A stretch of 64,000 nucleotides of DNA from Dechloromonas sp. H13 (GTDB taxonomy: Bacteria; Pseudomonadota; Gammaproteobacteria; Burkholderiales; Rhodocyclaceae). The notes beneath the pieces are model-generated. The model did no database searches. It was not told where the DNA came from and saw only the letters and a program-made list of their open reading frames with translations. The position numbers were made by a program, and so were the translations under genes. The stretch covers positions 62,001 through 126,000 of the forward strand of contig NZ_SSXX01000009.1 in NCBI RefSeq assembly GCF_009469615.1, written 5' to 3'. This document shows, one piece after another, positions 1 through 64,000 of the stretch (the stretch's first letter is position 1; the number at the start of each line of letters is the position of its first letter).

Positions 1-706
1 GGAACTGGTAGCAGCCGAGCACCGTCATGCCGGTGAACAGTTCGTCGACGAATTCGTGCAGGATCGACGACAGGAAGACGAAGCCGTACTCGCAGCCGGC
101 CAGCTCCTCCGGCAGGCGGGTGACGCGCGGCAGCACGCGCGGCGCCTGGACGATGGCGGCGTTCGAACTGCGGCCGAAGGCATCCTTGCCTTCCAGTTCG
201 ACAGCGAAGTTGAGGCTCTTGTTGAGCACCTTCGGGAAGGGGTGCGAGGGGTCGAGTCCGATCGGCGTCAGCACCGGCACCATCTCGCGCACGAAATAAT
301 CGCGGATCCATTCGCGCTGCGCCTCGGTCCATTTCGAGCGGCGCAGGAAACGGATGCCCTGTTCCGCCATCAGCGGCAGGATGACGTCGTTGAGGTGGCG
401 ATACTGCTCGGCGACGATGGCGTGCGCCTCGGCGGAAACCAGGCGGAACGACTCCTGCGGCGTCTTGCCGTCGGTGGTGATGGCCGGCACGTGGGCCTTG
501 ATCTGCTCCTTGAGGCCGGCCATGCGGATTTCGAAGAATTCGTCGAGGTTGCTGGAGACGATGCACAGGAAGCGCAGCCGTTCGAGCAGGGGCACGCGCT
601 CGTCCTGAGCCTGGGCCAGGACGCGCCGGTTGAAGGCCAGCATGCTCAGTTCCCGGTTGAGATAGTCCTCGGCAGGAAAGCGCGGTTTGATGTGTTGACG
701 GGTCAT
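1..706 (-). CDS. ppk1: polyphosphate kinase, N-terminal part (runs off the window edge)
   Basis: This gene makes inorganic polyphosphate from ATP in the cytoplasm. The visible 235 residues carry the PPK1 N-terminal domain: NRELSMLAFNRRVLAQA near residue 15, then IVSSNLDEFFEIRMAGL near residue 50, and a block around HPFPKVLNKSLNFAVEL leading into the middle domain. The catalytic histidines lie beyond the window edge. The start at 706 is backed by GAGGAGA seven bases upstream. It is followed downstream of its promoter side by the menaquinone genes, which point the same way but are not obviously co-transcribed. Confidence 0.93.
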   Translation of the reverse strand, partial: MTRQHIKPRFPAEDYLNRELSMLAFNRRVLAQAQDERVPLLERLRFLCIVSSNLDEFFEIRMAGLKEQIKAHVPAITTDGKTPQESFRLVSAEAHAIVAEQYRHLNDVILPLMAEQGIRFLRRSKWTEAQREWIRDYFVREMVPVLTPIGLDPSHPFPKVLNKSLNFAVELEGKDAFGRSSNAAIVQAPRVLPRVTRLPEELAGCEYGFVFLSSILHEFVDELFTGMTVLGCYQF

Positions 707-791
707 CGAAATCTCCTCTTTTCCTTGAAGTATATGCTTCAAGCCCGTCATTTTGTTGCACTTGTGTTTCCGCCGTGTGACAGCGGCCGGC

Positions 792-2126
792 TCAGGCGTG
801 GGCGCTCCGGAGGTCGTCCCGGTGCCCGGCGAGGGCGGCGAGCAGGGTGCCGAACTTGGCCTCGGTCTCGGCCAGTTCCTGGTGCGGATCGGACCCGGCG
901 ACGATGCCGGCGCCGGCATGTAGCTCGATGCCGTCGGCGGTCAGCAGCGCGGAACGTAGCGCGACCGCGAATTCCCCGTCGCCATTCGGAGCGAGGCTGC
1001 CGAAGCCGCCGCTGTACCAGGCGCTGCGCCGTTCGCCGTGGCGCGCCAGCCAGTCGAGCGCCGCCGGGCCGGGAAAGCCGCCGACGGCCGGGGTCGGATG
1101 CAGAGCGCGCACGAGATCGAACAGCGTCACGCCGGAGGCCGCCGTGCCGGCGATCCGACTGTGCAGATGGGCGATCGCGCCGGCCTGGCGGACGCTGACC
1201 GGCCCGGCCTGCGGCGGCAGGCTGCAGTGGCCGGCCAGCGCAGCGAGGATGGCGCGGACGACCAGCGACTGCTCGCGCCGGTTCTTGGGCGCGTCGAGAT
1301 CGAGCGAGCCGCTCCACGCGGTGCCGGCCAGCGCATCGGCGGCGAGCTGGTGCCCGGCGAGGCGGATCAGGCGCTCGGGCGTGGCGCCGAGGAAGATGGC
1401 AGTGCCGGTGCCGTGGGCATAGACCAGGCTATCGGGCTGCTGTGCGCCGAGGGCGGCGAGCACACGGCCGGCGGCCGCCAGGCCGTCGCCGGCCAGTTGG
1501 CGGTGGCGGGCGAGCACGATCTTGTCGACCTCGCCGCCGGCGATGGCGCGCAGCGCGGCGTTGACGCGGGCGATCCAGGCGCGGTCGGCCAGCGTCGGGT
1601 CGGCGGCGGGCGCCAGCCGCAGCGGCGGCCGGGGGGCGGGACGGGCCAGCAGTTGCCGCCAAAGATCGGGGGCGCCGGCGATGCGGCCGGCCGGCGTGCT
1701 GAGGATCGCCCGGCTGCGGCCGGCGCGGCTTTCGAGCAGTACGGCGGGAATGGCGAGGAGGATGTTGGGCAGCGGCGCGATGTTGTGCTCATCGAAAGCG
1801 AAGCCGCAGAAGGCCAGTGGCGCGCCGTCGTGGCGCCAGTGGCGGGCCAGCCCGGCGAAGGCGTTGTCGAGCGCAGCGAAACGCTGCGGGCCGGCGCTGG
1901 CGATCTGGAAGGCATGGCCGATGCCGAGCCGGTAGAGGCCGGCGGCCGGGCGCGCCTGGTACCAGAAGGGTCCGGCGGCCGGCAGGGCGGCCAGCCAGTC
2001 GGCAGCTGTCGGACCGAGGTCGATGGTGATGCTGAGCGGCGTCGCGGCCGGCACGTCGGCGGCCAGCGTGCGCAGTCGCGCGGGCAGGGTGGGGTCGGCC
2101 AGGTGCCGGCGCAGGGCGGCGATCAT
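792..2126 (-). CDS. menF: isochorismate synthase, menaquinone type
   Basis: Converts chorismate to isochorismate, the first step of menaquinone synthesis. The 444-residue protein has the C-terminal chorismate-binding fold: VDKIVLARH near residue 202, GATPERLI, the LHPTPAVGGFP loop, WYSGGFG, and the closing GAGIVAGSDPHQELAETEAKFG region with its metal-binding glutamates. The N-terminal 170 residues are poorly conserved and Ala/Pro-rich, as is usual for MenF. The start overlaps the menE stop by four bases, so the two are translationally coupled. Anthranilate or salicylate synthase homologues share the fold, but the men context favours MenF. Confidence 0.9.
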   Translation of the reverse strand: MIAALRRHLADPTLPARLRTLAADVPAATPLSITIDLGPTAADWLAALPAAGPFWYQARPAAGLYRLGIGHAFQIASAGPQRFAALDNAFAGLARHWRHDGAPLAFCGFAFDEHNIAPLPNILLAIPAVLLESRAGRSRAILSTPAGRIAGAPDLWRQLLARPAPRPPLRLAPAADPTLADRAWIARVNAALRAIAGGEVDKIVLARHRQLAGDGLAAAGRVLAALGAQQPDSLVYAHGTGTAIFLGATPERLIRLAGHQLAADALAGTAWSGSLDLDAPKNRREQSLVVRAILAALAGHCSLPPQAGPVSVRQAGAIAHLHSRIAGTAASGVTLFDLVRALHPTPAVGGFPGPAALDWLARHGERRSAWYSGGFGSLAPNGDGEFAVALRSALLTADGIELHAGAGIVAGSDPHQELAETEAKFGTLLAALAGHRDDLRSAHA

Positions 2127-3388
2127 GCGCCGGCCTCGCGGGCGAGACGGCGCAGGGCGGCGCGTTCGAGCTTGCCGGCGGCGTTGCGTGGCAGGCCGGG
2201 CAGGCGGACGATGCGCCGTGGGCGGGCCGGACCGGGCAGGCGCGCGGCGCTCCAGGCGCGCAGGCGCGCCGGTTCGGCGTCACCGACCACCAGCGCGACG
2301 ATGAGGTCGCCCCACACCGGGTCGGGCAGGCCGGTGACCGCCACGTCGCGGACGCCGGGGCAGGCGGCGAGACAGGATTCGACTTCCAGCGGATGCACGT
2401 TGCGCCCGCCGCTGATCAGCATGTCGTCGGCGCGGCCGGTGACGGTCAACCGCCCGGCAGCGTCGATTTCGCCGAGGTCGCCGGTGGTCAGCCAGCCGTC
2501 GGCATCGATCCCGCCGCCATCGAGGTAGCCGGTCATGAGCTGCGGCCCGCGGATGCGGATGCGCCCGTCGGCGGCAAGCGCGATTTCGTTCTTGCCGAGC
2601 GGGCGGCCGACCAGACCTTTGTGCCACGGCCCGTCGGCCGGCGTCCACGTGGCGATCTGGGCCGCCGTCTCGCTCATCCCGTAACTCGGGTTGAGCGGCC
2701 AGCCCGCGCTGCTCGCCTTGTCATAAAGGCTCGGCGCCAGCGCGGCACCGCCGATCATCACGTGGTGCAGGCTGGCCGGCGGCGCGACGCCGGTTTCCAG
2801 CAGGTGGGCCAGCATGGCCGGCACCAGCGAGAGATGGGTGACCGGCTGGCGCGCCAGGTCAGCGGCCACCGCGTCGGCGTTGAAACCGTCGTGCAGCAGC
2901 ACCGCCGCCCCGGCGCGCGCACAACGCCAGAGAATGGCGAGGCCGCCGATGTGGTGCAGCGGCAGGCAATCCAGCCACAGGTCGCCCGGTCGCAGCGGCA
3001 GATGGCGGTTGGCGGCGGCCGCCGCGGCGTCGAGGCTGGCGTCGCTCAACAGCACCCCGCGCGGCTCGCCCTCGCTGCCGCTGGTCGAAATCACCAGCGC
3101 GATGCGGGTCGGCAGCTCGCCGGTCCAGTGCACCGAACGGTTGCGGTCGACCGGCCAGAAAGGCCGATTTTCGAGGCTGCACGCATAGGCATGGCGGGCG
3201 AGTTCGAGGCTGCTGCCGGAAACGACGAGCGGCGCCGCGCCGCCCGCCAGCGTCGCGCCCAGCGCGCCGGTATCGGCCAGCAGTTCGGCGAAACTCCAGT
3301 TCTGCCCGGCGCAGCTCAGGGCGAGCGCCGCCGGCCGGCGCCGGGCGGCGGTGGCGAGGTGACGGGCGAGCGATCCGTTGGGCTTCAT
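2123..3388 (-). CDS. menE: o-succinylbenzoate--CoA ligase
   Basis: Acyl-CoA synthetase that activates o-succinylbenzoate for naphthoate ring closure. Adenylate-forming motifs appear in order: ISTSGSEGEPRG phosphate loop, PSYGMSETAAQ, WLTTGDLGEID, GRADDMLISGGRNVHP hinge, and the catalytic-lysine region NAAGKLER at the C-terminus. I chose the ATG at 3388 (protein begins MKPNGSLARHLA) over an in-frame start 51 bases upstream because homology to the family starts here. A perfect TATAAT (3398-3403, minus strand) lies only nine bases before this ATG, so a very short or absent 5' leader is possible. The normal upstream partners menB and menC are about 6.7 kb away. Confidence 0.88.
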   Translation of the reverse strand: MKPNGSLARHLATAARRRPAALALSCAGQNWSFAELLADTGALGATLAGGAAPLVVSGSSLELARHAYACSLENRPFWPVDRNRSVHWTGELPTRIALVISTSGSEGEPRGVLLSDASLDAAAAAANRHLPLRPGDLWLDCLPLHHIGGLAILWRCARAGAAVLLHDGFNADAVAADLARQPVTHLSLVPAMLAHLLETGVAPPASLHHVMIGGAALAPSLYDKASSAGWPLNPSYGMSETAAQIATWTPADGPWHKGLVGRPLGKNEIALAADGRIRIRGPQLMTGYLDGGGIDADGWLTTGDLGEIDAAGRLTVTGRADDMLISGGRNVHPLEVESCLAACPGVRDVAVTGLPDPVWGDLIVALVVGDAEPARLRAWSAARLPGPARPRRIVRLPGLPRNAAGKLERAALRRLAREAGA

Positions 3389-3683
3389 AAGCCTTGGATT
3401 ATAAGGAGCCCGGCGCGGGGCGGCGGCGAGGCAGATCAAGAAAACTGGGGGCGGCGGGGCCTTGCAGGGGAGAACGGGGGGCGTGAATTTGCCGGGAATC
3501 GGGTCGAGGGTCCTTGGTAGGCAGGGTTTCCGTTAATCGGCGAAGCTGTGGAAATCATTTACGCAGCTATCTGAAAAGCCGCGCTCCGCGTCAGTCGAAA
3601 CGATCCTCCCTTACCCGGGCCAAGCCGCTTTCCACCTGGACGGGAAAGATGGTGATGGGTTCGTAGGGCGGAATCGGTCGGCT
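3389..3683. other. intergenic stretch between menE and the cysteine-synthase remnant
   Basis: About 295 bases without a supportable gene. The part next to menE is GC-rich and contains a minus-strand TATAAT close to the menE ATG; the rest drops in GC toward the remnant. Nothing coding or repeated was recognised. Confidence 0.5.
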
Positions 3684-3944
3684 TGAGCCACCCTGGGCCA
3701 CCCGGGGGACATCGTGCCGCCGCTCCTCGACGAGACCCTGATCGACCGGCGTTGTCCGGTCACCCTCGATCTGGCGGCGGCAATGTGCCGCCGCTTGGCC
3801 GGGATCGGGCTCCATGGCGGGCCTTCCTTCGGTGCCTTTGTCGAGGCGGCATTGCGCCAGGCGGCGAGCGGGGGAAGAAGTGCCTTGGTTACGGTACTCG
3901 GTGACACCGGAGAGCGCTATGTTTCAACCGGTATGTGGCATTGA
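3684..3944 (+). pseudogene. 3' remnant of a cysteine-synthase-like PLP enzyme
   Basis: After a stop at 3684 the frame reads an uninterrupted 3' end of a fold-type II PLP enzyme. DIVPPLLDETLID, then AAAMCRRLAG, then GPSFGAFVEAALRQAA and finally ALVTVLGDTGERYVST match in order the C-terminal quarter of O-acetylserine sulfhydrylases (compare the family's GISSGAAVAAAL and ILPDTGERYLST). The PLP lysine, the substrate loop and the whole N-terminal domain are missing, so it cannot be an active enzyme. It sits at one edge of the lower-GC segment that splits the men genes and probably records how that segment arrived. Family assignment is by motif only. Confidence 0.7.
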
Positions 3945-4005
3945 TCTGTTACAGCGCCGGGCCTCAGGAATCCCGCAAGCGTCCTTCGTGGTGAAAGTCG
4001 GTGTC

Positions 4006-6534
4006 ATGGATTCGCCGGCCACCATGACAGGGAAACCTGATGCCAAAGGGAGATTGTTTCTGCTATCTTTTCCGAAAAACATGGCAGTGTCCGGATTGGC
4101 GGCGATCGTCCTGTTCCGGTTGCCACTTTATCCAGAATGTCGTGCAGATCACAACAATCCCGTGGATGATCCGACCAGTCGCTACCTGAAATTGCCTGCG
4201 TGGGCGAGATACCTGCTGGCGCTGGCGATTCTGGCCGTCACGCTGGCAATACGCATGGCAATTCAGCCCATTGACGCGGGGCTGGCCTATTCGACCTTCT
4301 TTCCAGGCCTGGCGATCACCGTGTTTCTGTGCGGCTTCGGTCCGGGGTTGCTGTTTGTAGCGCTGGCTGCGCCGGCCGGCGCCGTCAGCTTGATTGCACC
4401 TCGCTGGGATTTCGCGGAACTCCTGCCGATATTGCCGCGAATCGGATTTTTTGTGGCATCGGCCTTGGCGATTCTCGGGGTCATACATTATTTCCAGCGC
4501 CAGGCGGTACTGGAGCGGCGCCGCTTGCAGGATGAAATCATGCGCCGCAAGCAGCTCGAGGCGGCCTCGGCGGAGAGCAACGTCCGGCTGAACGGCATCA
4601 TTGATTCGGCGATGGATGGCATCATTTCCGTGGATGCCCGACAACGCATTTTCCTTTTCAATCCTGCAGCCGAACAGATTTTCGGTTATCCCGCCAACGA
4701 GATGCTGGGGCGCTCGATCGATGACCTGATCCCGGCCAGCCACCGCCAAATCCATGTCGGCCATATGCGACGATTTGCCGAAGCCGGGGAGCCCAACCGG
4801 AAAATTGCATCGCAGGGCAACTTGAACGGGCTTCGTCGTGACGGCACCGAATTTCCCATCGAAGCCTCGATTTCCCGGACCGACGTGTCCGGAGAGCCGG
4901 TCTTCACGATCATCCTGCGCGACATCAGCGAGCGCCGAAAGACCGAGCAGGCGCTGATCAACAGCCGCAGGCAATTAACGACATTCGTCGAGCAGGCACC
5001 GGTCAGCATTGCCATGTTCGATCGCGACCTGAACTACCTTGCGACCAGCCATCGCTGGCTCGCCGACTATGGCCGCGGATTCAGCAGTCTGGTCGGTCGC
5101 AACCACTACGAGGTCAATCCGGACCTCTCGGAGGAGTGGAAACGGGTCCATCGCGAAGCGCTGGCCGGCGTCGCCATCAAAAATGACATGGATATGTGGG
5201 TCAAGGCCGACGGATCAAAGCATTGGTTGCGCTGGGCAGTACATCCCTGGACTGACGAGAGCGGCGCCGTCGGTGGCATCATCATATTGGCGGAGGACGT
5301 TACGCACGCCAGACTGGTTGAACTGGCATTGCGGGCCAGCGAGGACGACCTCGTTCGCGCGCAGGCCGTCGGCAAAATCGGTAGCTGGCGCCTCGATGTG
5401 CGGCGCAACGAGCTGACCTGGTCGGCCGAGAATTACCGCATATTCGAGATTTCCGAAGGCACGCCGCTGAGTTACGAGACCTTTCTCTCGCGGGTGCATC
5501 CCGATGACCGGGAGTATGTGGACCGCATGTGGAAGGCGGGGCTTGCCGGTGAACTTTACGATATCGAGCATCGCCTGCTGATTGACGGGAAGGTGAAATG
5601 GGTAAAGGAGAAGGCGGAACTGGAGTTCGACGAGCGAGGGGATGTGGTGGGTGGCTTCGGCATTACCCAGGACGTTACCGAGCCTCGCCTGGTCAAGGAC
5701 CATCTCCATCAGGCCAACGAGCGGCTTGCTGCGATAGCGGCCGAGCAGGCGGCGCACCTGAGCGAACTGGCCGGCGAGCTGACGCATGCGGAACAACGGG
5801 AGCGTGATCGCCTTTACGAATTGCTTCACGATAGCGTCCAGCCGGGGCTGGTCGCCGCACGGCTCCGCCTGAGTGGACTCGACGGGCGTACTTCGCGCGC
5901 TGAAATACTGGAAAGCATCGCCGAGGCCAAGGAACACATATCGCAGGTCATCCAGACTGCGCGCACGCTCAGCGTCGAGTTGAACCCGCCGCTGATCCGC
6001 GAGCGCGGACTGGTGCCTGCGCTGGAGTCGCTTTGCCGCTGGGTACGCGCGAATTATGGGCTCGAGGTGGATCTGGTTGCAGCACCGGATGCCGAACCTG
6101 TCAGCATGACGATTCGCCTGCTGTGCTTCAAGGCGGTGCGCGAACTGCTCATGAACGTGGTCAAGCATGCCGGCACTCCGTTCGTCGAAGTGGTTCTGGA
6201 GCATGCGCCTGACCACATGCTGCGCATTACCGTCCGCGACCGGGGAGGTGGCTTCGATACGACCGCCGAGCAGGAAGGTTCCGGCCTCCTGAACATTGAA
6301 CGCCGACTCGGCATGGCGGGAGGCCACCTGTCGGTCATCAGTTCGCCCGATGCCGGAACCGTCGTCATACTCCTGGCCCCGCTTGGCAGGCAATTATCGG
6401 AGCACGCCAGGGTGTTCCGGCAACAGCTCGCATCCGTGGCAGTCCCGCGCGGCAACATTTCTGAACCCACTGAAGGCGCAATGGCCAGCAAAGATGCAAA
6501 GGAGCAACGGCATGATCAGGATATTGATCGTTGA
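4006..6534 (+). CDS. membrane-bound triple-PAS sensor histidine kinase (NarX/DegS class)
   Basis: A DUF4118-like membrane anchor (hydrophobic segments around residues 65-160) is followed by three PAS domains at roughly 195-310, 325-440 and 450-560. A short coiled coil then leads to a HisKA_3-type phosphoacceptor, ELLHDSVQP, with His near residue 608. The HATPase_c domain ends the protein, with RDRGGGF and GSGLLNIERR. It should phosphorylate the regulator encoded directly downstream, whose start overlaps this gene's 3' end by 23 bases. The start is uncertain: ATG 4006, ATG 4081 and GTG 4162 are in frame and none has a strong ribosome-binding site. The longer frame from 3814 would overlap the cysteine-synthase remnant and is unlikely. 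The signal is unknown; the nearby phasin genes suggest storage metabolism. Confidence 0.85.
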   Translation: MDSPATMTGKPDAKGRLFLLSFPKNMAVSGLAAIVLFRLPLYPECRADHNNPVDDPTSRYLKLPAWARYLLALAILAVTLAIRMAIQPIDAGLAYSTFFPGLAITVFLCGFGPGLLFVALAAPAGAVSLIAPRWDFAELLPILPRIGFFVASALAILGVIHYFQRQAVLERRRLQDEIMRRKQLEAASAESNVRLNGIIDSAMDGIISVDARQRIFLFNPAAEQIFGYPANEMLGRSIDDLIPASHRQIHVGHMRRFAEAGEPNRKIASQGNLNGLRRDGTEFPIEASISRTDVSGEPVFTIILRDISERRKTEQALINSRRQLTTFVEQAPVSIAMFDRDLNYLATSHRWLADYGRGFSSLVGRNHYEVNPDLSEEWKRVHREALAGVAIKNDMDMWVKADGSKHWLRWAVHPWTDESGAVGGIIILAEDVTHARLVELALRASEDDLVRAQAVGKIGSWRLDVRRNELTWSAENYRIFEISEGTPLSYETFLSRVHPDDREYVDRMWKAGLAGELYDIEHRLLIDGKVKWVKEKAELEFDERGDVVGGFGITQDVTEPRLVKDHLHQANERLAAIAAEQAAHLSELAGELTHAEQRERDRLYELLHDSVQPGLVAARLRLSGLDGRTSRAEILESIAEAKEHISQVIQTARTLSVELNPPLIRERGLVPALESLCRWVRANYGLEVDLVAAPDAEPVSMTIRLLCFKAVRELLMNVVKHAGTPFVEVVLEHAPDHMLRITVRDRGGGFDTTAEQEGSGLLNIERRLGMAGGHLSVISSPDAGTVVILLAPLGRQLSEHARVFRQQLASVAVPRGNISEPTEGAMASKDAKEQRHDQDIDR

Positions 6535-7144
6535 CGACCACGCCATCGTTGGCGGTGGACTGAAGCAGTTTCTCGGCAACGTCGGCGGATTCGAAATCGC
6601 CGGGCAGGCCCGCACCGGCGCCGAAGGGTTGGCAATGGTCGAGACCGGAAAATGGGATCTGGTACTTCTCGATATCGGATTGCCCGACATGAACGGGATC
6701 GAGGTGCTGAAGCAGATCAAGCGGAGCCAGCCCGACTTGCCGGTCCTGGTGTTCAGCATGTATGCCGAGGACGATTACGCGATGACCGCGCTGGAAGCGG
6801 GCGCCATCGGCTATCTGCCGAAGGATTGCAGTCCGGAGGAAATCCTGGTCGCGATCCGTCGCGCCAGTTCGGACGAGCGCTACCTGAGCCCGAACCTGGC
6901 CGAGAAACTGCTCTGCGGATCGCTGCCAACATCCCGGAAACTGCCGCATGATGCATTGTCCGCCCGGGAGTTCGACGTAATGCAGATGCTCAGCCGGGGA
7001 ACGCCGCTGGTCGAAATCGCCGAACGACTCCACCTCAGTCCCAAGACTGTCAGCACCTATCGCGCACGGGTCATGGAAAAACTGGGCCTGCAGCACAACA
7101 CTGACATTACGCGCTACGTTCTGAAACACAAGTTGGGGCAGTAG
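6512..7144 (+). CDS. NarL/FixJ-type response regulator
   Basis: Two-domain transcription factor of 210 residues. The receiver has DD at 8-9, the phosphoacceptor Asp54 in LLDIGLPDMNG and the conserved Lys in GYLPKDC. The LuxR-type helix-turn-helix follows, LSAREFDVMQML through HLSPKTVSTYRARVMEKLGL. An AAAGGAG ribosome-binding site sits eight bases before the ATG, inside the kinase 3' end, which fixes the start and shows coupling to the kinase. The phasin gene 190 bases downstream, with a long inverted repeat in its leader, is a candidate target. Confidence 0.93.
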   Translation: MIRILIVDDHAIVGGGLKQFLGNVGGFEIAGQARTGAEGLAMVETGKWDLVLLDIGLPDMNGIEVLKQIKRSQPDLPVLVFSMYAEDDYAMTALEAGAIGYLPKDCSPEEILVAIRRASSDERYLSPNLAEKLLCGSLPTSRKLPHDALSAREFDVMQMLSRGTPLVEIAERLHLSPKTVSTYRARVMEKLGLQHNTDITRYVLKHKLGQ

Positions 7145-7263
7145 CCGGTTCACCGCTCTTCGTAGGTCAATCCCTACAGCGATCGCGACCGTCTCCGACA
7201 TCGGTCACGAAATACGCCGATATTTTCCTCGTGTGGCGGGTGCGAATATTTGATTTTGCAGCG

Positions 7264-7293
7264 TCCATGGTGGGGAATGTTTCCCAGCATGGA
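7264..7293. promoter_or_regulatory. long imperfect inverted repeat upstream of the first phasin-like gene
   Basis: TCCATGGTGGGGAA is followed by TGT and TTCCCAGCATGGA; the arms pair over about 13 bases with one mismatch and one bulge. It lies 40 bases before the ATG at 7334 and has no T-run after it, so an operator or leader hairpin fits better than a terminator. Confidence 0.5.
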
Positions 7294-7333
7294 TGTCGTG
7301 ATCCCTGACATTGCGTTCGCGAGGTGTTGTCAC

Positions 7334-7762
7334 ATGAATGAGCAATTCGAGCAGTTTTCCCAAAGCATGAGCCTTTTCCGTGACCTCGGCACAGTAACCC
7401 TCTCGGGTTCCGAGGAAATGATTTTCTGGCAACTGGACAGTGCGCAGGCATTCATCGCCCTTGGCAGCCAGCAGTTGAGAATGGTGCTGTCCGAAGCCAG
7501 CGCCGCACAAGACCCCGAGCATTGGTCGGAAATCGTGCCGGCTGGCATGCGCAATGCGCTCCAGGTCGCGCGCGATTGTGTGCTCGCCGCTTCGGACTGC
7601 CAGATGGAAGGCTTGCGCATATTCCAGAGACAGGCCGCCGAAGCACGACAGTTGTTTACCGAATCCCTGGGTGCGCAGTCTCCAAGGGTCAAGCTGGTTC
7701 GTTCCGCTGACAAGAAAGGCAACAGGACGGCAAGCGTCCATTCCCAGCGGCAAGCCGCATAG
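7334..7762 (+). CDS. phasin-like granule-associated protein (paralogue of 9532-9915)
   Basis: A 142-residue, alpha-helical protein without membrane segments or signal peptide. The layout resembles phasins that coat polyhydroxyalkanoate granules: an amphipathic N-terminus (QFEQFSQSMSLFRDLG), LSGSEEMIFWQLDSAQAF, GMRNALQVARDCVLAASDCQMEG and a C-terminal helical stretch. The start at 7334 has GAGG ten bases upstream. A shorter paralogue with the same LSGSEQMF-LQLDGAQ block lies 1.8 kb away on the opposite strand. Family membership rests on pattern, not on a diagnostic motif. Confidence 0.65.
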   Translation: MNEQFEQFSQSMSLFRDLGTVTLSGSEEMIFWQLDSAQAFIALGSQQLRMVLSEASAAQDPEHWSEIVPAGMRNALQVARDCVLAASDCQMEGLRIFQRQAAEARQLFTESLGAQSPRVKLVRSADKKGNRTASVHSQRQAA

Positions 7763-7940
7763 ATTTGAGCTGGCCCCATGAGTAGTTTGGGCGGCGCGCG
7801 AGCAGCGTATTCCCGGAAGATCTTGTCATCGGCAGCGCGAGAAGATCACCCTGAATTTCGGGAGCGGACGTGTGGCGCGCTGAGATCGCCCCGGAGTTGA
7901 CGCCAGGGGCGTTCCGCTGGCGCTGGCAGGAAGATCCGGC

Positions 7941-8648
7941 ATGACCGGTCAACGCATCAGCGTTGTCACCGGCGCCAGTCGCGGTCTCGGACGTGCGGCA
8001 GCGAGGCATCTGGCTGTCGAAGGGCACATGGTCGTTGCCACGGCGCGCCGTCCGGAGGATCTTGAAAGCTTGCGATCAGAACTCCGGTCGGCAGGTCACC
8101 GGATCGCGTGCCACCCGCTCGACGTCAGCGACGACGATTCGGTGGTCACGCTGGCAGCGTGGCTTGGAGAGCGCTTCGGTCGCGTTGATGTGTTGATCAA
8201 CAATGCCGGCATTTCGCTCGACCGTTACAGCGCGAGTCTGCTCGATCTCCCGCTGGAAATCCTGCGTGCGACCCTGGAAACCAACCTCTACGGGGTGCTG
8301 CGGGTGACTCAGGCGCTGATCCCGTTAATGCGTGCGAGCGATGCCGGCCGAGTGGTCAATCTCGCTTCCGGGATGGGCCAGTTATCGGACATGCAGGCAG
8401 GTGCGCCAGCGTATCGCATCTCAAAAACCGCCGTGAATGCCGTGACACGGATTCTCGCCGCCGAGCTGGCAGGCAGCGGGATCAAGGTCAATTCGGTCTG
8501 TCCGGGCTGGTGCCGGACCGACCTCGGTGGCCCCGATGCCCCGCGTACGCTCGCGGAGGGTATCGACACGGTGATCTGGCTCGCCACGCTGCCCGATGAC
8601 GGGCCCACTGGCGGCTTCTTCCGTGACCGCAAGCCTATCCCCTGGTGA
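7941..8648 (+). CDS. short-chain dehydrogenase/reductase
   Basis: Classical SDR of 235 residues. It has the TGASRGLGRAAA nucleotide-binding loop, an Asp after strand 3 (CHPLDVSDDDS), NNAG, the catalytic Ser in VVNLASGMGQLSD, and the catalytic pair YRISK. PGWCRTDLGGPDAP follows the active site and resembles carbonyl-reductase-like SDRs. The GRAAAR residues after the loop suggest NADPH. AGGAAG before the ATG supports the start. It sits between two phasin-like genes, so an acyl-CoA reductase role is imaginable, but the protein is not an obvious PhaB and the substrate is unknown. Confidence 0.85.
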   Translation: MTGQRISVVTGASRGLGRAAARHLAVEGHMVVATARRPEDLESLRSELRSAGHRIACHPLDVSDDDSVVTLAAWLGERFGRVDVLINNAGISLDRYSASLLDLPLEILRATLETNLYGVLRVTQALIPLMRASDAGRVVNLASGMGQLSDMQAGAPAYRISKTAVNAVTRILAAELAGSGIKVNSVCPGWCRTDLGGPDAPRTLAEGIDTVIWLATLPDDGPTGGFFRDRKPIPW

Positions 8649-8761
8649 TCGGCGCGCACCGTCCGTTCAAATCCGGTATTGATTGCCTGATTCTCGCCGC
8701 AGCAAGCGTTGGCGATGCGGTCGCGAAGTGTGCCGCAGTTGCCGCCATCGACCGCGATGCG

Positions 8762-9058
8762 TCATTTCATCAGTTCAGGCTGCCGCTGAGCCAGCAGGTA
8801 TTCGTAATGTTGCACGCGTGCGGAAGAAGACGCGATTTGCCCAAGCCGGCGCATCTCGGCAGCGAAGGCTGCTTGTTGACCTGCGGTGAGCATCCGCTGC
8901 CCGGCACGCCAATCGTATTGGACATCACCAGCAGCCACGCCCACGCCGAAGACCGATTTGGCCAGTTCGCCCAGACCGCTGGCCTCGATGCTGTGACCAT
9001 CGCTCAGTGATGCAACAAATCCGTCGGGCAGGGCACCAACGTTTGCGGTAATTGCCAC
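8762..9058 (-). CDS. hypothetical protein, 98 residues
   Basis: Not recognised. A soluble protein with a Gly/Ser-rich N-terminal half (ANVGALPDGFVASLSDGHSIEASGLGELAKSVFG) and a helical C-terminal half ending LAQRQPELMK. GAGG lies about a dozen bases before the ATG. Composition is protein-like on this strand; the opposite-strand frame is Cys/His-rich and unconvincing. It belongs to a group of small minus-strand genes with the next two. Confidence 0.5.
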   Translation of the reverse strand: MAITANVGALPDGFVASLSDGHSIEASGLGELAKSVFGVGVAAGDVQYDWRAGQRMLTAGQQAAFAAEMRRLGQIASSSARVQHYEYLLAQRQPELMK

Positions 9059-9122
9059 AGGAACACCTCGCTGCCAAATATTGGTTTATCGAAGATAACG
9101 AACATGCACGGTGGCAACGAAT

Positions 9123-9368
9123 TCAGGCTGCCCGAGCCAGAAGTCGCCGGACGATCTCCTCCATGTCGTCCCGGCACCGTCTGAGCATTTCATTGGTAAT
9201 GGCAGCGTAGCGATAGTTATTGATGAGTTGCGCGACGAGGTGGTTGAAAACAGCCCGTTCGACCCGCGACCAAGACCGGACATAACTCACCGGAAACACA
9301 TCGCCGGCGCGCTTGACGAAATGCTCATGGGTTTCGTCGGCTTCTTCTGCAGTGTTGTCATCAATCAT
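9123..9368 (-). CDS. hypothetical protein, 81 residues
   Basis: Not recognised. The start at 9368 is chosen because AGGAGA lies seven bases upstream. The product is a charged helical protein (MIDDNTAEEADETHEHFVKRAGDVF region) with a long C-terminal helix, RCRDDMEEIVRRLLARAA. No membrane segment or motif is visible. It lies downstream of the second phasin-like gene on the same strand and may be co-transcribed with it. Confidence 0.55.
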   Translation of the reverse strand: MIDDNTAEEADETHEHFVKRAGDVFPVSYVRSWSRVERAVFNHLVAQLINNYRYAAITNEMLRRCRDDMEEIVRRLLARAA

Positions 9369-9531
9369 GCGAAATCTCCTTTGGTCGCTCTGCAACGCTT
9401 GTCGGTTGCTGTCTTTACTTGGGTCCGGATGGCTCTATTGCGGTTAGGATGGTTGATCAGCGGGTTATCCGGGTGGTGTCTCCCTTGATCCAGGCAGCGT
9501 ATTTCAGGGAAATCCGCGCCACCCTGACGGT

Positions 9532-9915
9532 TCACTTGCCAGGAACGTGTTCCCGCCCGATATTGGCAAGATGGCGGTTGAACGATGCGGCGATGGCTTT
9601 CTGCAACTCGGTGCCCTGACGTCGCAGTAGATGCAACGCGGCCAATTGATAGTCCGAAGCCGCCAGCACATTGTCACGGGTCATCGCGATGGCATTGCGT
9701 ATTCCCGACTGCACCATGTCCGCAGACGGCCCTGGCCCCTGCATGGCATTCAGGCCGGAACAAACCAGCCGCCAATGGTCACTGCCACGGGCAACGCAGG
9801 ACTGTGCACCATCGAGTTGCAGGGAGAACATCTGCTCCGAACCCGATAGCAGCGCCGTGCTCACCTCGCGGAAAAGATTGACGCTTTGTGAAATGAAATC
9901 GAAGTGCTGATTCAT
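9532..9915 (-). CDS. phasin-like granule-associated protein (paralogue of 7334-7762)
   Basis: A 127-residue paralogue of the other phasin-like gene. Shared blocks are FISQSVNLFREV, LLSGSEQMFSLQLDGAQ, SGIRNAIAMTRDNVLAASDYQLAALHLLRRQ and a final helix. The ATG at 9915 is preceded by CGAGG. With the sensor kinase pair, SDR and first phasin it forms the cargo of the segment lying between menE and menC. Phasin assignment is by pattern, as for its partner. Confidence 0.65.
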   Translation of the reverse strand: MNQHFDFISQSVNLFREVSTALLSGSEQMFSLQLDGAQSCVARGSDHWRLVCSGLNAMQGPGPSADMVQSGIRNAIAMTRDNVLAASDYQLAALHLLRRQGTELQKAIAASFNRHLANIGREHVPGK

Positions 9916-10122
9916 ATGGCCTCGTCTGTTAAGCCCACGGTGACAACCGCTTTCCGGGCGATGAGCCGAATCTTGGCTGCTTCCCTGTTCGGGCAATAGC
10001 GGCGGATCGCTTGATCGGTGTCAGGCAACACTGCGATCTCTGTCAGGGTTCCCCTACTTTCTTGCGGCGTCCCCGGCTGCCACCCAATAGCGCGGCAGCC
10101 ATGACTTGCGTTCCCGGGCGAT
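9916..10122. other. junction region between the lower-GC segment and menC
   Basis: 207 bases without a supportable gene. A GGCTGCC/GGCAGCC inverted repeat near 10077-10101 could form a weak hairpin after menC (minus strand), without a T-run. GC rises sharply toward menC, placing the segment boundary about here. Confidence 0.4.
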
Positions 10123-11082
10123 TCAACGGGCTCCGGCCATCGCGAAGCCGATCCCGTCGCCTTTCGGCAATTGCATTCTCCCGTCGATGATGGGCGGTGA
10201 CAGGCCGACATCGCTGGCCAGCCATTCGCCGGTCGCCAGCCCGTGCACGGCGTCGGGTGCCACGGCGGCGGCGAGGTGGGCGAGGGTGGCGATGCCGCAG
10301 GCGCTTTCGAGGGCCGCGGTGACGATGACTTCCATGCCGCTGGCACGGGCGCGCAGGGCGAGTTCGGTGCTGGCGAGCAGGCCGCCGTGGCGGGCTGGCT
10401 TGAGTACGAGGCGGCGCACCGGCGCGTGGTGGAAGAAGGCAGTGTCGAGGAGATGAATCGATTCGTCGATGGCGAGCGGGAAGGCGGCAGCCATTTGCAG
10501 GCTGGCGAGCCGGGCCGCGTCGGGGGCGGCCAGCGGTTCTTCGAGGCCGTCGACCGGGAGGCCGGCGCAGGCGGCGATGAAGCGTTGCGCTTCGGCGAAG
10601 GTCCATGCGCGGTTGGCGTCGAGGCGCAGGCGCATTGTGGGCGGCAGGGTGGCGGCGAGGCGTTGCAGGGCGGCGATTTCGTCGTCGACCGGGGCGACGC
10701 CGACTTTCAGTTTGGCGACGGTGTAGCCGGCGCTGGCGGCTTGGTCGAGGCTGTCGCGGTCGACCGTGAAAATCGGCCCGAAACTGGCGTTGACCGCAAC
10801 CGACGCCAGCGGGGCGCGGCCGCTGAGCCAGGCGTTGAGCGACAGGCCGGCGCGTTGCGCGGCGAGGTCGAGGGTGGCGCTCTCCTCGGCGAAGGCGGTG
10901 GCGGCGGCTTCGTCGATGCCGAATTCCGGCAGCGGGGCGCAGTCTCCCCAGCCGGTGCGGCCGTCATCGGTGGTCAGGCGGCGCAGGCGGCCGCGGCGTT
11001 CGTTCAGCGTGCCGCGGCTGGTCTGCCATGGCCAGCGCAACGGCAGGCAGTAGGGCAGCCAGTCGGCGGCGACGACCTTCAC
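10123..11082 (-). CDS. menC: o-succinylbenzoate synthase
   Basis: Enolase-superfamily enzyme that dehydrates SHCHC to o-succinylbenzoate. At 319 residues it matches the short proteobacterial MenC. Visible motifs are the KLKVG lysine pair, metal ligands in [14 protein letters not shown] and AIDESIH, and the second catalytic lysine in VLKPARHGG. Its start overlaps the menB stop by four bases, so menB-menC form an operon. menD, menH and menA are not in the window; menE and menF lie beyond the lower-GC segment. Confidence 0.9.
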
Positions 11083-11906
11083 GGGCGCTTGCGGTATTTG
11101 CCGAAGTCGGGCGGGCGGCGTTCGAGCCAGGCGTTGCGGCCTTCCTGGCCTTCCTCGCTCATGTAGAAGAGGCCGGTGGCGTTGCCGGCGAGTTCCTGGA
11201 TGCCGGCGAGGCCGTCAGTGTCGGCGTTGAAACCGGCCTTGATCATGCGCAGCGCCATCGGCGAGAGCTTGAGCATGTCGCGGCACCAGTTCACGGTTTC
11301 CTCTTCCAATTTTTCTACCGGCACGACGGCGTTGACCAGCCCCCAGTCCAGGGCGGTCGCGGCGTCGTATTGGCGGCACAGCAGCCAGATTTCCTTGGCG
11401 CGCTTGAGGCCGATGGTGCGCGCCATCAGCCCGGCGCCGAGGCCGGCGTCGAAGCTGCCGACGCGCGGCCCGGTCTGGCCGAAGCGGGCGTTGTCGGCGG
11501 CAATGGTGAGGTCGCAGACCAGGTGCAGCACATGGCCGCCGCCGATGGCGAAACCGGCGACCATCGCCACCACCGGCTTCGGGCAGCGGCGGATCTGCAT
11601 CTGCAGGTCGAGCACGTTGAGGTGCGGCGTCCCGCCTTCGTCGATGTAGCCTTCGGCACCACGCACCGTCTGGTCGCCGCCCGAGCAGAAGGCTTCGCTG
11701 CCGGCGCCGGTCAGGATGATGGCGCCGATGGCGTTGTCGTGGTGGGCGCGGTGGAAAGCGTCGATCAGCTGCTTCACCGTTTCCGGGCGGAAGGCGTTGC
11801 GCCGCTCGGGCCGGTTGATGGTGATCCTGGCGATGCCTTCGGCGGCTTCGTAAAGGATGTCGGAATAGGTGGCCTGGGGCTGCCAGGCGGGGAGATTGCT
11901 GGACAT
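11079..11906 (-). CDS. menB: 1,4-dihydroxy-2-naphthoyl-CoA synthase
   Basis: Crotonase-fold enzyme of 275 residues that closes the naphthoate ring. It has [29 protein letters not shown], the oxyanion-hole [27 protein letters not shown] region, [11 protein letters not shown] and the C-terminal [19 protein letters not shown], all characteristic of MenB rather than general enoyl-CoA hydratases. It is the first gene of the menB-menC pair on this strand. Confidence 0.94.
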
Positions 11907-12000
11907 GTCGAACGTGGGGTGATGGACAGGCAGCGAGTATAGCTGTCCGCACCGCCCGCTGATTTGATGTCGCGCCGGTCGGGCCGGAAAGCAGGGCGAA

Positions 12001-12777
12001 TCAGGACTGCGAAGGCGCGCCTTTCGTGGCGCGCTCGAACAGATTGCGCAGGATATCCACTGGCACCGGGAAGACCAGCGTCGAGCTCTTGTCGCCGGCG
12101 ATCTGGGTCAGCGTCTGCAGGTAGCGCAACTGCATCGCCGCCGGTTCGCGCGAGAGCATTTCGGCCGCCTCGCGCAGGGCCTGCGCCGCCTGCTTCTCGC
12201 CTTCGGCGTGGATCACCTTGGCGCGCCGTTCGCGTTCGGCTTCGGCCTGGCGGGCGATGGCGCGCACCATGCTCTCGTTGAGGTCGATGTGCTTGATCTC
12301 GACGTTGGTCACCTTGATTCCCCAGGAATCGGTCTGGGCATCGAGGATCTGCTGCACGTCGAGGTTGAGGCGCTCGCGTTCGGCGAGCATTTCGTCGAGT
12401 TCATGCTTGCCCAGCACCGCCCGCAGCGTGGTTTGCGCGAGCTGGCTGGTGGCGACGAGGAAGTTTTCCACCTGGATGATCGCCTTCTCGGGATCGACGA
12501 CGCGGAAGAAGACGATGGCATTGACCTTGACCGAGACGTTGTCGCGCGAGATGACGTCCTGCGGCGGGACGTCCATGGTCACCACGCGCAGGTCTACCTT
12601 GACGATCTGCTGGATGCCGGGGACTACGATTACCAGGCCCGGCCCCTTCACCTTCCAGAAGCGGCCCAGCATGAAGATCACGCCGCGCTCGTATTCGCGC
12701 AGGATCTTGATCGAGCTGAAGGCGAGGAAGGCGAGCGCCAGCAGCAGGGGAAGGAAGCCGAGTTGCAGGTCGATCAT
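12001..12777 (-). CDS. slipin/stomatin-like SPFH membrane protein
   Basis: A 258-residue membrane-organising protein. One N-terminal hydrophobic hairpin ([21 protein letters not shown]) precedes the SPFH domain ([46 protein letters not shown]) and a charged helical tail ([26 protein letters not shown]). The ATG at 12777 overlaps the stop of the NfeD gene. This pairing is the standard slipin-NfeD operon, in which the protease is thought to cleave the slipin C-terminus. Confidence 0.93.
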
Positions 12778-14198
12778 GATGTACTCCCGAATGTTGAGGA
12801 ATCGCCGACCGGCGAAACGTCCAGGGTGAGGCCGTCGAGGTGGTCGACGCGCACCCGGTAGCCGGTGGCGAGCGGCGCCGCCGAGCGGGCGCGCCAGTTC
12901 TCGCCATGCACGGTCACCCACCAGTCGCCGCCGTCGGCCGGGCCGCTGACTGTGCCGAGGGCGCCAGTCATTTCCTCGCGCCCGCTGACCACCGGTCGCT
13001 TGTGACTGCGCACCGCGAAGTTGCCGATCATCAGCAGGGTTGCCAGGCTGGCGAGCGCCAGCCCGCCGATCAGGGCGAGCGGAATGCCGAAACCGGGCGC
13101 CTCGGCATCCATCAGGAACAGCCCGCCAACGACGAAGGCGACGAAGCCGCCGACCCCGAGCACCCCGAAGCTCGGCACGAAGGCCTCGGCCAGCATCAGT
13201 CCGGCCCCGATCGCCAGCAGCGCCACGCCGGCCCAGTTCACCGGCAGCAGCTGGAAGGCGTAGAGCGCGATAAGCAGCGAGATGGTGCCGACCACCCCGG
13301 GGGCGATGGAGCCGGGCGAGGTGGCCTCGAAAAACAGGCCGTAGATGCCGATCATCATCAGAATCAGCGCGATTTGCGGCGTGGTGATCACGGCAAGGAT
13401 GCGGTTGCGCCAGTCCGGGTCAAGACGCTCGATGGTGGCCTTGGCGGTCGCCAGGGTCACCGTGCCGCTGCCCAGCACGACCTGGCGACCGTCGAGGCGG
13501 GCGAGCAGGTCCGGCAGGTCGACGGCGACGAGGTCGATCACCTTGTTTTCCAGCGCCTCGGCCGCCGACAGGCTGGCCGCCTCGCGCACCGCGCGTTCGG
13601 CGAATTCGGCATTGCGACCGCGCAACTGCGCCAGGCTGCGGATGTAGGCGGAGGCATCGGACACCGACTTGGCCGTCATCGCGTCGCTACCGGCGAGCGG
13701 CTTGGCAGTCGATTCAGGCGATTCGGCTTCCTTCTTGCCGCTGCCGGCCGCCGGCTTGGCGCCGGGCTGCTCGCCGCCGATGCCGATGGCGACCGGCGTG
13801 GCCGCGCCGAGATTGGTCGCCGGCGCCATCGCGGCGACATGGCTGGCATACAGGATGTAGGCACCGGCACTCGCCGCCCGGGCGCCTTCAGGGGAAACGA
13901 AGGTGGCGACGGGAACCGGCGCAGCGAGGATGTCCTTGATGATCGCGCGCATCGAGGTGTCGAGGCCGCCCGGCGTATCCATCTCGATGACGACCAGCCC
14001 GGCGCCCGATGCGGCGGCGCGCGTCAGGCCGCCGCGGATGTAGTCGACGGTGGCCGGGCCGATCGCGCCCTCCAGCCGCAGGACGAGCACGCTGCCGGCG
14101 CCCGGCGCCGCCAGTCCGCCAGCGCCCAAGACCAGCGCCGCCAGCAGGAGCGGCCATCCGGCCAAATGCCTGAACCAGCCAAACCTGCAAGACGGCAT
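12774..14198 (-). CDS. NfeD-family membrane serine protease (long form)
   Basis: Signal peptide or anchor, then a ClpP-class protease domain with catalytic Ser110 (ARAASAGAY) and Lys177 ([10 protein letters not shown]) forming a Ser-Lys dyad. Four to five membrane segments lie between about 280 and 390, and a C-terminal OB-fold NfeD domain is seen around [12 protein letters not shown]. The 474-residue length fits NfeD1b. A Lys/Glu/Ala-rich insert (residues 143-170) between the two catalytic residues is family-typical and probably disordered. It is translationally coupled to the downstream slipin, its likely substrate. Confidence 0.92.
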
Positions 14199-14309
14199 GC
14201 GCGAATCTCCGTTGAAACCCGACCAAGCGTTTGACAGACGCCGCGCCCTCCTTGTTTCCCGCGAAGACGCGACAGCGTCCGGATCATCGGCGTCGGCGCG
14301 GCGCCACCG

Positions 14310-14621
14310 TCAGGGCCGGAAGAAGGCCTCCAGTTCGCTGAACACCGCGTGGTCGGCGTTGTGGCGGCGGATGGCGATGACGTCCTCCAGCTTTTCCGCC
14401 TGCCTGATCATCTGAGGCAGGCGCTGGTCCTCGTTGACCAGCAGCCAGATGCGGCTGCACGCGCCGTCGCCGACCGGCAGGCAGAGGATGCCCTCGACGT
14501 TGTAGGTGCGCCGGGAAAAGAGGCCGATGACATGCGACATGACGCCGGGGTGGTTGTTGACGTCGATTTCGAGAACGGCGCGGGAGAGGGCCTGCAGTTC
14601 GTTGCGGTTGATGGCATTCAT
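14310..14621 (-). CDS. ilvN: acetolactate synthase small (regulatory) subunit, short form
   Basis: A single ACT domain of 103 residues, close to the length of E. coli IlvN. NHPGVMSHVIGLFSRRTYNVEGI is the valine-sensing ACT core, and LVNEDQRLPQMIRQAEKLEDVI follows. It binds the large subunit and confers valine feedback inhibition. It starts three bases after the ilvB stop. The longer regulatory subunits of the common ilvIH type carry an extra domain absent here. Confidence 0.92.
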   Translation of the reverse strand: MNAINRNELQALSRAVLEIDVNNHPGVMSHVIGLFSRRTYNVEGILCLPVGDGACSRIWLLVNEDQRLPQMIRQAEKLEDVIAIRRHNADHAVFSELEAFFRP

Positions 14622-14623
14622 GT

Positions 14624-16294
14624 TCAGTTTCCGATCATTTCGTGGTTGGCGGCGCCGGGGGGCACCATCGGGAAGACTTTCTGCTCGACGTCGATGCTGG
14701 CGTGGATCAGGCAGGGGCCGGGGCGGGCGATGGCGTCCATCAGCGCGGCGCAGGGATTGGCGGCGGTGTCGAGGTCGACCGCGGCGATGCCGAAGCCTTG
14801 CGCGACCTTGACGAAATCCGGCGTCGCCTTGAACTGCGAGGCGAACAACCGCTCGCCATAGAACAGCGTCTGCTGCTGATGCACCAGGCCGAGCGAGGCG
14901 TTGTCCATGAGCACGATCTTGACGTTGACGTTCTCCTCGGCGGCGGTGACCAGTTCCTGGATGTTCATCAGGATCGAGCCGTCGCCGGTGAAGCAGACGA
15001 CGGTGCGCTGCGGTTCGGCCAGCGCGGCGCCGATGGCGGCCGGCACGCCGAAACCCATCGTGCCGAGCCCGCCGGAGGTCAGCCACTGGCGTGGGCGGCG
15101 CAGCGGGTAGCCCTGGGCGACCCACATCTGGTGCTGGCCGACGTCGGTGGCGATGATGGCCTCGTCGTCGAGGCAGGCGGCGACGGTGCGGATCAGGCCG
15201 AAGTGCGACAGCGGCTGGTCGAGGTCGGGCATGTGCTGCGGGAAATCGCGCTTCAGGGCATCGGTACGGTCGACCCAGGCTTTGCGGTCGTTTTCACTGA
15301 CCAGCGGCAGCAGGCGGACGAGCGCCTCGTGCACGTCGGCGGCGATGCCGACGTGGGCGGTCTTGATCTTGTCGAGTTCGGCGGCGTCGATGTCGATGTG
15401 GATGATCCTGGCCTGCGGGCAGAAGGCGGCGACCTTGCCGGTGGCGCGGTCGTCGAAGCGGGCGCCGACGGCGATCAGCAGGTCGCACTCGTCGAGCGCC
15501 AGGTTGGTACAGCGGGCGCCGTGCATGCCCAGCATGCCGAGCGACAGGCGATGGTCGACCGGCATCGCGCCGAGCGCCATCAGCGTCATTACCGTGGGCA
15601 AATTGGCCTTTTCCGCGAGGTCGACCGCAACCGACGAGGCACCGGCATGCACAACGCCGCCGCCGAGGTAGAGGATGGGGCGTTTGGCCCCGTTGATCAT
15701 CGCCGCCGCTTCGGAAATCGCCCAGGCATCGGCCGCCGGCGGCAGTTCGCGGGCGCCCGGCGCCGGCCAGTCGGCGACCTCGATGGCCTGCGTCTGCACA
15801 TCCTTCGGGATGTCGACCAGCACCGGGCCGGGGCGGCCGGAGGCGGCGATGCCGAAGGCGCGCGGAATCACGTCGAGCAGTTCCTCGGCCGAGGTGACGA
15901 GGAAATTATGCTTGGTGATCGGGATCGACAGGCCGTAGGTGTCGACTTCCTGGAAGGCGTCGGTGCCGATCATCGCCTTCGGCACCTGGCCGGTGATGGC
16001 GACGAGCGGGATCGAATCGAGCTTGGCGTCGGCGATGGCCGTCAGCAGGTTGGTCGCGCCGGGGCCGGAGGAGGCGAGGCAGACCGCCGGCTGGCCGCTG
16101 GCGCGCGCCATGCCTTGGGCCATGAAGCCGGCGCCCTGTTCGTGGCGGGCGAGGACGTGGTGGATCAGCGCCGATTGCCCGAGGGCGTCGTAGATCGGCA
16201 GGATGGCGCCGCCGGGAATGCCGGCGACGGTACGCACGCCCTGGCGTTCTAGCAGGCGGATGGCGATCTGGGCGCCGGTGAGGGTTTCGGTCAT
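14624..16294 (-). CDS. ilvB: acetolactate synthase large subunit (IlvB type)
   Basis: ThDP-dependent enzyme of 556 residues that makes acetolactate or acetohydroxybutyrate for branched-chain amino acids. It has the GIPGGAILPIYDAL start, the catalytic Glu in ARHEQGAGFMAQG, the SGPGATNLLTAIADAKLDSIP signature, FAD-region GMHGARCTNLALDECD, and the ThDP motif GDGSILMNIQEL through NASLGLVHQQQ. The Phe in TDAFQEVDTYG and overall similarity point to the IlvB rather than IlvI group. An AAAGGAG site lies before the ATG. A leader peptide and attenuator hairpin precede it, indicating control by Val/Ile-tRNA charging. Confidence 0.95.
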   Translation of the reverse strand: MTETLTGAQIAIRLLERQGVRTVAGIPGGAILPIYDALGQSALIHHVLARHEQGAGFMAQGMARASGQPAVCLASSGPGATNLLTAIADAKLDSIPLVAITGQVPKAMIGTDAFQEVDTYGLSIPITKHNFLVTSAEELLDVIPRAFGIAASGRPGPVLVDIPKDVQTQAIEVADWPAPGARELPPAADAWAISEAAAMINGAKRPILYLGGGVVHAGASSVAVDLAEKANLPTVMTLMALGAMPVDHRLSLGMLGMHGARCTNLALDECDLLIAVGARFDDRATGKVAAFCPQARIIHIDIDAAELDKIKTAHVGIAADVHEALVRLLPLVSENDRKAWVDRTDALKRDFPQHMPDLDQPLSHFGLIRTVAACLDDEAIIATDVGQHQMWVAQGYPLRRPRQWLTSGGLGTMGFGVPAAIGAALAEPQRTVVCFTGDGSILMNIQELVTAAEENVNVKIVLMDNASLGLVHQQQTLFYGERLFASQFKATPDFVKVAQGFGIAAVDLDTAANPCAALMDAIARPGPCLIHASIDVEQKVFPMVPPGAANHEMIGN

Positions 16295-16336
16295 GCAAGG
16301 CTCCTTTCGGGTTCTGGCGATTCCGGCGGAGCTGCA

Positions 16337-16372
16337 AACAAAAACCCCCGCCGTTTGCGCCGGCGGGGGTTT
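16337..16372 (-). terminator. attenuator/terminator hairpin of the ilvBN leader
   Basis: On the minus strand AACCCCCGCCG (16371-16361) pairs perfectly with CGGCGGGGGTT (16353-16343) across a seven-base loop and runs into TTTTTGTTT. It is an intrinsic terminator placed between the leader peptide stop and the ilvB ribosome-binding site, the position expected of an amino-acid attenuator. Confidence 0.88.
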
Positions 16373-16395
16373 GGGAAATCTGCTGTCTTGCTTGC

Positions 16396-16506
16396 TTACC
16401 CGATCCGCGACGGCGCGTGCGTAATGACGCCTACGATGACGACGCGTACGATGACCTGCGACACTGCGCGGGCAGCGGCGGAGCGGAAGGTACGGTGTGC
16501 GTTCAT
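16396..16506 (-). CDS. ivbL: ilvBN operon leader peptide
   Basis: A 36-residue open frame from ATG 16506 to TAA 16396. Residues 18-28 read VIVRVVIVGVI, nine of eleven being Val or Ile. It is followed 23 bases later by the attenuator hairpin and then ilvB. Ribosome stalling at these codons when Val-tRNA or Ile-tRNA is scarce would prevent terminator formation, as in E. coli ivbL. No strong ribosome-binding site is visible before the ATG. A possible promoter lies between here and the upstream gene (TTGATT ... ATAGTT, 18-base spacer, minus strand). Confidence 0.85.
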   Translation of the reverse strand: MNAHRTFRSAAARAVSQVIVRVVIVGVITHAPSRIG

Positions 16507-16588
16507 GCGGATGGGGATGCGTGAAAATGAAAACGAGCGCGAACTATCGCCGACCTGGCCGGGAAAATCAAGCCCTTGAATCGTGGGG

Positions 16589-17764
16589 TTATTTCGCGCC
16601 GGCGGCCGGCAGCGGTTCGAGGCGGACGATGCGGCCCCGCGGGCTGTCGGTCAGCAGGTAGAGCAGCCCGTCGGGGCCTTGGCGAACGTCGCGGATGCGG
16701 CCGAGCGCGCCGTCGAGCAGGCGCTCCTCGTGGACGACGCGTTCGCCATCCAGCTGCAGGCGGACCAGCATCTGGAACTTGAGCGCGCCGACGAATAGGT
16801 TGCCGCGCCACCGCGGAAAGCGCTCGCCGGTGTAGAAGGCCATCCCCGAGGGCGCGATCGACGGCGTCCATTGCAGCAGCGGCTGCGCCATCCCGGGCCT
16901 GGCCGTGCCTTCGCCGATCCTGGTGCCGGTGACGTAGTTGCGGCCGTAGGTGATGACCGGCCAGCCGTAATTGACGCCGGCGCGGAGGATATTGACCTCG
17001 TCGCCGCCCTGCGGGCCGTGCTCGTGCGCCCACACCTCGCCAGTTTGCGGATGCAGCGCGGCACCCTGGACATTGCGGTTGCCGAGGGTGAATTTCTCCG
17101 GCTTCGCCCCCGGCCTGTCGACGAAGGGATTGTCGGCCGGCACCCGGCCGTCGTCGTGCAGGCGAATGACCGAGCCGGCGTGGTCGTCGATGCGTTGGGC
17201 GCGCTCCATCTCGCCGCGGTCGCCGAGGGTGATATAGAGGTAGCCCTGACGGTCGAAGACGAGACGTGAGCCGAAATGATGGCCGGGCTTCGATTTGGGC
17301 TGCATGCGGAAAATCACCTGCACGTCGCGCAGCGCATGGCCGTCGAGCTTCGCGCGCAGCACTTCAGTGCCGTAGCCGCCGGGGCCCTCGCCGGCGTAGG
17401 AAAGGTAGAGCCAGCCGTTCCGCGCGTAGTCGGGATGCAGCGCGACGTCGAGCAGCCCGCCCTGGCCGACCGCGGCGATCGCCGGCAGGCCGCTCACCGG
17501 CTGCGGATCGAGCCTGCCGTCGGCACCGACCAGGCGCAAGCGGCCGGGTCGCTCGCTCACCAGCATCCGCCCGTCGGGCAGGAAGGCGAGGCCCCACGGG
17601 TGTTCGAGGTTTTCGGTGAGGGTGATGGCGCGGAACTGCTGGACTTCGCTCGAAAAGACTTGGGCCGCGGCCGCCAGCGGGAACAGGGCGGCCGTCAGCA
17701 GAAAGAGGACGCCTGCCGCAAGGCGGCAGAGGCTGGCATGCAACGGGTGGCGGTTCGATCGCAT
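16589..17764 (-). CDS. periplasmic PQQ-dependent aldose sugar dehydrogenase family protein
   Basis: A 391-residue exported protein: basic N-terminus, hydrophobic core (LAAGVLFLLTAALFPLAAAAQ) with an AAA-Q cleavage site, then a six-bladed beta-propeller of the glucose/sorbosone dehydrogenase family. It shows ENLEHPWGLAFLPDGRMLVSERPGRLR, GQGGLLDVALHPDY, GHHFGSRLVF, NVQGAALHPQTGEVWAHEHGPQGGDE and YGWPVITYG, as in E. coli YliI. It oxidises aldoses in the periplasm if PQQ is supplied; no pqq genes are in the window. It sits upstream of, but is probably not part of, the ilv operon. Confidence 0.92.
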   Translation of the reverse strand: MRSNRHPLHASLCRLAAGVLFLLTAALFPLAAAAQVFSSEVQQFRAITLTENLEHPWGLAFLPDGRMLVSERPGRLRLVGADGRLDPQPVSGLPAIAAVGQGGLLDVALHPDYARNGWLYLSYAGEGPGGYGTEVLRAKLDGHALRDVQVIFRMQPKSKPGHHFGSRLVFDRQGYLYITLGDRGEMERAQRIDDHAGSVIRLHDDGRVPADNPFVDRPGAKPEKFTLGNRNVQGAALHPQTGEVWAHEHGPQGGDEVNILRAGVNYGWPVITYGRNYVTGTRIGEGTARPGMAQPLLQWTPSIAPSGMAFYTGERFPRWRGNLFVGALKFQMLVRLQLDGERVVHEERLLDGALGRIRDVRQGPDGLLYLLTDSPRGRIVRLEPLPAAGAK

Positions 17765-17811
17765 GGCGCCAATCTTATGCCTTTCCCGGCCCGCGCCGGA
17801 AATCGCCCGGT

Positions 17812-17945
17812 TTACGGCGTCGACCGCAGCAGGCCGATTTCTCGCGTGGCTTTTGTTTTGATGATGGCGCTGGCGAGGCGGGTGGGGATTTCGCTCAGGG
17901 TCGTGGAGAGCAACAAGACGCCACCTTTAGCCCGGGGCCGGGGAA
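17812..17945 (-). pseudogene. duplicated 3' fragment of the metalloprotease-like gene at 19164
   Basis: Read on the minus strand, an in-frame stretch of about 40 codons ends in the same residues and stop as the gene at 19164-19940. KGGVLLL..., EIPTRLASAIIK and TREIGLLRSTP-stop correspond to MGGRTPI..., DIPSSLADTVIG and AREIGLLRSTP-stop. The last 35 bases are nearly identical at DNA level; similarity fades upstream. It has no start or catalytic motif. It looks like the decayed end of a former tandem copy. Confidence 0.75.
17819..17829 (+). repeat. copy of the iterated GTCGACCGCA(A/G) word
   Basis: GTCGACCGCAG preceded by GGTTTACGGC. It lies inside the last codons of the degraded 3' fragment and is duplicated with it at 19171. 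Confidence 0.7.
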
Positions 17946-17997
17946 GTTGGCAGCGGCGGCCGGGCATATGGGTGATTTTGCTTAACTCGACGCGAAA

Positions 17998-18264
17998 TCA
18001 GGGGCAGCAGGAATTGCGCGTGAATGCTTCCTCTGCGCTCTGGATTCTGATTTCGTGGGGTACCGCACTGGATTCATGGAGCGCCGCATACTGGACCGAA
18101 ATGGCGTCCTTGCTGACGTGCCGGGATTTGATGCCGGTTTGGTGGTACGTGACCTTATGAACTGCGCCGGTTTGATGATTGGGGGTGACCTTGACTGGGG
18201 CGGCAGGAACTTGACTGGCCACGCCCAGGGCGAGGATAGCTGCGGCAATGACTTTGGGTGACAT
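17998..18264 (-). CDS. small secreted protein, unknown function
   Basis: An 88-residue product beginning MSPKVIAAAILALGVASQVPAAPVK, a clear Sec signal peptide with likely cleavage after VPAA. The mature part is short, His/Thr/Ser-rich and ends with two cysteines (RNSCCP). GGGAG seven bases before ATG 18264 fixes the start over an upstream in-frame ATG. No family recognised. It is divergent from the LuxR-type regulator at 18409, which may control it. Confidence 0.6.
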   Translation of the reverse strand: MSPKVIAAAILALGVASQVPAAPVKVTPNHQTGAVHKVTYHQTGIKSRHVSKDAISVQYAALHESSAVPHEIRIQSAEEAFTRNSCCP

Positions 18265-18408
18265 GATTTTCTCCCTTCCATTGGTAGAAAATTTGCCTGG
18301 TTGACGATGCCGCTCGAACAACCCGGCTCATGGAGCAGGTTGAGATTGCAGCGAGCGCATCGTTGAAGTGGAGTCTGTTCCGGTTACTCCGCATTTGTCA
18401 TCATCAGA

Positions 18409-19122
18409 ATGGATGAACTTCCGAACCGGCGACCAACTCCAAACCCTGTCAAATCGCGTAAGCCACCATCAAGAATGAATAGCGTCGGCTCGCCAAAGGA
18501 TCCATGGAATGTTGCCATGCTCGAAGGAGCACTGGATCTGGTCTGCACGGGGATTGCCTTTTCGCGCAGGAGCGGCGAGCTCATGTATGCGAACGAATGC
18601 GCCAGAGAACTCCTGAGCCTGTATTCACTTGTGGTACGTGACTTCGCGGCAGCAGAAGGTGGCATGCAATACCGCTTGCGCGGTGGCTTGGCGCGGGTGA
18701 TTCAGGAGATCGGGAGCGTGCGCGAAATCTGGAGCAGTCCATGCGGCAAATTGCTGATCCAGGTCCTGCCTCTGCGGGCGGCCAGTGACTGCCCGAGCAT
18801 TCTCGGTCGTCGCGGCGGCGCCATGCTCATGGTGCAGGAACGTGGTTGGCATCAACTGCCGAGCCCGGAGCAATTGATGGTTCTGTTCGGCCTGACCTCG
18901 GCCGAAGCGCGAACCTGCCTGGCGCGCTGTCAGGTCGAATCAGCGCAAAAATGTGCGGAGGCCTTGAATATCAGTGTTGCAACGGTCCGTAGCCAACTGC
19001 AGGCCGCGATGCAGAAGACCATGACGTCGAAGCAGACGGAGTTGCTTTCCGTGGTTCTGAGCGTGCCTGTGTGCCGCTCCGGGGCAGAAATCGCAAGCGG
19101 ATCCGGCAGTTCTGTGTCGTGA
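18409..19122 (+). CDS. LuxR-type transcriptional regulator with N-terminal PAS-like domain
   Basis: A 237-residue regulator. Residues about 35-150 look like a degenerate PAS sensor (LDLVCTGIAFSRRSGELMYANECARELL). The C-terminal helix-turn-helix is FGLTSAEARTCLARCQ ... EALNISVATVRSQLQAAMQKTMTSKQTELLSVV, the pattern of LuxR-family proteins with FGLTPAEAR-type HTH domains. There is no receiver domain, so a ligand or redox signal rather than phosphorylation is likely; several cysteines lie in the sensor and HTH regions. A second in-frame ATG at 18475 is possible. It lies 145 bases from the divergent small secreted protein gene. Confidence 0.8.
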   Translation: MDELPNRRPTPNPVKSRKPPSRMNSVGSPKDPWNVAMLEGALDLVCTGIAFSRRSGELMYANECARELLSLYSLVVRDFAAAEGGMQYRLRGGLARVIQEIGSVREIWSSPCGKLLIQVLPLRAASDCPSILGRRGGAMLMVQERGWHQLPSPEQLMVLFGLTSAEARTCLARCQVESAQKCAEALNISVATVRSQLQAAMQKTMTSKQTELLSVVLSVPVCRSGAEIASGSGSSVS

Positions 19123-19163
19123 CGGTACCAGCTTGGCGCATCTGCTTCTGAAATTTGGCAGTT

Positions 19164-19940
19164 TTACGGCGTCGACCGCAGCAGGCCGATTTCCCGGGCG
19201 GTTTCGCTGCCGATGACGGTATCGGCGAGGCTGCTGGGAATGTCGGCGCGCTGCTCGTCGATCGGTGTGCGGCCGCCCATGATTTCCGCCTTGTCCTGCG
19301 GCAGGCGGGGATTCCGGTCGGGTTCGGCGTAGCCCGCCGGGTGGATCGGCTGCAGCGTGGCGAGGTCGTACTTGTCGCTGGCGCCGAAGGTATGCAGCAG
19401 TTCGTGGGCGATGACTACGGCGTTCTGCCGCCGTTGTGGCCGGCTGGCGAAGGCGTGGATGACGCCGATCCCGCCCTTGCTCAGGCCGATGGAGTGGGGC
19501 AGGGCGCTGGCGCGTTCGGGGTCGTGGAAGAGCACGAATATCCGGACCTGCGGTCGCGGCCCGGCGATATCGTCGTGGCGCGACGCCCACCAGCGCAGCT
19601 CCAGACTCCAGACGATGGCGTCGAGCGGGCCGGGACGGGCACGCGGCAACGGCGGCCGGACGGCGAGCGGCGGCGCGACGCGCAGCGCGACCGGCTGCAG
19701 GAGCGAACGGCCGTAGCGGTCGCTCTGTTCCTGTAGCCAGCGGGCGATGTCGGCGAAATCGTCATCGCTCAGTTCGGCGACGAAGCGGGCCGTCGCCGGG
19801 GAGTCGTCGGCGGCGATCGGGTAGATGGCGACGTGGACGGTGTGTTCCCAGGCCGTCAGCCGGCTGTTGGCCCGCCACGCGCCAAGGGCGACGGTGGCGA
19901 GGATGAGCAGCAGGATCAGGATGCGGAATTTTCGGAACAT
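19164..19940 (-). CDS. membrane-anchored zinc metalloprotease-like protein
   Basis: The N-terminal anchor FRKFRILILLLILATVALGAW is followed by a soluble domain with HELLHTFGASDKYD, an HExxH-type zinc site with a third ligand candidate in the following Asp. The protein ends AREIGLLRSTP. Start choice: ATG 19940 gives 258 residues; a GTG at 20015 would add 25 basic residues and lacks a ribosome-binding site. Function is not established. Its last codons contain a copy of the iterated GTCGACCGCA word, and a decayed copy of its 3' end lies at 17812. Confidence 0.7.
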   Translation of the reverse strand: MFRKFRILILLLILATVALGAWRANSRLTAWEHTVHVAIYPIAADDSPATARFVAELSDDDFADIARWLQEQSDRYGRSLLQPVALRVAPPLAVRPPLPRARPGPLDAIVWSLELRWWASRHDDIAGPRPQVRIFVLFHDPERASALPHSIGLSKGGIGVIHAFASRPQRRQNAVVIAHELLHTFGASDKYDLATLQPIHPAGYAEPDRNPRLPQDKAEIMGGRTPIDEQRADIPSSLADTVIGSETAREIGLLRSTP

Positions 19941-20106
19941 GGGCTGCAGCAAAGGGTTATCGTGAGCGGGTCTTGCAAACGGTTCGCTTTTTTTTTTTGG
20001 TTGGCCGCGAGCCACAGGATTTTACGGAAAGCGCCTGTCAGCGGGCTAGAATATGCCACTCAAATCCGACTGCCTATAAATCCACTTTGACTTGAGGAAA
20101 AAAACG

Positions 20107-20541
20107 ATGAAAAACAAAAGCTTGATTCGCGCGCTGGTGCTCGGCGTGAGCCTGGCAGCACCGCTGGCCGCAACCGTGCACGCGCAAACCGGCAGTTCCG
20201 CAGCCCAGTTCGAAGGCCGGGTCGGCACCGTTGAATCCGTTCGCACGCAGGCGGTGCCGACTTCCGGTACCACTGCCGGTACCGTTGGTGGCGCGGTTGT
20301 CGGCGGCGTACTCGGCAATCAGGTCGGGCAAGGCCGGGGGCGCACACTGGCTACCGTAGGCGGCGCCGCCGCCGGGGGCGTCGTGGGCAACCGCCTGACC
20401 AGCGGCACCACGACGGTGTGGGTCGTCAATGTGCGATTCGATGATGGCACGAACGCCAATATCGAGCAGGATTCACAGCCCCCGGTATGGGCCGGTGAAC
20501 GCGTTCGTGTCAGGAATGGCAGCCTGGAACGTATTCGCTGA
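20107..20541 (+). CDS. glycine-zipper outer-membrane/periplasmic protein
   Basis: A 144-residue exported protein: signal peptide NKSLIRALVLGVSLAAPLAATVHAQ with AxA cleavage, then a glycine-zipper segment (TTAGTVGGAVVGGVLGNQVGQ and GGAAAGGVVGNRLT). A beta-rich C-terminal domain with VWVVNVRFDDGTNANIEQD follows. It resembles the SlyB/PcP family, but no lipobox cysteine is seen. GAGG nine bases before ATG 20107 supports this start. The role is probably envelope integrity. Confidence 0.8.
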   Translation: MKNKSLIRALVLGVSLAAPLAATVHAQTGSSAAQFEGRVGTVESVRTQAVPTSGTTAGTVGGAVVGGVLGNQVGQGRGRTLATVGGAAAGGVVGNRLTSGTTTVWVVNVRFDDGTNANIEQDSQPPVWAGERVRVRNGSLERIR

Positions 20542-20574
20542 TCTGCCTATGGTGATTTTTGCCGTTTTTTGCGG

Positions 20575-20585
20575 GTCGACCGCAA
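20575..20585 (+). repeat. copy of the iterated GTCGACCGCAA word
   Basis: GTCGACCGCAA preceded by GCCGTTTTTTGCGG, 34 bases after the stop codon of the glycine-zipper gene. With its left flank it forms most of the palindrome TTGCGGTCGACCGCAA. Confidence 0.75.
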
Positions 20586-20607
20586 CGGGCGGCAATTTCC
20601 AGGCATG

Positions 20608-20632
20608 AAAAAGCCCCCGGCTGGCGGGGGCT
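20608..20632 (-). terminator. intrinsic terminator after fumarase
   Basis: On the minus strand AGCCCCCG pairs with CGGGGGCT across a five-base loop and is followed by TTTTT, 27 bases after the fumarase stop codon. Confidence 0.85.
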
Positions 20633-20658
20633 CGGCGATTCCAGGTCAGGGCCTGGAA

Positions 20659-22179
20659 TCAGGCGGCGACCGGGATCTTGCCGATCTTGACCTGCCATTC
20701 CTTCGGCCCGGTTTCGTGCACCGAGGTGCCGGCCGAATCGACGGCCACGGTGACCGGCATGTTCTCGACGTCGAACTCGTAGATGGCTTCCATGCCGAGA
20801 TCGGCGAAGCCGACGACCTTGGCCGACTTGATCGCCTTGGCCACCAGGTAGGCGGCGCCACCGACGGCCATCAGGTAGGCCGACTTGTTGTCCTTGATCG
20901 CCTGGATTGCGGTCGGGCCGCGCTCGGATTTGCCGACCATGGAGATCAGGCCGGTCTGCTCCAGCATCATGCGGGTGAATTTGTCCATGCGGGTGGCGGT
21001 GGTCGGGCCGGCCGGGCCGACGACTTCGTCGCGCACCGGATCGACCGGGCCGACGTAGTAGATGACACGGTTGGTGAAGTCGACCGGCAGCTTCTCGCCC
21101 TTGGCCAGCATGTCGGCGATGCGCTTGTGCGCGGCGTCGCGGCCGGTCAGCATCTTGCCGTTCAGCAGCAGCTTCTGGCCCGGTTTCCAGGAAGCGACCT
21201 GTTCCTTGGTCAGGGTGTTGAGGTCGACTTGCGTCGCGGCCTTGAGGTCCGGCGTCCAGGTCACGGCCGGCCAGTCTTCCAGCTTCGGCGGCTCGATCTT
21301 GGCCGGGCCGGAACCGTCGAGATGGAAATGGCAGTGGCGGGTCGCGGCACAGTTCGGCACCAGCGCGACCGGCAGGTTGGCGGCGTGGCAGGGGTAATCG
21401 AGCACCTTGACGTCGAGCACGGTGGTCAGGCCGCCGAGCCCCTGGGCGCCGACGCCCAGCGCGTTGACCTTCTCGAACAGTTCGAGGCGCAGTTCCTCGG
21501 CACGGTTCTGCGGGCCGCGCGCCTTCAGTTCGTGGATGTCCACCGGCGCCATGATCGATTCCTTGGCCAGCAGCATGGCCTTTTCCGGCGTGCCGCCGAT
21601 GCCGATGCCGATGATGCCGGGCGGACACCAGCCGGCGCCCATTTCCGGGATCTTCTTCAGCACCCAGTCGACCAGGTCGTCGGACGGGTTGAGCATGGCG
21701 AACTTGGATTTGGCTTCCGAGCCGCCACCCTTGGCCGCGCAGATGACCTCGACGTGGTCGCCTTCGACGATCTCGAAATGCACGACGGCCGGCGTGTTGT
21801 CCTTGGTGTTCTTGCGGCTGCCGGCCGGGTCGGCCAGAACGGAGGCGCGCAGCGGGTTGTCCGGGTTTGCGTAGGCGCGGCGCACGCCCTCGTCGATCAT
21901 CTTCTGGATGCTCATGGTCGCATCCGGCCAGGTGACCTGCATGCCGACCTTGATGAAAACCATGCCGATGCCGGTGTCCTGGCAGATCGGACGATGGCCT
22001 TCGGCGGCCATGCGGGAGTTGGTCAGGATCTGGGCGATGGCGTCCTTGGCGGCGGGGCTTTCCTCGCGCTCGTAGGCTTCGCCCAGCGCCTTGATGTAGT
22101 CCAGCGGGTGGTAGTAGCTGATGTACTGGAAGGCATCGGCGACGGACTGGATCAGGTCTTCCTGTTTGATGGCGGTCAT
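20659..22179 (-). CDS. fumarate hydratase, class I (iron-sulfur, single chain)
   Basis: Hydrates fumarate to malate in the TCA cycle. The 506-residue protein fuses the alpha domain (cluster cysteines in CQDTGIG, PNCAATRHCHF and WCPPGIIGIGIGG) with the beta domain (LTGRDAAHKRI, YYVGPVDP, GPTTATRMDKF). The 4Fe-4S cluster makes it oxygen-sensitive. It is not the tartrate dehydratase: that function is supplied by the two-subunit TtdAB at 52.1-53.6 kb. A terminator follows it. The YqhA-like gene lies 13 bases upstream and is probably co-transcribed. Confidence 0.94.
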   Translation of the reverse strand: MTAIKQEDLIQSVADAFQYISYYHPLDYIKALGEAYEREESPAAKDAIAQILTNSRMAAEGHRPICQDTGIGMVFIKVGMQVTWPDATMSIQKMIDEGVRRAYANPDNPLRASVLADPAGSRKNTKDNTPAVVHFEIVEGDHVEVICAAKGGGSEAKSKFAMLNPSDDLVDWVLKKIPEMGAGWCPPGIIGIGIGGTPEKAMLLAKESIMAPVDIHELKARGPQNRAEELRLELFEKVNALGVGAQGLGGLTTVLDVKVLDYPCHAANLPVALVPNCAATRHCHFHLDGSGPAKIEPPKLEDWPAVTWTPDLKAATQVDLNTLTKEQVASWKPGQKLLLNGKMLTGRDAAHKRIADMLAKGEKLPVDFTNRVIYYVGPVDPVRDEVVGPAGPTTATRMDKFTRMMLEQTGLISMVGKSERGPTAIQAIKDNKSAYLMAVGGAAYLVAKAIKSAKVVGFADLGMEAIYEFDVENMPVTVAVDSAGTSVHETGPKEWQVKIGKIPVAA

Positions 22180-22192
22180 GCGCGGCTCCGGG

Positions 22193-22729
22193 TCAGTGGT
22201 GTTTTGCGTGTTGAAGGGCGAGGGTCTGGGTCATGGTCTTGTCGACAATGGCCATGGCCAGGGCGGAGAAAAGGAATACGACATGGATGATCACCTGCCA
22301 CTGCAGCGTGTGCTGTTCCAGGTTGGCGGCATTGATGAAGCTCTTCAGCAGGTGGATCGACGAAATGCCGATGATCGCGGTCGACAGCTTGATCTTGAGG
22401 ACGCCGGCATTGACGTGCGAGAGCCATTCCGGCTGGTCCGGGTGGCCTTCGAGATCGAGGCGCGAGACGAAGGTTTCGTAGCCGCCGACGATGACCATGA
22501 TCAGCAGGTTGGCGATCATCACCACGTCGATCAGGCCGAGGACGGCCAGCATGACGTCGGTCTCACTGATGTGGGCGGCGTCGATCGCGTTGTGCACCAG
22601 GTGGCTCAGTTCGACCATGAACAGCCAGCAATACACGGCCTGGGCGATGATCAGGCCGACATAGAGCGGCGCCTGTATCCAGCGGCTGGCGAAGATGACG
22701 GTTTCGAGAGTCTTTACGGGAGAATTCAT
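22193..22729 (-). CDS. YqhA/UPF0114 (TIGR00645) family inner-membrane protein
   Basis: A 178-residue protein with about four membrane segments: VGLIIAQAVYCWLFMVELSHL, VMLAVLGLIDVVMIANLLIMVIVGGYETFV, LSTAIIGISSIHLLKSF and a final VIIHVVFLFSALAMAIVD. The GGYETFVSRLDLEGHPDQPEWL block is diagnostic for the family. Function unknown. It is divergent from acs, leaving 252 bases between them for both promoters. Confidence 0.88.
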   Translation of the reverse strand: MNSPVKTLETVIFASRWIQAPLYVGLIIAQAVYCWLFMVELSHLVHNAIDAAHISETDVMLAVLGLIDVVMIANLLIMVIVGGYETFVSRLDLEGHPDQPEWLSHVNAGVLKIKLSTAIIGISSIHLLKSFINAANLEQHTLQWQVIIHVVFLFSALAMAIVDKTMTQTLALQHAKHH

Positions 22730-22981
22730 TGTGGGTGGACGGGGTTTTGGGGAGGCGAAAGTTTATCACGGAGCGCCCGGCCGCCGGGATGCCCCGGATT
22801 GCTGCGCCGCAGCGTGATTTCGTAAGCGCTTTGTAAGATTATCGACGTCTAATGCCGCCTCAACGCCGGCGAGGGGAGGGGTTGTTTCTCCAGCAGGTGC
22901 GGCTATTACTGTCCCGGGTGCAGACCCGAGATCCGATCGGTTGTTTCAACATAATTGCGAAGTACCGCAGAGGAGAAGAAT

Positions 22982-24946
22982 ATGTCGAATGAGTCCGTTA
23001 AGCTCTATTATCCGTCCGAGGAAATGGTCAAGAACGCGGCCGTGTCCGGGATGGATGGCTATCGGGCACTGTGCGCTGAAGCTGAAGCCGACTACGAAGG
23101 CTTCTGGGCCAAGCGCGCTCGCGAGATGATCACCTGGAAGCAGCCTTTCACCCAGGTGCTGGATGAATCCAACGCCCCCTTCTTCAAGTGGTTTGCCGAC
23201 GGCAAGCTGAATGTTTCCTACAACTGCCTCGACCGCCAGGTCGAAGCCGGCAAGGGCGACAAGGTCGCGCTGATTTTCGAAGCCGACGACGGCCAGGTAA
23301 CCAAGGTTACCTACAAGGAACTTCTCTCCAAGGTTGCCAAGTTCGCCAACGCCCTGCGCGGCATGGGCGTCAAGAAGGGCGATCGCGTCGTCATCTACAT
23401 GCCGATGACCGTAGAAGGCATCTGCGCGATGCAGGCTTGCGCCCGTATCGGCGCGATCCACTCCATCGTCTTCGGCGGCTTCTCCGCCCAGTCTCTGCGC
23501 GACCGCATCAACGACGCCGGCGCCGTGGCCCTGATCACCTCCGACGGCCAGTACCGCGGCGGCAAGGCTATCCCGCTCAAGCCGATCGCTGACGAAGCCT
23601 TCGCCATGGGCGGTTGCGAATCGGTCAAGAACGTCATCGTCTTCAAGCGCACCGGCGCCGAAGTCAACATGGTTGCCGGCCGCGACCAGTGGCTGCACGA
23701 CGTCGTTGCCAACCAGTCCGACGTGTGCGAACCGGAATGGGTCGAAGCCGAACACCCGCTGTTCCTGCTCTATACCTCCGGTTCGACCGGCAAGCCGAAG
23801 GGTGTCCAGCACTCCACCGGCGGCTACCTGCTGCACGCTATCCTGACCATGAAGTACACCTTCGACATCAAGGATAGCGATGTCTTCTGGTGTACCGCCG
23901 ACATCGGCTGGGTGACCGGCCACACCTACATCACCTACGGCCCGCTCGCCTGCGGCGCCACCGAAATCGTCTTCGAAGGCGTGCCGACCTATCCGGACGC
24001 CGGCCGTTTCTGGAAGATGATCCAGGACCACAAGGCCACCATCTTCTACACCGCCCCGACCGCGATCCGTTCGCTGATCAAGGCTGCCGACACCAACGCC
24101 GCCGTGCATCCGAAGAGCTACGACCTGTCTTCCCTGCGCATCCTCGGTTCGGTTGGTGAGCCGATCAACCCGGCGGCCTGGGAGTGGTACTACGAGAACG
24201 TCGGCGGCGGCCGTTGCCCGATCGTCGATACCTTCTGGCAGACCGAAACCGGCGGCCACATGATCACCCCGATGCCGGGCGCCACCCCGCTGGTGCCGGG
24301 TTCCTGCACCCTGCCGTTCCCGGGCATCCAGTTCGCCGTGGTCGACGAGACCGGCGCCGAGCTGCCGTGGGGCCAGGGCGGCATCCTGGTCTGCAAGAAG
24401 CCGTGGCCGTCGATGATCCGCACGATCTGGAACGACAACGAGCGCTTCGTCAAGTCCTACTACCCGGCCGACTTCCAGGGCAAGCTGTACCTGGCGGGCG
24501 ACGGCGCCATCCGTGATGCCGAAACCGGCTACTTCACCATCACCGGCCGTATCGACGACGTGCTGAACGTTTCCGGCCACCGCATGGGCACCATGGAAAT
24601 CGAATCCGCGCTGGTCGCCAACCCGCTGGTCGCCGAAGCTGCCGTCGTCGGCCGCCCGGACGACCTGACCGGCGAAGCCATCGTCGCCTTCGTGGTGCTG
24701 AAGGGCGCGCGCCCGACCGATCCGGAAGCCACCAAGAAGATCGTCAAGGAGCTTTCCGACTGGGTTGGCCACGAAATCGGGCCCATCGCCAAGCCGAAGG
24801 ATATCCGTTTCGGCGACAACCTGCCGAAGACCCGTTCCGGCAAGATCATGCGCCGCCTGCTGCGCGGCCTGGCCAAGGGCGAGGAACTGACGCAAGACAC
24901 CTCCACGCTCGAGAACCCGGCGATCCTGGAGCAACTGAAGGGTTAA
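22982..24946 (+). CDS. acs: acetyl-CoA synthetase
   Basis: Activates acetate to acetyl-CoA through acetyl-AMP. The 654-residue protein has the [20 protein letters not shown] phosphate loop, [50 protein letters not shown] and the C-terminal [14 protein letters not shown], whose Lys (about 621) is the conserved acetylation site. AGAGGAGAA precedes ATG 22982. It opens the acetate module: sensor kinase, symporter and accessory genes follow on the same strand. Codon use is strongly biased, consistent with high expression. Confidence 0.97.
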
Positions 24947-24994
24947 AGAGGGGGGATTCGGGAACGGCGCAAGCGCTGATTCCCGGCCGGTCAA

Positions 24995-25023
24995 GGAGGC
25001 GGCGAGCTTGCCGCGCCGCCTCC
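24995..25023 (+). promoter_or_regulatory. GC-rich hairpin downstream of acs
   Basis: GGAGGCGGCG pairs perfectly with CGCCGCCTCC across nine bases. There is no T-run after it, so it may be a pause or stabiliser rather than a terminator. It precedes a strong AAGGAGGAG ribosome-binding sequence and a short open frame. Confidence 0.5.
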
Positions 25024-25048
25024 AACCAACAAAGGCAAGGAGGAGACA

Positions 25049-25156
25049 ATGGTCGCCCATAAGGTGACCTTCCGTGTGGTCACATCGGACTGCATGCCAA
25101 CAACGGCTGGCACGCTTGGCGTGCCGGCCGTTTTCATTTCGGGGGATGGCGCATGA
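25049..25156 (+). CDS. possible 35-residue leader ORF upstream of the symporter-kinase genes
   Basis: ATG 25049 is preceded by the near-perfect ribosome-binding sequence AAGGAGGAGA and opens 35 codons that end in a TGA overlapping the next ATG (ATGA at 25153). The product (beginning MVAHKVTFRVV) matches no family I know. A terminator-like hairpin lies inside the frame, so translation across it could control read-through into the sensor genes. It may equally be a chance frame. Confidence 0.35.
   Translation: MVAHKVTFRVVTSDCMPTTAGTLGVPAVFISGDGA
25102..25138 (+). terminator. intrinsic terminator or attenuator between acs and the sensor operon
   Basis: AACGGCTGGCACGC pairs with GCGTGCCGGCCGTT (one wobble) around TTG and is followed by TTTCATTT. 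It is well formed, yet lies only 15 bases before the next ATG and within the short leader frame. Confidence 0.75.
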
Positions 25157-25347
25157 AACGCGCAAATCCGTTGCGGCAGCGGCTGGCGGCGCTTGGCCTG
25201 CTGGGTGTCCCGCTGCTGACCTTCCCGCTGCTCAGCCTGCCCGGCGGGGATGTCGGCGGGGTTCCCGCGGCCTACCTCTACCTGTTCGGCGTGTGGGCGC
25301 TGATCGTCCTGGTGGCGGCGGTGGTTGCCGAACGGCGGGGGAAATAG
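25153..25347 (+). CDS. small two-helix membrane protein paired with the symporter-kinase
   Basis: A 64-residue protein with two hydrophobic segments (LGLLGVPLLTFPLLSL and YLYLFGVWALIVLVAAVVAE) and a basic C-terminus, ERRGK. Its stop directly abuts the GTG start of the symporter-kinase. Small two-helix proteins commonly accompany sodium:solute symporters (DUF485, DUF4212), so it may be the partner of the sensor's transporter domain. I do not recognise a named family. Confidence 0.65.
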   Translation: MKRANPLRQRLAALGLLGVPLLTFPLLSLPGGDVGGVPAAYLYLFGVWALIVLVAAVVAERRGK

Positions 25348-28059
25348 GTGCTCACGGCAGGTTTCGTCCTGTTCCTGTCGGCGGCCTACATGGGGCTGCT
25401 GTTCGCTGTCGCGCGCTTCGGCGACGCGCGGGCGGACGCCGGCAGGTCGATCATCACGGCCAACGTCTACGCCATGTCGCTGGCGGTCTACTGCACGTCG
25501 TGGACCTTCTACGGCAGTGTCGGCCGGGCGACGTCGGGCGGCCTGTCGTTCCTGACCATCTACCTCGGTCCGACGCTGATGCTGCTGTTCGTCGGCGTCA
25601 TCGTCAAGATGGTCCGCATCAGCAAGGCGCAACGGATCACTTCGATCGCCGATTTCATCGCCTCGCGCTACGGCAAGAGCCAGTTGCTGGCCGGGCTGGT
25701 CACCGTCATCGCCGTGGTCGGCGTCGTGCCCTACATCGCCCTGCAGCTGAAGGCGGTGGCGGCGAGCCTGGAAGTTCTTTTCCATACCTCGGGCGGCGGC
25801 TTCCTGCCGGGGATGATCGATTCGACCTTCATCATCGCGGCGCTGCTCGCCCTGTTCACCATCCTGTTCGGTACGCGCCATCTCGATGCCACCGAGCGCC
25901 ACGAGGGCATGGTGGCGGCCATCGCCTTCGAGTCGGTGGTCAAGCTGGCGGCCTTCCTGGCGGTCGGCGTGTTCGTCACCTACGGCATGTTCGGCGGCCT
26001 GTCGGATCTTTTCCAGCGGGCGGCGGCGCTGCCCGAGGCGGCACGCCTGCTGCAGCTCGATTCGAGCCGCGCCGGGACGTGGACCGCGCTGATCATCCTT
26101 TCCGGCCTGGCCATCATCTTCCTGCCGCGCCAGTTCCAGATCATCGTCGTCGAGAACGTCGACGAGTCGCACCTCAAGCGCGCCGTCTGGCTGTTTCCGC
26201 TCTATCTCGTGCTGATCAACATCTTCGTCCTGCCGCTGGCGCTCGGCGGCCTGCTGCATTTCTCGGGGCAGGATTTCAATCCCGACACCTTCGTGCTCAC
26301 CCTGCCGCTGGCACGCGGTGCCGAGTCGCTGGCGCTGCTTGTCTTCATCGGCGGCCTGTCGGCGGCGACCGGCATGGTCATCGTCGAGACCATCGCCCTG
26401 TCGACCATGGTCTGCAACGATCTCGTCATGCCCTGGCTGTTGCGCTCGCAGTGGCTGGGCGTCGGCGAGCGCAAGGATCTCTCCGGCCTCCTGCTCGGCA
26501 TCCGGCGGGCCGCCATCGTGCTCATCCTGCTGCTCGGCTACATCTATTTCCGGGCAGCCGGCGAAGCCTACGCGCTGGTCGGCATCGGGCTGATCTCCTT
26601 CGCCGCCGTCGCCCAGTTCGCCCCAGCCATGTTCGGCGGCATGTACTGGAAGCAGGGGACGCGGGCCGGCGCCGTGGCCGGGCTGCTCGGCGGCTTCGCG
26701 GTGTGGCTGTACACCTTGCTGCTGCCGTCGTTCGCCAAGTCGGGCTGGATCGACCGCGGCTTCGTCGACCAGGGGCTGTGGGGCATCGAGGCGCTCAGGG
26801 CGCAGGCTCTGTTCGGCCTTTCCGGGCTCGATGAAATCTCGCACAGCCTGTGGTGGAGCCTGTTCGCCAATATCGGGCTGTACGTGCTGGTATCGCTGAA
26901 TTCGCGGCCGGACGCCGTCGAGGCCGGGCAGGCCGAGCGTTTCGTCGACGTCTTCCGGCATGGTGGGCGCGATACCGAAGCCAGGCTGTGGCGCGGCAGC
27001 GCGTCGCTCGACGAACTGGTCAATCTGCTCGAACGCTTCCTCGGGCCGCCGCGGGCGCGCCAGCAGCTGGCGGCCTACGCGGTGGCGCACGGTGTCGCCG
27101 ACTGGCGGGAATTGCCGGCCGACGCCGAGTTCGTCCGCTTCGCCGAGGGGCAGCTGTCGGGTGCCATCGGCTCGGCGAGCGCCCGGGTGATGGTGGCTTC
27201 GGTCGCCCAGGAGGAGGATCTCGGGCTCGAGGAAGTGCTCGACATCCTCGACGAAGCGACCCAGGTGCGCGCCTACAGCCGGGAACTGGAAACCAAGTCG
27301 CTGGAACTCGAGGCGGCGACTGCCGAACTGCGCGCAGCCAACGAGCGGCTGCGCGAACTCGACCGCATGAAGGACGACTTCATCTCGACCGTGACCCACG
27401 AGCTGCGCACACCGCTGACGTCGATTCGCGCGCTGTCGGAAATGCTGCACGACGACCCGAAAATGGAGCTCGCCGACCGCAAGCGTTTCGTCGGCATCAT
27501 CGTCAGCGAGGCCGAGCGCCTGACGCGCCTGATCAACCAGATTCTCGACATGGCCAAGCTCGAATCCGGGCGTGCCGAATGGACGACCAGCGAGGTCGAC
27601 ATCGGCGAGGTGGCGCGCGAGACGATGGAATCGCTCGGCCAGTTGTTCCGCGAGCGCGGGGTCACGCTGGAAGGCGACATTCCGCCACAGGGGCCGGTGG
27701 TGCTGGCCGACCGCGACCGCCTGACGCAGGTCATGATCAACCTGTTGTCGAACGCGGTGAAGTTCGTTCCCGGCGAAACCGGGCTGGTCCAGGTGCGGGT
27801 GACCGCCGATGCCTACGAGGTGCGCGTCGAGGTCGCGGACAACGGCCCCGGCCTCACCGCCGAGGAATGCGTTGTCATTTTCGAGAAATTCCGCCAGGGT
27901 GGAAACACCATGACCGACAAGCCGCAGGGCACCGGGCTCGGGCTGCCGATCAGCCGGCAGATTGTCGAATACTTTGGTGGTAATCTGTGGGTTGAAAGCC
28001 GGCCGGGCGCCGGCGCAAAATTCATCTTCACCGTGCCGTTGCCGGCAACGGAAAAATAA
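25348..28059 (+). CDS. sodium:solute symporter-histidine kinase fusion (CbrA/CrbS class)
   Basis: A 903-residue sensor. Residues 1 to about 500 form a 12-13 helix SLC5-type symporter. A linker domain of the STAC type (NLLERFLGPP through EEDLGLEEVLDILDEATQVRAYS) is followed by a coiled coil. HisKA follows with the phosphoacceptor His684 in VTHELRTPLTSIRALSEML, then HATPase_c with QVMINLLSNAVKF, DNGPGL and GTGLGLPI. Known members sense acetate (CrbS) or histidine/carbon status (CbrA). Its place right after acs points to acetate. The start is GTG. The receiver encoded 17 bases downstream is the natural partner. Confidence 0.92.
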   Translation: MLTAGFVLFLSAAYMGLLFAVARFGDARADAGRSIITANVYAMSLAVYCTSWTFYGSVGRATSGGLSFLTIYLGPTLMLLFVGVIVKMVRISKAQRITSIADFIASRYGKSQLLAGLVTVIAVVGVVPYIALQLKAVAASLEVLFHTSGGGFLPGMIDSTFIIAALLALFTILFGTRHLDATERHEGMVAAIAFESVVKLAAFLAVGVFVTYGMFGGLSDLFQRAAALPEAARLLQLDSSRAGTWTALIILSGLAIIFLPRQFQIIVVENVDESHLKRAVWLFPLYLVLINIFVLPLALGGLLHFSGQDFNPDTFVLTLPLARGAESLALLVFIGGLSAATGMVIVETIALSTMVCNDLVMPWLLRSQWLGVGERKDLSGLLLGIRRAAIVLILLLGYIYFRAAGEAYALVGIGLISFAAVAQFAPAMFGGMYWKQGTRAGAVAGLLGGFAVWLYTLLLPSFAKSGWIDRGFVDQGLWGIEALRAQALFGLSGLDEISHSLWWSLFANIGLYVLVSLNSRPDAVEAGQAERFVDVFRHGGRDTEARLWRGSASLDELVNLLERFLGPPRARQQLAAYAVAHGVADWRELPADAEFVRFAEGQLSGAIGSASARVMVASVAQEEDLGLEEVLDILDEATQVRAYSRELETKSLELEAATAELRAANERLRELDRMKDDFISTVTHELRTPLTSIRALSEMLHDDPKMELADRKRFVGIIVSEAERLTRLINQILDMAKLESGRAEWTTSEVDIGEVARETMESLGQLFRERGVTLEGDIPPQGPVVLADRDRLTQVMINLLSNAVKFVPGETGLVQVRVTADAYEVRVEVADNGPGLTAEECVVIFEKFRQGGNTMTDKPQGTGLGLPISRQIVEYFGGNLWVESRPGAGAKFIFTVPLPATEK

Positions 28060-28076
28060 CAAGGGAGACTGGAAAG

Positions 28077-28445
28077 ATGGCGTACAAAATCCTCATCGTG
28101 GACGACGAACCCAATATCGTCATTTCGCTCGAATTCCTGATGAAGAAGGAAGGTTTCGAGGTCGCCGTCGCCAATGACGGCGAGGAAGCGCTGGCCAAGG
28201 CCGCCAGCTTCGCGCCCGACCTGATGCTGCTCGACGTGATGATGCCCAAGAAATCGGGTTTCGAAGTCTGCGAGGCGTTGCGCGCCGATCCGCAGCGCGC
28301 CGGCCTGCAGATCGTCATGCTGACTGCCAAGGGGCGCGACACCGAGGTCGCCAAGGGACTGGCACTGGGCGCCGATGCCTATGTCACCAAACCCTTCTCG
28401 ACCAAGGATCTGGTCGCGAAGGTCAAGGAAATGCTGGCCCGCTGA
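28077..28445 (+). CDS. stand-alone receiver-domain response regulator
   Basis: A 122-residue CheY-like protein: DDE at 9-11, phosphoacceptor Asp53 in LLDVMMPKKSG, the Thr in MLTAKG and the Lys in VTKPF. It has no output domain, so it must act through another protein or as a phosphate relay. GGGAGA precedes the ATG. It lies between the symporter-kinase and a degenerate kinase-exonuclease fusion, a possible partner. The LuxR-type output regulator known for CrbS systems is not seen nearby. Confidence 0.92.
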   Translation: MAYKILIVDDEPNIVISLEFLMKKEGFEVAVANDGEEALAKAASFAPDLMLLDVMMPKKSGFEVCEALRADPQRAGLQIVMLTAKGRDTEVAKGLALGADAYVTKPFSTKDLVAKVKEMLAR

Positions 28446-28458
28446 TCCCGCTCCCCTG

Positions 28459-28469
28459 TTGCGGTCGAC
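28459..28469 (-). repeat. copy of the iterated GTCGACCGCAA word
   Basis: On the minus strand GGGCTTTTGCGGCC leads into GTCGACCGCAA. It lies 14 bases after the stop of the receiver gene and before the kinase-exonuclease gene. Confidence 0.75.
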
Positions 28470-28497
28470 GGCCGCAAAAGCCCGAAATCCAATCCGG

Positions 28498-30666
28498 ATG
28501 GTCGCCATGAAGGCAAAACATCGTTTCATCCTCGCCGTGGTGGTGCTGGGTCTGCTGATGACCGGCCCCTTCGTCGTCACTTCCCTGCTGGTCTGGCTCG
28601 ACATGAAGGATGCCGAGCGCCAGATGCTGACCGAGCTGCTGCTTTCGCGCCTGCCGGTCGGCACGATCATGACGCTGTTCGGCTTCGTCATCGGCGTGCT
28701 GGTCCTGCACCGTCTGTTCAAGCACTACGTCGAGGGCCTGCTGCGTATGGCCGAAACCCTGCGCCTGATGCTCGGCGCCAACCGCAATTTCCGCGTGACG
28801 CCGGAAGGGCCGCCGGAAGTGCAGCAGTTGGCGCGCGCCGCCAACGATCTGGCGCAGCAGCGCGATGCGCTGATGGACGACGTCGAGACGCAGATCGCCG
28901 CCGCCAAGGCCTCGGTCGAGGAAGAGAAGAACCGCCTGGCGGCGTTGATGTCCGAACTGGCGCAGGCCGTCGTCGTCTGCAATCTCGACGGCCGGATCCT
29001 GCTCTACAACAACCGCGCCCGCCTGCAGTTCAAGGCGCTGGCCCAGGGGCCGACCTCGGTTTCCGGCGGCGCGCTGATCGGTCTCGGCCGCTCGATCTTC
29101 TCGATTCTCGAAAAGAACCAGGTGCAGCACGCCGAGGAAGTCATCCGCCAGCGCCTGGCCGGCGGCAAGGCGGCGATCGCCAATTTCATCACGACGACAC
29201 GCGGCGGCCAGCTGCTGCGCGTCCAGATGGTGCCGGTCATGGCGGCCGGGGCCGAGGGCGCCGAAGCCGCGATGACCGGCTACGTGCTGACGGTCGAGAA
29301 CATCACCCGCAGTATCGAGCAGGAAGCGCAGCGCGATCAGGTCCTGCACCTGATGACCGAGGGCAGCCGCTCCGCCATCGGCAACATCCGCGCCGCCGTC
29401 ACCAACCTGCTCGATTACCCCGACATGGAGCCCGAGCTGCGCGAGCGTTTTCTCCGCGTCATCGAGGACGAGGTCGCCAAGCGCGGCCAGAGCATCGACC
29501 AGACGATGGCCAAGTTCTCCGATTCGCTCAAGGCGCGCTGGCCGCTGGAAGACATCCTCGGCATCGACGTCATCGCCGCCGCCCAGCGCCGCATCGAGGA
29601 CAAGCTCAGGCTGCCGACCAAGACCGAGGAGCTCGACGACGCCCTGTGGGTCAAGGCCGACAGCTTCTCGCTGGTTTTCGCGCTGGTCTTTCTCGCATCC
29701 CGCCTGCAGGATCACTACGGGCCGCGCGAATTGCGCTTCCGCCTGACCTCCGAAGGCAAGCTCGCCTATCTTGACCTGATCTGGGCGGGGCCGGCGATGT
29801 CGTCGGAAACCTTCTACACCTGGGAAATGGAATCGATGCACGCCGGCGGCGAAACGACGCCGCTGACCCTGCGCGACGTCATCGACCGGCACGGCGGCGA
29901 AGTCTGGTACCAGCGCGAAAAGGCGGCGCACCGCGCCTATTTCCGCTTCGTGCTGCCGGTCGCCACGCCGGAGGTCGTGCACGACGACGAGCGCGCGCGC
30001 GGCAGCGGGCGCCCCGAGTACTACGATTTCGACCTCTTCAATTTCGCCGACAAGTCGATCGACCTCGACCGCAGGCTGAGCGATCTTACCTATACCGTGT
30101 TCGATACCGAGACCACCGGGCTGGAGCCGTCGAACGGCGATGAAATCATCCAGATCGGCGCCGCGCGCATCGTCAACAACCGGTTGCTGCGCCAGGAAAT
30201 CTTCAACCAGCTGGTCGATCCCGAGTGTCCGCTGAAGCCGGAGTCGATTCCCATCCACGGCATCAGCGAAGACATGGTGCGCGGCCAGCCGAACATCGAC
30301 ATCGTCCTGCCGGCCTTCCACGAGTTCTGCGAGGACACCGTGCTGATCGCCCACAACGCCGCCTTCGACATGCGCTTCCTGCAGCTCAAGGAGGAACGGA
30401 CCGGGGTCAGGTTCGCGCAGCCGGTGCTCGACACCCTGCTGCTTTCGGCGGTCGTCCATCCCAACCAGGAATCGCACAAGCTGGACGTCATCCTGGAGCG
30501 CCTCGGCATCCACATCGAAAGCCGCCACAACGCGCTGGAAGACGCGCTGGCGACCGCCGAAGTCTTCCTCAAGCTGGTGCCGCTGCTCGAGGAAAAGGGC
30601 ATCGTCACCGTCCGCCAGGCGCTGGAAGCTTCCGAAAAAACCTATTTCGCCCGCGTGAAATACTGA
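28498..30666 (+). CDS. membrane protein with HAMP, PAS and degenerate kinase regions fused to a DnaQ-type 3'-5' exonuclease
   Basis: A 722-residue fusion. Two membrane helices (FILAVVVLGLLMTGPFVVTSLL and MTLFGFVIGVLVLHRLF) flank a short loop and lead into a HAMP-like segment. A coiled coil and a PAS-like domain (LAQAVVVCNLDGRILLYNNRA) follow. The next region resembles HisKA/HATPase but has MTEGSRSAIGNIRAA where HELRTPL is expected and no recognisable N or G box. From about residue 530 comes a complete DEDDh exonuclease: VFDTETTG, AHNAAFDMRFL and SRHNALEDALATA. Such 'pol III epsilon' genes are known in acetate/symporter clusters, with no explained role. The start could also be ATG 28507. Confidence 0.85.
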   Translation: MVAMKAKHRFILAVVVLGLLMTGPFVVTSLLVWLDMKDAERQMLTELLLSRLPVGTIMTLFGFVIGVLVLHRLFKHYVEGLLRMAETLRLMLGANRNFRVTPEGPPEVQQLARAANDLAQQRDALMDDVETQIAAAKASVEEEKNRLAALMSELAQAVVVCNLDGRILLYNNRARLQFKALAQGPTSVSGGALIGLGRSIFSILEKNQVQHAEEVIRQRLAGGKAAIANFITTTRGGQLLRVQMVPVMAAGAEGAEAAMTGYVLTVENITRSIEQEAQRDQVLHLMTEGSRSAIGNIRAAVTNLLDYPDMEPELRERFLRVIEDEVAKRGQSIDQTMAKFSDSLKARWPLEDILGIDVIAAAQRRIEDKLRLPTKTEELDDALWVKADSFSLVFALVFLASRLQDHYGPRELRFRLTSEGKLAYLDLIWAGPAMSSETFYTWEMESMHAGGETTPLTLRDVIDRHGGEVWYQREKAAHRAYFRFVLPVATPEVVHDDERARGSGRPEYYDFDLFNFADKSIDLDRRLSDLTYTVFDTETTGLEPSNGDEIIQIGAARIVNNRLLRQEIFNQLVDPECPLKPESIPIHGISEDMVRGQPNIDIVLPAFHEFCEDTVLIAHNAAFDMRFLQLKEERTGVRFAQPVLDTLLLSAVVHPNQESHKLDVILERLGIHIESRHNALEDALATAEVFLKLVPLLEEKGIVTVRQALEASEKTYFARVKY

Positions 30667-30667
30667 C

Positions 30668-31729
30668 GTGCCCTGGTCCCTCGAAGGCGTCCTGCCCTGC
30701 CGCCGGCAGCTGGCACTGGAAAACGATCTCAACGCGCTGAGCGCGCTGGAGGAGGCGCCGCGCCTCGCCGAGCGGCTCGACGAATTCCTCGCCGATCTTG
30801 CCGCCCGCGACCTCGGCGGCCGCCTGCTGACGCGCCTGATTTCGGCCTTCAACGACCGCCTGTCGCTGCGCGTCATCGAACTGACGGCGCGTCGCCACCG
30901 CCTGCCGGCGGTGAGCTGGTGCTGGCTGGCGCTCGGCTCGGAGGGCCGGCACGAACAGACCTTCGTCAGCGATCAGGACAACGGCCTGATCTTCAGCGCC
31001 ACCGACGGCCACGAGGCCGACGCGCTGCGCGAGCTGTTCCTGCCCTTTGCACAGGACGTTAACCGGCGTCTCGCCGACTGCGGCTTCAAGCTGTGCAGCG
31101 GCGGCATCATGGCCGGCAACCCGGCGTGGTGCCTGTCGCTCGACGAGTGGCGGCAGCAGTTCGTCGAATGGGTGCGCCGCCCGGAGCCGCAGGCGCTGCT
31201 CAATGCCAGCATCTTCTTCGACCTCACGCCGCTGTACGGCGACGCCAACCTCGGCGAATCGCTGCGCAGCCTGCTCCTGGCGCTCACCGCCGAAACCCCG
31301 GCCTTCCTGCACCTGATGGCGAGCAACGCGCTGCAGGCGGCGGTGCCGCTCAATTTCCTCGGCGAGGTGGCGGGGGAGAGCGGGGCGGCCGGCGAGACGG
31401 TCGACCTGAAGAAGTTCGGCAGCCGCATCTTCGTCGACGCGGCGCGCATCTTCGCGCTGGCGGCCGGCGCGCGCGCGGTGAATAGCAGCGCCCGCCTGCA
31501 CGACGCCGGCCCGGCCAACGGCCTGCTGGCGGACGAGATCGTTGCGGTCGACGCCGCTTTTTCGCACATTTTACGGCTGCGCCTGGCCCACCAGCTCGCC
31601 GCCGGTCCCGAGGCCGGCAACGCCGTTCCGCTGGCCGGGCTGCACGACGTCGACCGGGCGATCCTCAAGGAGTCGCTCAAGCAGGCCAGGCGACTGCAGC
31701 AGCGTCTCAAGTTAAACTACGGTCTTTGA
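30668..31729 (+). CDS. DUF294-type putative nucleotidyltransferase, lacking sensory domains
   Basis: A 353-residue protein with WLALGSEGRHEQTFVSDQDNGLIF, the GS-x9-DxD pattern of GlnD-like nucleotidyltransferases. DVNRRLADCGFKLCSGGIMAGNPAWCLSLDEW and a C-terminal helical DUF294_C domain with DLKKFGSRIFVDAARIFALA follow. It is a paralogue of the C-terminal half of the next gene but lacks the cNMP and CBS domains. It begins at a GTG two bases after the preceding stop, so coupling is tight. Substrate unknown; PII-type or acetate-enzyme modification is speculation. Confidence 0.82.
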   Translation: MPWSLEGVLPCRRQLALENDLNALSALEEAPRLAERLDEFLADLAARDLGGRLLTRLISAFNDRLSLRVIELTARRHRLPAVSWCWLALGSEGRHEQTFVSDQDNGLIFSATDGHEADALRELFLPFAQDVNRRLADCGFKLCSGGIMAGNPAWCLSLDEWRQQFVEWVRRPEPQALLNASIFFDLTPLYGDANLGESLRSLLLALTAETPAFLHLMASNALQAAVPLNFLGEVAGESGAAGETVDLKKFGSRIFVDAARIFALAAGARAVNSSARLHDAGPANGLLADEIVAVDAAFSHILRLRLAHQLAAGPEAGNAVPLAGLHDVDRAILKESLKQARRLQQRLKLNYGL

Positions 31730-31745
31730 AAAAAATGAGGTTGTC

Positions 31746-33701
31746 GTGAGCACCGAACAACAGGCCATCGGCCAGGCAGAAATGGCATTGCGGCAGCAGG
31801 GCAGCCGGCGTGTCGCGGGGAGCACCCAGGGTTTCCTGAAGCTGCACGCCCCGTTCAACAAGATGGCGGCGGAAGCGCTGCAGTTCTTCGCCGACAAGGC
31901 GAAGCTGACCTTCTATGCGGCCGGCAGCGAGATCATCGGCCCCGACGCCGGCAACGTGCGCTACTTCTACCTGATCGAGAGCGGCAAGGTGCAGGCCCGC
32001 CAGGCCGGCGAAGTCACGGTGACCGAATATTCGGTCCTCAGCCTCAACCCGGGCGAGAGCTTCCCGATCGGTGCGGTGACCGCCGGGCGGCCGTCGACCA
32101 ACGTCTATACCGCCGTCGAGGACACCTTCTGCTACCAGCTGCCGGCCGAGGACTTCCTGACGCTGATGGCGACCAGCCGCGAGTTCAACCTGTTCTGCAC
32201 GCAATACATCGCCAGCCTGCTCAACCAGTCGCGCCTGCAGTTGCAGCAGCAGTTTGCCCAGCGCGCCAGCGAACAGCAGACGCTCAATTCGCCGCTGGCC
32301 GGCATCGGCTCGCGCTCGCCGGTTACCGTGGCGCCGGAAACGCCGCTGCGCACCGCGCTGGAAGGCATGTCGAAGGCGCACGTCGGCTCCCTGGTGATTG
32401 CCGGCGAGGATCGCAAGCCGGTCGGCGTGTTCACCCGCTCCGACCTGCTCGACCGCGTCGTGCTCGCCGATCTGCCGCATGACGCGCCGATCAGTGCAGC
32501 GATGTCGCCGACCCCCTTCATGCTCGAAGAGCACGCCACCGCCTACGATGCGATGTTGGCGATGGCGACCAACGGCATCCGCCACGTGCTGGTGACCGAT
32601 GCCGAGGGGCGCCTGACCGGCGTTGTTTCCGAGCGCGACCTGTTCGCCCTGCAGCGCGTCGGCCTGCGCCAGATCCGCCAGACCATCGAATCGGCCGAGA
32701 ACGTCGAGGCGCTGCAGCAATCGGCGGCCGACGTCCGCCAGCTGTCGTTCAACATGCTGGCCCAGGGCATCGGCGCCGAGCAGCTGACGCAGTTCATCTC
32801 GGCGCTCAACGATGCGCTGACCCGCCGCGTCATCCAGCTCAACCTGAACAACCACAATTTCGACGGCATCGAATGGGCGTGGCTGGCCTTCGGCTCGGAA
32901 GGGCGCGACGAACAGACCTTCAGCACCGACCAGGACAACGGCATCGTCTTCGCCGCGCCCGAGGCGGCTGCGGTCGACGGCCTGCGGCAGCGCTTTCTCG
33001 CCTTCGCCCTCGATGTCAACAAGGATCTCGACCGTTGCGGCTTCCCGCTGTGCAAGGGCAACATCATGGCCAGCAACCCGCAGTGGTGCCTGTCGCTGGA
33101 CGAATGGAAAGAGCAGTTCTCGCAGTGGATCCGCGTGCCGCAGCCCGAGGCGCTGCTCAACGCGACCATCTTCTTCGACTTCCGCGCCCTGTTCGGCAAG
33201 GCCGAGCTGGCCGACGCGATGCGCCGCCACCTACTGGTCCAGACCTCGTCCAACCCGATGTTCCTGCGTGCCATGGCGCACAATGCTCTGGATGTCGAGC
33301 CGCCGCTGGGCAAAATCCGCGACTTCCTGACCGACCTCGAACCCGACCAGCCGGGCAAGATCGACCTCAAGAAATACGGCTCGCGCATCTTCGTCGATGT
33401 CGCCCGCATCTATGCGCTGGCGACCGGCGTTCATAACACCAACTCGGTGCAGCGCCTGCGCCTGGCGTCGAAACGCCTGTCGATCCGCGACGAAGAAATC
33501 AACGCCGTCCTCGAAGGGCTGGACTTCATCCAGCTGCTGCGCCTGCGCCACCAGTACCTCGAAGGCGAGCCGGGCCGCCAGGGCGACAACCTGATCAATC
33601 CGGACAACCTGAACGAGCTCGATCGCCGCATCCTCAAGGAATCCTTCCGCCAGGCGCGCAAGATCCAGACCCGCCTCAAACTCGATTACCAGGTGCATTG
33701 A
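31746..33701 (+). CDS. cNMP-binding, CBS-pair and DUF294 nucleotidyltransferase-like protein
   Basis: A 651-residue protein: a cyclic-nucleotide-binding domain (FFADKAKLTFYAAGSEIIGPD, residues about 35-150), a CBS pair (SRSPVTVAPETPLRTALEGMSKAHVGSLVI and MSPTPFMLEEHATAYDAMLAMATNGIRHVLV), then the DUF294 nucleotidyltransferase region (WLAFGSEGRDEQTFSTDQDNGIVF) and its C-terminal helical domain. It can plausibly read adenosine nucleotides and modify a target. The start is GTG. It ends by overlapping the next ATG (TGATG). This architecture is known beside acs/actP genes, function undetermined. Confidence 0.88.
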   Translation: MSTEQQAIGQAEMALRQQGSRRVAGSTQGFLKLHAPFNKMAAEALQFFADKAKLTFYAAGSEIIGPDAGNVRYFYLIESGKVQARQAGEVTVTEYSVLSLNPGESFPIGAVTAGRPSTNVYTAVEDTFCYQLPAEDFLTLMATSREFNLFCTQYIASLLNQSRLQLQQQFAQRASEQQTLNSPLAGIGSRSPVTVAPETPLRTALEGMSKAHVGSLVIAGEDRKPVGVFTRSDLLDRVVLADLPHDAPISAAMSPTPFMLEEHATAYDAMLAMATNGIRHVLVTDAEGRLTGVVSERDLFALQRVGLRQIRQTIESAENVEALQQSAADVRQLSFNMLAQGIGAEQLTQFISALNDALTRRVIQLNLNNHNFDGIEWAWLAFGSEGRDEQTFSTDQDNGIVFAAPEAAAVDGLRQRFLAFALDVNKDLDRCGFPLCKGNIMASNPQWCLSLDEWKEQFSQWIRVPQPEALLNATIFFDFRALFGKAELADAMRRHLLVQTSSNPMFLRAMAHNALDVEPPLGKIRDFLTDLEPDQPGKIDLKKYGSRIFVDVARIYALATGVHNTNSVQRLRLASKRLSIRDEEINAVLEGLDFIQLLRLRHQYLEGEPGRQGDNLINPDNLNELDRRILKESFRQARKIQTRLKLDYQVH

Positions 33702-34372
33702 TGGTTTTCGGACTGAAGAATTTCCTGCTCAAGGGCGGCACCCGCTCACCGGCCAGCCTGCCGGAAGATGTCCGGCTGGCGCTCGAGGCCTGGCGCGCCA
33801 GCACGGCGCCGGCCCTCGACGGGCCGCATTTCCATACGCGCTACGTGGTGGTCGATGTCGCCACCTCGGGTTCGCGCGCGGCGGAAGACGAATTGCTCGG
33901 CATCTCGGCGGTCGGCGTGCAGGCCGGTTCGATCCTGCCGGCCGACGCCTTCGCGCTCGACCTTGCCGCCGATGTGGCCGCCGATGCTGCGGTCGACCGC
34001 CAGCTGATGGCCTTTTTGACCTACGCCGCCAAGGCCCCGCTGGTGACCTACCACAGCCCGTTCGTCAGCGGCTTCCTGCAGCGCGCCTACAAGGAACGCC
34101 TCGGCGTCGATTTTCAGCCGCAGTGGATCGACCTGGCCTGGCTACTGCCCTCGCTGTTCCCAGAGAAGTCGATGAAGGTCGTGGCGCTTGACGACTGGCT
34201 GGAGATGTTCGGGCTCGGTAGCAGCGGGCGGCGCGACACGATGGCCAACACGCTGGTCCTCGCGCGCCTGTTCCAGATGCTGCTGGTGCGCGCCACCGGC
34301 AAGGAAATCGCCACTGCCGGCAAGCTCGTCGAGGAATCGCAGGCCGCGACCTTTCTGCGCCGCCACCACTGA
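33701..34372 (+). CDS. DnaQ-fold exonuclease-like protein with degraded active site
   Basis: A 223-residue protein annotated by similarity as a 3'-5' exonuclease, but the DEDDh residues are mostly gone. VVVDVATSGSRAAEDEL keeps the first Asp and loses the paired acidic residue. YHSPFVSGFL replaces HN-x3-D. GRRDTMANTLVLARLF replaces H-x-A-x2-DA. The fold signature around the strands remains. A non-catalytic role is therefore likely. It overlaps the preceding stop by one base and lies directly upstream of the symporter gene, as exonuclease-like genes do in related acetate clusters. Confidence 0.72.
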   Translation: MVFGLKNFLLKGGTRSPASLPEDVRLALEAWRASTAPALDGPHFHTRYVVVDVATSGSRAAEDELLGISAVGVQAGSILPADAFALDLAADVAADAAVDRQLMAFLTYAAKAPLVTYHSPFVSGFLQRAYKERLGVDFQPQWIDLAWLLPSLFPEKSMKVVALDDWLEMFGLGSSGRRDTMANTLVLARLFQMLLVRATGKEIATAGKLVEESQAATFLRRHH

Positions 34373-34381
34373 CATGCGGCA

Positions 34382-36424
34382 ATGCCGGGCTCGCTGACCA
34401 GGCTGCAACGCTACTACCTGCTCTACACCGGCGGGTTCATCCTCTTCGTGGTGGCGCTCGCCATCCTCGAGGATCACGGCATGCCGCCGCGCTGGATCGG
34501 CTATTCCTTCCTGATCTTCACCATCTCGATGTACGCGGTGATCGGCATCATGAGCCGCACCTCGGATGTCTCCGAGTTCTACGTCGCCGGGCGCAGGGTG
34601 CCGGCCTTCTTCAACGGCATGGCGACCGGCGCCGACTGGATGAGCGCCGCGTCGTTCATCGGCCTGGCCGGCACGCTCTATCTTTCCGGCTACCAGGGAC
34701 TGGCCTTCGTCCTCGGCTGGACCGGCGGCTTCGTCCTGGTCGCGTTGCTGCTGGCGCCGTACCTGCGGCGCTTCGGCGAATACACGATTCCTGATTTCCT
34801 GAGCGCCCGCTACGGCGGCAACGCGATCCGCATGGTCGCCGTCGGCGCGGCGATCCTGGCTTCGTTCGTCTATGTCGTGGCGCAGATCTACGGGGTCGGC
34901 GTCATCACCAGCCGCTTTGTCAGCCTGCAGTTCGAGATCGGCGTCTTCGTCGGCCTCGCCGGCATCCTCGTCTGCTCCTTCCTCGGCGGCATGCGCGCGG
35001 TGACGTGGACGCAGGTCGCGCAATACGTGATCCTGATCATCGCCTACATCACGCCGGTCGCCATCCTCTCCTGGTCGGTGACCGGAAACCCGGTGCCGCA
35101 GGTCGTCTATGGTCAGGTGCTGCAGCAGGTCCAGCAGATGGAGGGCAGGCTGTTCGACAGCCCGGCCGAGGTCGACGCCCGTCGTCTCTATCGCGAGCGG
35201 GCCGACGAGTATGCCCAGAAGATCATGCAGCTGCCGAATTCGCTGGTCCTCGAACGCGAGCAGCTGACGGCGAAGATCAACGAGCTCAAGGCCAGCGACG
35301 CGCAGATGAAGGACATCGTGGCGCTCGAAAAGCAGCGCCGGGAACTGCCGCACGATCCGGAACAGGCGCGGCTGCGCTGGGAAACGGCGATGTATGCGGC
35401 GGCCGAGCGTGCGGCGCCGCCGATTCCGCACGCGGCGGCATTTCCCGGCGACGACGCCGATGCCGCCCGGGCGCAGCGCATCAACTTCCTGGCGCTGGTC
35501 TTCTGCCTCACCGTGGGTACCGCGGCGCTGCCGCACGTGCTGATGCGCTACTACACGACGCCGAGCGTTCGCCAGGCGCGGGAATCGGTGTTCTGGTCGC
35601 TGTTGTTCATCCTGCTGCTCTACATCACGGCGCCGGCCTACGCGGTGTTCGTCAAGTACGAAGTCTTCACGCACCTGGTCGCCATCCCGATCGACAAGCT
35701 GCCGGGCTGGGTCGCCGCGTGGAGCAAGATCGGGCTGGTCAGCATCGAGGACATCAACCGCGACGGCATCCTGCAACTGGCCGAGCTTTCGCTCAACCCG
35801 GACGTGATCGTGCTGGCCACGCCGGAGATTGCCGGCATGCCCTACGTCGTCTCCGGGCTGGTCGCCGCCGGCGGCCTGGCGGCAGCGCTGTCCACCGCCG
35901 ACGGGCTGTTGCTGACGATCACCAGCGCCCTGTCGCACGACGTCTACTACCGGGTCTTCCGTCCCCAGTCCTCGACCCAGTTCCGCCTCGTCATCTCCAA
36001 ATCGCTGCTGCTCGTGGTGGCGGTGCTGGCCGCCACCGTCGCCGCGCAGAAGCCGGGCACCATCCTGTCGATGGTCGCCTGGGCTTTCTCGATCGCCGGT
36101 TCGGCCTTCTTTCCCGCGCTGGTGCTCGGCATCTTCTGGCGCCGGGCGACGCGCGCCGGGGCGCTGGCCGGCATGGTGGTCGGCCTGTCGATCGCGATCT
36201 ACTACATCTTCCGCGTCGAGTTCGACAGCGTCGCCTGGCTCGGCGTCAGCGGCCTGCGCATGGAGCCCTGGTTCCAGGTGCAATCCACGTCGGCCGGCGT
36301 CTTCGGCGTGCTGGCCGGATTCGTCACCATCATCGTCGTCAGCCTGTTCACCAGGGCGCCGGAATCGGCGGCCGATGGCTTCGTCGATGCCATTCGCCGC
36401 TCCCGCCGCCGGCAGGATACGTGA
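34382..36424 (+). CDS. sodium:solute symporter, VC_2705 family (probable acetate/short-chain carboxylate transporter)
   Basis: A 680-residue SSF transporter with about 13 helices. RTSDVSEFYVAGRRVPAFFNGMATGADWMSAASFIG is the family signature near the N-terminus. A hydrophilic insert of roughly 110 residues (EGRLFDSPAEVDARR to AAAFPGDDADAARA) between helices 6 and 7 is typical of the VC_2705 subfamily and predicted helical. Its partner DUF4212 gene overlaps the 3' end. With acs and the sensor kinase it supports acetate uptake. Substrate specificity is inferred from context. Confidence 0.88.
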   Translation: MPGSLTRLQRYYLLYTGGFILFVVALAILEDHGMPPRWIGYSFLIFTISMYAVIGIMSRTSDVSEFYVAGRRVPAFFNGMATGADWMSAASFIGLAGTLYLSGYQGLAFVLGWTGGFVLVALLLAPYLRRFGEYTIPDFLSARYGGNAIRMVAVGAAILASFVYVVAQIYGVGVITSRFVSLQFEIGVFVGLAGILVCSFLGGMRAVTWTQVAQYVILIIAYITPVAILSWSVTGNPVPQVVYGQVLQQVQQMEGRLFDSPAEVDARRLYRERADEYAQKIMQLPNSLVLEREQLTAKINELKASDAQMKDIVALEKQRRELPHDPEQARLRWETAMYAAAERAAPPIPHAAAFPGDDADAARAQRINFLALVFCLTVGTAALPHVLMRYYTTPSVRQARESVFWSLLFILLLYITAPAYAVFVKYEVFTHLVAIPIDKLPGWVAAWSKIGLVSIEDINRDGILQLAELSLNPDVIVLATPEIAGMPYVVSGLVAAGGLAAALSTADGLLLTITSALSHDVYYRVFRPQSSTQFRLVISKSLLLVVAVLAATVAAQKPGTILSMVAWAFSIAGSAFFPALVLGIFWRRATRAGALAGMVVGLSIAIYYIFRVEFDSVAWLGVSGLRMEPWFQVQSTSAGVFGVLAGFVTIIVVSLFTRAPESAADGFVDAIRRSRRRQDT

Positions 36425-36669
36425 TGGCGCACGGCCTCTACTGGCGAAAGACGCGGCGCCTGACCTTCGGCCTGCTCGTCATCTGGGTCTTCGTCACCTT
36501 CGTGCTGACCTGGTATGCGCCGGAGCTCAATGCCTTCAGCCTGTTCGGATTCCCGCTCGGTTTCTACATGGCGGCCCAGGGATCGCTGGTCGTCTATCTG
36601 GTCATCATCTGGTACTACAACCGGCGGATGCGACGACTCGATGAGGAATTCGGCATCGATGACGAGTAG
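36424..36669 (+). CDS. DUF4212 small subunit of the symporter
   Basis: An 81-residue protein with two membrane helices (FGLLVIWVFVTFVLTWYAPEL and YMAAQGSLVVYLVIIWYYNRRM), and the FSLFGFPLGFYMAAQGS motif typical of DUF4212 and DUF485 proteins. Its start overlaps the symporter stop (TGATG). It is normally encoded next to VC_2705-family symporters; the order here, after the symporter, is reversed from some genomes. Confidence 0.9.
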   Translation: MAHGLYWRKTRRLTFGLLVIWVFVTFVLTWYAPELNAFSLFGFPLGFYMAAQGSLVVYLVIIWYYNRRMRRLDEEFGIDDE

Positions 36670-36678
36670 GGCGCGCGC

Positions 36679-36948
36679 GTGCTGGCGTTCCTGATCGGCG
36701 CCCTGCGCGCCGTCGTCGAGATGGTTGGCTTGTGCCTGATCGGGCAGGGTGCGCTCTACCTGCTGGCCGGCGAGCGGCGCCGGCAGAACGTCATTTACCG
36801 GTTTTTCGACCTGGTGACCGGTCCACCGCGACGCGTGGCCGCCAGGCTTCTGCCCAGGCACAGTTCGCAAAGTGCCGCCGGCCTGCTCGCGTTTTTCCTC
36901 CTTTTCGCCCTCTGGATCGGGCTGGCGTGGCTGAGAAAGTTCCTTTGA
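36679..36948 (+). CDS. small inner-membrane protein, unknown function
   Basis: An 89-residue protein from a GTG start nine bases after the DUF4212 stop. An N-terminal amphipathic/hydrophobic helix (LIGALRAVVEMVGLCLIGQGALYLLAG) and a C-terminal helix (AAGLLAFFLLFALWIGLAWL) flank a basic loop. No family recognised. It closes the acetate operon; its stop codon lies within the -35 box of the tRNA-Ser promoter. Confidence 0.65.
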   Translation: MLAFLIGALRAVVEMVGLCLIGQGALYLLAGERRRQNVIYRFFDLVTGPPRRVAARLLPRHSSQSAAGLLAFFLLFALWIGLAWLRKFL

Positions 36949-36972
36949 CGAACGGCGCCCCTCTGCTACAAT
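36945..36972 (+). promoter_or_regulatory. sigma-70 promoter of tRNA-Ser
   Basis: TTGACG (36945-36950), a 16-base spacer and TACAAT (36967-36972), placing the start a few bases before the tRNA at 36984. The -35 box contains the TGA stop of the preceding gene. Confidence 0.8.
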
Positions 36973-36983
36973 GCGCGCCTCCC

Positions 36984-37074
36984 GGAGAGGTGGATGAGTG
37001 GTTTAAGTCGCACGCCTGGAAAGCGTGTATAGGTTAATAGCCTATCGGGGGTTCGAATCCCCCCCTCTCCGCCA
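36984..37074 (+). tRNA. tRNA-Ser (anticodon GGA)
   Basis: Class II tRNA of 91 bases. GGAGAGG at the 5' end pairs with CCTCTCC; the anticodon arm CACGCCTGGAAAGCGTG carries GGA, reading UCC and UCU. A long variable arm (TATAGGTTAATAGCCTATC region) and the T-loop GTTCGAATC follow. G73 and CCA are encoded. Confidence 0.97.
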
Positions 37075-37087
37075 GGAAAAACACAGC

Positions 37088-37115
37088 AAAGCGCCTTTTG
37101 GGCGCTTTTTTGTTT
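37088..37115. terminator. terminator after tRNA-Ser, probably bidirectional
   Basis: AAAGCGCC pairs with GGCGCTTT around a short loop, followed by TTTTTGTTTTT on the plus strand. On the minus strand the A-tract becomes a T-tract, so it can also end the convergent sigma-54 regulator transcript whose stop is at 37117. Confidence 0.88.
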
Positions 37116-37116
37116 T

Positions 37117-38427
37117 TCAGAGATTGCGCAGCTTGCGGTAAAGGGTTCGCGGGCTGATGCCGAGTTTGCCGGCCAGCGTCGGCAGGTCGTTGCGGGAGTT
37201 CGTCCTGACCCATTCCAGGTAACGTCTTTCCAGTGTCGCCAGGTCGACGATTTCGTGCATCTGGAACGAAGCGTTCGCCGCGTCCGGCGCTTCGGGTATG
37301 TCGTCGGCCATTTCCGCCAGGTGGCGCACATCGATCACGTCGCCGTCGGCGAGCAGGGTGGCGCGTTCGATCAGGTTGCGCAGTTCGCGGATGTTGCCGC
37401 TGAAGCGGCGGCCGGCCAGCCAGGCGAGGGCGGCCGGGGTGAAGCTGCGCGTGCGCTTGCGGTCGACGCGTTCGAGCAGCGAAATGGCCAGCAGCGGAAT
37501 GTCTTCGGTGCGCTCGTGCAGTGCCGGCGTGTGGATCGGGAAGGTGTTGATGCGGAAATAGAGGTCGCGGCGGAAGGTCTCGGCGTGGACCATGGCGCGC
37601 AGGTCGCGGTGGGTGGCGGTGATCAGGCGGAAGTCGGCGGGCAGCCAGTCGAGGCCGCCGACCCGGCGGTAGGTGCCGGTTTCCAGCAGGCGTAGCAGCT
37701 TGACCTGAAGGGCGAGCGGCAGTTCGCCGATTTCGTCGAGGAACAGCGTGCCGCCGGCTGCCGCTTCGACCAGCCCCTGCTTGCGGTGCGTGGCGCCGGT
37801 GAAGGCGCCTTTTTCGTAGCCGAAGAGTTCGCTCTCGAACAGCGTTTCGGTCATTCCGGCGCAGTCGACCGCAACGAACGGCCCTTCGTTGCGGTCGCCG
37901 GCCTCGTGGATGGCGTGCGCGACCAGTTCCTTGCCGGTGCCGGTTTCGCCGAGCAGGAGTACGCTGGCGTCGGCGCCGGCGACCCGCATCACCTTTTCCA
38001 GCATGCTCACGAAGGCCGGCGAGCGGCCGACCAGTCCTTGTGCGGCGGCCCGGCTGCTGGCCTGGCGGACGACGCGCATGGTCTCGACGAAATAGACGAT
38101 CTGCCCCTGGTCGTCGCGGATCGGGGTGGTCTCGACATCGACGTGTTCCTCGCCGCGCGGCGTGTGGTGGAGGTGGAGCACGCGCTGTGGCGTGCCGGCT
38201 TCGAGGCTCTGCTTGAGCGGGCAGGATTCGCCGGCCTGGTCGCAGGGCACGCTGAAGCGATGCGACACCTCGTAGCAGGTGCGCCCGGCGACCGGCTGCC
38301 CGCTGCCGAATTCCCGCGCATAGGCGGCGTTGGCGGCGACGATGCGGTAGTCGGCATCCATCACGATGCGCGGTTCGGGCAGGCCGTCGAGGAAGGAGAT
38401 CAGTTCGCTGAGAAAATGGGCGGTCAT
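37117..38427 (-). CDS. sigma-54-dependent Fis-family activator with PAS domain
   Basis: A 436-residue enhancer-binding protein. An N-terminal PAS domain (LPEPRIVMDADYRIVAANAAYAREF) contains a cysteine-rich segment, CYEVSHRFSVPCDQAGESCPL, found in a PAS subgroup suspected of metal or redox sensing. The AAA+ domain is complete: LGETGTGKE Walker A, the sigma-54-contact loop GAFTGA, GGTLFLDEIGELP Walker B and the RRDLYFRI arginine region. The C-terminal Fis helix-turn-helix ends LGISPRTLYRKL. It is divergent from ccoG. A TTGTCAA/TTGACAA inverted repeat lies just before its start. The target operon is unknown. Confidence 0.9.
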   Translation of the reverse strand: MTAHFLSELISFLDGLPEPRIVMDADYRIVAANAAYAREFGSGQPVAGRTCYEVSHRFSVPCDQAGESCPLKQSLEAGTPQRVLHLHHTPRGEEHVDVETTPIRDDQGQIVYFVETMRVVRQASSRAAAQGLVGRSPAFVSMLEKVMRVAGADASVLLLGETGTGKELVAHAIHEAGDRNEGPFVAVDCAGMTETLFESELFGYEKGAFTGATHRKQGLVEAAAGGTLFLDEIGELPLALQVKLLRLLETGTYRRVGGLDWLPADFRLITATHRDLRAMVHAETFRRDLYFRINTFPIHTPALHERTEDIPLLAISLLERVDRKRTRSFTPAALAWLAGRRFSGNIRELRNLIERATLLADGDVIDVRHLAEMADDIPEAPDAANASFQMHEIVDLATLERRYLEWVRTNSRNDLPTLAGKLGISPRTLYRKLRNL

Positions 38428-38767
38428 GGAATTTTGTCAAAATTGACAATGTTGTTCGCCAATAATGGCACAGCGTGGCCTCGTGCAAAAGTGCTAGCCC
38501 GAACGAAGGTGTCTAAGCTGCTGATTGACAAGCGGAAATCAAAATACACCGGGCAGGCACGCATCTTGTTAATGGCTTTACCGGAAACCGGTGACCCATT
38601 CCCTGCAGCGCGTCCTCCTGCCCTTCAGGGAACGGCCCGGTCAACCGTGGAACGGTCCGGCGGCATTTCCCCCTTGTTCGCCCCGCAGGCTCGCTTGTTG
38701 CAGCCGGACCTTCGCGGTTGCCGTCGTCCCGGTTTCCGACCCTATCGACCAGTCGCCACGATCATCA
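38428..38767. other. divergent control region between the sigma-54 activator and ccoG
   Basis: 340 bases without a supportable gene. It holds the TTGTCAA/TTGACAA repeat at 38434-38449 and another TTGACAA near 38524 with ATCAA close by, loosely FNR-like but with wrong spacing. No convincing -24/-12 element (TGGC...TTGC) was found by eye. Confidence 0.5.
38434..38449. promoter_or_regulatory. inverted repeat TTGTCAA-AA-TTGACAA
   Basis: Perfect seven-base arms with a two-base spacer, seven bases upstream of the activator start codon at 38427. The position suggests autoregulation or an anaerobic/NO-type regulator site. Confidence 0.5.
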
Positions 38768-40180
38768 ATGAGCCAGCCCCAGACCAGCACGTCCCAGGAA
38801 ACGCCCAGCCAGGTTTCGTTCTACGAGAAGCGCAAGAAAATCTACGCCAAGGGCGTGCGCGGATTCTTCGACAACTGGCGCATCGCGCTGGTGATCTTCA
38901 CCCAGATCCTCTTCTACGTCACGCCGTGGCTGGTCTGGAACGACCGCCAGGCGGTGCTGCTGCATCTGGTCGAGCGCAAGTTCTACATCTTCGGCCTGGT
39001 CTTCTGGCCGCAGGACGTCATCTACCTGGCGGCGCTGCTGATCATCTCGGCCTACGCGCTCTTCCTCGTCACCGCCATCGCCGGCCGCCTGTTCTGCGGC
39101 TACGCCTGTCCGCAGACGGTGTATACCCAGATGTTCATGTGGATCGAGAACTGGATCGAGGGCGAGCGCAACGCCCGCATCAAGCTCGACAAGGCGCCGC
39201 TCGATGCGCGCAAGATCCGCATCAAGGGCACCAAGCACCTGCTGTGGCTGCTGGTCTCGCTGTGGACCGGCTTCACGCTGGTCGCCTACTTCACGCCGGT
39301 CAACGAACTGATCGCGGCGGTCAAGTCCAACGACCTGAGCGGCTGGGAAACCTTCTGGATCTTCTTCTACGGCGGCTTCACCTACCTGATGGCCGGCTTC
39401 ATGCGCGAGCAGGTGTGCAAGTACATGTGTCCCTACGCCCGTTTCCAGAGCGTGATGTTCGACCCCGACACGCTGATCATCACCTACGATCCGGAACGCG
39501 GCGAAACGCGCGGCGCGCGCCGCAAGGGCGTCGATGCCAAGGCCGCCGGCCTGGGCGACTGCGTCGATTGCGGGCTCTGCGTGCAGGTCTGCCCGACCGG
39601 CATCGACATCCGCAACGGCCTGCAGTACGAATGCATCGGCTGTGCCGCCTGCGTGGACGTCTGCGACCAGGTCATGGACAAGGTCGGTCTGCCGCGCGGC
39701 CTGGTCCGCTATTCGACCGAGAACGCCATGGCCCGCCACCTGACGCGCCAGGAGATCATCGGCCACGTCGTCCGGCCGCGCATCCTCGTCTACACCGCCA
39801 TCCTGGTGCTCATCGTTGGCGCCGCCGGCTGGTTCCTGGCGCACCGCATCCCGCTCAAGGTCGACATCATCCGCGACCGCTCGACCCTGGCGCGCGAAGC
39901 CGACGACGGGCGCATCGAGAACGTCTATACCCTGCAGATCATGAACACCGAGGAGCGGCCGCACCGCTACACGGTTGCGGTCGACGGCCTGCCGGGGGCG
40001 GAAATCGCCGGCGAGCGCGAGGTCGATGTCCCCGCCGCGACGCTGCAGGCCTTCAATACCGTCGTCAGGGTGGCGCCGGATGCCGGCAGGCAGGGCGCCA
40101 ATCCGATCCATTTCGAGATCGTCGCCAGCGAGAACGCCGACATCAAGGTCCGCGAAAAAGCCTCCTTCCTCCTGCCCTGA
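38768..40180 (+). CDS. ccoG: cytochrome c oxidase accessory protein CcoG (FixG/RdxA)
   Basis: Polyferredoxin of 470 residues needed for copper delivery to cbb3 oxidase. It has membrane helices at the N-terminus, GRLFCGYACPQTVYTQ and QVCKYMCPYARFQ, then two 4Fe-4S motifs (CVDCGLCVQVCPTG and CIGCAACVDVC), another helix (ILVYTAILVLIVGAAGWFL) and a C-terminal periplasmic Ig-like FixG_C domain. The ccoNOP genes are not in the window. The ATG at 38768 lacks a strong ribosome-binding site, but homology starts just after it. A terminator follows. Confidence 0.94.
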   Translation: MSQPQTSTSQETPSQVSFYEKRKKIYAKGVRGFFDNWRIALVIFTQILFYVTPWLVWNDRQAVLLHLVERKFYIFGLVFWPQDVIYLAALLIISAYALFLVTAIAGRLFCGYACPQTVYTQMFMWIENWIEGERNARIKLDKAPLDARKIRIKGTKHLLWLLVSLWTGFTLVAYFTPVNELIAAVKSNDLSGWETFWIFFYGGFTYLMAGFMREQVCKYMCPYARFQSVMFDPDTLIITYDPERGETRGARRKGVDAKAAGLGDCVDCGLCVQVCPTGIDIRNGLQYECIGCAACVDVCDQVMDKVGLPRGLVRYSTENAMARHLTRQEIIGHVVRPRILVYTAILVLIVGAAGWFLAHRIPLKVDIIRDRSTLAREADDGRIENVYTLQIMNTEERPHRYTVAVDGLPGAEIAGEREVDVPAATLQAFNTVVRVAPDAGRQGANPIHFEIVASENADIKVREKASFLLP

Positions 40181-40205
40181 CGCCGGTCCGGGCAGACTCC
40201 GCTTG

Positions 40206-40233
40206 GGCGGGAGCCGGTCTCCCGCCTTTTTTT
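40206..40233 (+). terminator. intrinsic terminator after ccoG
   Basis: GCGGGAG pairs with CTCCCGC across CCGGT and runs into CTTTTTTTC, 26 bases after the ccoG stop. Confidence 0.9.
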
Positions 40234-40319
40234 CGTCCGCCGCGGCGTTTGACTAAAACCCCGTCACGCTGGAAAATCCTTTCCGCTGAATGCGTTGCGC
40301 AACGCATCGGCATGATTCG

Positions 40320-40350
40320 CCAAGCCCTGATCCCGAATCGGGGCTTTTTT
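40320..40350 (+). terminator. hairpin with T-run just upstream of rimO
   Basis: AAGCCCTGAT pairs with ATCGGGGCTT (one wobble) around CCCGA, followed by TTTTTG. It lies in the rimO leader, 21 bases before the ATG. It may stop residual read-through or act as an attenuator. Confidence 0.65.
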
Positions 40351-40370
40351 GTTTTGCAGCACCTGAGGTA

Positions 40371-41702
40371 ATGAACTTGAACACAAAAGTGCCGACCGTC
40401 GGTTTCGTCTCCCTCGGCTGTCCGAAAGCCAGCTCCGATGCCGAGCGCATCCTGACCAGGCTGCGCGCCGAAGGCTACGAGATTTCGCCGAGCTACGACG
40501 ATTCCGACCTCGTCATCGTCAACACTTGCGGCTTCATCGACGCCGCGGTCGAGGAATCGCTCGACGCCATCGGCGAGGCGCTCAACGAGAACGGCAAGGT
40601 CATCGTCACCGGCTGCCTCGGCGCCAAGGGCGACATCGTCCAGACCACGCATCCCGCAGTCCTCGCCGTCACCGGCCCGCATGCCGCCGACGAGGTAATG
40701 GGTTACGTCCATGACCACCTGCCCAAGCCGCACGACCCGTACACCGACCTCGTGCCGCCGCAGGGCGTGCGCCTGACGCCGGACCATTTCGCCTACCTGA
40801 AGATTTCCGAAGGCTGCAACCACAGCTGCACCTTCTGCATCATCCCGAGCCTGCGCGGGCCGCTGGTGTCGCGGCCGGTCGGCGACGTGCTGGCCGAGGC
40901 GGAAAGCCTCGCCCGCGCCGGCGTCAAGGAAATCCTCGTTATCTCGCAGGACACCAGCGCCTACGGCGTCGATCTCAAGTACCGCACCGGCTTCTGGGGC
41001 GGCAAGCCGGTCAAGTCGCGCCTGAAGGAATTGTGCGATGCGCTGGCCAGCTTCGGCATCTGGGTCCGTCTGCACTACGTCTATCCCTATCCGTCGGTCG
41101 ACGACGTCATCCCGCTGATGGCCGAGGGCAAGATCCTGCCGTATCTGGACGTGCCCTTCCAGCACGCCAGCCCGAGGATCCTCAAGGCGATGAAGCGTCC
41201 GGCCTCGGCCGAGAACACGCTGGAACGGATCGCCAAATGGCGCGAGATCTGCCCGGAAATCGTCATCCGCTCGACCTTCATCACCGGCTTCCCCGGCGAG
41301 ACCGAAGAGGATTTCGACCAGCTGATCCAGTTCCTCGAAGACGCCAAGCTCGACCGCGTCGGTGCCTTCGCCTACTCGCCGGTTGATGGGGCCAGGGCCA
41401 ACGAGCTCCCCGGCCTGCCGCCGGAGGATGTGCGCGAGGATCGCCGCCGCTGGCTGATGCAGGTCCAGGAGGACATCAGCGCCGCCAAGCTGGAAGCGAA
41501 GATCGACAGCACGATCCAGGTGCTGGTTGATGCCGTGGACGAGGAGGGCACTATCGCCCGCTCCAAGGCCGATGCCCCGGAAATCGACGGCCTGGTCTAC
41601 ATCGACGGCCATTTCGATGCCGCGCCGGGCGACTTCCTCCAGGTCAGGGTCGTCGATGCCGACCACCACGACCTCTACGCCGAGTTCGTGCGGCAGGACT
41701 GA
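40371..41702 (+). CDS. rimO: ribosomal protein S12 methylthiotransferase
   Basis: Radical-SAM enzyme of 443 residues that methylthiolates an Asp of ribosomal protein S12. The N-terminal auxiliary cluster cysteines are in SLGCPK, NTCGF and TGCLG. The radical-SAM motif is CNHSCTFC, with IIPSLRGP after it, and a TRAM domain closes the protein. TGAGG lies just before ATG 40371. The [30 protein letters not shown] region distinguishes RimO from MiaB. Confidence 0.96.
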
Positions 41703-41709
41703 GGGCGCG

Positions 41710-42579
41710 ATGGGCAGTCCGCGTCTCGGCATCGCCCTCGGTTCCGGCTCGGCGCGCGGCTGGGCGCACATCGGCGTGCTGCGCGCGCTGCAGCATGCCG
41801 GCATCGAGCCGGACCTGGTCTGCGGCACCTCGATCGGCGCCTTCGTCGGCGCTGCTTTTACCTCGGGCAAGCTCGACGAGCTGGAGGACTGGGTCGCCAG
41901 CCTGACGCGGCGCGACGTGCTCGGCTTCTTCGACGTCGGCCTCGGCGGCGGCCTGATCAAGGGCGACCGCCTGCTCAACTTCGTCGCCCAGCGCTTTCTC
42001 GCCGGCGATTTCGCCGACCTCGACCGGCCGTTCGCCTGCGTCGCCACCGACCTCGCCAACGGCCGCGAGGTCTGGCTCAAGGAGGGCGGGCTCATCAGCG
42101 CCGTGCGTGCCTCGATCGCTTTGCCCGGCCTGTTCGCCCCGCACCAGATCGGCGGGCGCTTCCTGGTCGATGGCGGGCTGGTCAATCCGGTGCCCGTTTC
42201 GTTGTGCCGGGCGCTCGATGCCGATGTCGTCGTCGCCGTCGATCTCGGCATGGACACCATCAACCTGCGCCTGCGCAAGCCGGGCGGCGAGGCCGGGGCG
42301 CAAGGCTGGCGCCACAAGGTCGGGCGCTGGCTGGTGCGCAACGGCAACGGCGACGGCACGCCGCGACCGGCGCTGACCGACGTCGTGACCAACAGCGTCG
42401 CCATCATGCAGGGGCGCATCTCGCGCTCGCGCATGGCCGGCGAGCCGGCCGACGTGCTGGTCGCCCCGCGCCTCGGGCAGATGGGGCTGCTCGACTACCA
42501 GCGCGGCGTCGATGCCATCACCGCCGGGCGCAAGGCGACCGAGCACATGTTGCCGTTGCTCCATTCGCTGCTCGAATGA
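41710..42579 (+). CDS. patatin-like phospholipase (RssA/YchK type)
   Basis: A 289-residue esterase with the patatin Ser-Asp dyad: the oxyanion loop GSGSARGWAHIG, nucleophile in GTSIGAFVGA (Ser near residue 42) and catalytic Asp in FLVDGGLVNPVPV. No signal peptide. It starts seven bases after rimO and is followed seven bases later by the GlcD-like gene, so the three are likely one transcript. The substrate is probably a membrane phospholipid or fatty acyl ester. Confidence 0.9.
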   Translation: MGSPRLGIALGSGSARGWAHIGVLRALQHAGIEPDLVCGTSIGAFVGAAFTSGKLDELEDWVASLTRRDVLGFFDVGLGGGLIKGDRLLNFVAQRFLAGDFADLDRPFACVATDLANGREVWLKEGGLISAVRASIALPGLFAPHQIGGRFLVDGGLVNPVPVSLCRALDADVVVAVDLGMDTINLRLRKPGGEAGAQGWRHKVGRWLVRNGNGDGTPRPALTDVVTNSVAIMQGRISRSRMAGEPADVLVAPRLGQMGLLDYQRGVDAITAGRKATEHMLPLLHSLLE

Positions 42580-42586
42580 GCCGTCG

Positions 42587-43981
42587 ATGAACGCCGATCC
42601 GCTGATCGCCACGCTCTCCGCCATCGTCGGTCCGGCCCACGTGCTGACTGCCGCCGCCGACCTCGCGCCCTTCGTCACCGACTGGCGCGGCCGCTACCGG
42701 GGCGCTGCGCGCTGCGTGGTGCGTCCGGCCGGGACCGCCGAAGTGGCGGCGGTCGTCCGGGCCTGCGCGGCGGCCGGTGCGCCCATCGTCCCGCAGGGCG
42801 GCAACTCCAGCCTGTGCGGCGCGGCGACACCGGACGCCGGCGGCGGCGCCGTCATCGTCAGCCTCGGGCGCCTGAACCGCATCGTTGCGGTCGACGCACA
42901 AAACGACACCATTTCCGTCGAGGCCGGGTGCACGCTGGCGGCGGTGCAGGACGCCGCGCGTGCCGCCGACCGCCTGTTCCCGCTGGCGCTCGCCTCCGAA
43001 GGCACGTGCCAGATCGGCGGCAATCTGTCGACCAACGCCGGCGGCGTCCAGGTGCTGCGCTACGGCAACACGCGCGACCTGACGCTCGGCCTCGAAGTCG
43101 TCCTGCCCGACGGCGAAGTCTGGAACGGCCTGCGCGGCCTGCGCAAGGACAACACCGGCTACGACCTCAAGCAGCTGTTCATCGGCGCCGAAGGCACGCT
43201 CGGCATCATCACCGCGGCGGTGTTGAAGCTCTTCCCGCTGCCGAAAACGCAGACCACCTGCTGGCTCAACGTCGCGACGCCGGCAGCTGCGGTCGACCTC
43301 CTGAATCGGGCAAAAACCGCGTTCGACGCGCATCTCACCGCCTTCGAGCTGGTCTCCGAAACCGCGCTCGGGCTGGTGCTCCGGCACATCCCCGGCGCCG
43401 CGCGGCCGGGCGCCGCCAGCCCGTGGTACGTGCTGGCCGAGTTCTCCGCGGCCGACCCAACCGCCGTCGAGGGCTGGCTGACGGAGCGGCTGGAACGCGG
43501 CGAGGCGGATGACGGCGTCGTCGCCCGCTCGCAGGCCCAGGCCGCGAAGCTGTGGTCGCTGCGCGAGAACATTTCGGAAGCGCAGAAGATCGAGGGCATC
43601 AGCATCAAGCACGACATCGCGGTGCCGGTGTCGCGCATTCCCGAGTTCCTGGCGCGCGCCGACGCGGCGCTGGCGGCCGCCTTTTCCGGCATCCGCGTCG
43701 TCGCCTTCGGCCATGTCGGCGACGGCAACCTGCATTACAACCTGTCGAAACCCGATGCGCAGGACAACGCCGCCTTCATCGCCGCGCAGCCGGCGGTCAA
43801 TCGCCTGGTGCATGACGCGGTCGACGCCCTGGGCGGGTCGATTTCCGCCGAGCATGGCATCGGCCAGCTCAAGCGCGAGGAATTGCTGCGTTACAAGAGT
43901 CCGGTCGAGATCGCCCTGATGCGCACCCTCAAGCAGGCGCTCGACCCGCGCGGGCTGATGAATCCGGGCAAGATCCTCTAG
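42587..43981 (+). CDS. FAD-binding D-2-hydroxyacid dehydrogenase (GlcD/D2HGDH-like)
   Basis: A 464-residue flavoprotein: FAD-binding PCMH domain with VRPAGTAEVAAVVRACAAAGAPIVPQGGNSSLCG, EGTCQIGGNLSTNAGGVQVLRYGNTRDL and GAEGTLGIITA, then the FAD-oxidase C domain with FGHVGDGNLHYNLS and SISAEHGIGQLKR. It oxidises D-2-hydroxyacids such as D-lactate, D-2-hydroxyglutarate or glycolate. No iron-sulfur glcF gene is adjacent, which favours the single-subunit D2HGDH-like group. It contains two copies of the iterated GTCGACCGCA word. Confidence 0.9.
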   Translation: MNADPLIATLSAIVGPAHVLTAAADLAPFVTDWRGRYRGAARCVVRPAGTAEVAAVVRACAAAGAPIVPQGGNSSLCGAATPDAGGGAVIVSLGRLNRIVAVDAQNDTISVEAGCTLAAVQDAARAADRLFPLALASEGTCQIGGNLSTNAGGVQVLRYGNTRDLTLGLEVVLPDGEVWNGLRGLRKDNTGYDLKQLFIGAEGTLGIITAAVLKLFPLPKTQTTCWLNVATPAAAVDLLNRAKTAFDAHLTAFELVSETALGLVLRHIPGAARPGAASPWYVLAEFSAADPTAVEGWLTERLERGEADDGVVARSQAQAAKLWSLRENISEAQKIEGISIKHDIAVPVSRIPEFLARADAALAAAFSGIRVVAFGHVGDGNLHYNLSKPDAQDNAAFIAAQPAVNRLVHDAVDALGGSISAEHGIGQLKREELLRYKSPVEIALMRTLKQALDPRGLMNPGKIL

Positions 43982-43994
43982 TCGCGGCTGGCCG

Positions 43995-44432
43995 TCAGTG
44001 GTCGATGGAATGCATCCGCTGGACCACGGCGGCAAGCACCGCCGTCGACCAGCCGAACATCAGCATGCCGGTCATCGCCTCGAAGCCGCCGAAGCCCGTC
44101 CAGTGGCCGGACAGGCTATGCACGTTGACCGCCAGCGTGGTGTAGTACTCCATCGAGTAGAACATGGCTTCGCGGACGCTGCCAATCATGCCGGCCTGAA
44201 CGTAGAACGCCGCCCAGACAATGACTTCCGCGAAATGAGTGACCAGCATGATGGCGACGATCCCGACCATCAGCGCCGAGCGCGCCGCCGGGTGCGCCTT
44301 CGCCTCAAGCATCGGCAGCCCGAAGCGCTTGAAGCTGCGGCGCACGACATCCATGCCGAAGCCATGCAGAATCACCGTGATGCAGAGGGGAATCAGCGCC
44401 ACCAGGATCTGCTGGAAATATTCGAATTGCAT
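43995..44432 (-). CDS. four-helix membrane protein, ion-channel-like
   Basis: A 145-residue protein with about four hydrophobic segments: QILVALIPLCITVILHGFGMDVV, ALMVGIVAIMLVTHFAEVIVWAAFYVQ, FYSMEYYTTLAVNV and MLMFGWSTAVLAAVV. The FYSMEYYTTLAVNVHSL stretch after a pore-like region recalls bacterial two-helix ion channels, but the selectivity-filter GYG is absent. I chose ATG 44432 because the longer frame prepends an Arg/Ser-rich shadow sequence. Function unknown. Confidence 0.65.
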   Translation of the reverse strand: MQFEYFQQILVALIPLCITVILHGFGMDVVRRSFKRFGLPMLEAKAHPAARSALMVGIVAIMLVTHFAEVIVWAAFYVQAGMIGSVREAMFYSMEYYTTLAVNVHSLSGHWTGFGGFEAMTGMLMFGWSTAVLAAVVQRMHSIDH

Positions 44433-44460
44433 CGTGGCCTCCGGGTCGGGTGTCGGCGAT

Positions 44461-44715
44461 TCAGCGCTTGCGGGCCAGCTGCCGGGCGAAGGCCGCGTCG
44501 TTTTTTGTGATGCGGGGCGCCGGCTGCGGACCCTGGGCGTCGACGAAGGCCACGAATTCGTCGAGCGGCAGCGCCGGCGAGACTTCGCGGTCGCTGCCAT
44601 CCACCCGCTCGCGCAGCAGGAACAGACCGCTGCCGGTCATCACCATCAGGTAATTTCGCCCCTCGCTGCGCTTGTTGAGCCGGGCGACCGCCGCCGTGGC
44701 ACGGGTCGAACGCAT
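44461..44715 (-). CDS. hypothetical protein, 84 residues
   Basis: Not recognised. A basic small soluble protein beginning MRSTRATAAVARLNKRSEGRN, followed by LMVMTGSGLFLLRERVDGSD and a C-terminal AFARQLARKR. It lies between two other small minus-strand genes, 19 bases after the preceding stop, and is likely co-transcribed with them. The start at 44715 excludes an Arg-rich N-terminal extension. Confidence 0.5.
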   Translation of the reverse strand: MRSTRATAAVARLNKRSEGRNYLMVMTGSGLFLLRERVDGSDREVSPALPLDEFVAFVDAQGPQPAPRITKNDAAFARQLARKR

Positions 44716-44734
44716 GATTTCTTCCTCCCGGCGC

Positions 44735-44932
44735 CTAGCGGTATTGCCGGAACACCGCCCGCGCATCCTGATGGGCGCGCTCCAGCGTGCAGATCGAAGG
44801 ATCGTCGTCGTGCCCGCTGAAGAAATCGTCGGCCTGGGCGCGCATCACCATGGCGATGGCCGCCTGGTCGGTAGCGTCGTACTTCTCGGTGATCAGCGTG
44901 GTCACTTCGTCGAGGTGCTCTTCGTAGGTCAT
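44735..44932 (-). CDS. hypothetical protein, 65 residues
   Basis: Not recognised. An acidic helical protein beginning MTYEEHLDEVTTLITEKYDATDQAAIAMVMRA, ending RAVFRQYR. Its ATG overlaps the stop of the Cys-cluster gene (ATGA), which supports it being real and coupled. It may be a partner of the YkgJ-like protein. Confidence 0.6.
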   Translation of the reverse strand: MTYEEHLDEVTTLITEKYDATDQAAIAMVMRAQADDFFSGHDDDPSICTLERAHQDARAVFRQYR

Positions 44933-45249
44933 GGAGTCGGTCCGGCAAGGTAGAGGGTCCGTTCGGCGCGGCAGTCGTCGCCACCCATCCGGTAGTCGCG
45001 GCAGATGAAGGGGCGGCGCGCGTAGATGGTGCACCGCATGGTATTGCGATCGAGCGCCGCGCACCAGCCGTCGGCGAGCCGCCGCAGCACCCAGCCGCCC
45101 CAGCGATCCTCGGCAGTGAAGCGGGCAGGAACGTCGTCGTCGCCGGTCAGCATGACTTCCAGGCGGCAGCAGCAGGCGGCGCAGGTGTCGCAGGAAACCG
45201 CCGCATCGTTGCCGGCGGCGGGGTCAGCCGCGTTCGGGTGCGGTTTCAG
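44929..45249 (-). CDS. YkgJ-type zinc/iron Cys-cluster protein, apparent CTG start
   Basis: A 106-residue protein with an N-terminal cysteine cluster, CDTCAACCCRLEV, then WCAALDRNTMRCTIYARRPFICRDYRMGGDDC: the CxxCxxCC plus C-x-Y-x-RP-x2-CR-x-Y pattern of the YkgJ family. The only ATG in frame (45153) comes after the first cluster and would remove four metal ligands. No ATG, GTG or TTG exists between that point and the upstream in-frame stop at 45352. CTG 45249 overlaps the hslO stop (CTGA), so translational coupling with a CTG start is the simplest reading. Function of the family is unknown. Confidence 0.75.
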   Translation of the reverse strand: MKPHPNAADPAAGNDAAVSCDTCAACCCRLEVMLTGDDDVPARFTAEDRWGGWVLRRLADGWCAALDRNTMRCTIYARRPFICRDYRMGGDDCRAERTLYLAGPTP

Positions 45250-46124
45250 TGCAGCGTCCGGCCGGCGTCGGAAAACAGCTCGGCGACGTCCTCGGCGCTG
45301 AAGCGGTATTCGTGGTTGCAGATGTCGTCGCGGATCAGGATCTCGCCGTGCTCACGCAGGATCGTCTCGGCATCCTCGCGGCCCAGGCTGCGGATCATGT
45401 CGCGCACCTTGGTCCAGTCCTCCGGGCAGTGGTAGACCACCGGCGCCGGGTCGTAGACGCGCACGCCGTGGCTCGCCATGTCCTCATGGAAGAGGCGGCC
45501 GAGCAGGGCCTCGGCGTCGAGCTCGAGCAGTTCGCCCGGCTTGACGGTGGCGGCGAGCTGGGTGATGCGGTGCCAGCCATCGGCGTCGCGGGCGTCGGCC
45601 TCCGGCATCTTCTGCAGGAACAGGCAGGCGGCGGCCCTCGGGCCGGCGCTCACGAACAGGCGCGAGGGCTGTTGTTCGGACTGTTCGAGGTAGTGTTCGA
45701 AAATCGCCGCGATGCTGTCACCGACCAGCGGGACGAAGCTCTGGTAGGGGTGGCGGGCGTTCGGCTGGTCGAGGCTGAGCATCAGCTGGCCGCCCTGGTC
45801 GGCGCCGAGCAGCGCCGGCACCGGCGCCGGCAGGACGACCGGGTTGCTGCGCGCCATGCCGCGCATCTGCAGCTGCTCGTTGCAGTCCATGACCAGCAGC
45901 TGGATCGGGCCGTTGCCACGCAACTGCAGCGTCAGGCGCCCGGGTTGCTTGAGCTGGGCGGCGATCAGCGCGGTGACGGCGGCAGTCTCGCCGAGCAGTT
46001 GGGCGACCGTCGGCTGGTAGTTGCGGTCGACCTGCATTTGCTGCCAGGAATCGCCGAGGTGAACGATGGCGCCGCGGATGTCGAGGTGCTCGAAGAGGAA
46101 ACGGCGGACGCTGCTGCCGCTCAT
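45246..46124 (-). CDS. hslO: Hsp33-type redox chaperone with reduced cysteine set
   Basis: A 292-residue protein with the Hsp33 core: RGAIVHLGDSW, TALIAAQLKQPGRLTLQLRGNGPIQLLV, YFEHYLEQSEQ-like block FEHYLEQSEQQPSRL and the linker region. The canonical C-terminal CxC and CxxC zinc switch is not complete: only Cys233 (YHCPEDW) and Cys269 (DDICNHEYRF) remain, with acidic or His residues nearby. Oxidative activation through two disulfides is therefore not possible in the E. coli manner. It overlaps the arsC-like stop at one end and the YkgJ gene at the other. Confidence 0.85.
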   Translation of the reverse strand: MSGSSVRRFLFEHLDIRGAIVHLGDSWQQMQVDRNYQPTVAQLLGETAAVTALIAAQLKQPGRLTLQLRGNGPIQLLVMDCNEQLQMRGMARSNPVVLPAPVPALLGADQGGQLMLSLDQPNARHPYQSFVPLVGDSIAAIFEHYLEQSEQQPSRLFVSAGPRAAACLFLQKMPEADARDADGWHRITQLAATVKPGELLELDAEALLGRLFHEDMASHGVRVYDPAPVVYHCPEDWTKVRDMIRSLGREDAETILREHGEILIRDDICNHEYRFSAEDVAELFSDAGRTLH

Positions 46125-46465
46125 TTGAGTTCGGCGGCGTAGGTTTCGGGGGCGAAGCCGACCAGCAGCTTGCTGCCGGTGTCGAGCACCGGCCGCTTGA
46201 TCAGCGCCGGATACTGCGCCATCAATTTGAGGGCTTTTGGCGCGTCGACCGCAGAACGCTCCTCATCGCTCAGCTTCTTCCACATCAGGCCGCGCGTGTT
46301 GAGCAGCTTCTCCCAGCCGGCGCGTGCCGCCCAGTCGGGCAGGTTGGCCTCGGCGACACCGGCCTTCTTGTAATCGACGAATTCGTAGGCGACGCCGTTG
46401 TCGCTGAGCCAGGTCATGGCCTTCTTCATCGTGTCGCAGTTCTTGATGCCGTAGAGTTTGGTCAT
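46121..46465 (-). CDS. ArsC/Spx-family protein (YffB-like)
   Basis: A 114-residue thioredoxin-fold protein: MTKLYGIKNCDTMKKAMTWL places a single Cys at position 10, followed by EFVDYKKAG, NTRGLMWKKL and the RPVLDTGSKLLVGF C-terminal block. YffB-like proteins are glutathione-dependent thiol reductases rather than true arsenate reductases. It is coupled to hslO by a four-base overlap, a link that fits thiol stress. A copy of the iterated word lies inside at 46244. Confidence 0.88.
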   Translation of the reverse strand: MTKLYGIKNCDTMKKAMTWLSDNGVAYEFVDYKKAGVAEANLPDWAARAGWEKLLNTRGLMWKKLSDEERSAVDAPKALKLMAQYPALIKRPVLDTGSKLLVGFAPETYAAELK

Positions 46466-46689
46466 TTTGGTAGTGATTGGATGGTTCTTGCTGGAAGAGG
46501 TTATTGTAGCCGGGGACACGGTTGTGCCCTCAGCGGCTTGACGGCGTGTTCCAGGAATGCGGCTTTTTTTGAGCAAACTGCCGCTCTCCGGAACCACTAT
46601 GACCGCACAGCACAGGAGCGCATCGCGTTGCCTACAGTTGAATGCCTCCAGTGCCAATATCCTGCCCTGCGAACGCGCATGAGCGGGTG

Positions 46690-47463
46690 CTATTTTTGGA
46701 GAATCGGTTTCAGTAGCAGCCAGATGGACGTGCCCAGGATCATCCACGCGAAGGTGGTCTTCATGGTTCGTTCCGGCAGTCGGTGAGCCAATGCCACGCC
46801 AGCTGAGACGGTAAGAAGCCCTCCGATCGCCAAGGGGAGGCCAACGGACCAGTCTACGTGCCGGGCGCTGCCGTAGGTAATCAGGGCGACAAGCGAGCAA
46901 GGCGTGACCAGCGCCAGAGAAAGACTTTGAGCGACGGTTTGCCGTTGACCGAAAAGACTCGTGAAGATGGGCGTTGCCACCAGCCCACCGCCAACCCCCA
47001 GAAGCCCCATGCAGGCGCCACCCAGAATGCCGACAGCAGGCATCAGTCGAGGGCTCAGGCGGCTGGCCGTTTCCTCCGAAACGGGCTTCTTCCGCCCAGC
47101 CAGCATGCGGAGCGCCAGACCGAGGAGAAATATGCTGAACACGGTACGCAATACATTTGGATTCAAGCTCGTGGCCAGGTAGGCCACCAACAAGGTCGTT
47201 ACCGAGGCAAGCAGTCCGATCTGGATGGCGGTTCGCCAGGGAACGGGATGCCGACGAGTGTATCGCCACCAGCCGACGACCAGGATGGGAACCATCATGG
47301 CCAGCGAGGTTCCCTGCGCCAGCGCTTGCTCCATCCCGAGAACAAGCCCGAGAAAGGGGATTGCAATAATCCCGCCGCCAATACCGAACAGGCCGCCAAA
47401 AAAGCCCAGTGCGGCGCCCAGCATGAGCATGGTCAGAAGATCGACGATCGCCGGCAGATGCAT
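46690..47463 (-). CDS. TauE/SafE-family membrane transporter
   Basis: A 257-residue protein with about eight helices and the two internal-repeat signatures FFGGLFGIGGGIIAIPFLGLVLG and CMGLLGVGGGLVATPIFTSLFG. The family exports sulfite, sulfoacetate or other organic anions. It starts 24 bases after the tartrate/malate dehydrogenase and is probably co-transcribed with it, so an anion linked to tartrate use is possible. Specificity is unknown. Confidence 0.88.
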   Translation of the reverse strand: MHLPAIVDLLTMLMLGAALGFFGGLFGIGGGIIAIPFLGLVLGMEQALAQGTSLAMMVPILVVGWWRYTRRHPVPWRTAIQIGLLASVTTLLVAYLATSLNPNVLRTVFSIFLLGLALRMLAGRKKPVSEETASRLSPRLMPAVGILGGACMGLLGVGGGLVATPIFTSLFGQRQTVAQSLSLALVTPCSLVALITYGSARHVDWSVGLPLAIGGLLTVSAGVALAHRLPERTMKTTFAWMILGTSIWLLLKPILQK

Positions 47464-47487
47464 TGTCAGGCTTTCCGGATGCGACGT

Positions 47488-48579
47488 TTACTGGGGAGCA
47501 AGCGATTCCAGCGCCTTGGCAATCGCCTTTCCCGACTCGCTTGTCGTGGCGCTCCCGCCCATGTCGGGTGTTCGCGGGCCGTTGATGAGCACTTCCTCGA
47601 TCGCTTTCATCATCGCATCATGGGCTGCCTTGTATCTGGCATCGCCATTCCCGAGGAAGTCGAGCATCATGGCCCCGGACCAGATCATGGCGATGGGATT
47701 GGCGATGCCTTGGCCGTAAATGTCCGGTGCCGAGCCATGCACCGGTTCGAAGAGGGAAGGGAAGGTGCGCTCGGGATTGAGATTGGCGGATGGGGCAATG
47801 CCGATCGTGCCAGTGCAGGCAGGCCCCAGGTCGGAAAGGATGTCGCCGAAGAGATTGGAGGCCACGACGACATCGAAGCGCTCCGGGCTGAGCACGAAGC
47901 GGGCGCTCAGGATGTCGATGTGGTACTTGTCCCAGCGGACGTCGGGGTAGTGCTCGGCCATGGCGGCCAGACGCTCGTCCCAGTAGGGCATGCTGATCGC
48001 GATGCCGTTTGACTTGGTCGCCGCCGTCAGGTGCTTTTTCGGCCGCTGTCGGGCCAGATCGAAGGCAAATTTCAGGATGCGATCGGTTCCCTTGCGCGTG
48101 AAGATCGACTCCTGAATCACCGTTTCGCGGTCCGTCCCTTCGAAAATCCGGCCGCCGACCGAGGAGTATTCCCCTTCCGTGTTTTCGCGGATGACGAAGA
48201 AGTCGATGTCGCCCACCTTGCGGTTGGCCAGCGGGCAGGGAACGCCCGGCATCAGGCGAACCGGGCGCACATTGGCGTACTGGTCGAAATCGCGGCGGAA
48301 CTTGAGTAGCGAGCCCCAGAGCGAGACGTGGTCCGGCACGGTGGCGGGCCAGCCGACGGCGCCGAAGTAGATGGCGTCAAAGCGCCTTAGCTGCTCGAAC
48401 CAGTCGTCCGGCATCATCCTGCCGTGTTCGAGGTAGTAATCGCAATTCGCCCACGCGAAGGTCGTGAATTCCAGATCAAGGTCGAATTTGCGCATCGCCA
48501 CGTCAAGGACGCGCAGACCCTCGGGCATGACTTCCTTGCCGATCCCGTCGCCGGCGATCACCGCGATTTTGTGCTTCAT
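47488..48579 (-). CDS. tartrate dehydrogenase / D-malate dehydrogenase (decarboxylating)
   Basis: A 363-residue member of the isopropylmalate dehydrogenase superfamily, the size of TtuC and DmlA. It has GDGIGKEVMPEGLRVL, FGAVGWPATVPDHVSLWG, the arginine-rich RRDFDQYANVRPVR, FFVIRENTEGEYSSVGGR, SNLFGDILSDLGP and the NAD region FEPVHGSAPDIYGQGIANPIA. It oxidises tartrate or D-malate with NAD. It is divergent from a DmlR-type LysR regulator and close to tartrate dehydratase, so both routes of tartrate breakdown are represented. Confidence 0.93.
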   Translation of the reverse strand: MKHKIAVIAGDGIGKEVMPEGLRVLDVAMRKFDLDLEFTTFAWANCDYYLEHGRMMPDDWFEQLRRFDAIYFGAVGWPATVPDHVSLWGSLLKFRRDFDQYANVRPVRLMPGVPCPLANRKVGDIDFFVIRENTEGEYSSVGGRIFEGTDRETVIQESIFTRKGTDRILKFAFDLARQRPKKHLTAATKSNGIAISMPYWDERLAAMAEHYPDVRWDKYHIDILSARFVLSPERFDVVVASNLFGDILSDLGPACTGTIGIAPSANLNPERTFPSLFEPVHGSAPDIYGQGIANPIAMIWSGAMMLDFLGNGDARYKAAHDAMMKAIEEVLINGPRTPDMGGSATTSESGKAIAKALESLAPQ

Positions 48580-48678
48580 GTCGATCTCCCCTGCAATGCG
48601 CGAATGTTGGTTCGGCTAGCTTAGCGGTCACGAAAATATTTACAATCCATTCAAATGTGAATTCCGTGGATACGATTC

Positions 48679-49593
48679 GTGAATATTCGGCCCCAACTCG
48701 ACGATCTCCGCCTGTTTTGTGTCGTTGCACGCAACCGCAGTTTTGCCGAAACCGCCCGCGAACTTGGGGTTTCCAAGGCCGTGGTCAGCAAGCGGATTGC
48801 GTTGCTTGAGGCGGCGGTCCAGGAAAGGCTGTTCCATCGGACGACGCGCAACGTCTTTCTGACGGCGCAGGGCGAGATCGTCCATCAATGGGCGCAACGC
48901 ATCCTCGAGGACGTCGACCTGATGGGAGAAGCGATCTCCCGGGAAAAGGCGGCGCCGAGCGGACTCCTGCGGATTTGCAGCAGCACCGGCTTTGGGCGCA
49001 GTCGTCTGGCACCTGCCCTCTCCGCGTTGGCGCGGCAATTCCCGCAACTCGAGATCCAAGTCGAACTGTTCGACCGCCTCGTCGATCTCGTCGATGAAGG
49101 CTTTCAACTCGACATCCGGATCGGCCATGTGCACGAGGGGAACGTCATCAAGCGCCGGATTGCCCGCAATCGGCGGGTGCTGTGTGCCGCGCCGTCCTAT
49201 GTCGAACGATTCGGGATGCCGCAATCGCTGGAGGACCTGAAGGCGCATCGCTGCATTCCGATCCGCGAGCGCGACCAGGATTTCGGACGTTGGGAACTGG
49301 AGGGGCCGGAAGGCCTCGTCGCCATCAAGGTCAGCGGGCCGCTCTCGGCCAACAACGGGGAAATTGTCCGCCAGTGGGCCATCGACGGTCACGGCATCAT
49401 TCTGCGCTCGACCTGGGACATCTCCCGTGAGATCGAGGCCGGTGCGCTGCTGCCGGTATTGCCGCAGTACTTCCAGCAGGCGGACGTCTGGGCTGTCTAT
49501 CCTTCCCGGCTATCGGTATCCGCCAAGGTCAAGGTCTGCGTCGAATTTCTTGAGCAATGGTTCGACCAGACCGGGATGAACGAACGCCTGTAG
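48679..49593 (+). CDS. LysR-family regulator (DmlR-like)
   Basis: A 304-residue LTTR. The N-terminal helix-turn-helix is LRLFCVVARNRSFAETARELGVSKAVVSKRIALLE, followed by the effector domain with the CrgA/DmlR-like GLLRICSSTGFGRSRLAPAL and DIRIGHVHEGNVIKRRIARNRRVLCAAPSY. It starts at GTG 48679, 99 bases from the divergent dehydrogenase gene it presumably controls. The inducer is likely tartrate or malate. Confidence 0.9.
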   Translation: MNIRPQLDDLRLFCVVARNRSFAETARELGVSKAVVSKRIALLEAAVQERLFHRTTRNVFLTAQGEIVHQWAQRILEDVDLMGEAISREKAAPSGLLRICSSTGFGRSRLAPALSALARQFPQLEIQVELFDRLVDLVDEGFQLDIRIGHVHEGNVIKRRIARNRRVLCAAPSYVERFGMPQSLEDLKAHRCIPIRERDQDFGRWELEGPEGLVAIKVSGPLSANNGEIVRQWAIDGHGIILRSTWDISREIEAGALLPVLPQYFQQADVWAVYPSRLSVSAKVKVCVEFLEQWFDQTGMNERL

Positions 49594-49595
49594 CG

Positions 49596-50519
49596 CTACC
49601 AGTTCGAGCGGTTCTGGCTCGGACTGTCCGCATGCTGGCTCAGATAGTTGCGCAGGTGTTCGACAAAATAGGCAACCTTGGCGGAAAGGTTCAGTCGTTC
49701 CAGGTATACCGCATAGACATCGGCGGGCGGCGTGTCGTAATCCGCCAGAACCTGCACCAGTCGGCCACTCCGCAGATACTTGGCGACATCCCACTCGGCG
49801 CGCATCAGGATGCCATGCCCCTCCAAAGCCCAGTTGAGGGCGACTTCCCCGTCATTGGTGCTCAACTTTCCATGCACCTTGACGGTTTCCGTTTGCTTCC
49901 CGCGGCTCAGTCGCCAATTGCCATAGGCGGCTTCATTTTGTCGCAGCACGATGCACTGATGTTGCGTGAGCTCATGGGGATGGGCGGGATGGCCGGCCGT
50001 GCGCAGGTATGTCGGCGATGCGCACAGGAGCCGCCGGTTGGCGGCGATCTTCTTGGCAATCAGCCGTGAGTCGGGCATGTCGCCAAAGCGGATCGAAACG
50101 TCGATCGCTTCATCCGGGAGGCTGACCGGACGGTCGGTAAGGTGGAGTTGTACCTCGACGTCCGGGTAGGTTTTCGTGAACGCCGAGATGGCCGGGCCGA
50201 TGTAGGAACGACCAAAGCCAAGCGGCGCATTGACCCGCAACAACCCTTTCGGGGCAGCGCGGCTGCTTGATACCAGACGCTCCATTTCGTCGATGTCGCT
50301 CAGGATGCGCAACGCATTCGCGAAATAGACCTCGCCTTCGCTGGTGAGGCTGATCCGGCGGGTTGTCCGATTGAGGAGCCGCACGCCGAGACGTTCCTCC
50401 AGTTGTGACAGGCGCCGGGAAACCGCCGGCGGGGTCAGGTTCAGTTCCCGCGCGGTGGCTGCGAGGCTCCCCTGTTTGACCAGAAGACAGAAGAAGGCGA
50501 GTTCCGAGTCGGTGTTCAT
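49596..50519 (-). CDS. LysR-family regulator of the tartrate transporter-dehydratase operon
   Basis: A 307-residue LTTR: FFCLLVKQGSLAATARELNLTPPAVSRRLSQLEERLGVRLLNRTTRRISLT, then GLLRVNAPLGFGRSYIGPAI and DVSIRFGDMPDSRLIAKKIAANRRLLCASP. It is clearly related to the other LysR here but not a recent duplicate. It converges tail-to-tail with that gene (two bases apart) and is divergent from the MFS transporter across 245 AT-rich bases. Confidence 0.9.
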   Translation of the reverse strand: MNTDSELAFFCLLVKQGSLAATARELNLTPPAVSRRLSQLEERLGVRLLNRTTRRISLTSEGEVYFANALRILSDIDEMERLVSSSRAAPKGLLRVNAPLGFGRSYIGPAISAFTKTYPDVEVQLHLTDRPVSLPDEAIDVSIRFGDMPDSRLIAKKIAANRRLLCASPTYLRTAGHPAHPHELTQHQCIVLRQNEAAYGNWRLSRGKQTETVKVHGKLSTNDGEVALNWALEGHGILMRAEWDVAKYLRSGRLVQVLADYDTPPADVYAVYLERLNLSAKVAYFVEHLRNYLSQHADSPSQNRSNW

Positions 50520-50537
50520 TAGTAAGTTTTTTGCAAT

Positions 50538-50556
50538 GATGTTTTAACTTTACATC
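50538..50556. promoter_or_regulatory. candidate LysR operator
   Basis: GATGT, nine AT-rich bases and ACATC form an inverted repeat in the AT-rich intergenic region just upstream of the LysR gene that ends at 50519, opposite the MFS operon. Size and position suit an LTTR recognition site. Confidence 0.45.
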
Positions 50557-50764
50557 GATTCATATTTTTTCCAAAGGTTTTAACCTCCGCTCCACGCTAC
50601 ACCCCCATGGAGAACAGCGCTTTTCGGGACGAAGGATCGAAAAAGCGAAAGAGCCGCAGAAGACGGTGGAAATGGCCAAGGCCCGCCGGGCCGGGTCGAG
50701 TGGCGGTAGAGACATCGGCGCTACCGGCATCGGTTGGTAATCGTCAAAAGAGAGGAGACGCTCA

Positions 50765-52066
50765 ATGGAACTGGATATTGAAAAACGCACCTTGCGCCGT
50801 ATCACCTGGCGCATCGTGCCCTTCATCATGCTGTTGTACTTCATTGCCTACATCGACCGGGTCAATATCGGCTTTGCCGCCCTGACGATGAAGGAAGATC
50901 TGGGCTTCACCGCGTCGATACTCGGGTTCGGTGCAGGCATCTTTTTCTGGGGTTACTTCCTGTTCGAGGTGCCCTCCAACATCATCCTGCACAAGGTCGG
51001 GGCGCGCCTCTGGATTGCCAGGGTGATGGTGACCTGGGGCATCATTTCAGCCGGCATGGCCTTCGTCGAGGGACCGACCAGCTTCTACGTGATGCGCTTC
51101 CTGCTCGGGGCGGCCGAGGCTGGCTTCTTCCCCGGCATCATCCTGTATCTCAGCTATTGGTTCCCGGCCCGTCACCGTGCCGGCGTGACCGCCTTCTTCA
51201 TGGCGGCGGCACCGATTTCCACCGCGCTCGGTTCGCCGATTTCCGCCGCGCTGCTCGAGATGAACGGGGTCATGGGCATGGCCGGCTGGCAGTGGATGTT
51301 CATTCTCGAAGCGATTCCGGCCCTGATCCTCGGCGTGGTCGTCTTCTTCTACATGACCGACAAGCCGGAACAGGCCAAGTGGCTCAAGGACGATGAGCGT
51401 ACCTGGCTGGTCAATGCAATGAACAAGGAAGTCGCCAGCAAGGGAAGCAACGCCAAGCACAGCATCCTGAGCGGCCTGGCCAATCCCCGTGTGCTGGCGC
51501 TGGCGATGATCTACTTCGGCACCTCGGCCGGCCTTTACACCCTCGGCATCTGGGCGCCGCAGATCATCAAGCAGTTGGGCGTGTCATCGATGACGGTCGG
51601 CTTCCTGAATGCGATCCCGCCGATTGTCTCGGTCATCGCCATGGTCCTGTGGTCACGTCATTCGGACCGTACCGGCGAGCGTACCTGGCACGTTGTCCTG
51701 GCTTGTGTTGCCGCGGCGACCGGCCTCGTGGTGGCCGCAGCTGCCAACAGCATCATCGGCCTGATTGCCGCCCTGACCATCGTCAATGTCGGTATCAGCT
51801 GCGCCAAGCCGCCCCTGTGGAGCATGCCGACCATGTTCCTGTCGGGTGCGGCGGCTGCCACGGGTATCGCCACCATCAACTCGATCGGCAACCTCGGCGG
51901 CTTTGCCGGCCCGGCGATGATCGGCTGGGTCAAGGACCAGACCGGCAGCTTTGCAGGCGGACTTTACTTCGTTGCCGGCCTGCTGGTGATGTCCGCGGTG
52001 CTGACCCTGCTTCTGGCCCGTTCCACAAAACCGAATGTGGTGACGGCCGAAGCGGCAGCGCACTGA
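50765..52066 (+). CDS. MFS transporter, anion:cation symporter family (tartrate uptake, TtuB-like)
   Basis: A 433-residue permease with twelve predicted helices. The N-terminus is ACS-family: RRITWRIVPFIMLLYFIAYIDRVNIGFAAL, then GYFLFEVPSNIILHKVGARLWIARVMVTWG and GAAEAGFFPGIILYLSYWFP. GAGGAGACGC before the ATG supports the start. It is the first gene of the operon with ttdA-ttdB; TtuB-like members import tartrate, which suits the context. Confidence 0.9.
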   Translation: MELDIEKRTLRRITWRIVPFIMLLYFIAYIDRVNIGFAALTMKEDLGFTASILGFGAGIFFWGYFLFEVPSNIILHKVGARLWIARVMVTWGIISAGMAFVEGPTSFYVMRFLLGAAEAGFFPGIILYLSYWFPARHRAGVTAFFMAAAPISTALGSPISAALLEMNGVMGMAGWQWMFILEAIPALILGVVVFFYMTDKPEQAKWLKDDERTWLVNAMNKEVASKGSNAKHSILSGLANPRVLALAMIYFGTSAGLYTLGIWAPQIIKQLGVSSMTVGFLNAIPPIVSVIAMVLWSRHSDRTGERTWHVVLACVAAATGLVVAAAANSIIGLIAALTIVNVGISCAKPPLWSMPTMFLSGAAAATGIATINSIGNLGGFAGPAMIGWVKDQTGSFAGGLYFVAGLLVMSAVLTLLLARSTKPNVVTAEAAAH

Positions 52067-52108
52067 AGCAACGACCCCATCTCAACAGATTTCATGAAGG
52101 AGCAAATA

Positions 52109-53008
52109 ATGGACAAGGAAACTGCAGTCCAGTCCCTGACGGACACCATGGCCAAATTCACGGCCTACATCGGCAAGCGTCTGCCCAAGGACGTGAAGGC
52201 CAAGCTGGCCGACCTGCGTACGATGGAAACCAACCCGTTGGCCAAGTCGATCTACGATTCGATGGCCGGCAACCAGGAAGCGGCGGACAAGCTGGATCGT
52301 CCGAGTTGCCAGGACACCGGCGTCATCCAGTATTTCGTCGAAGCCGGTGCCAACTTCCCGTTGCTGGGCGAACTGGAAGACATCCTGCGCGAGGCGACGG
52401 CCGGCGCCACCCGGATGGGGCCGCTGCGCCACAACGCGGTCGAAACCTTCGACGAGAAGAACACCGGCACCAATACCGGCACCCAGATTCCCTGGCTGGA
52501 CTGGCGCATCGTGCCGGAACTCGATAGCTGCACCATCGACGTCTACATGGCCGGCGGCGGGTGTACGCTGCCCGGCGCCGCCAAGGTGCTGATGCCGGGT
52601 CAGGGCTACGAGGGCGTTGCCGAATTCGTCATGGACGTCATCACCGAACGCGGTGTCAATGCCTGTCCGCCGCTGCTGGTCGGCGTCGGCGTCTCGACCT
52701 CGGTCGAGACCGCCGCCCGTCTTTCCAAGCTGGCAATCCTGCGGCCGGTCGATTCCAGGAGCAGCAACCCGCGGGCGGCGCTGATGGAAGACCTGCTGGA
52801 GCAGGGTCTCAACGAAATCGGCATCGGCCCGCAGGGCCTGACCGGCAACAACAGCGTGATGGGCGTCAATATCGAATCGTCCGCCCGCCATCCCTCGACC
52901 ATCGGTGTCGCCGTCAATACCGGCTGCTGGGCGCACCGCCGCGGCAAGATCCGGATCAACGCCGACATGTCCTACGACATCATTTCCCATGAAGGAGTCG
53001 TCCTGTGA
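52109..53008 (+). CDS. ttdA: L(+)-tartrate dehydratase alpha subunit
   Basis: A 299-residue iron-sulfur subunit of the class I fumarase fold. Cluster cysteines lie in [25 protein letters not shown] and [10 protein letters not shown]. The 4Fe-4S enzyme dehydrates tartrate to oxaloacetate. AAGGAG is spaced correctly before ATG 52109. It overlaps ttdB by four bases. Compared with the one-chain fumarase at 20.7 kb it is shorter and lacks the beta domain, supplied by TtdB. Confidence 0.93.
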
Positions 53009-53613
53009 AAAAGATTCTGACTACGCCCATCAAGGATGAAGATCTTGAAAGCCTCAACGTCGGCGACGTCGTCTATCTGACCGGTCGCCTGGTAACCTGC
53101 CGCGATGTGGCGCATCGCCGCCTGATCGAGCAGGGCCGCGAACTGCCGGTCAAGCTCGAAGGCGGCGCGATCTTCCACGCCGGCCCGATCGTCCGCAAGA
53201 AGGACGACGGCAACTTCGAGATGGTCTCCATCGGCCCTACGACGAGCATGCGGATGGAGAAATTCGAGCGCGAATTCATCAAGCAGACCGGCGTCAAGCT
53301 GATCGTCGGCAAGGGCGGCATGGGCCCGGAAACGGCCGCCGGCTGCCAGGAAAACAAGGCAGTGCACGCCATTTTTCCGGGCGGCTGCGCGGTGCTGGCG
53401 GCGACCCAGGTCGAGGAGATCGAAGGCGCCGAATGGCAGGACCTGGGCATGCCGGAAACGCTGTGGATCAACCGGGTCAAGGAATTCGGGCCGCTGATCA
53501 TCTCGATCGACACCAAGGGCAACAACCTGATCTCGCAGAACAAGGCCGGGTTCCAAGAAAAGAAAAAGCCGGTGCTGGAACGGATCAGCAAACAGCTCAG
53601 CTTCATCAGGTAA
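53005..53613 (+). CDS. ttdB: L(+)-tartrate dehydratase beta subunit
   Basis: A 202-residue beta subunit: [54 protein letters not shown] and [13 protein letters not shown]. These match the C-terminal half of class I fumarases and provide substrate binding. It starts with GTG inside the ttdA stop. A hairpin with a U-rich tail follows 24 bases after the stop. Confidence 0.93.
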
Positions 53614-53636
53614 GCACGCATCCGGAACACCGGACG

Positions 53637-53662
53637 AGGGCGCCATGGGCGCCCTTGTTTCT
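53637..53662 (+). terminator. terminator after ttdB
   Basis: AGGGCGC pairs with GCGCCCT across five bases, followed by TGTTTCTTTCC. It separates the tartrate operon from the malic enzyme remnant. Confidence 0.75.
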
Positions 53663-53690
53663 TTCCAATAACAAGTAGCAGGAGACAACC

Positions 53691-53998
53691 ATGGATCCCA
53701 GGCAATCAAGCGAATCCGCGCTGTATTACCACCGTCACACGAAGCCTGGGAAGATTGCGGTGACGCCGATCAAGCAGCTGACCAACGTCAGGCCAACCTG
53801 CTGGTGATGCCGACGCTCGATGCCGCCAACATCTCGCTCAACCTGCTCAAGGTGGCGGCCGGCGACAACCTGACCATCGGCCCCATCCTGCCCGGTGCAG
53901 CACGGCCCGTCCATATCCTGACCCCCACCGCCACTGTCCGCCGCATCATCAATATGACCGCCCTCACAGTCGTCGAGACCAATGGTCGGGGACTTTGA
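53691..53998 (+). pseudogene. malic enzyme gene reduced to its two ends by internal deletion
   Basis: An intact ribosome-binding site (CAGGAGA) and ATG 53691 begin about 32 codons of the MaeB N-terminus (ALYYHRHTKPGKIAVTPIKQLTN). At about 53785-53795 the sequence jumps, in another frame, to the C-terminal end of the phosphotransacetylase-like domain (QANLLVMPTLDAANISLNLLK, GPILPGAARPVHILTPTATVRRIINMTALTVVE). The original frame stops soon after the joint. Roughly 650 codons of a typical NADP-malic enzyme are missing. Both ends are still well conserved, so the deletion is recent. Confidence 0.88.
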
Positions 53999-54100
53999 TC
54001 CAATCCTGCACAGCGCTATGAAGTGGCCGGCTCGGGTTTCGGCAAGTGGATCCGCTGGTGAAGACGTTTGTCATGGATCGCCTGACAACTCACCTCTCCA

Positions 54101-55429
54101 TCAGCGGAACTCGAACGCCTCCCGGTGAAACGCATCCCCTGGCAAGCCGTTGCCAGCCAGCGTTCTTGAGAGGGCCTTTCCCCAGGCAGCCGGGCCGCAG
54201 AACCAGACGCTGGCGCCGGGTTTGAGGCGGCTCTGGATTTCGGCGGAGGTGAGAGGGCCCTGGGCATCGGTCAGGCGGCGGTGCAGGCGAACGCCGGCTT
54301 GCCGGCAGAGGCTTTCGAGGTCTGCCGGGTAGTCGGTGGCGTGCGGGGTGCAGTAGAAGAAGTCGGTTTCGGTGGCGGTCGCATTGCGGGCGATGCGTTC
54401 CCCGAGACGGGCGAGGAAGGGGGTGATGCCGATGCCGCCGGCGATCCAGATTTGCGGCGCCGGGCCTTTGCTGCGGTCGACCGTTCCGGAAGGGCAAAAA
54501 TCAAAATTGCCGTAGGGGCCCTCGATGGCGATGGTCTGGCCGACACGCAGGGATTGCGGGAGCGTGCCGGTGTAGTCGCCCAGCGCCTTGATGGCGAGGG
54601 TGAGGGTGCCGGTTTTACGCTGCCAGGCGGAGGCGATGGTGAAGGGGTGGGCGCCTTCGGCCGGTGTGCCGAAATTGGCCAGCAGGAACTGGCCGGCGCG
54701 GTGGCCGGGCCAGTCGTCGTGCGGGCGGCAGGTGACTTCGAGGATGCCGTCGCCGTGCCGGGTCAGGGCTTCGATCTGCGCCGGGTAGCGGCGCGGGCGG
54801 CCGATGTGTCCGCTCAGCGAGAGCAGGGTGGAAACGATGCCGGCGGCGGCGAGCAGGGCGGTCAGCCAGCCGAGCGGCTGCGCCCAGAAGCTGCCGGGCA
54901 GCATCATCAGGCCATGAAAGACGCCGGCCAGGAAGACGGCGCCGAAGGCCTTGTGCACAAGGCGGAACCAGCGATAGGGAATGCGTTTGACGAGGGCGAC
55001 AACGACCAGCGCGAGCAGGATGTAGCCGGCCCATTCGCCGACGTCCTTGGCCAGTTCGACCCAGAAATCCGGCGGACCCTTGGGGCCGGCGCCGCGCGGA
55101 CGCGGGGCGATCAGCCCGGCGCGGGCGAGGTTCTTGGGCAGCCACTCGCTCATCCAGTGGGCGAAGACGAGGATGCCGCCGCCGATGCCGAGATACTTGT
55201 GCCAGCGGTAGAGTTTGTCCAGCCCGCCGAGGCGTTGTTCGAGCCAGCGCGGGCGGGCGGCGAGGACGATGCCGGCGCTCATCCACCACAGGGCGAGGAT
55301 GCCGGAGAGGATGACGATGGCACGCCGCCAGTTCCAGAATCCGGGGTCGCTGGCGAGCAGGTCGGGGAGGACGAACAGGCCCCACAGGCCGAGCGGCAGG
55401 AGGGCGAGGGTGGTGAGGGTGCGCTTCAT
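54101..55429 (-). CDS. ferric-reductase-like transmembrane flavoprotein
   Basis: A 442-residue protein. Six or so membrane helices with histidines suited to haem (YRWHKYLGIGGGILVFAHW, FRLVHKAFGAVFLAGVFHG) are followed by a ferredoxin-reductase module. The FAD motif is HPFTIASAW, GPYGNFDF follows, the NAD-binding GGIGITPFLARLGERI comes next and a C-terminal VWFCGPAAWGKAL ends the domain. It resembles FRE/NOX-like bacterial oxidoreductases that move electrons from NAD(P)H across the membrane. The electron acceptor is not known. I chose ATG 55429 (MKRTLTTLALL) because upstream residues are Arg-rich shadow sequence. Confidence 0.87.
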   Translation of the reverse strand: MKRTLTTLALLPLGLWGLFVLPDLLASDPGFWNWRRAIVILSGILALWWMSAGIVLAARPRWLEQRLGGLDKLYRWHKYLGIGGGILVFAHWMSEWLPKNLARAGLIAPRPRGAGPKGPPDFWVELAKDVGEWAGYILLALVVVALVKRIPYRWFRLVHKAFGAVFLAGVFHGLMMLPGSFWAQPLGWLTALLAAAGIVSTLLSLSGHIGRPRRYPAQIEALTRHGDGILEVTCRPHDDWPGHRAGQFLLANFGTPAEGAHPFTIASAWQRKTGTLTLAIKALGDYTGTLPQSLRVGQTIAIEGPYGNFDFCPSGTVDRSKGPAPQIWIAGGIGITPFLARLGERIARNATATETDFFYCTPHATDYPADLESLCRQAGVRLHRRLTDAQGPLTSAEIQSRLKPGASVWFCGPAAWGKALSRTLAGNGLPGDAFHREAFEFR

Positions 55430-55530
55430 GACGGATGTGTGTTGCGGTATTGGGAATACCCGTATTGTGTGCCGCGGCAATGTAAAGCGCTGTTGGCCGG
55501 ATGTTGCGAAATGTAAGCGCCGGCGCCGTT

Positions 55531-56988
55531 TCAGGGGGCGGCCCCGATCCTTGCGCACAATTGGCCGAGGCGCTGCACGGCGCCTTCGATTTCCTGGTTG
55601 TACGGCCAGCCGCAATTGAGGCGGATGAAGTGCTCGAAACGCCCGGCGTTGGAAAACATCGCGCCGGGCGCAATGAGAATGCCTTCGGCCAGCGCCGCAT
55701 TGAACAGCTGCGTCGATGAGCGCTTCTCCGGCAGTTCCACCCACAGGGCCAGCCCGCCATCGGGGTGATTGAAGCGGGTGCCCGCCGGAAAATGATCGGC
55801 AATGGCCGCCGCCATGCGCGCCCGCTGGTGATCCAGCGCCGCCCGCAGCTTGCGCAAATGGCGGTCGTACGCGGCGGAAGCCATGAAATCGCCGGCGGCA
55901 CGCTGTGAAAGCTCCTCGTTGTTGCGGCTTTGCACATGTTTCAGCATCTCGACGCGGTTCTGCCAGCGGCCCGCGCTCATCCAGCCCAGGCGCAGGCCGG
56001 GCGCCAGAATCTTGTGCAGCGACGCGCAGTGAATCACGTTGCCCGTTTGGTCAAAGGCTTTCAGCGCCTTCAGCGGCGCATCGCCATTGGCCAGCGCGCT
56101 GTAGGTATCGTCCTCGATCAGCGGAATGCCGCGCTCCGCGCAAAACGCCACCAGCCGGGCGAGATGGCTCTCCGGCATGATGCTGCCGAGCGGGTTTTGC
56201 AGGTGCGGCACCACGACAATGGCCGCAATCGCCGGCTGGGTCTGCACCGCCAATTCCAGCGCTTCGAGCGAAATGCCGGTTTGCGGGCTGGTCGGAATCT
56301 CCAGCGCCCGCAGCCCGAGACTTTCCAGAATTTGCAACAGGCCGTAAAACGTCGGCGATTCGATGGCGACGATATCGCCCGGCTGCGTCACGGCGCGCAG
56401 CGCCAGATTCAAAGCTTCGATGCAGCCCTGCGTGACGACGATATCCTCGGCGGCGATCAGCATGCCATTACCCAGCGCACGCAGCGCCAGCACCTTGCGA
56501 AAGGCCGGGTTGCCGTTGTGCGGCGAAACCTTCACCAGCAGATCCGGATCGTGGCGCAGCGCACGCGCGGCGGCATTCTTCAGCGCCTCGCCGGGGTAGA
56601 GTGAAGGCGCGCAACGGGCGCCGGAAAAATTGACATTCACCGCCCCTTGCCGCCCGCGCGCGATGAACTCCGAAACCCGGGCGTTGATGCCCACATACTG
56701 GGCGGCGTCGAGCGGCTGATCGACCGCCGGCTCGGCCAGCGGGCGGGGTGCATGGCGGCGCGGCTGGCGCACGAAATTGCCCGAACGCGGCCGCGCCTCC
56801 AGCCAGCCCTCGCTCTCCAGCTGCCGGCAAACCTGCAAAGCCGTCGAAAGGCTGATCTCATGGCGCGCCATCAAGCTGCGCATCGACGGAAAGCGCGAGC
56901 CCACGGCCAACGTACCCGCTTCGATGGCGGCGCGGTAATGCGTGGCAAGGCGGCGATAAAGCGGCGCGGCGAGTGCGGGCGTATCCAT
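55531..56988 (-). CDS. MocR-type regulator (GntR HTH fused to PLP aminotransferase fold)
   Basis: A 485-residue protein. The N-terminal winged helix (LYRRLATHYRAAIEAGTLAVGSRFPSMRSLMARHEISLSTALQVCRQLESEGWLEARPRSGNFV) precedes a fold-type I domain with EDIVVTQGCIEALNLAL, IEDDTYSAL and the PLP lysine in CASLHKILAPGLRLGWMSAG. Such proteins bind PLP or an amino-acid adduct to control a neighbour. It is divergent from the small gene at 57177, with three spaced ACAGAT repeats between them. Confidence 0.92.
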   Translation of the reverse strand: MDTPALAAPLYRRLATHYRAAIEAGTLAVGSRFPSMRSLMARHEISLSTALQVCRQLESEGWLEARPRSGNFVRQPRRHAPRPLAEPAVDQPLDAAQYVGINARVSEFIARGRQGAVNVNFSGARCAPSLYPGEALKNAAARALRHDPDLLVKVSPHNGNPAFRKVLALRALGNGMLIAAEDIVVTQGCIEALNLALRAVTQPGDIVAIESPTFYGLLQILESLGLRALEIPTSPQTGISLEALELAVQTQPAIAAIVVVPHLQNPLGSIMPESHLARLVAFCAERGIPLIEDDTYSALANGDAPLKALKAFDQTGNVIHCASLHKILAPGLRLGWMSAGRWQNRVEMLKHVQSRNNEELSQRAAGDFMASAAYDRHLRKLRAALDHQRARMAAAIADHFPAGTRFNHPDGGLALWVELPEKRSSTQLFNAALAEGILIAPGAMFSNAGRFEHFIRLNCGWPYNQEIEGAVQRLGQLCARIGAAP

Positions 56989-57020
56989 GATGCGATCTTC
57001 TCCTGCGGGGCGGTGGGGCG

Positions 57021-57087
57021 ACAGATATAGATCGCCCCAATTCGCACCATAACAGATTGCAAAATCGCCATCTGATGCGTAACAGAT
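57021..57087. promoter_or_regulatory. three ACAGAT direct repeats at 30-31 base spacing (candidate MocR operator)
   Basis: ACAGAT at 57021, 57052 and 57082, each followed 4-6 bases later by ATCGCC or ATCC. Spacing of three helical turns puts them on one face of the DNA, as seen for MocR/PdxR operators. Confidence 0.6.
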
Positions 57088-57176
57088 AGCCGAATCCTAT
57101 GCCTGTTTTCAATCCCGCCCGCTCAATAACATGCCCCCATCGCCCCGAAGCCGGGGCAATTCAACGGAGAAAGATC

Positions 57177-57515
57177 ATGAAAGACCGGCAAATGATGCGT
57201 CTGGCACTCGGCAAAGGCGATGCGCGCCGCGTGCTGGTGGAAGCGGGTACGACAGTGCTGGTGCTGGAAGGCAGCGCGAACGTGCGCGGGCCGTTGCAGT
57301 GGCTGGCGGAAACCCCGGTAGCGCCGGAGCAACGGCTGGGTTTGGAACAGGTGCTGACGCTGGAGGGCGGTGGGTGGATTGACTTGATGGCTGCCGAAGC
57401 GGCGGAACTATTGGTGCTGCCGCCGCAGGGGCTTCAGGTTTGGCGGCGGGTGGCGCGGGGGCTGGAGCGGTTGATGGGGAACGAAGGCCGGAAGAAGCCG
57501 CTGGTGTTAGGTTGA
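57177..57515 (+). CDS. small protein, DUF2917-like, probable MocR target
   Basis: A 112-residue beta-rich protein beginning MKDRQMMRLALGKGDARRV, with LVEAGTTVLVLEGSANVRGPLQWLAE and ending in a basic tail. The pattern of alternating Val/Leu with Gly resembles DUF2917 cupin-like proteins, not certain. ACGGAGA precedes the ATG. The 57141-57158 GCCCCG/CGGGGC hairpin lies in its leader. Its position opposite the MocR gene suggests it is the regulated gene. Confidence 0.6.
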   Translation: MKDRQMMRLALGKGDARRVLVEAGTTVLVLEGSANVRGPLQWLAETPVAPEQRLGLEQVLTLEGGGWIDLMAAEAAELLVLPPQGLQVWRRVARGLERLMGNEGRKKPLVLG

Positions 57516-57534
57516 AAATGGGCTGTTTTTCGAG

Positions 57535-57545
57535 GTCGACCGTGA
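57535..57545 (+). repeat. variant copy of the iterated GTCGACCG word
   Basis: GTCGACCGTGA preceded by GGGCTGTTTTTCGAG, 20 bases after the stop of the small gene. It marks the edge of the lower-GC stretch that follows. Confidence 0.6.
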
Positions 57546-57778
57546 CAAGTTAGATTTGGCTGAGGTAAATGGCGACGCTTAGTATCCTCACCGGCAGTTG
57601 GCGACCCACTGCTACCGGTCGATTCTTCTAGGTTTCAACGGCAGGTAACCGAGCGGTGCGGTCACACAACACGATCACTCACGGACACCCTCGGCCAACT
57701 GCTACGTCTCTGCGGCAAGAAACGTACTGACAATAGAGTCCTGCGCTGACCTCGGGCTATCCGTCTTAAACTACGGCC

Positions 57779-58573
57779 ATGCGAATCCAGATTGCCTCTG
57801 ACCTTCACCTGGAGCACCTTGAATGGCGGTTTCCAGAATACCGAGGCGTCGAACCCACTGACGCCGACGTACTCGTACTCGCGGGCGATATCGCCAACGG
57901 TGCCCGCGCGCTTGAGCTATTCAGAGAATGGCCTTGCCCGGTAATCTACGTCCCGGGCAATCACGAGTATTACGGCTCTTCCCTTGCACAGGTCCAGACG
58001 GAATTCGCGGAGAAGGCCAAAGCCTTTCCAAACATCACCGTTCTGGCGCCAGGTGTCACCGAGCTTGGAGGCATTCGCTTTATCGGCTGCACGCTTTGGA
58101 CAGACTACTGCCTTTTCGGAGAGCAGTATCGTGAGTTGGCCATGACGGCCTGTGCCGCGAGCCTCCCCGACCATACGGTGATCAAGGTTGAGGGCGATAT
58201 TCCGTTCAGCCCGGCCGTTGCTCGCGAGATGCACCTGCGGCAAAAGGACTGGCTACGTTCCAGACTTGACGAACCCTTTGACGGAAAGAGCATCGTCGTT
58301 ACCCACCATGCACCTGCCCCTGGAAGCCTGCACGCCATGTTTGAGAAAGACCTGGTCAGCGCGGCCTTCATCTCTGATCTGACCGACCTGCTGGGGGCAG
58401 CCGCCCTGCATATTCACGGTCATACGCACCACTCGTTCGACTACGATGTTCGCGGTACCCGGGTCATCGCAAATCCGCTGGGCTATTGCAAGGGGGTCAA
58501 GGTTGCATCGGCTCCCAGTGAGCTTCAAAGAGAGAATACCGACTTCAACCCGAAACTGACGGTTGAACTTTGA
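57779..58573 (+). CDS. calcineurin-like metallophosphoesterase
   Basis: A 264-residue enzyme with the five metallophosphatase blocks: SDLHLEH, LVLAGDIANG, VPGNHEYYG, VVTHHAPAPG and HIHGHTHHSFDY. Two metal ions are expected. The substrate is unknown. Codon use is less GC-rich than in the flanking core genes, and the protein stands alone with about 200 non-coding bases on either side, consistent with acquisition. Confidence 0.88.
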   Translation: MRIQIASDLHLEHLEWRFPEYRGVEPTDADVLVLAGDIANGARALELFREWPCPVIYVPGNHEYYGSSLAQVQTEFAEKAKAFPNITVLAPGVTELGGIRFIGCTLWTDYCLFGEQYRELAMTACAASLPDHTVIKVEGDIPFSPAVAREMHLRQKDWLRSRLDEPFDGKSIVVTHHAPAPGSLHAMFEKDLVSAAFISDLTDLLGAAALHIHGHTHHSFDYDVRGTRVIANPLGYCKGVKVASAPSELQRENTDFNPKLTVEL

Positions 58574-58774
58574 CCAGCCTTGATAACAGATTGAATGACT
58601 GCGTCGATTTACACCATGAGTTGGGGTGACCTGCACCACGAAATTAGTCCGGTGATCGGCCATTCCCGCCGCTCAGAGCCGTAGCGCAATACGGCAAGTC
58701 TAGTTGCCAAACAGACGTTCAGACCCGCCTAAGAAAGACTGGCGATTCACACTGAGCACCCGCCGAGCAGCAGT

Positions 58775-59092
58775 TCAGGGGCTCGGCAAATAGCGGAAGC
58801 CGAGCATCGCTACGATGATGACCGAAACCACCGGCAGCGCCGACGAAAAGAGAACGAAGCACGCGGCGCACGACCAGACGCCGCCGATGGCTTCCGCGCC
58901 GACGCCGCCCGAGAAGAACAGTGCGCTCAGGGTCATCCAGCGCCGCAGATAGGTCGGCAGCCAGCGCGCTTGAGCCAAGTTGTGGCGCCACGCAGCGCGG
59001 CGCTCGGACAGACTGCCCCGGCCGGCGTCGCGAAACAGCCAGCCGAAGAAAAAATAGCGGTAAAAGACCGGCGACAATTCTCGATCTTGCAT
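58775..59092 (-). CDS. small membrane protein of the type found on integrative elements
   Basis: A 105-residue protein with an N-terminal SPVFYRYFFFGWLFRDAGRGSLSERRAAWRHN block, then two hydrophobic helices (LSALFFSGGVGAEAIGGVWSCAACFVLFSSALPVVSVIIVAMLGF). GGGGGAG seven bases before ATG 59092 fixes the start. I recall similar small proteins near integrating elements in Burkholderiales, but no integrase or attachment site is visible here. Confidence 0.55.
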   Translation of the reverse strand: MQDRELSPVFYRYFFFGWLFRDAGRGSLSERRAAWRHNLAQARWLPTYLRRWMTLSALFFSGGVGAEAIGGVWSCAACFVLFSSALPVVSVIIVAMLGFRYLPSP

Positions 59093-59498
59093 GACTGAAC
59101 TCCCCCAGGGAATTCTCCAGATGACAGCGGCCGAGCCGCAGCGTTCCATTCCCCAAGGTTTACCGTTCCGAATTCTCCTTGCCTTCAATCCTGTGAGGAG
59201 CGTCAGGGCCTTTTTGCATCTGCTGTCGGTCTCAGGCCACCGCGGCAATCTGCGCTTTCGCTCATCGCCCGCCCCTCGACGTCGGTCATGCCGAGGGGGC
59301 CGAAAACGTTCTTTAGGTGGACCTTCGGGGCTATGTCCCTGGATGCCGACATCCAAATACTTAGCGTTTTCCCAATGGCTGCTTATCTGTAACGTGGCCA
59401 ACTGGTGCTACCGGCCAAAAGTTGCCGTTCCTTGGTTACGAACCGAGCGGCTGCTTTCTGCTCCTTCACTGACTTCTGTGAGATATTCGCGAGGCCCA
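59093..59498. other. 406 bases without a supportable gene
   Basis: Lower-GC sequence between the small membrane protein and the second MocR gene (both minus strand). A 155-codon plus-strand frame crosses it but is Arg/Ser/Pro-rich, lacks a ribosome-binding site and overlaps the MocR 3' end. No repeat or RNA gene recognised. Confidence 0.5.
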
Positions 59499-60980
59499 TC
59501 ACGAAGCTGGCAACCCAGTCTCCAGCACTCGCCGCAGCCTCCGTACGGCATCTCTTAGCTGCTCAGATGAAAATCCACCAAAGCCGAGCATCAGGCCAGT
59601 AAGCTCCTGCTGTCCGGCAGCCATGGGCGACAAGGCTCGCAAGGCGATACCCGCCTGGCTAGCCGCTGACGCGACAGCCACATCGTCCAGGCCTTCAGGA
59701 AGCCAGACCACAATATGCATTCCCTGGTCGGCTGGTTGAATGCGCAATTCCGGCAGTTCGACTTGCAGGGCATCCATCAAGACTTGGCGCCGCTCTGCAT
59801 AGATGGCCCGAATCCGCCGGATATGCGTCTCGAAGTAGCCCTCCCGCATGTAGGCCGCGACGACATGCTGCTCAATCGATGGAGAACCCCGCCCCATCAG
59901 GGCGCGAGCACCGACGAACGCTTTGACCAGACATTCGGGGGCCACAATGTATCCAAGGCGCAGCGAGGGAGCCAGCACTTTGCTGAAGGTTCCCAGGTAG
60001 ACGACACGGTCACAGTCCAAGCCCTGCATTGCAGGAAATGGTTGGCCAGCGTAGCGCAGTTCGCTGTCGTAGTCGTCCTCGACAATCCAAGCACCTTGCT
60101 GACGTGCCCACTCAACGAGTGCCAGGCGTCGAGGCATGCTTAGCGGCATCCCGAGCGGGTATTGGTGAGATGGCGTCACAAACACAGCCTTGGCATCGGA
60201 ACAGGCACCCTTTGCGCTCGCCACGTCCAACCCCTGTGTGTCCACGGGTATCCGATGCACTCGGACACCGCAGTCCTCCAGCACCGAAGTCAGTCCGGGA
60301 TAGGCAGGGTCCTCAGCCCACACTGTATCGCCAGGCGCTAACAAGACCTTGCTGGCCAGGTAGAGGCCTTGTTGGGTTCCCTCGGTGATAACGACGTTAT
60401 CCGGGCTGCAACTGACGGCACGTGCCCGCCGCAGATAATCGGCAATGGCTTCCCTTAAGGCAAAGAGACCCTGTGGGTCGGCGTAGCCTGACGGTGCCGC
60501 GACTTGGGAAGCGCGAACCCGATTGCTGAGCCGGCGCCAATGGTCATCCATCGCCACATCGCCCTCCGGGACCGCCACCGAGAACGGCACCGATGGCAAA
60601 GGTGCCAGTCTTTCTGCCATGGCGGCGTAACGAGTGGCAGACGGTGGCATTAACGGATGCTGGCTAGGTTGCGCGTTATGGAAATGTTGTGGAGTTATGT
60701 GTGATTCGTGAAGCCCGGCGGCGACGCGTGTGCTGGAACCCGCCTGAGCTACTAGGCATCCTTCAGCCACAAGTTGCTCATAAGCCTCAGCCACCGTGCC
60801 ACGCGATAGTCTCAAGGAATCTGCCAGCGCGCGTGTGGATGGCAATCGCTCGCCTGCCTTAAGCTCTCCTGTGGCAATAGCCCTGCGGAGCTCGTCAGCC
60901 AGTTGCCGCCCAATTCCGCCTTTCGAGCGGTCAATTGCTCCCAGCGCCGGAATCTCAATTACAAGCTGACGCCTTGCCAT
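59499..60980 (-). CDS. MocR/PdxR-type regulator
   Basis: A 493-residue GntR-aminotransferase fusion: winged helix QLADELRRAIATGELKAGERLPSTRALADSLRLSRGTVAEAYEQLVAEGCL, then DNVVITEGTQQGLYLASKVLL, WIVEDDYDSELRY and the PLP lysine in YLGTFSKVLAPSLRLGYIV. It is divergent from the PaiB-like and cupin genes and probably controls them. It is not a close paralogue of the MocR at 55.5 kb: linker and binding residues differ widely. Confidence 0.92.
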   Translation of the reverse strand: MARRQLVIEIPALGAIDRSKGGIGRQLADELRRAIATGELKAGERLPSTRALADSLRLSRGTVAEAYEQLVAEGCLVAQAGSSTRVAAGLHESHITPQHFHNAQPSQHPLMPPSATRYAAMAERLAPLPSVPFSVAVPEGDVAMDDHWRRLSNRVRASQVAAPSGYADPQGLFALREAIADYLRRARAVSCSPDNVVITEGTQQGLYLASKVLLAPGDTVWAEDPAYPGLTSVLEDCGVRVHRIPVDTQGLDVASAKGACSDAKAVFVTPSHQYPLGMPLSMPRRLALVEWARQQGAWIVEDDYDSELRYAGQPFPAMQGLDCDRVVYLGTFSKVLAPSLRLGYIVAPECLVKAFVGARALMGRGSPSIEQHVVAAYMREGYFETHIRRIRAIYAERRQVLMDALQVELPELRIQPADQGMHIVVWLPEGLDDVAVASAASQAGIALRALSPMAAGQQELTGLMLGFGGFSSEQLRDAVRRLRRVLETGLPAS

Positions 60981-61102
60981 GCGTATCCATCCTCAAAATA
61001 AGCTACAAACTGGACCAGTGATTAATTTGCTATCCGGCTCTGAATTATAGGCCAGTTATGCGGAAAAATGCACCCACTGACTGACCTATGAAAGGAATCG
61101 AA

Positions 61103-61723
61103 ATGCATTGCCCAGCCTTGTTCAAAGAAGAGCGCCTCGATGTTCTTCATGGATTGATGGCCGCCCATCCACTGGCGACCCTTATAACTGCCGGCACAGG
61201 AGGGCTCATGGCTAACCTCGTTCCCTTCTCGCTTCATGACGGAGGTGACAACGGAATTTTGCGTGCCCACCTTGCTCGGGGAAACAAGCAGCTCGACGAA
61301 TTACGCGAAGGTGCCGAGGCCCTGGTCGTCTTCCAGGGGCCGGAATGTTATGTAACCCCCTCGTGGTATCCGTCAAAGGCAGAACACGGTAAAGTTGTAC
61401 CCACTTGGAATTTTTCGATGGTCCAAGTCCGAGGTAAGCCGCAGGTTATTGATGACGCCAACTGGGTTCTCGCCCAGATAGAACAGCTGACGGACAACCT
61501 GGAGGGCATTCGTAAAAATCCGTGGAAGGTCTCTGATGCACCCGAGGACTTTATTGCTTCGCAGCTCAAAGCCATCGTCGGCTTCGAAATTCCTATTCGC
61601 TCTATTGAAGGGAAGTGGAAGGTTAGTCAGAACCGACAACCGGCTGACCGGAATGGGGTTATCGATGGATTAAAGGCTGAAGGCACTTGCCCTTCGATGT
61701 TGACCATCATGGAGCGAGGCTAA
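61103..61723 (+). CDS. FMN-binding split-barrel protein (PaiB family)
   Basis: A 206-residue flavin-binding-like protein: HPLATLITAGTGGLMANLVPF, LRAHLARGNKQLDEL, ALVVFQGPECYVTPSWYPSKAEHGKVVPTWNF, and C-terminal IRSIEGKWKVSQNRQPADRNGVIDGL, all PaiB signatures. AAAGGA lies seven bases before ATG 61103, so this start is preferred to the ATG at 61088. PaiB is called a negative transcription regulator in Bacillus, but its biochemical role is unsettled. It is divergent from a PdxR-type regulator, a common arrangement for vitamin B6 or flavin genes. Confidence 0.88.
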   Translation: MHCPALFKEERLDVLHGLMAAHPLATLITAGTGGLMANLVPFSLHDGGDNGILRAHLARGNKQLDELREGAEALVVFQGPECYVTPSWYPSKAEHGKVVPTWNFSMVQVRGKPQVIDDANWVLAQIEQLTDNLEGIRKNPWKVSDAPEDFIASQLKAIVGFEIPIRSIEGKWKVSQNRQPADRNGVIDGLKAEGTCPSMLTIMERG

Positions 61724-61765
61724 GTTATCTCGCTTCGCTCAAGGAGGCGAATAGGAGGGTACTCA

Positions 61766-62143
61766 ATGAACCAACACAACCCGGATTTCATCTTCACATG
61801 CCATGATGAATTACCTTGGACACCATCCAAATTCGCCCCAGGCGTTGCAGTCAAAAATTTGGGGAAGGCGAACGGACGAGCTATGCAGTTGGTTCGCTTT
61901 CTCCCAGGAGCCTCATTTCCCGCCCATCTGCACACGGATGTAGAGTTCCTCTTCATGCTTGAGGGAGAAGTTCTTCAGAACGGTCAAAGATTGTGCGTTG
62001 GATGGTCTATGGTGGCTCCTGCTGGCACAGAAGACTTTGAATTTGTAAGCCCAACGGGCTGCATTTTTTTGTTGGTTTATGGGCTAGGCACCAGCGACCT
62101 GTTCACTGGGCTTCCGAGCCAGCAACGACCGCTATGCACCTGA
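61766..62143 (+). CDS. single-domain cupin protein
   Basis: A 125-residue beta-barrel protein with the two cupin motifs: FLPGASFPAHLHTDVEFLFMLEGEV (metal His/His/Glu) and the second block around GWSMVAPAGTEDFEFVSPTGC. It resembles ChrR-type cupins in length. GGAGG lies farther upstream than ideal. It follows the PaiB-like gene by 42 bases and is likely in the same operon. Substrate unknown. Confidence 0.8.
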   Translation: MNQHNPDFIFTCHDELPWTPSKFAPGVAVKNLGKANGRAMQLVRFLPGASFPAHLHTDVEFLFMLEGEVLQNGQRLCVGWSMVAPAGTEDFEFVSPTGCIFLLVYGLGTSDLFTGLPSQQRPLCT

Positions 62144-62295
62144 TGCTGTCGTTTTTGTTGCTATAGCCGTAAGGCTGAATTGGGTCGATAGCAGTCCAAC
62201 TTCGTGCTTGGCAAGACCAGGTGATCTCGTTGAGTCCGGCTGTGGATAGTTCTTAAAACTCCCCGCCGTGCCCCGGAATTTGCCTTCTTTTAGAA

Positions 62296-62306
62296 GTCGA
62301 CCGCGA
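62296..62306 (+). repeat. variant copy of the iterated GTCGACCG word
   Basis: GTCGACCGCGA preceded by TGCCTTCTTTTAGAA. It lies 30 bases beyond the 3' end of the minus-strand hydrolase gene, at the other edge of the lower-GC stretch. Confidence 0.65.
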
Positions 62307-62335
62307 CAACCAGTCGTTAACGCGGTCCCACAGCC

Positions 62336-63838
62336 TTAGCGCCGCTGCCCAAGGTCTTTCGCGACCAATACCCCAACTTCCTTATCCACCACCATCCAGA
62401 ACGGATTGCTGCGCAGACGTGTGAGCGAGCCGAGGGTCAGGGTGACCGCGCCGTTTTCGCCGCGCAGGAGCCAGGAGCCGATGCTGGGGATGCCGTGGCG
62501 GCCGCTGCCGGGCTGGAATCCGTAGATGGGGTCGTCGGCGGGGAAGGGGAGCGCGACGTGGCCGAGGGAGACGAGGTTGCTCGGCCATTTGAGTTCCGGC
62601 AAGTCGCGGGTTTCGGCGCCGTCGGGGGCGATGTGGCGGATGGCGATGCCGGTGTCGTCGGCGCTGATGTTGCCGACGATGTCGAGCGCGTAGCCGCGTT
62701 TCTGGCGGAGCAGGCGGTCGATGAGTTCGCCGGCTTGCGGGCGCTGCACGCTGGCGAGGTAGCGGTGGCGGTTGACGTCGAAGAGCACGAGCCGGTGGCC
62801 GTTGCCGTTGAGGCGGCCGTAGAGGGTTTCGGCGGCGCCGGTGGAGCCGACGGTAGAATCGACGACCGATTGCCAGGTGACGACGGGCGGCAGTTCGCCG
62901 ATGCGGCCGCGCTCATGCGCGCGCAGCAGGCTGGCGCGCAGTGCGCGCGTGGCACGGTTGACCTGGCGCGAGGCGTTGACCGGGAAGGAGTTGAACTTGT
63001 AGGGGTCGAATTCCGGGTTCACATCCTGCCAGCGCACTTTTTCGAGCACGGGGATGGGCACGATGCTGAGGAAGTCGATGATCGAGGCGAGCGCGGCGAC
63101 GCGGGTGATCTCGATGGCGGGCGAGACGAGCAGCACGCGGTCCGGGCGCTTGAGCGCGGGGTCGTCGAGGGCGTCGAGCGCGTATTGCATGGCGAGCGTG
63201 CCGCCGGTGGAATAGCCGCCGATGTAGAACGGCTGCCCCGGCGTGAGGCGCGAGACCACGTCGCGGGCGGCGATGCGCATGGCGGCGGTCCAGTCGCGGT
63301 GGCTCATTTCGACCATCATCGATGGCAGGGTGCCGTGGCCGGGCAGGCGGACGACGGTGACGTCGAAGCCCTGCGCGTGCAGCGTCTGGGCCATGGCGTG
63401 CATCGAGTAGGGCGAATCGGTGAGGCCGTGGATGAGCAGCGCCTGGCCCGCGGGTTTGTCCTGCGCGAGGCGGAACGAACGATTGAACTGGGCGCCGTCG
63501 GCCAGCCGGCTGACCGGGCTTTCCGGGTTGAAGCGGCTGAACAGGTAGGTTTCGTCGTTTTCGTTCCAGCTGGCGACCTTTTCGCGGTATTCGGCGAAGA
63601 GGCGGTCTTCGAGTTGCAGGTAGCCGGCGAAATCGAGATTGCTGTCGCGCAGTGCCGAGAATTCTTCCTTGAGCCTTTCGGTGTGCCAGGGCTTCAAGGG
63701 CGGCAGCATGGCGACGGCGTAGAGGGTGTAGCCGAGGACGATGGCCGCAGCGGTGAGCGCGGTAATCCACGCCAGACGCACGGCCAGGCGCCAGGTGTGG
63801 CGTCCGGCTGCGGTGGTCAGGCGAAAGAGGCGCGACAT
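62336..63838 (-). CDS. membrane-anchored alpha/beta hydrolase
   Basis: A 500-residue protein: an N-terminal membrane helix (LAWITALTAAAIVLGYTLYAVAML), then a hydrolase domain with the oxyanion HGLTDSPYSMHAMAQTL, nucleophile Ser in GGYSTGGTLAMQYAL, and acid/His candidates in the C-terminal third. The last 120 residues (after ISADDTGIAIRH) form an extra domain of unknown role. Its start shares one base with the tex stop (TGATG), so it is coupled to tex. The substrate is likely an ester or lipid. Confidence 0.82.
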   Translation of the reverse strand: MSRLFRLTTAAGRHTWRLAVRLAWITALTAAAIVLGYTLYAVAMLPPLKPWHTERLKEEFSALRDSNLDFAGYLQLEDRLFAEYREKVASWNENDETYLFSRFNPESPVSRLADGAQFNRSFRLAQDKPAGQALLIHGLTDSPYSMHAMAQTLHAQGFDVTVVRLPGHGTLPSMMVEMSHRDWTAAMRIAARDVVSRLTPGQPFYIGGYSTGGTLAMQYALDALDDPALKRPDRVLLVSPAIEITRVAALASIIDFLSIVPIPVLEKVRWQDVNPEFDPYKFNSFPVNASRQVNRATRALRASLLRAHERGRIGELPPVVTWQSVVDSTVGSTGAAETLYGRLNGNGHRLVLFDVNRHRYLASVQRPQAGELIDRLLRQKRGYALDIVGNISADDTGIAIRHIAPDGAETRDLPELKWPSNLVSLGHVALPFPADDPIYGFQPGSGRHGIPSIGSWLLRGENGAVTLTLGSLTRLRSNPFWMVVDKEVGVLVAKDLGQRR

Positions 63839-64000
63839 CAGCGTTTCAGCTTGGCGAAGGCACTGGCCATCGCGTTGTTGGCGGGGGCCGGCGCGTTGTG
63901 GCGGGTCTGCTGGCGCGAGAGCGGGGCGCCGCGCTGGGCGCCGGCGTCGTGCTTCTTCGGTTCGTCGCTCATGCGCATGGTCAGCGCGATGCGCTGGCGT
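63838..64000 (-). CDS. tex: Tex RNA-binding protein, C-terminal end (runs off the window edge)
   Basis: The visible 53 codons begin RQRIALTMRMSDEPKK, the end of the S1 RNA-binding domain, and close with a low-complexity tail ending NNAMASAFAKLKR. This S1-RIALTMR end with an AFAKL tail is typical of the transcription accessory protein Tex in betaproteobacteria. Only the 3' end is present, so assignment rests on this short match. Confidence 0.75.
   Translation of the reverse strand, partial: RQRIALTMRMSDEPKKHDAGAQRGAPLSRQQTRHNAPAPANNAMASAFAKLKR

Follow-up and report, generated by a model that had tools for sequence, protein, structure and literature searches.

The 64,000-nucleotide stretch of the Dechloromonas sp. 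H13 contig analysed here (the window) carries many copies of a short DNA word, GTCGACCGCA, which together with its complement is the commonest 10-mer in the window. A first-pass annotation had counted 17 strict copies by eye and judged such a number of a 10-mer implausible by chance. Both statements hold: 17 exact copies are present where about one is expected, with Markov expectations for the window of 0.65 to 1.18 (orders 2 to 5; P(≥17) ≤ 1.6e-14). The strict copies reported there all exist, but the starts given for those on the minus strand are shifted by one base (correctly 3142, 28460, 31543 and so on). Three variant copies reported at 10755, 57535 and 62296 are likewise present, and at least three further GTCGACCGCG copies, absent from that annotation, lie at 14774, 22376 and 43816. 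When up to one mismatch is allowed, the window contains 36 matches, against 10.2 ± 3.3 in dinucleotide shuffles, none of which (0/100) reaches 36. Exact copies have a mean spacing of about 3.8 kb and a longest gap of 12.5 kb (3142 to 15620), so that an absence of copies over 5 to 8 kb is unremarkable by itself. A Pfam scan of eight reading frames in the window left six without a match, and those frames are probably wrong.

Table. Coordinates of the motif copies in the window.
Feature	Position	Strand	Description
motif copy	3136..3173	+	exact core TGCGGTCGAC at 3142
motif copy	15598..15635	-	exact core (GTCGACCGCA at 15620); one- or several-base variants in the homologous stretch of relatives
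motif copy	17797..17834	-	exact core at 17819
motif copy	19149..19186	-	exact core at 19171
motif copy	20553..20590	-	exact core at 20575; complete too in L061, L062 and L067 (L067 with an internal alignment gap)
motif copy	28454..28491	+	exact core at 28460
motif copy	31537..31574	+	exact core at 31543, within ORF 30668..31729 (+); substitutions in place in relatives
motif copy	32963..33000	+	exact core at 32969
motif copy	33982..34019	+	exact core at 33988; overlapped by a one-mismatch inverted copy at 33992
motif copy	37452..37489	+	exact core at 37458
motif copy	37842..37879	-	exact core at 37864
motif copy	39970..40007	+	exact core at 39976
motif copy	42880..42917	+	exact core at 42886
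motif copy	43282..43319	+	exact core at 43288
motif copy	46016..46053	+	exact core at 46022, within the Hsp33-like gene 45246..46124
motif copy	46222..46259	-	exact core at 46244
motif copy	54466..54503	+	exact core at 54472
degenerate copy (CGCGGTCGAC)	10749..10786	+	at 10755
degenerate copy (GTCGACCGTG)	57513..57550	-	at 57535; flank AT-rich
degenerate copy (GTCGACCGCG)	62274..62311	-	at 62296; flank AT-rich

An alignment of 107 copies shows that the word, in the reading direction TGCGGTCGAC, forms the core of an asymmetric motif of about 38 bp. The core is followed by an A-tract at +15 to +18, by GGC, and by AAWTT at +25 to +29, beyond which nothing is conserved. The upstream T-tract described in the first-pass annotation corresponds to a real AT tract, but only part of the arrangement had been caught, as there are two AT segments. 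At least three A/T among the four bases +25 to +28 are found at 16 of the 17 window sites, compared with 12% of random positions. Across 800 kb, the outer segment accompanies 160 of the 167 exact cores and the inner one 98, against a background of 12%. The earlier likening to HIP1, the cyanobacterial iterated palindrome, extends to a short, highly iterated word. HIP1, however, is palindromic, whereas the logo of the unit conserved here is asymmetric and has AT segments on a single flank; overlapping inverted pairs (TGCGGTCGACCGCA) amount to three among the 167 copies in 800 kb.

The host genome holds 735 copies of the word and 17 of its reversed (mirrored) form, at a density of about 200 copies per Mb, and a de novo word search returned TGCGGTCGAC as the most over-represented 10-mer. 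The 167 perfect copies in 800 kb far exceed the Markov expectation of 9.7 to 15.2 (orders 3 to 5), the comparison that had been proposed as capable of overturning the observation. A model of order 6, which already holds most of the word, expects 34, and all 30 one-off words combined occur 345 times in the same 800 kb. This region has a constant GC-skew sign, and the two orientations are balanced within it (83/84), with the strands mixed. Strong over-representation in both orientations is the behaviour of an uptake sequence, and the lack of orientation polarity argues against a KOPS- or Chi-like polar signal. An iterated weight matrix collected 763 sites against 36 in a mirrored control; its site number was dropped because 515 of its 748 genic sites fell into a single frame, revealing a drift to codon periodicity.

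A composition or codon effect, in which a GC-rich genome encodes Ala-Val-Asp as GCG-GTC-GAC, would account for the frame of 46 of the 54 same-strand genic copies. It is refuted by a synonymous shuffle, which predicts 2.1 and 10.8 genic copies on the two strands where 54 and 56 are observed, and by the intergenic count of 57 against an expected 1.9. The AT segments, moreover, lie outside the word, and the pattern is absent from the other family and order members sampled. The codon string, which the first-pass annotation had itself named as a potential refutation, therefore has a negligible probability of explaining the motif.

Within the 800 kb, 110 of the 167 copies are genic and 57 are intergenic, where length alone predicts 33 intergenic copies. 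A binding-site role would give the same moderate intergenic enrichment. Divergent, promoter-side gaps hold only 4 of the 57 intergenic copies, though they make up 19% of intergenic bases, while gaps between convergent genes hold 23 of the 57 and 27% of the bases. An operator serving a large regulon would fit the intergenic excess, yet it is a most improbable reading of a motif that is so dense, mostly genic and seldom located between divergent genes. Spacing of the copies is also slightly more regular than expected at random (variance/mean per 10 kb, 1.52/2.09; one-sided p ~0.03). Such spacing, the mild intergenic enrichment and a long asymmetric motif with AT segments at helical spacing would all suit a chromosome-organising or nucleoid site, bound chromosome-wide by a DNA-bending protein. 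Against this reading, most copies lie inside genes, far above the synonymous expectation, and few lie on promoter sides.

Homologous alignments at sites 31543 and 15620 differ mostly by ungapped substitutions rather than insertions, in the few sites examined. Together with the synonymous shuffle, the alignments, above all those at these two sites, suggest that copies arose by substitution in place, including inside genes. They also bear on the possibility of a dispersed small mobile or REP-like repeat, possibly representing terminators or RNA elements, for which the somewhat greater frequency of intergenic copies between convergent genes might speak. Substitution differences within aligned homologous DNA, the absence of conservation outside the 38 bp and the genic position of most copies largely refute this very unlikely reading. 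Adjacent pairs within 60 bp number only four among the 167 copies in 800 kb, so hairpin-type terminators must be rare. Among nine relatives, exact site conservation significantly exceeds background only in the closest, L062 (6/7, p = 0.016). It is non-significant in L061 (3/5), L067 (3/6), L077 (1/4) and L088 (1/1), and no site is kept in L064 (0/4), L065 (0/3), L069 (0/4) or L089 (0/3).

Across the genus, 31 of 60 genomes carry 611 to 2063 copies of the degenerate core, six look eroded, and 23 have little or no motif. The logos of the five enriched genomes sampled differ as dialects. Outside the genus the specific pattern is not enriched, with at most 8 copies per genome in 241 family genomes and at most 5 in 393 order genomes. 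Among 80 named loci, the six with at least four exact cores all bear the name Dechloromonas or Azonexus, and every other locus has two or fewer. In D. hortensis, 21.5 kb of sequence contained two exact cores. In nine relatives whose 100-kb samples contained 0 or 1 exact copy, searching de novo for other words yielded nothing comparable; this approach is weak for degenerate dialects, as it missed G039, later shown to be enriched for one. Both the near absence of the motif from 23 of the 60 genomes and its dialects would be unusual for an essential housekeeping site, and we consider the nucleoid reading unlikely.

Turning to the machinery of transformation, we found in the host genome an intact comEC, a ComEA-like HHH protein and type IV pilins. 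The last include a minor-pilin cluster in which a ComP_DUS-family (PF16732) pilin adjoins a FimT/GspH-type pilin. The presence of competence genes is not enough to predict the motif, since 17 of the 29 genomes that lack strong enrichment have an intact comEC. By our own assignment of the classes, broken comEC occurs in 3 of 29 resolved enriched genomes and 7 of 24 resolved others. Loss of the motif through comEC breakage is suggested by eye, but the difference is not significant (Fisher p = 0.16, no phylogenetic correction). These counts exclude G006, G009, G019, G021, G028, G033 and G038, in which comEC is missing or at a contig end, and score G008 as broken, its comEC halves lying on two contigs. 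A ComEA-like match at the search threshold was obtained in 59 of the 60 genus genomes, many of the matches being weak HHH matches; among the candidates scored, the enriched G003, G015 and G058 gave only weak HHH-type ones. As the sole genome of the 60 without a match, G042, is enriched (and 100% complete as listed), and many matches are weak, the search neither supports nor tests orthologues. The PF16732 pilin is present in 56 of 60 genomes, enriched and non-enriched alike, and the closest homologues of the host protein do not separate enriched from other genomes. Nor does the FimT-like neighbour pilin, recognized by a crude regular expression at 11 of 30 loci (5 enriched, 6 not).

The motif's abundance and orientation, its AT segments and dialects, and an origin that appears to be by substitution together lend good support to its likeness to DNA uptake sequences, already proposed in the first-pass annotation. 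We consider it likely, judging from sequence, that the motif is the self-recognition DNA uptake sequence of Azonexus/Dechloromonas (Rhodocyclales). We hypothesize a DNA receptor, probably a minor pilin, that is exposed on the surface of the transformation pilus and favours DNA in which the core CGGTYRAC (TGCGGTCGAC in the host) is followed on its 3' side by a pair of AT-rich segments spaced by about one helical turn. These segments would probably make it easier for the helix to bend or kink under the pull of the pilus. As well-matched DNA would be imported and recombined more often, point mutations that bring a sequence closer to the motif could spread in place. Transformation itself could in this way have driven the motif genome-wide, on both strands and within as well as between genes. 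A broader proposal, which we put forward tentatively and regard as rather improbable, is that the motif shares the Pasteurellaceae USS design because FimT/PpdA-type minor pilins of common descent read DNA alike in Beta- and Gammaproteobacteria, with species switching dialect and repeatedly losing the tag within one genus.

If the uptake preference is true, this would be a third lineage with a self-DNA tag like those of Haemophilus and Neisseria. With 31 of the 60 genomes enriched and 23 almost free of the motif, and with dialects besides, the genus could then serve as a natural experiment on self-recognition in transformation: how it arises, changes and is lost, which receptor reads a USS-type tag, and why the AT segments are needed. 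The motif may also prove of practical use in transforming bacteria of the Dechloromonas/Azonexus group, some of which are studied for perchlorate reduction. Our literature search found no uptake sequence for Dechloromonas, Rhodocyclales or Rhodocyclaceae. In the text available to us, a 2006 paper describes uptake sequences as not known outside Pasteurellaceae and Neisseriaceae (PMC1626085), and a 2020 paper names the same two families as having strong preferences (PMC7811141).

Compared with these known systems, the motif resembles the Neisseriaceae DUS (GCCGTCTGAA; receptor ComP) in being a dense tag with lineage dialects and occasional overlapping dyad pairs, going by the available part of PMC3630211, and the host likewise has a PF16732 (ComP_DUS) pilin gene. 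It is, however, a different word and not a CTG-containing DUS, the PF16732 pilin does not track it, and it differs from the DUS, which the available part of PMC1626085 describes as having no flanking AT segments. The Pasteurellaceae USS (Hin type AAGTGCGGT, Apl type ACAAGCGGT) belong to another lineage than the Rhodocyclales host, and their cores are not the host core: TGCGGTCGAC runs 3' of GCGGT and has only TGCGGT in common with the Hin type, a comparison based on the top over-represented 10-mer rather than on counts of USS words. Spacing also differs, the first AT segment lying about 10 bp after GGT here and about 2 in the USS (as we read the numbering of PMC1626085), and the two segments being about 10 to 11 bp apart here and 12 in the USS. 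With the available parts of PMC1626085 and PMC7811141 as the guide, the motif and the USS are alike in copy number (hundreds to thousands), in having GCGGT within the core and, 3' of it, two AT-rich segments separated by about one helical turn, in occurring as clade-specific variants, and in an origin by point mutation, which for the host motif is apparent.

The exact 10-bp core, GTCGACCGCA, occurs 17 times in the window, the number of strict copies counted in the first-pass annotation, and is the commonest 10-mer there. Allowing up to one mismatch, we found 36 copies, compared with 10.2 ± 3.3 in shuffled sequence, and only 0.65 to 1.18 exact copies are predicted by Markov models (orders 2 to 5) built from the window. 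In the host genome (3.66 Mb in 62 contigs) there are 380 + 355 copies, while the same word read backwards occurs 17 times; about one quarter of this genome was examined as sequence, and the remainder was covered by counts alone. On 800 kb, 578 genes were called by a simple codon-usage method and their synonymous codons were shuffled within genes 200 times. The genes carry 54 copies on one strand against 2.1 expected (maximum 6) and 56 on the other against 10.8 (maximum 19), and the remaining 163 kb outside called genes holds 57 copies against 1.9 expected at order 4. The synonymous shuffle and the count outside genes rule out composition or codon usage as the cause of the enrichment.

Alignment of 107 exact copies on TGCGGTCGAC reveals a single asymmetric motif extending from about −6 to +31, outside which the composition is that of the background. 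The 5′ part and core read G..[CT][GT]G[CT]TGCGGTCGAC, followed on the 3′ side by a weak CC around position +12, a stretch rich in A from +15 to +18, GGC at +21 to +23, and an outer segment, AAWTT at +25 to +29 and then C at +30. Among the 167 exact copies in 800 kb, at least three A/T bases are present at +25 to +28 in 160 and at +15 to +18 in 98, compared with 12% of random positions in each case, and 96 copies carry both segments. The T-tract and GGC-N-TTTT first described upstream of the word correspond to this AT-rich 3′ flank, seen from the opposite strand.

The copies are divided 83 to 84 between the strands of these 800 kb, throughout which the GC skew keeps the same sign, so there is no KOPS- or Chi-like polarity. 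Counted in 10-kb bins, they are spread slightly more evenly than a Poisson distribution would give (one-sided p about 0.03). By position, 110 copies are genic and 57 intergenic, against 33 expected by length, although the gene caller spans only 80% of the DNA, so that some copies scored as intergenic may be genic. Convergent gaps hold 23 of the 57 and make up 27% of intergenic bases, while divergent gaps hold four and make up 19%. Only four neighboring pairs lie within 60 bp of each other, three of which form the overlapping palindrome TGCGGTCGACCGCA.

We compared the window with the best 80 named loci of relatives retrieved with its fumarase gene. These derive mostly from Dechloromonas, Azonexus, Zoogloea, and other Rhodocyclales, alongside some Burkholderiales and metagenome bins with vague labels; the closest are Dechloromonas at 97% identity, and the genus of the host was deduced from them. 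Six loci, every one labeled Dechloromonas or Azonexus, contain at least four exact cores, and the others at most two. In the homologous alignment, the core at 31543 is complete in loci L061, L062, and L067, differs at one base in L077, L082, L084, L089, and L105, and diverges more in distant relatives, with gaps mostly absent; read in the frame of its ORF, the encoded residues also differ between relatives. The core at 15620 shows a similar pattern, and intergenic alignments, such as that at 28460, are gappy and uninformative for distant relatives. In L062, the closest relative, six of seven alignable window sites are exact, whereas the figure for all 10-mers is 38.6% (p = 0.016). Eight other relatives show no significant excess: four retain some exact sites (L061 3/5, L067 3/6, L077 1/4, L088 1/1), and four retain none (L064 0/4, L065 0/3, L069 0/4, L089 0/3). 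The L105 locus (Dechloromonas sp. S06.Bin117) also carries CAGGGTTGAA and AGGGTTGAAG seven times in 21.5 kb, counting both strands, apparently a local, unrelated repeat.

The specific pattern TGCGGTCGAC N15 WWW, which requires the outer AT segment, occurs 528 times in the host and 24 to 528 times in the eight genus members of the family sample, the host among them. It reaches at most 8 copies in 241 genomes of 67 other genera in that sample, and at most 5 in 393 order-sample genomes outside the genus, seven of which are also in the family sample. Sixty genus genomes, incomplete assemblies included, were classified by a single degenerate pattern, CGGTYRAC N15 WWW, against its mirrored control. 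Enrichment of at least 7.6 times is seen in 31 (611 to 2063 copies, highest in G050). Six (G005, G006, G038, G044, G045, and G046) are intermediate at 2.1 to 3.5 times, a level that looks like gradual erosion following loss, and 23 are low at 0.4 to 1.7 times. A few full copies persist in some low genomes, as in G047, where the specific pattern occurs 24 times and its mirror image 0 times. Dialects are visible in the logos of five enriched genomes, drawn from 800 kb for the host and 100 kb for each of the others: the preferred form in G042 is CGGTCAAC, its inner A-tract lying at +13 to +17, while G039 favors A over T at position 0 and G032 often has C there. On a ComEC tree, enriched species are spread through the whole genus and depleted ones form multiple distinct groups (seven or more by eye), with apparently eroded intermediates. 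This distribution suggests an old trait that was lost repeatedly, although repeated gain within the genus may also account for it.

The host encodes an intact ComEC and a ComEA-like HHH protein. In its minor-pilin cluster, a ComP_DUS-family pilin (PF16732) adjoins a FimT/GspH-type pilin, and a PilV-like pilin is also present. The top NCBIfam match of the FimT/GspH-type pilin, far under the model cut-off and nearly tied with TIGR02596, is PRK10506 (prepilin peptidase-dependent protein), a model we take to be PpdA. The FimT/PpdA type attracts attention because a recent paper predicts PpdA (ComN) to be the Pasteurellaceae USS receptor (PMC12616744). Enriched and depleted genus genomes are not told apart by any of these pilins, of which the FimT-like one was recognized in 11 of 30 loci, so we claim no receptor. 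Broken comEC is found in 3 of 29 enriched genomes against 7 of 24 others, a non-significant difference (p = 0.16) in calls that depend on the relatives’ assemblies. A search with the host ComEA-like protein gave no match in G042, an enriched genome with a listed completeness of 100%, where either a match was missed or a different protein serves, and only weak matches in G003, G015, and G058. Both the comEC comparison and these ComEA results count against the uptake model.

Three genomes (G002, G008, and G054) are dense in the motif despite an interrupted or split comEC, as expected if competence was lost recently or the gene was split by assembly. In four or more species, comEC is interrupted by a split near codon 238 (loci L268, L271, and L272 (G036, G056), and genomes G005 and G029; see also G002, G018, and G043). 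The annotated insert of G056 encodes a TniQ/TnsD-type protein and that of G036 a TniB-type ATPase, which suggests that Tn7-like elements settle in this competence channel gene; the one frame annotated from G029 has no Pfam match. Within the G056 cargo, one weak match to a MotA/ExbB-like protein falls short of the Pfam cut-off; large proteins adjoin it, and the arrangement may resemble Zorya-type defence. One paper brings up Tn7-like elements together with comEC, but the target it describes is comM in Acinetobacter (PMC11472951).

Coordinates of features in the window and in a relative’s locus
Feature	Location	Remark
ORF in whose frame core 31543 was read	window 30668..31729	
tRNA-Ser (GGA)	window 36984..37074	sole RNA gene found in the window
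Cargo of the G056 comEC insertion	L271:2771-8065	

Among open-licence papers, none was found on uptake sequences in Rhodocyclaceae, Betaproteobacteria, Dechloromonas, or Rhodocyclales. Titles and abstract openings on Dechloromonas and competence contained nothing on an uptake motif, and the matches listed for uptake sequences in general included no such motif for these bacteria. Pasteurellaceae USS are described as having the cores AAGTGCGGT and ACAAGCGGT, a pair of AT-rich segments on the 3′ side spaced roughly one turn apart, a mutational origin, and clade specificity (PMC1626085, PMC7811141); Neisseriaceae DUS are described as having dialects and overlapping dyads (PMC3630211). The present motif resembles the USS in overall design and in the string TGCGGT, but differs in word, spacing, and lineage. 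Convergence could account for the shared design, as could a receptor inherited from a common ancestor. By those computable criteria that were tested, the receptor excepted, the motif would work as a USS does, and it belongs to neither known family, USS nor DUS.
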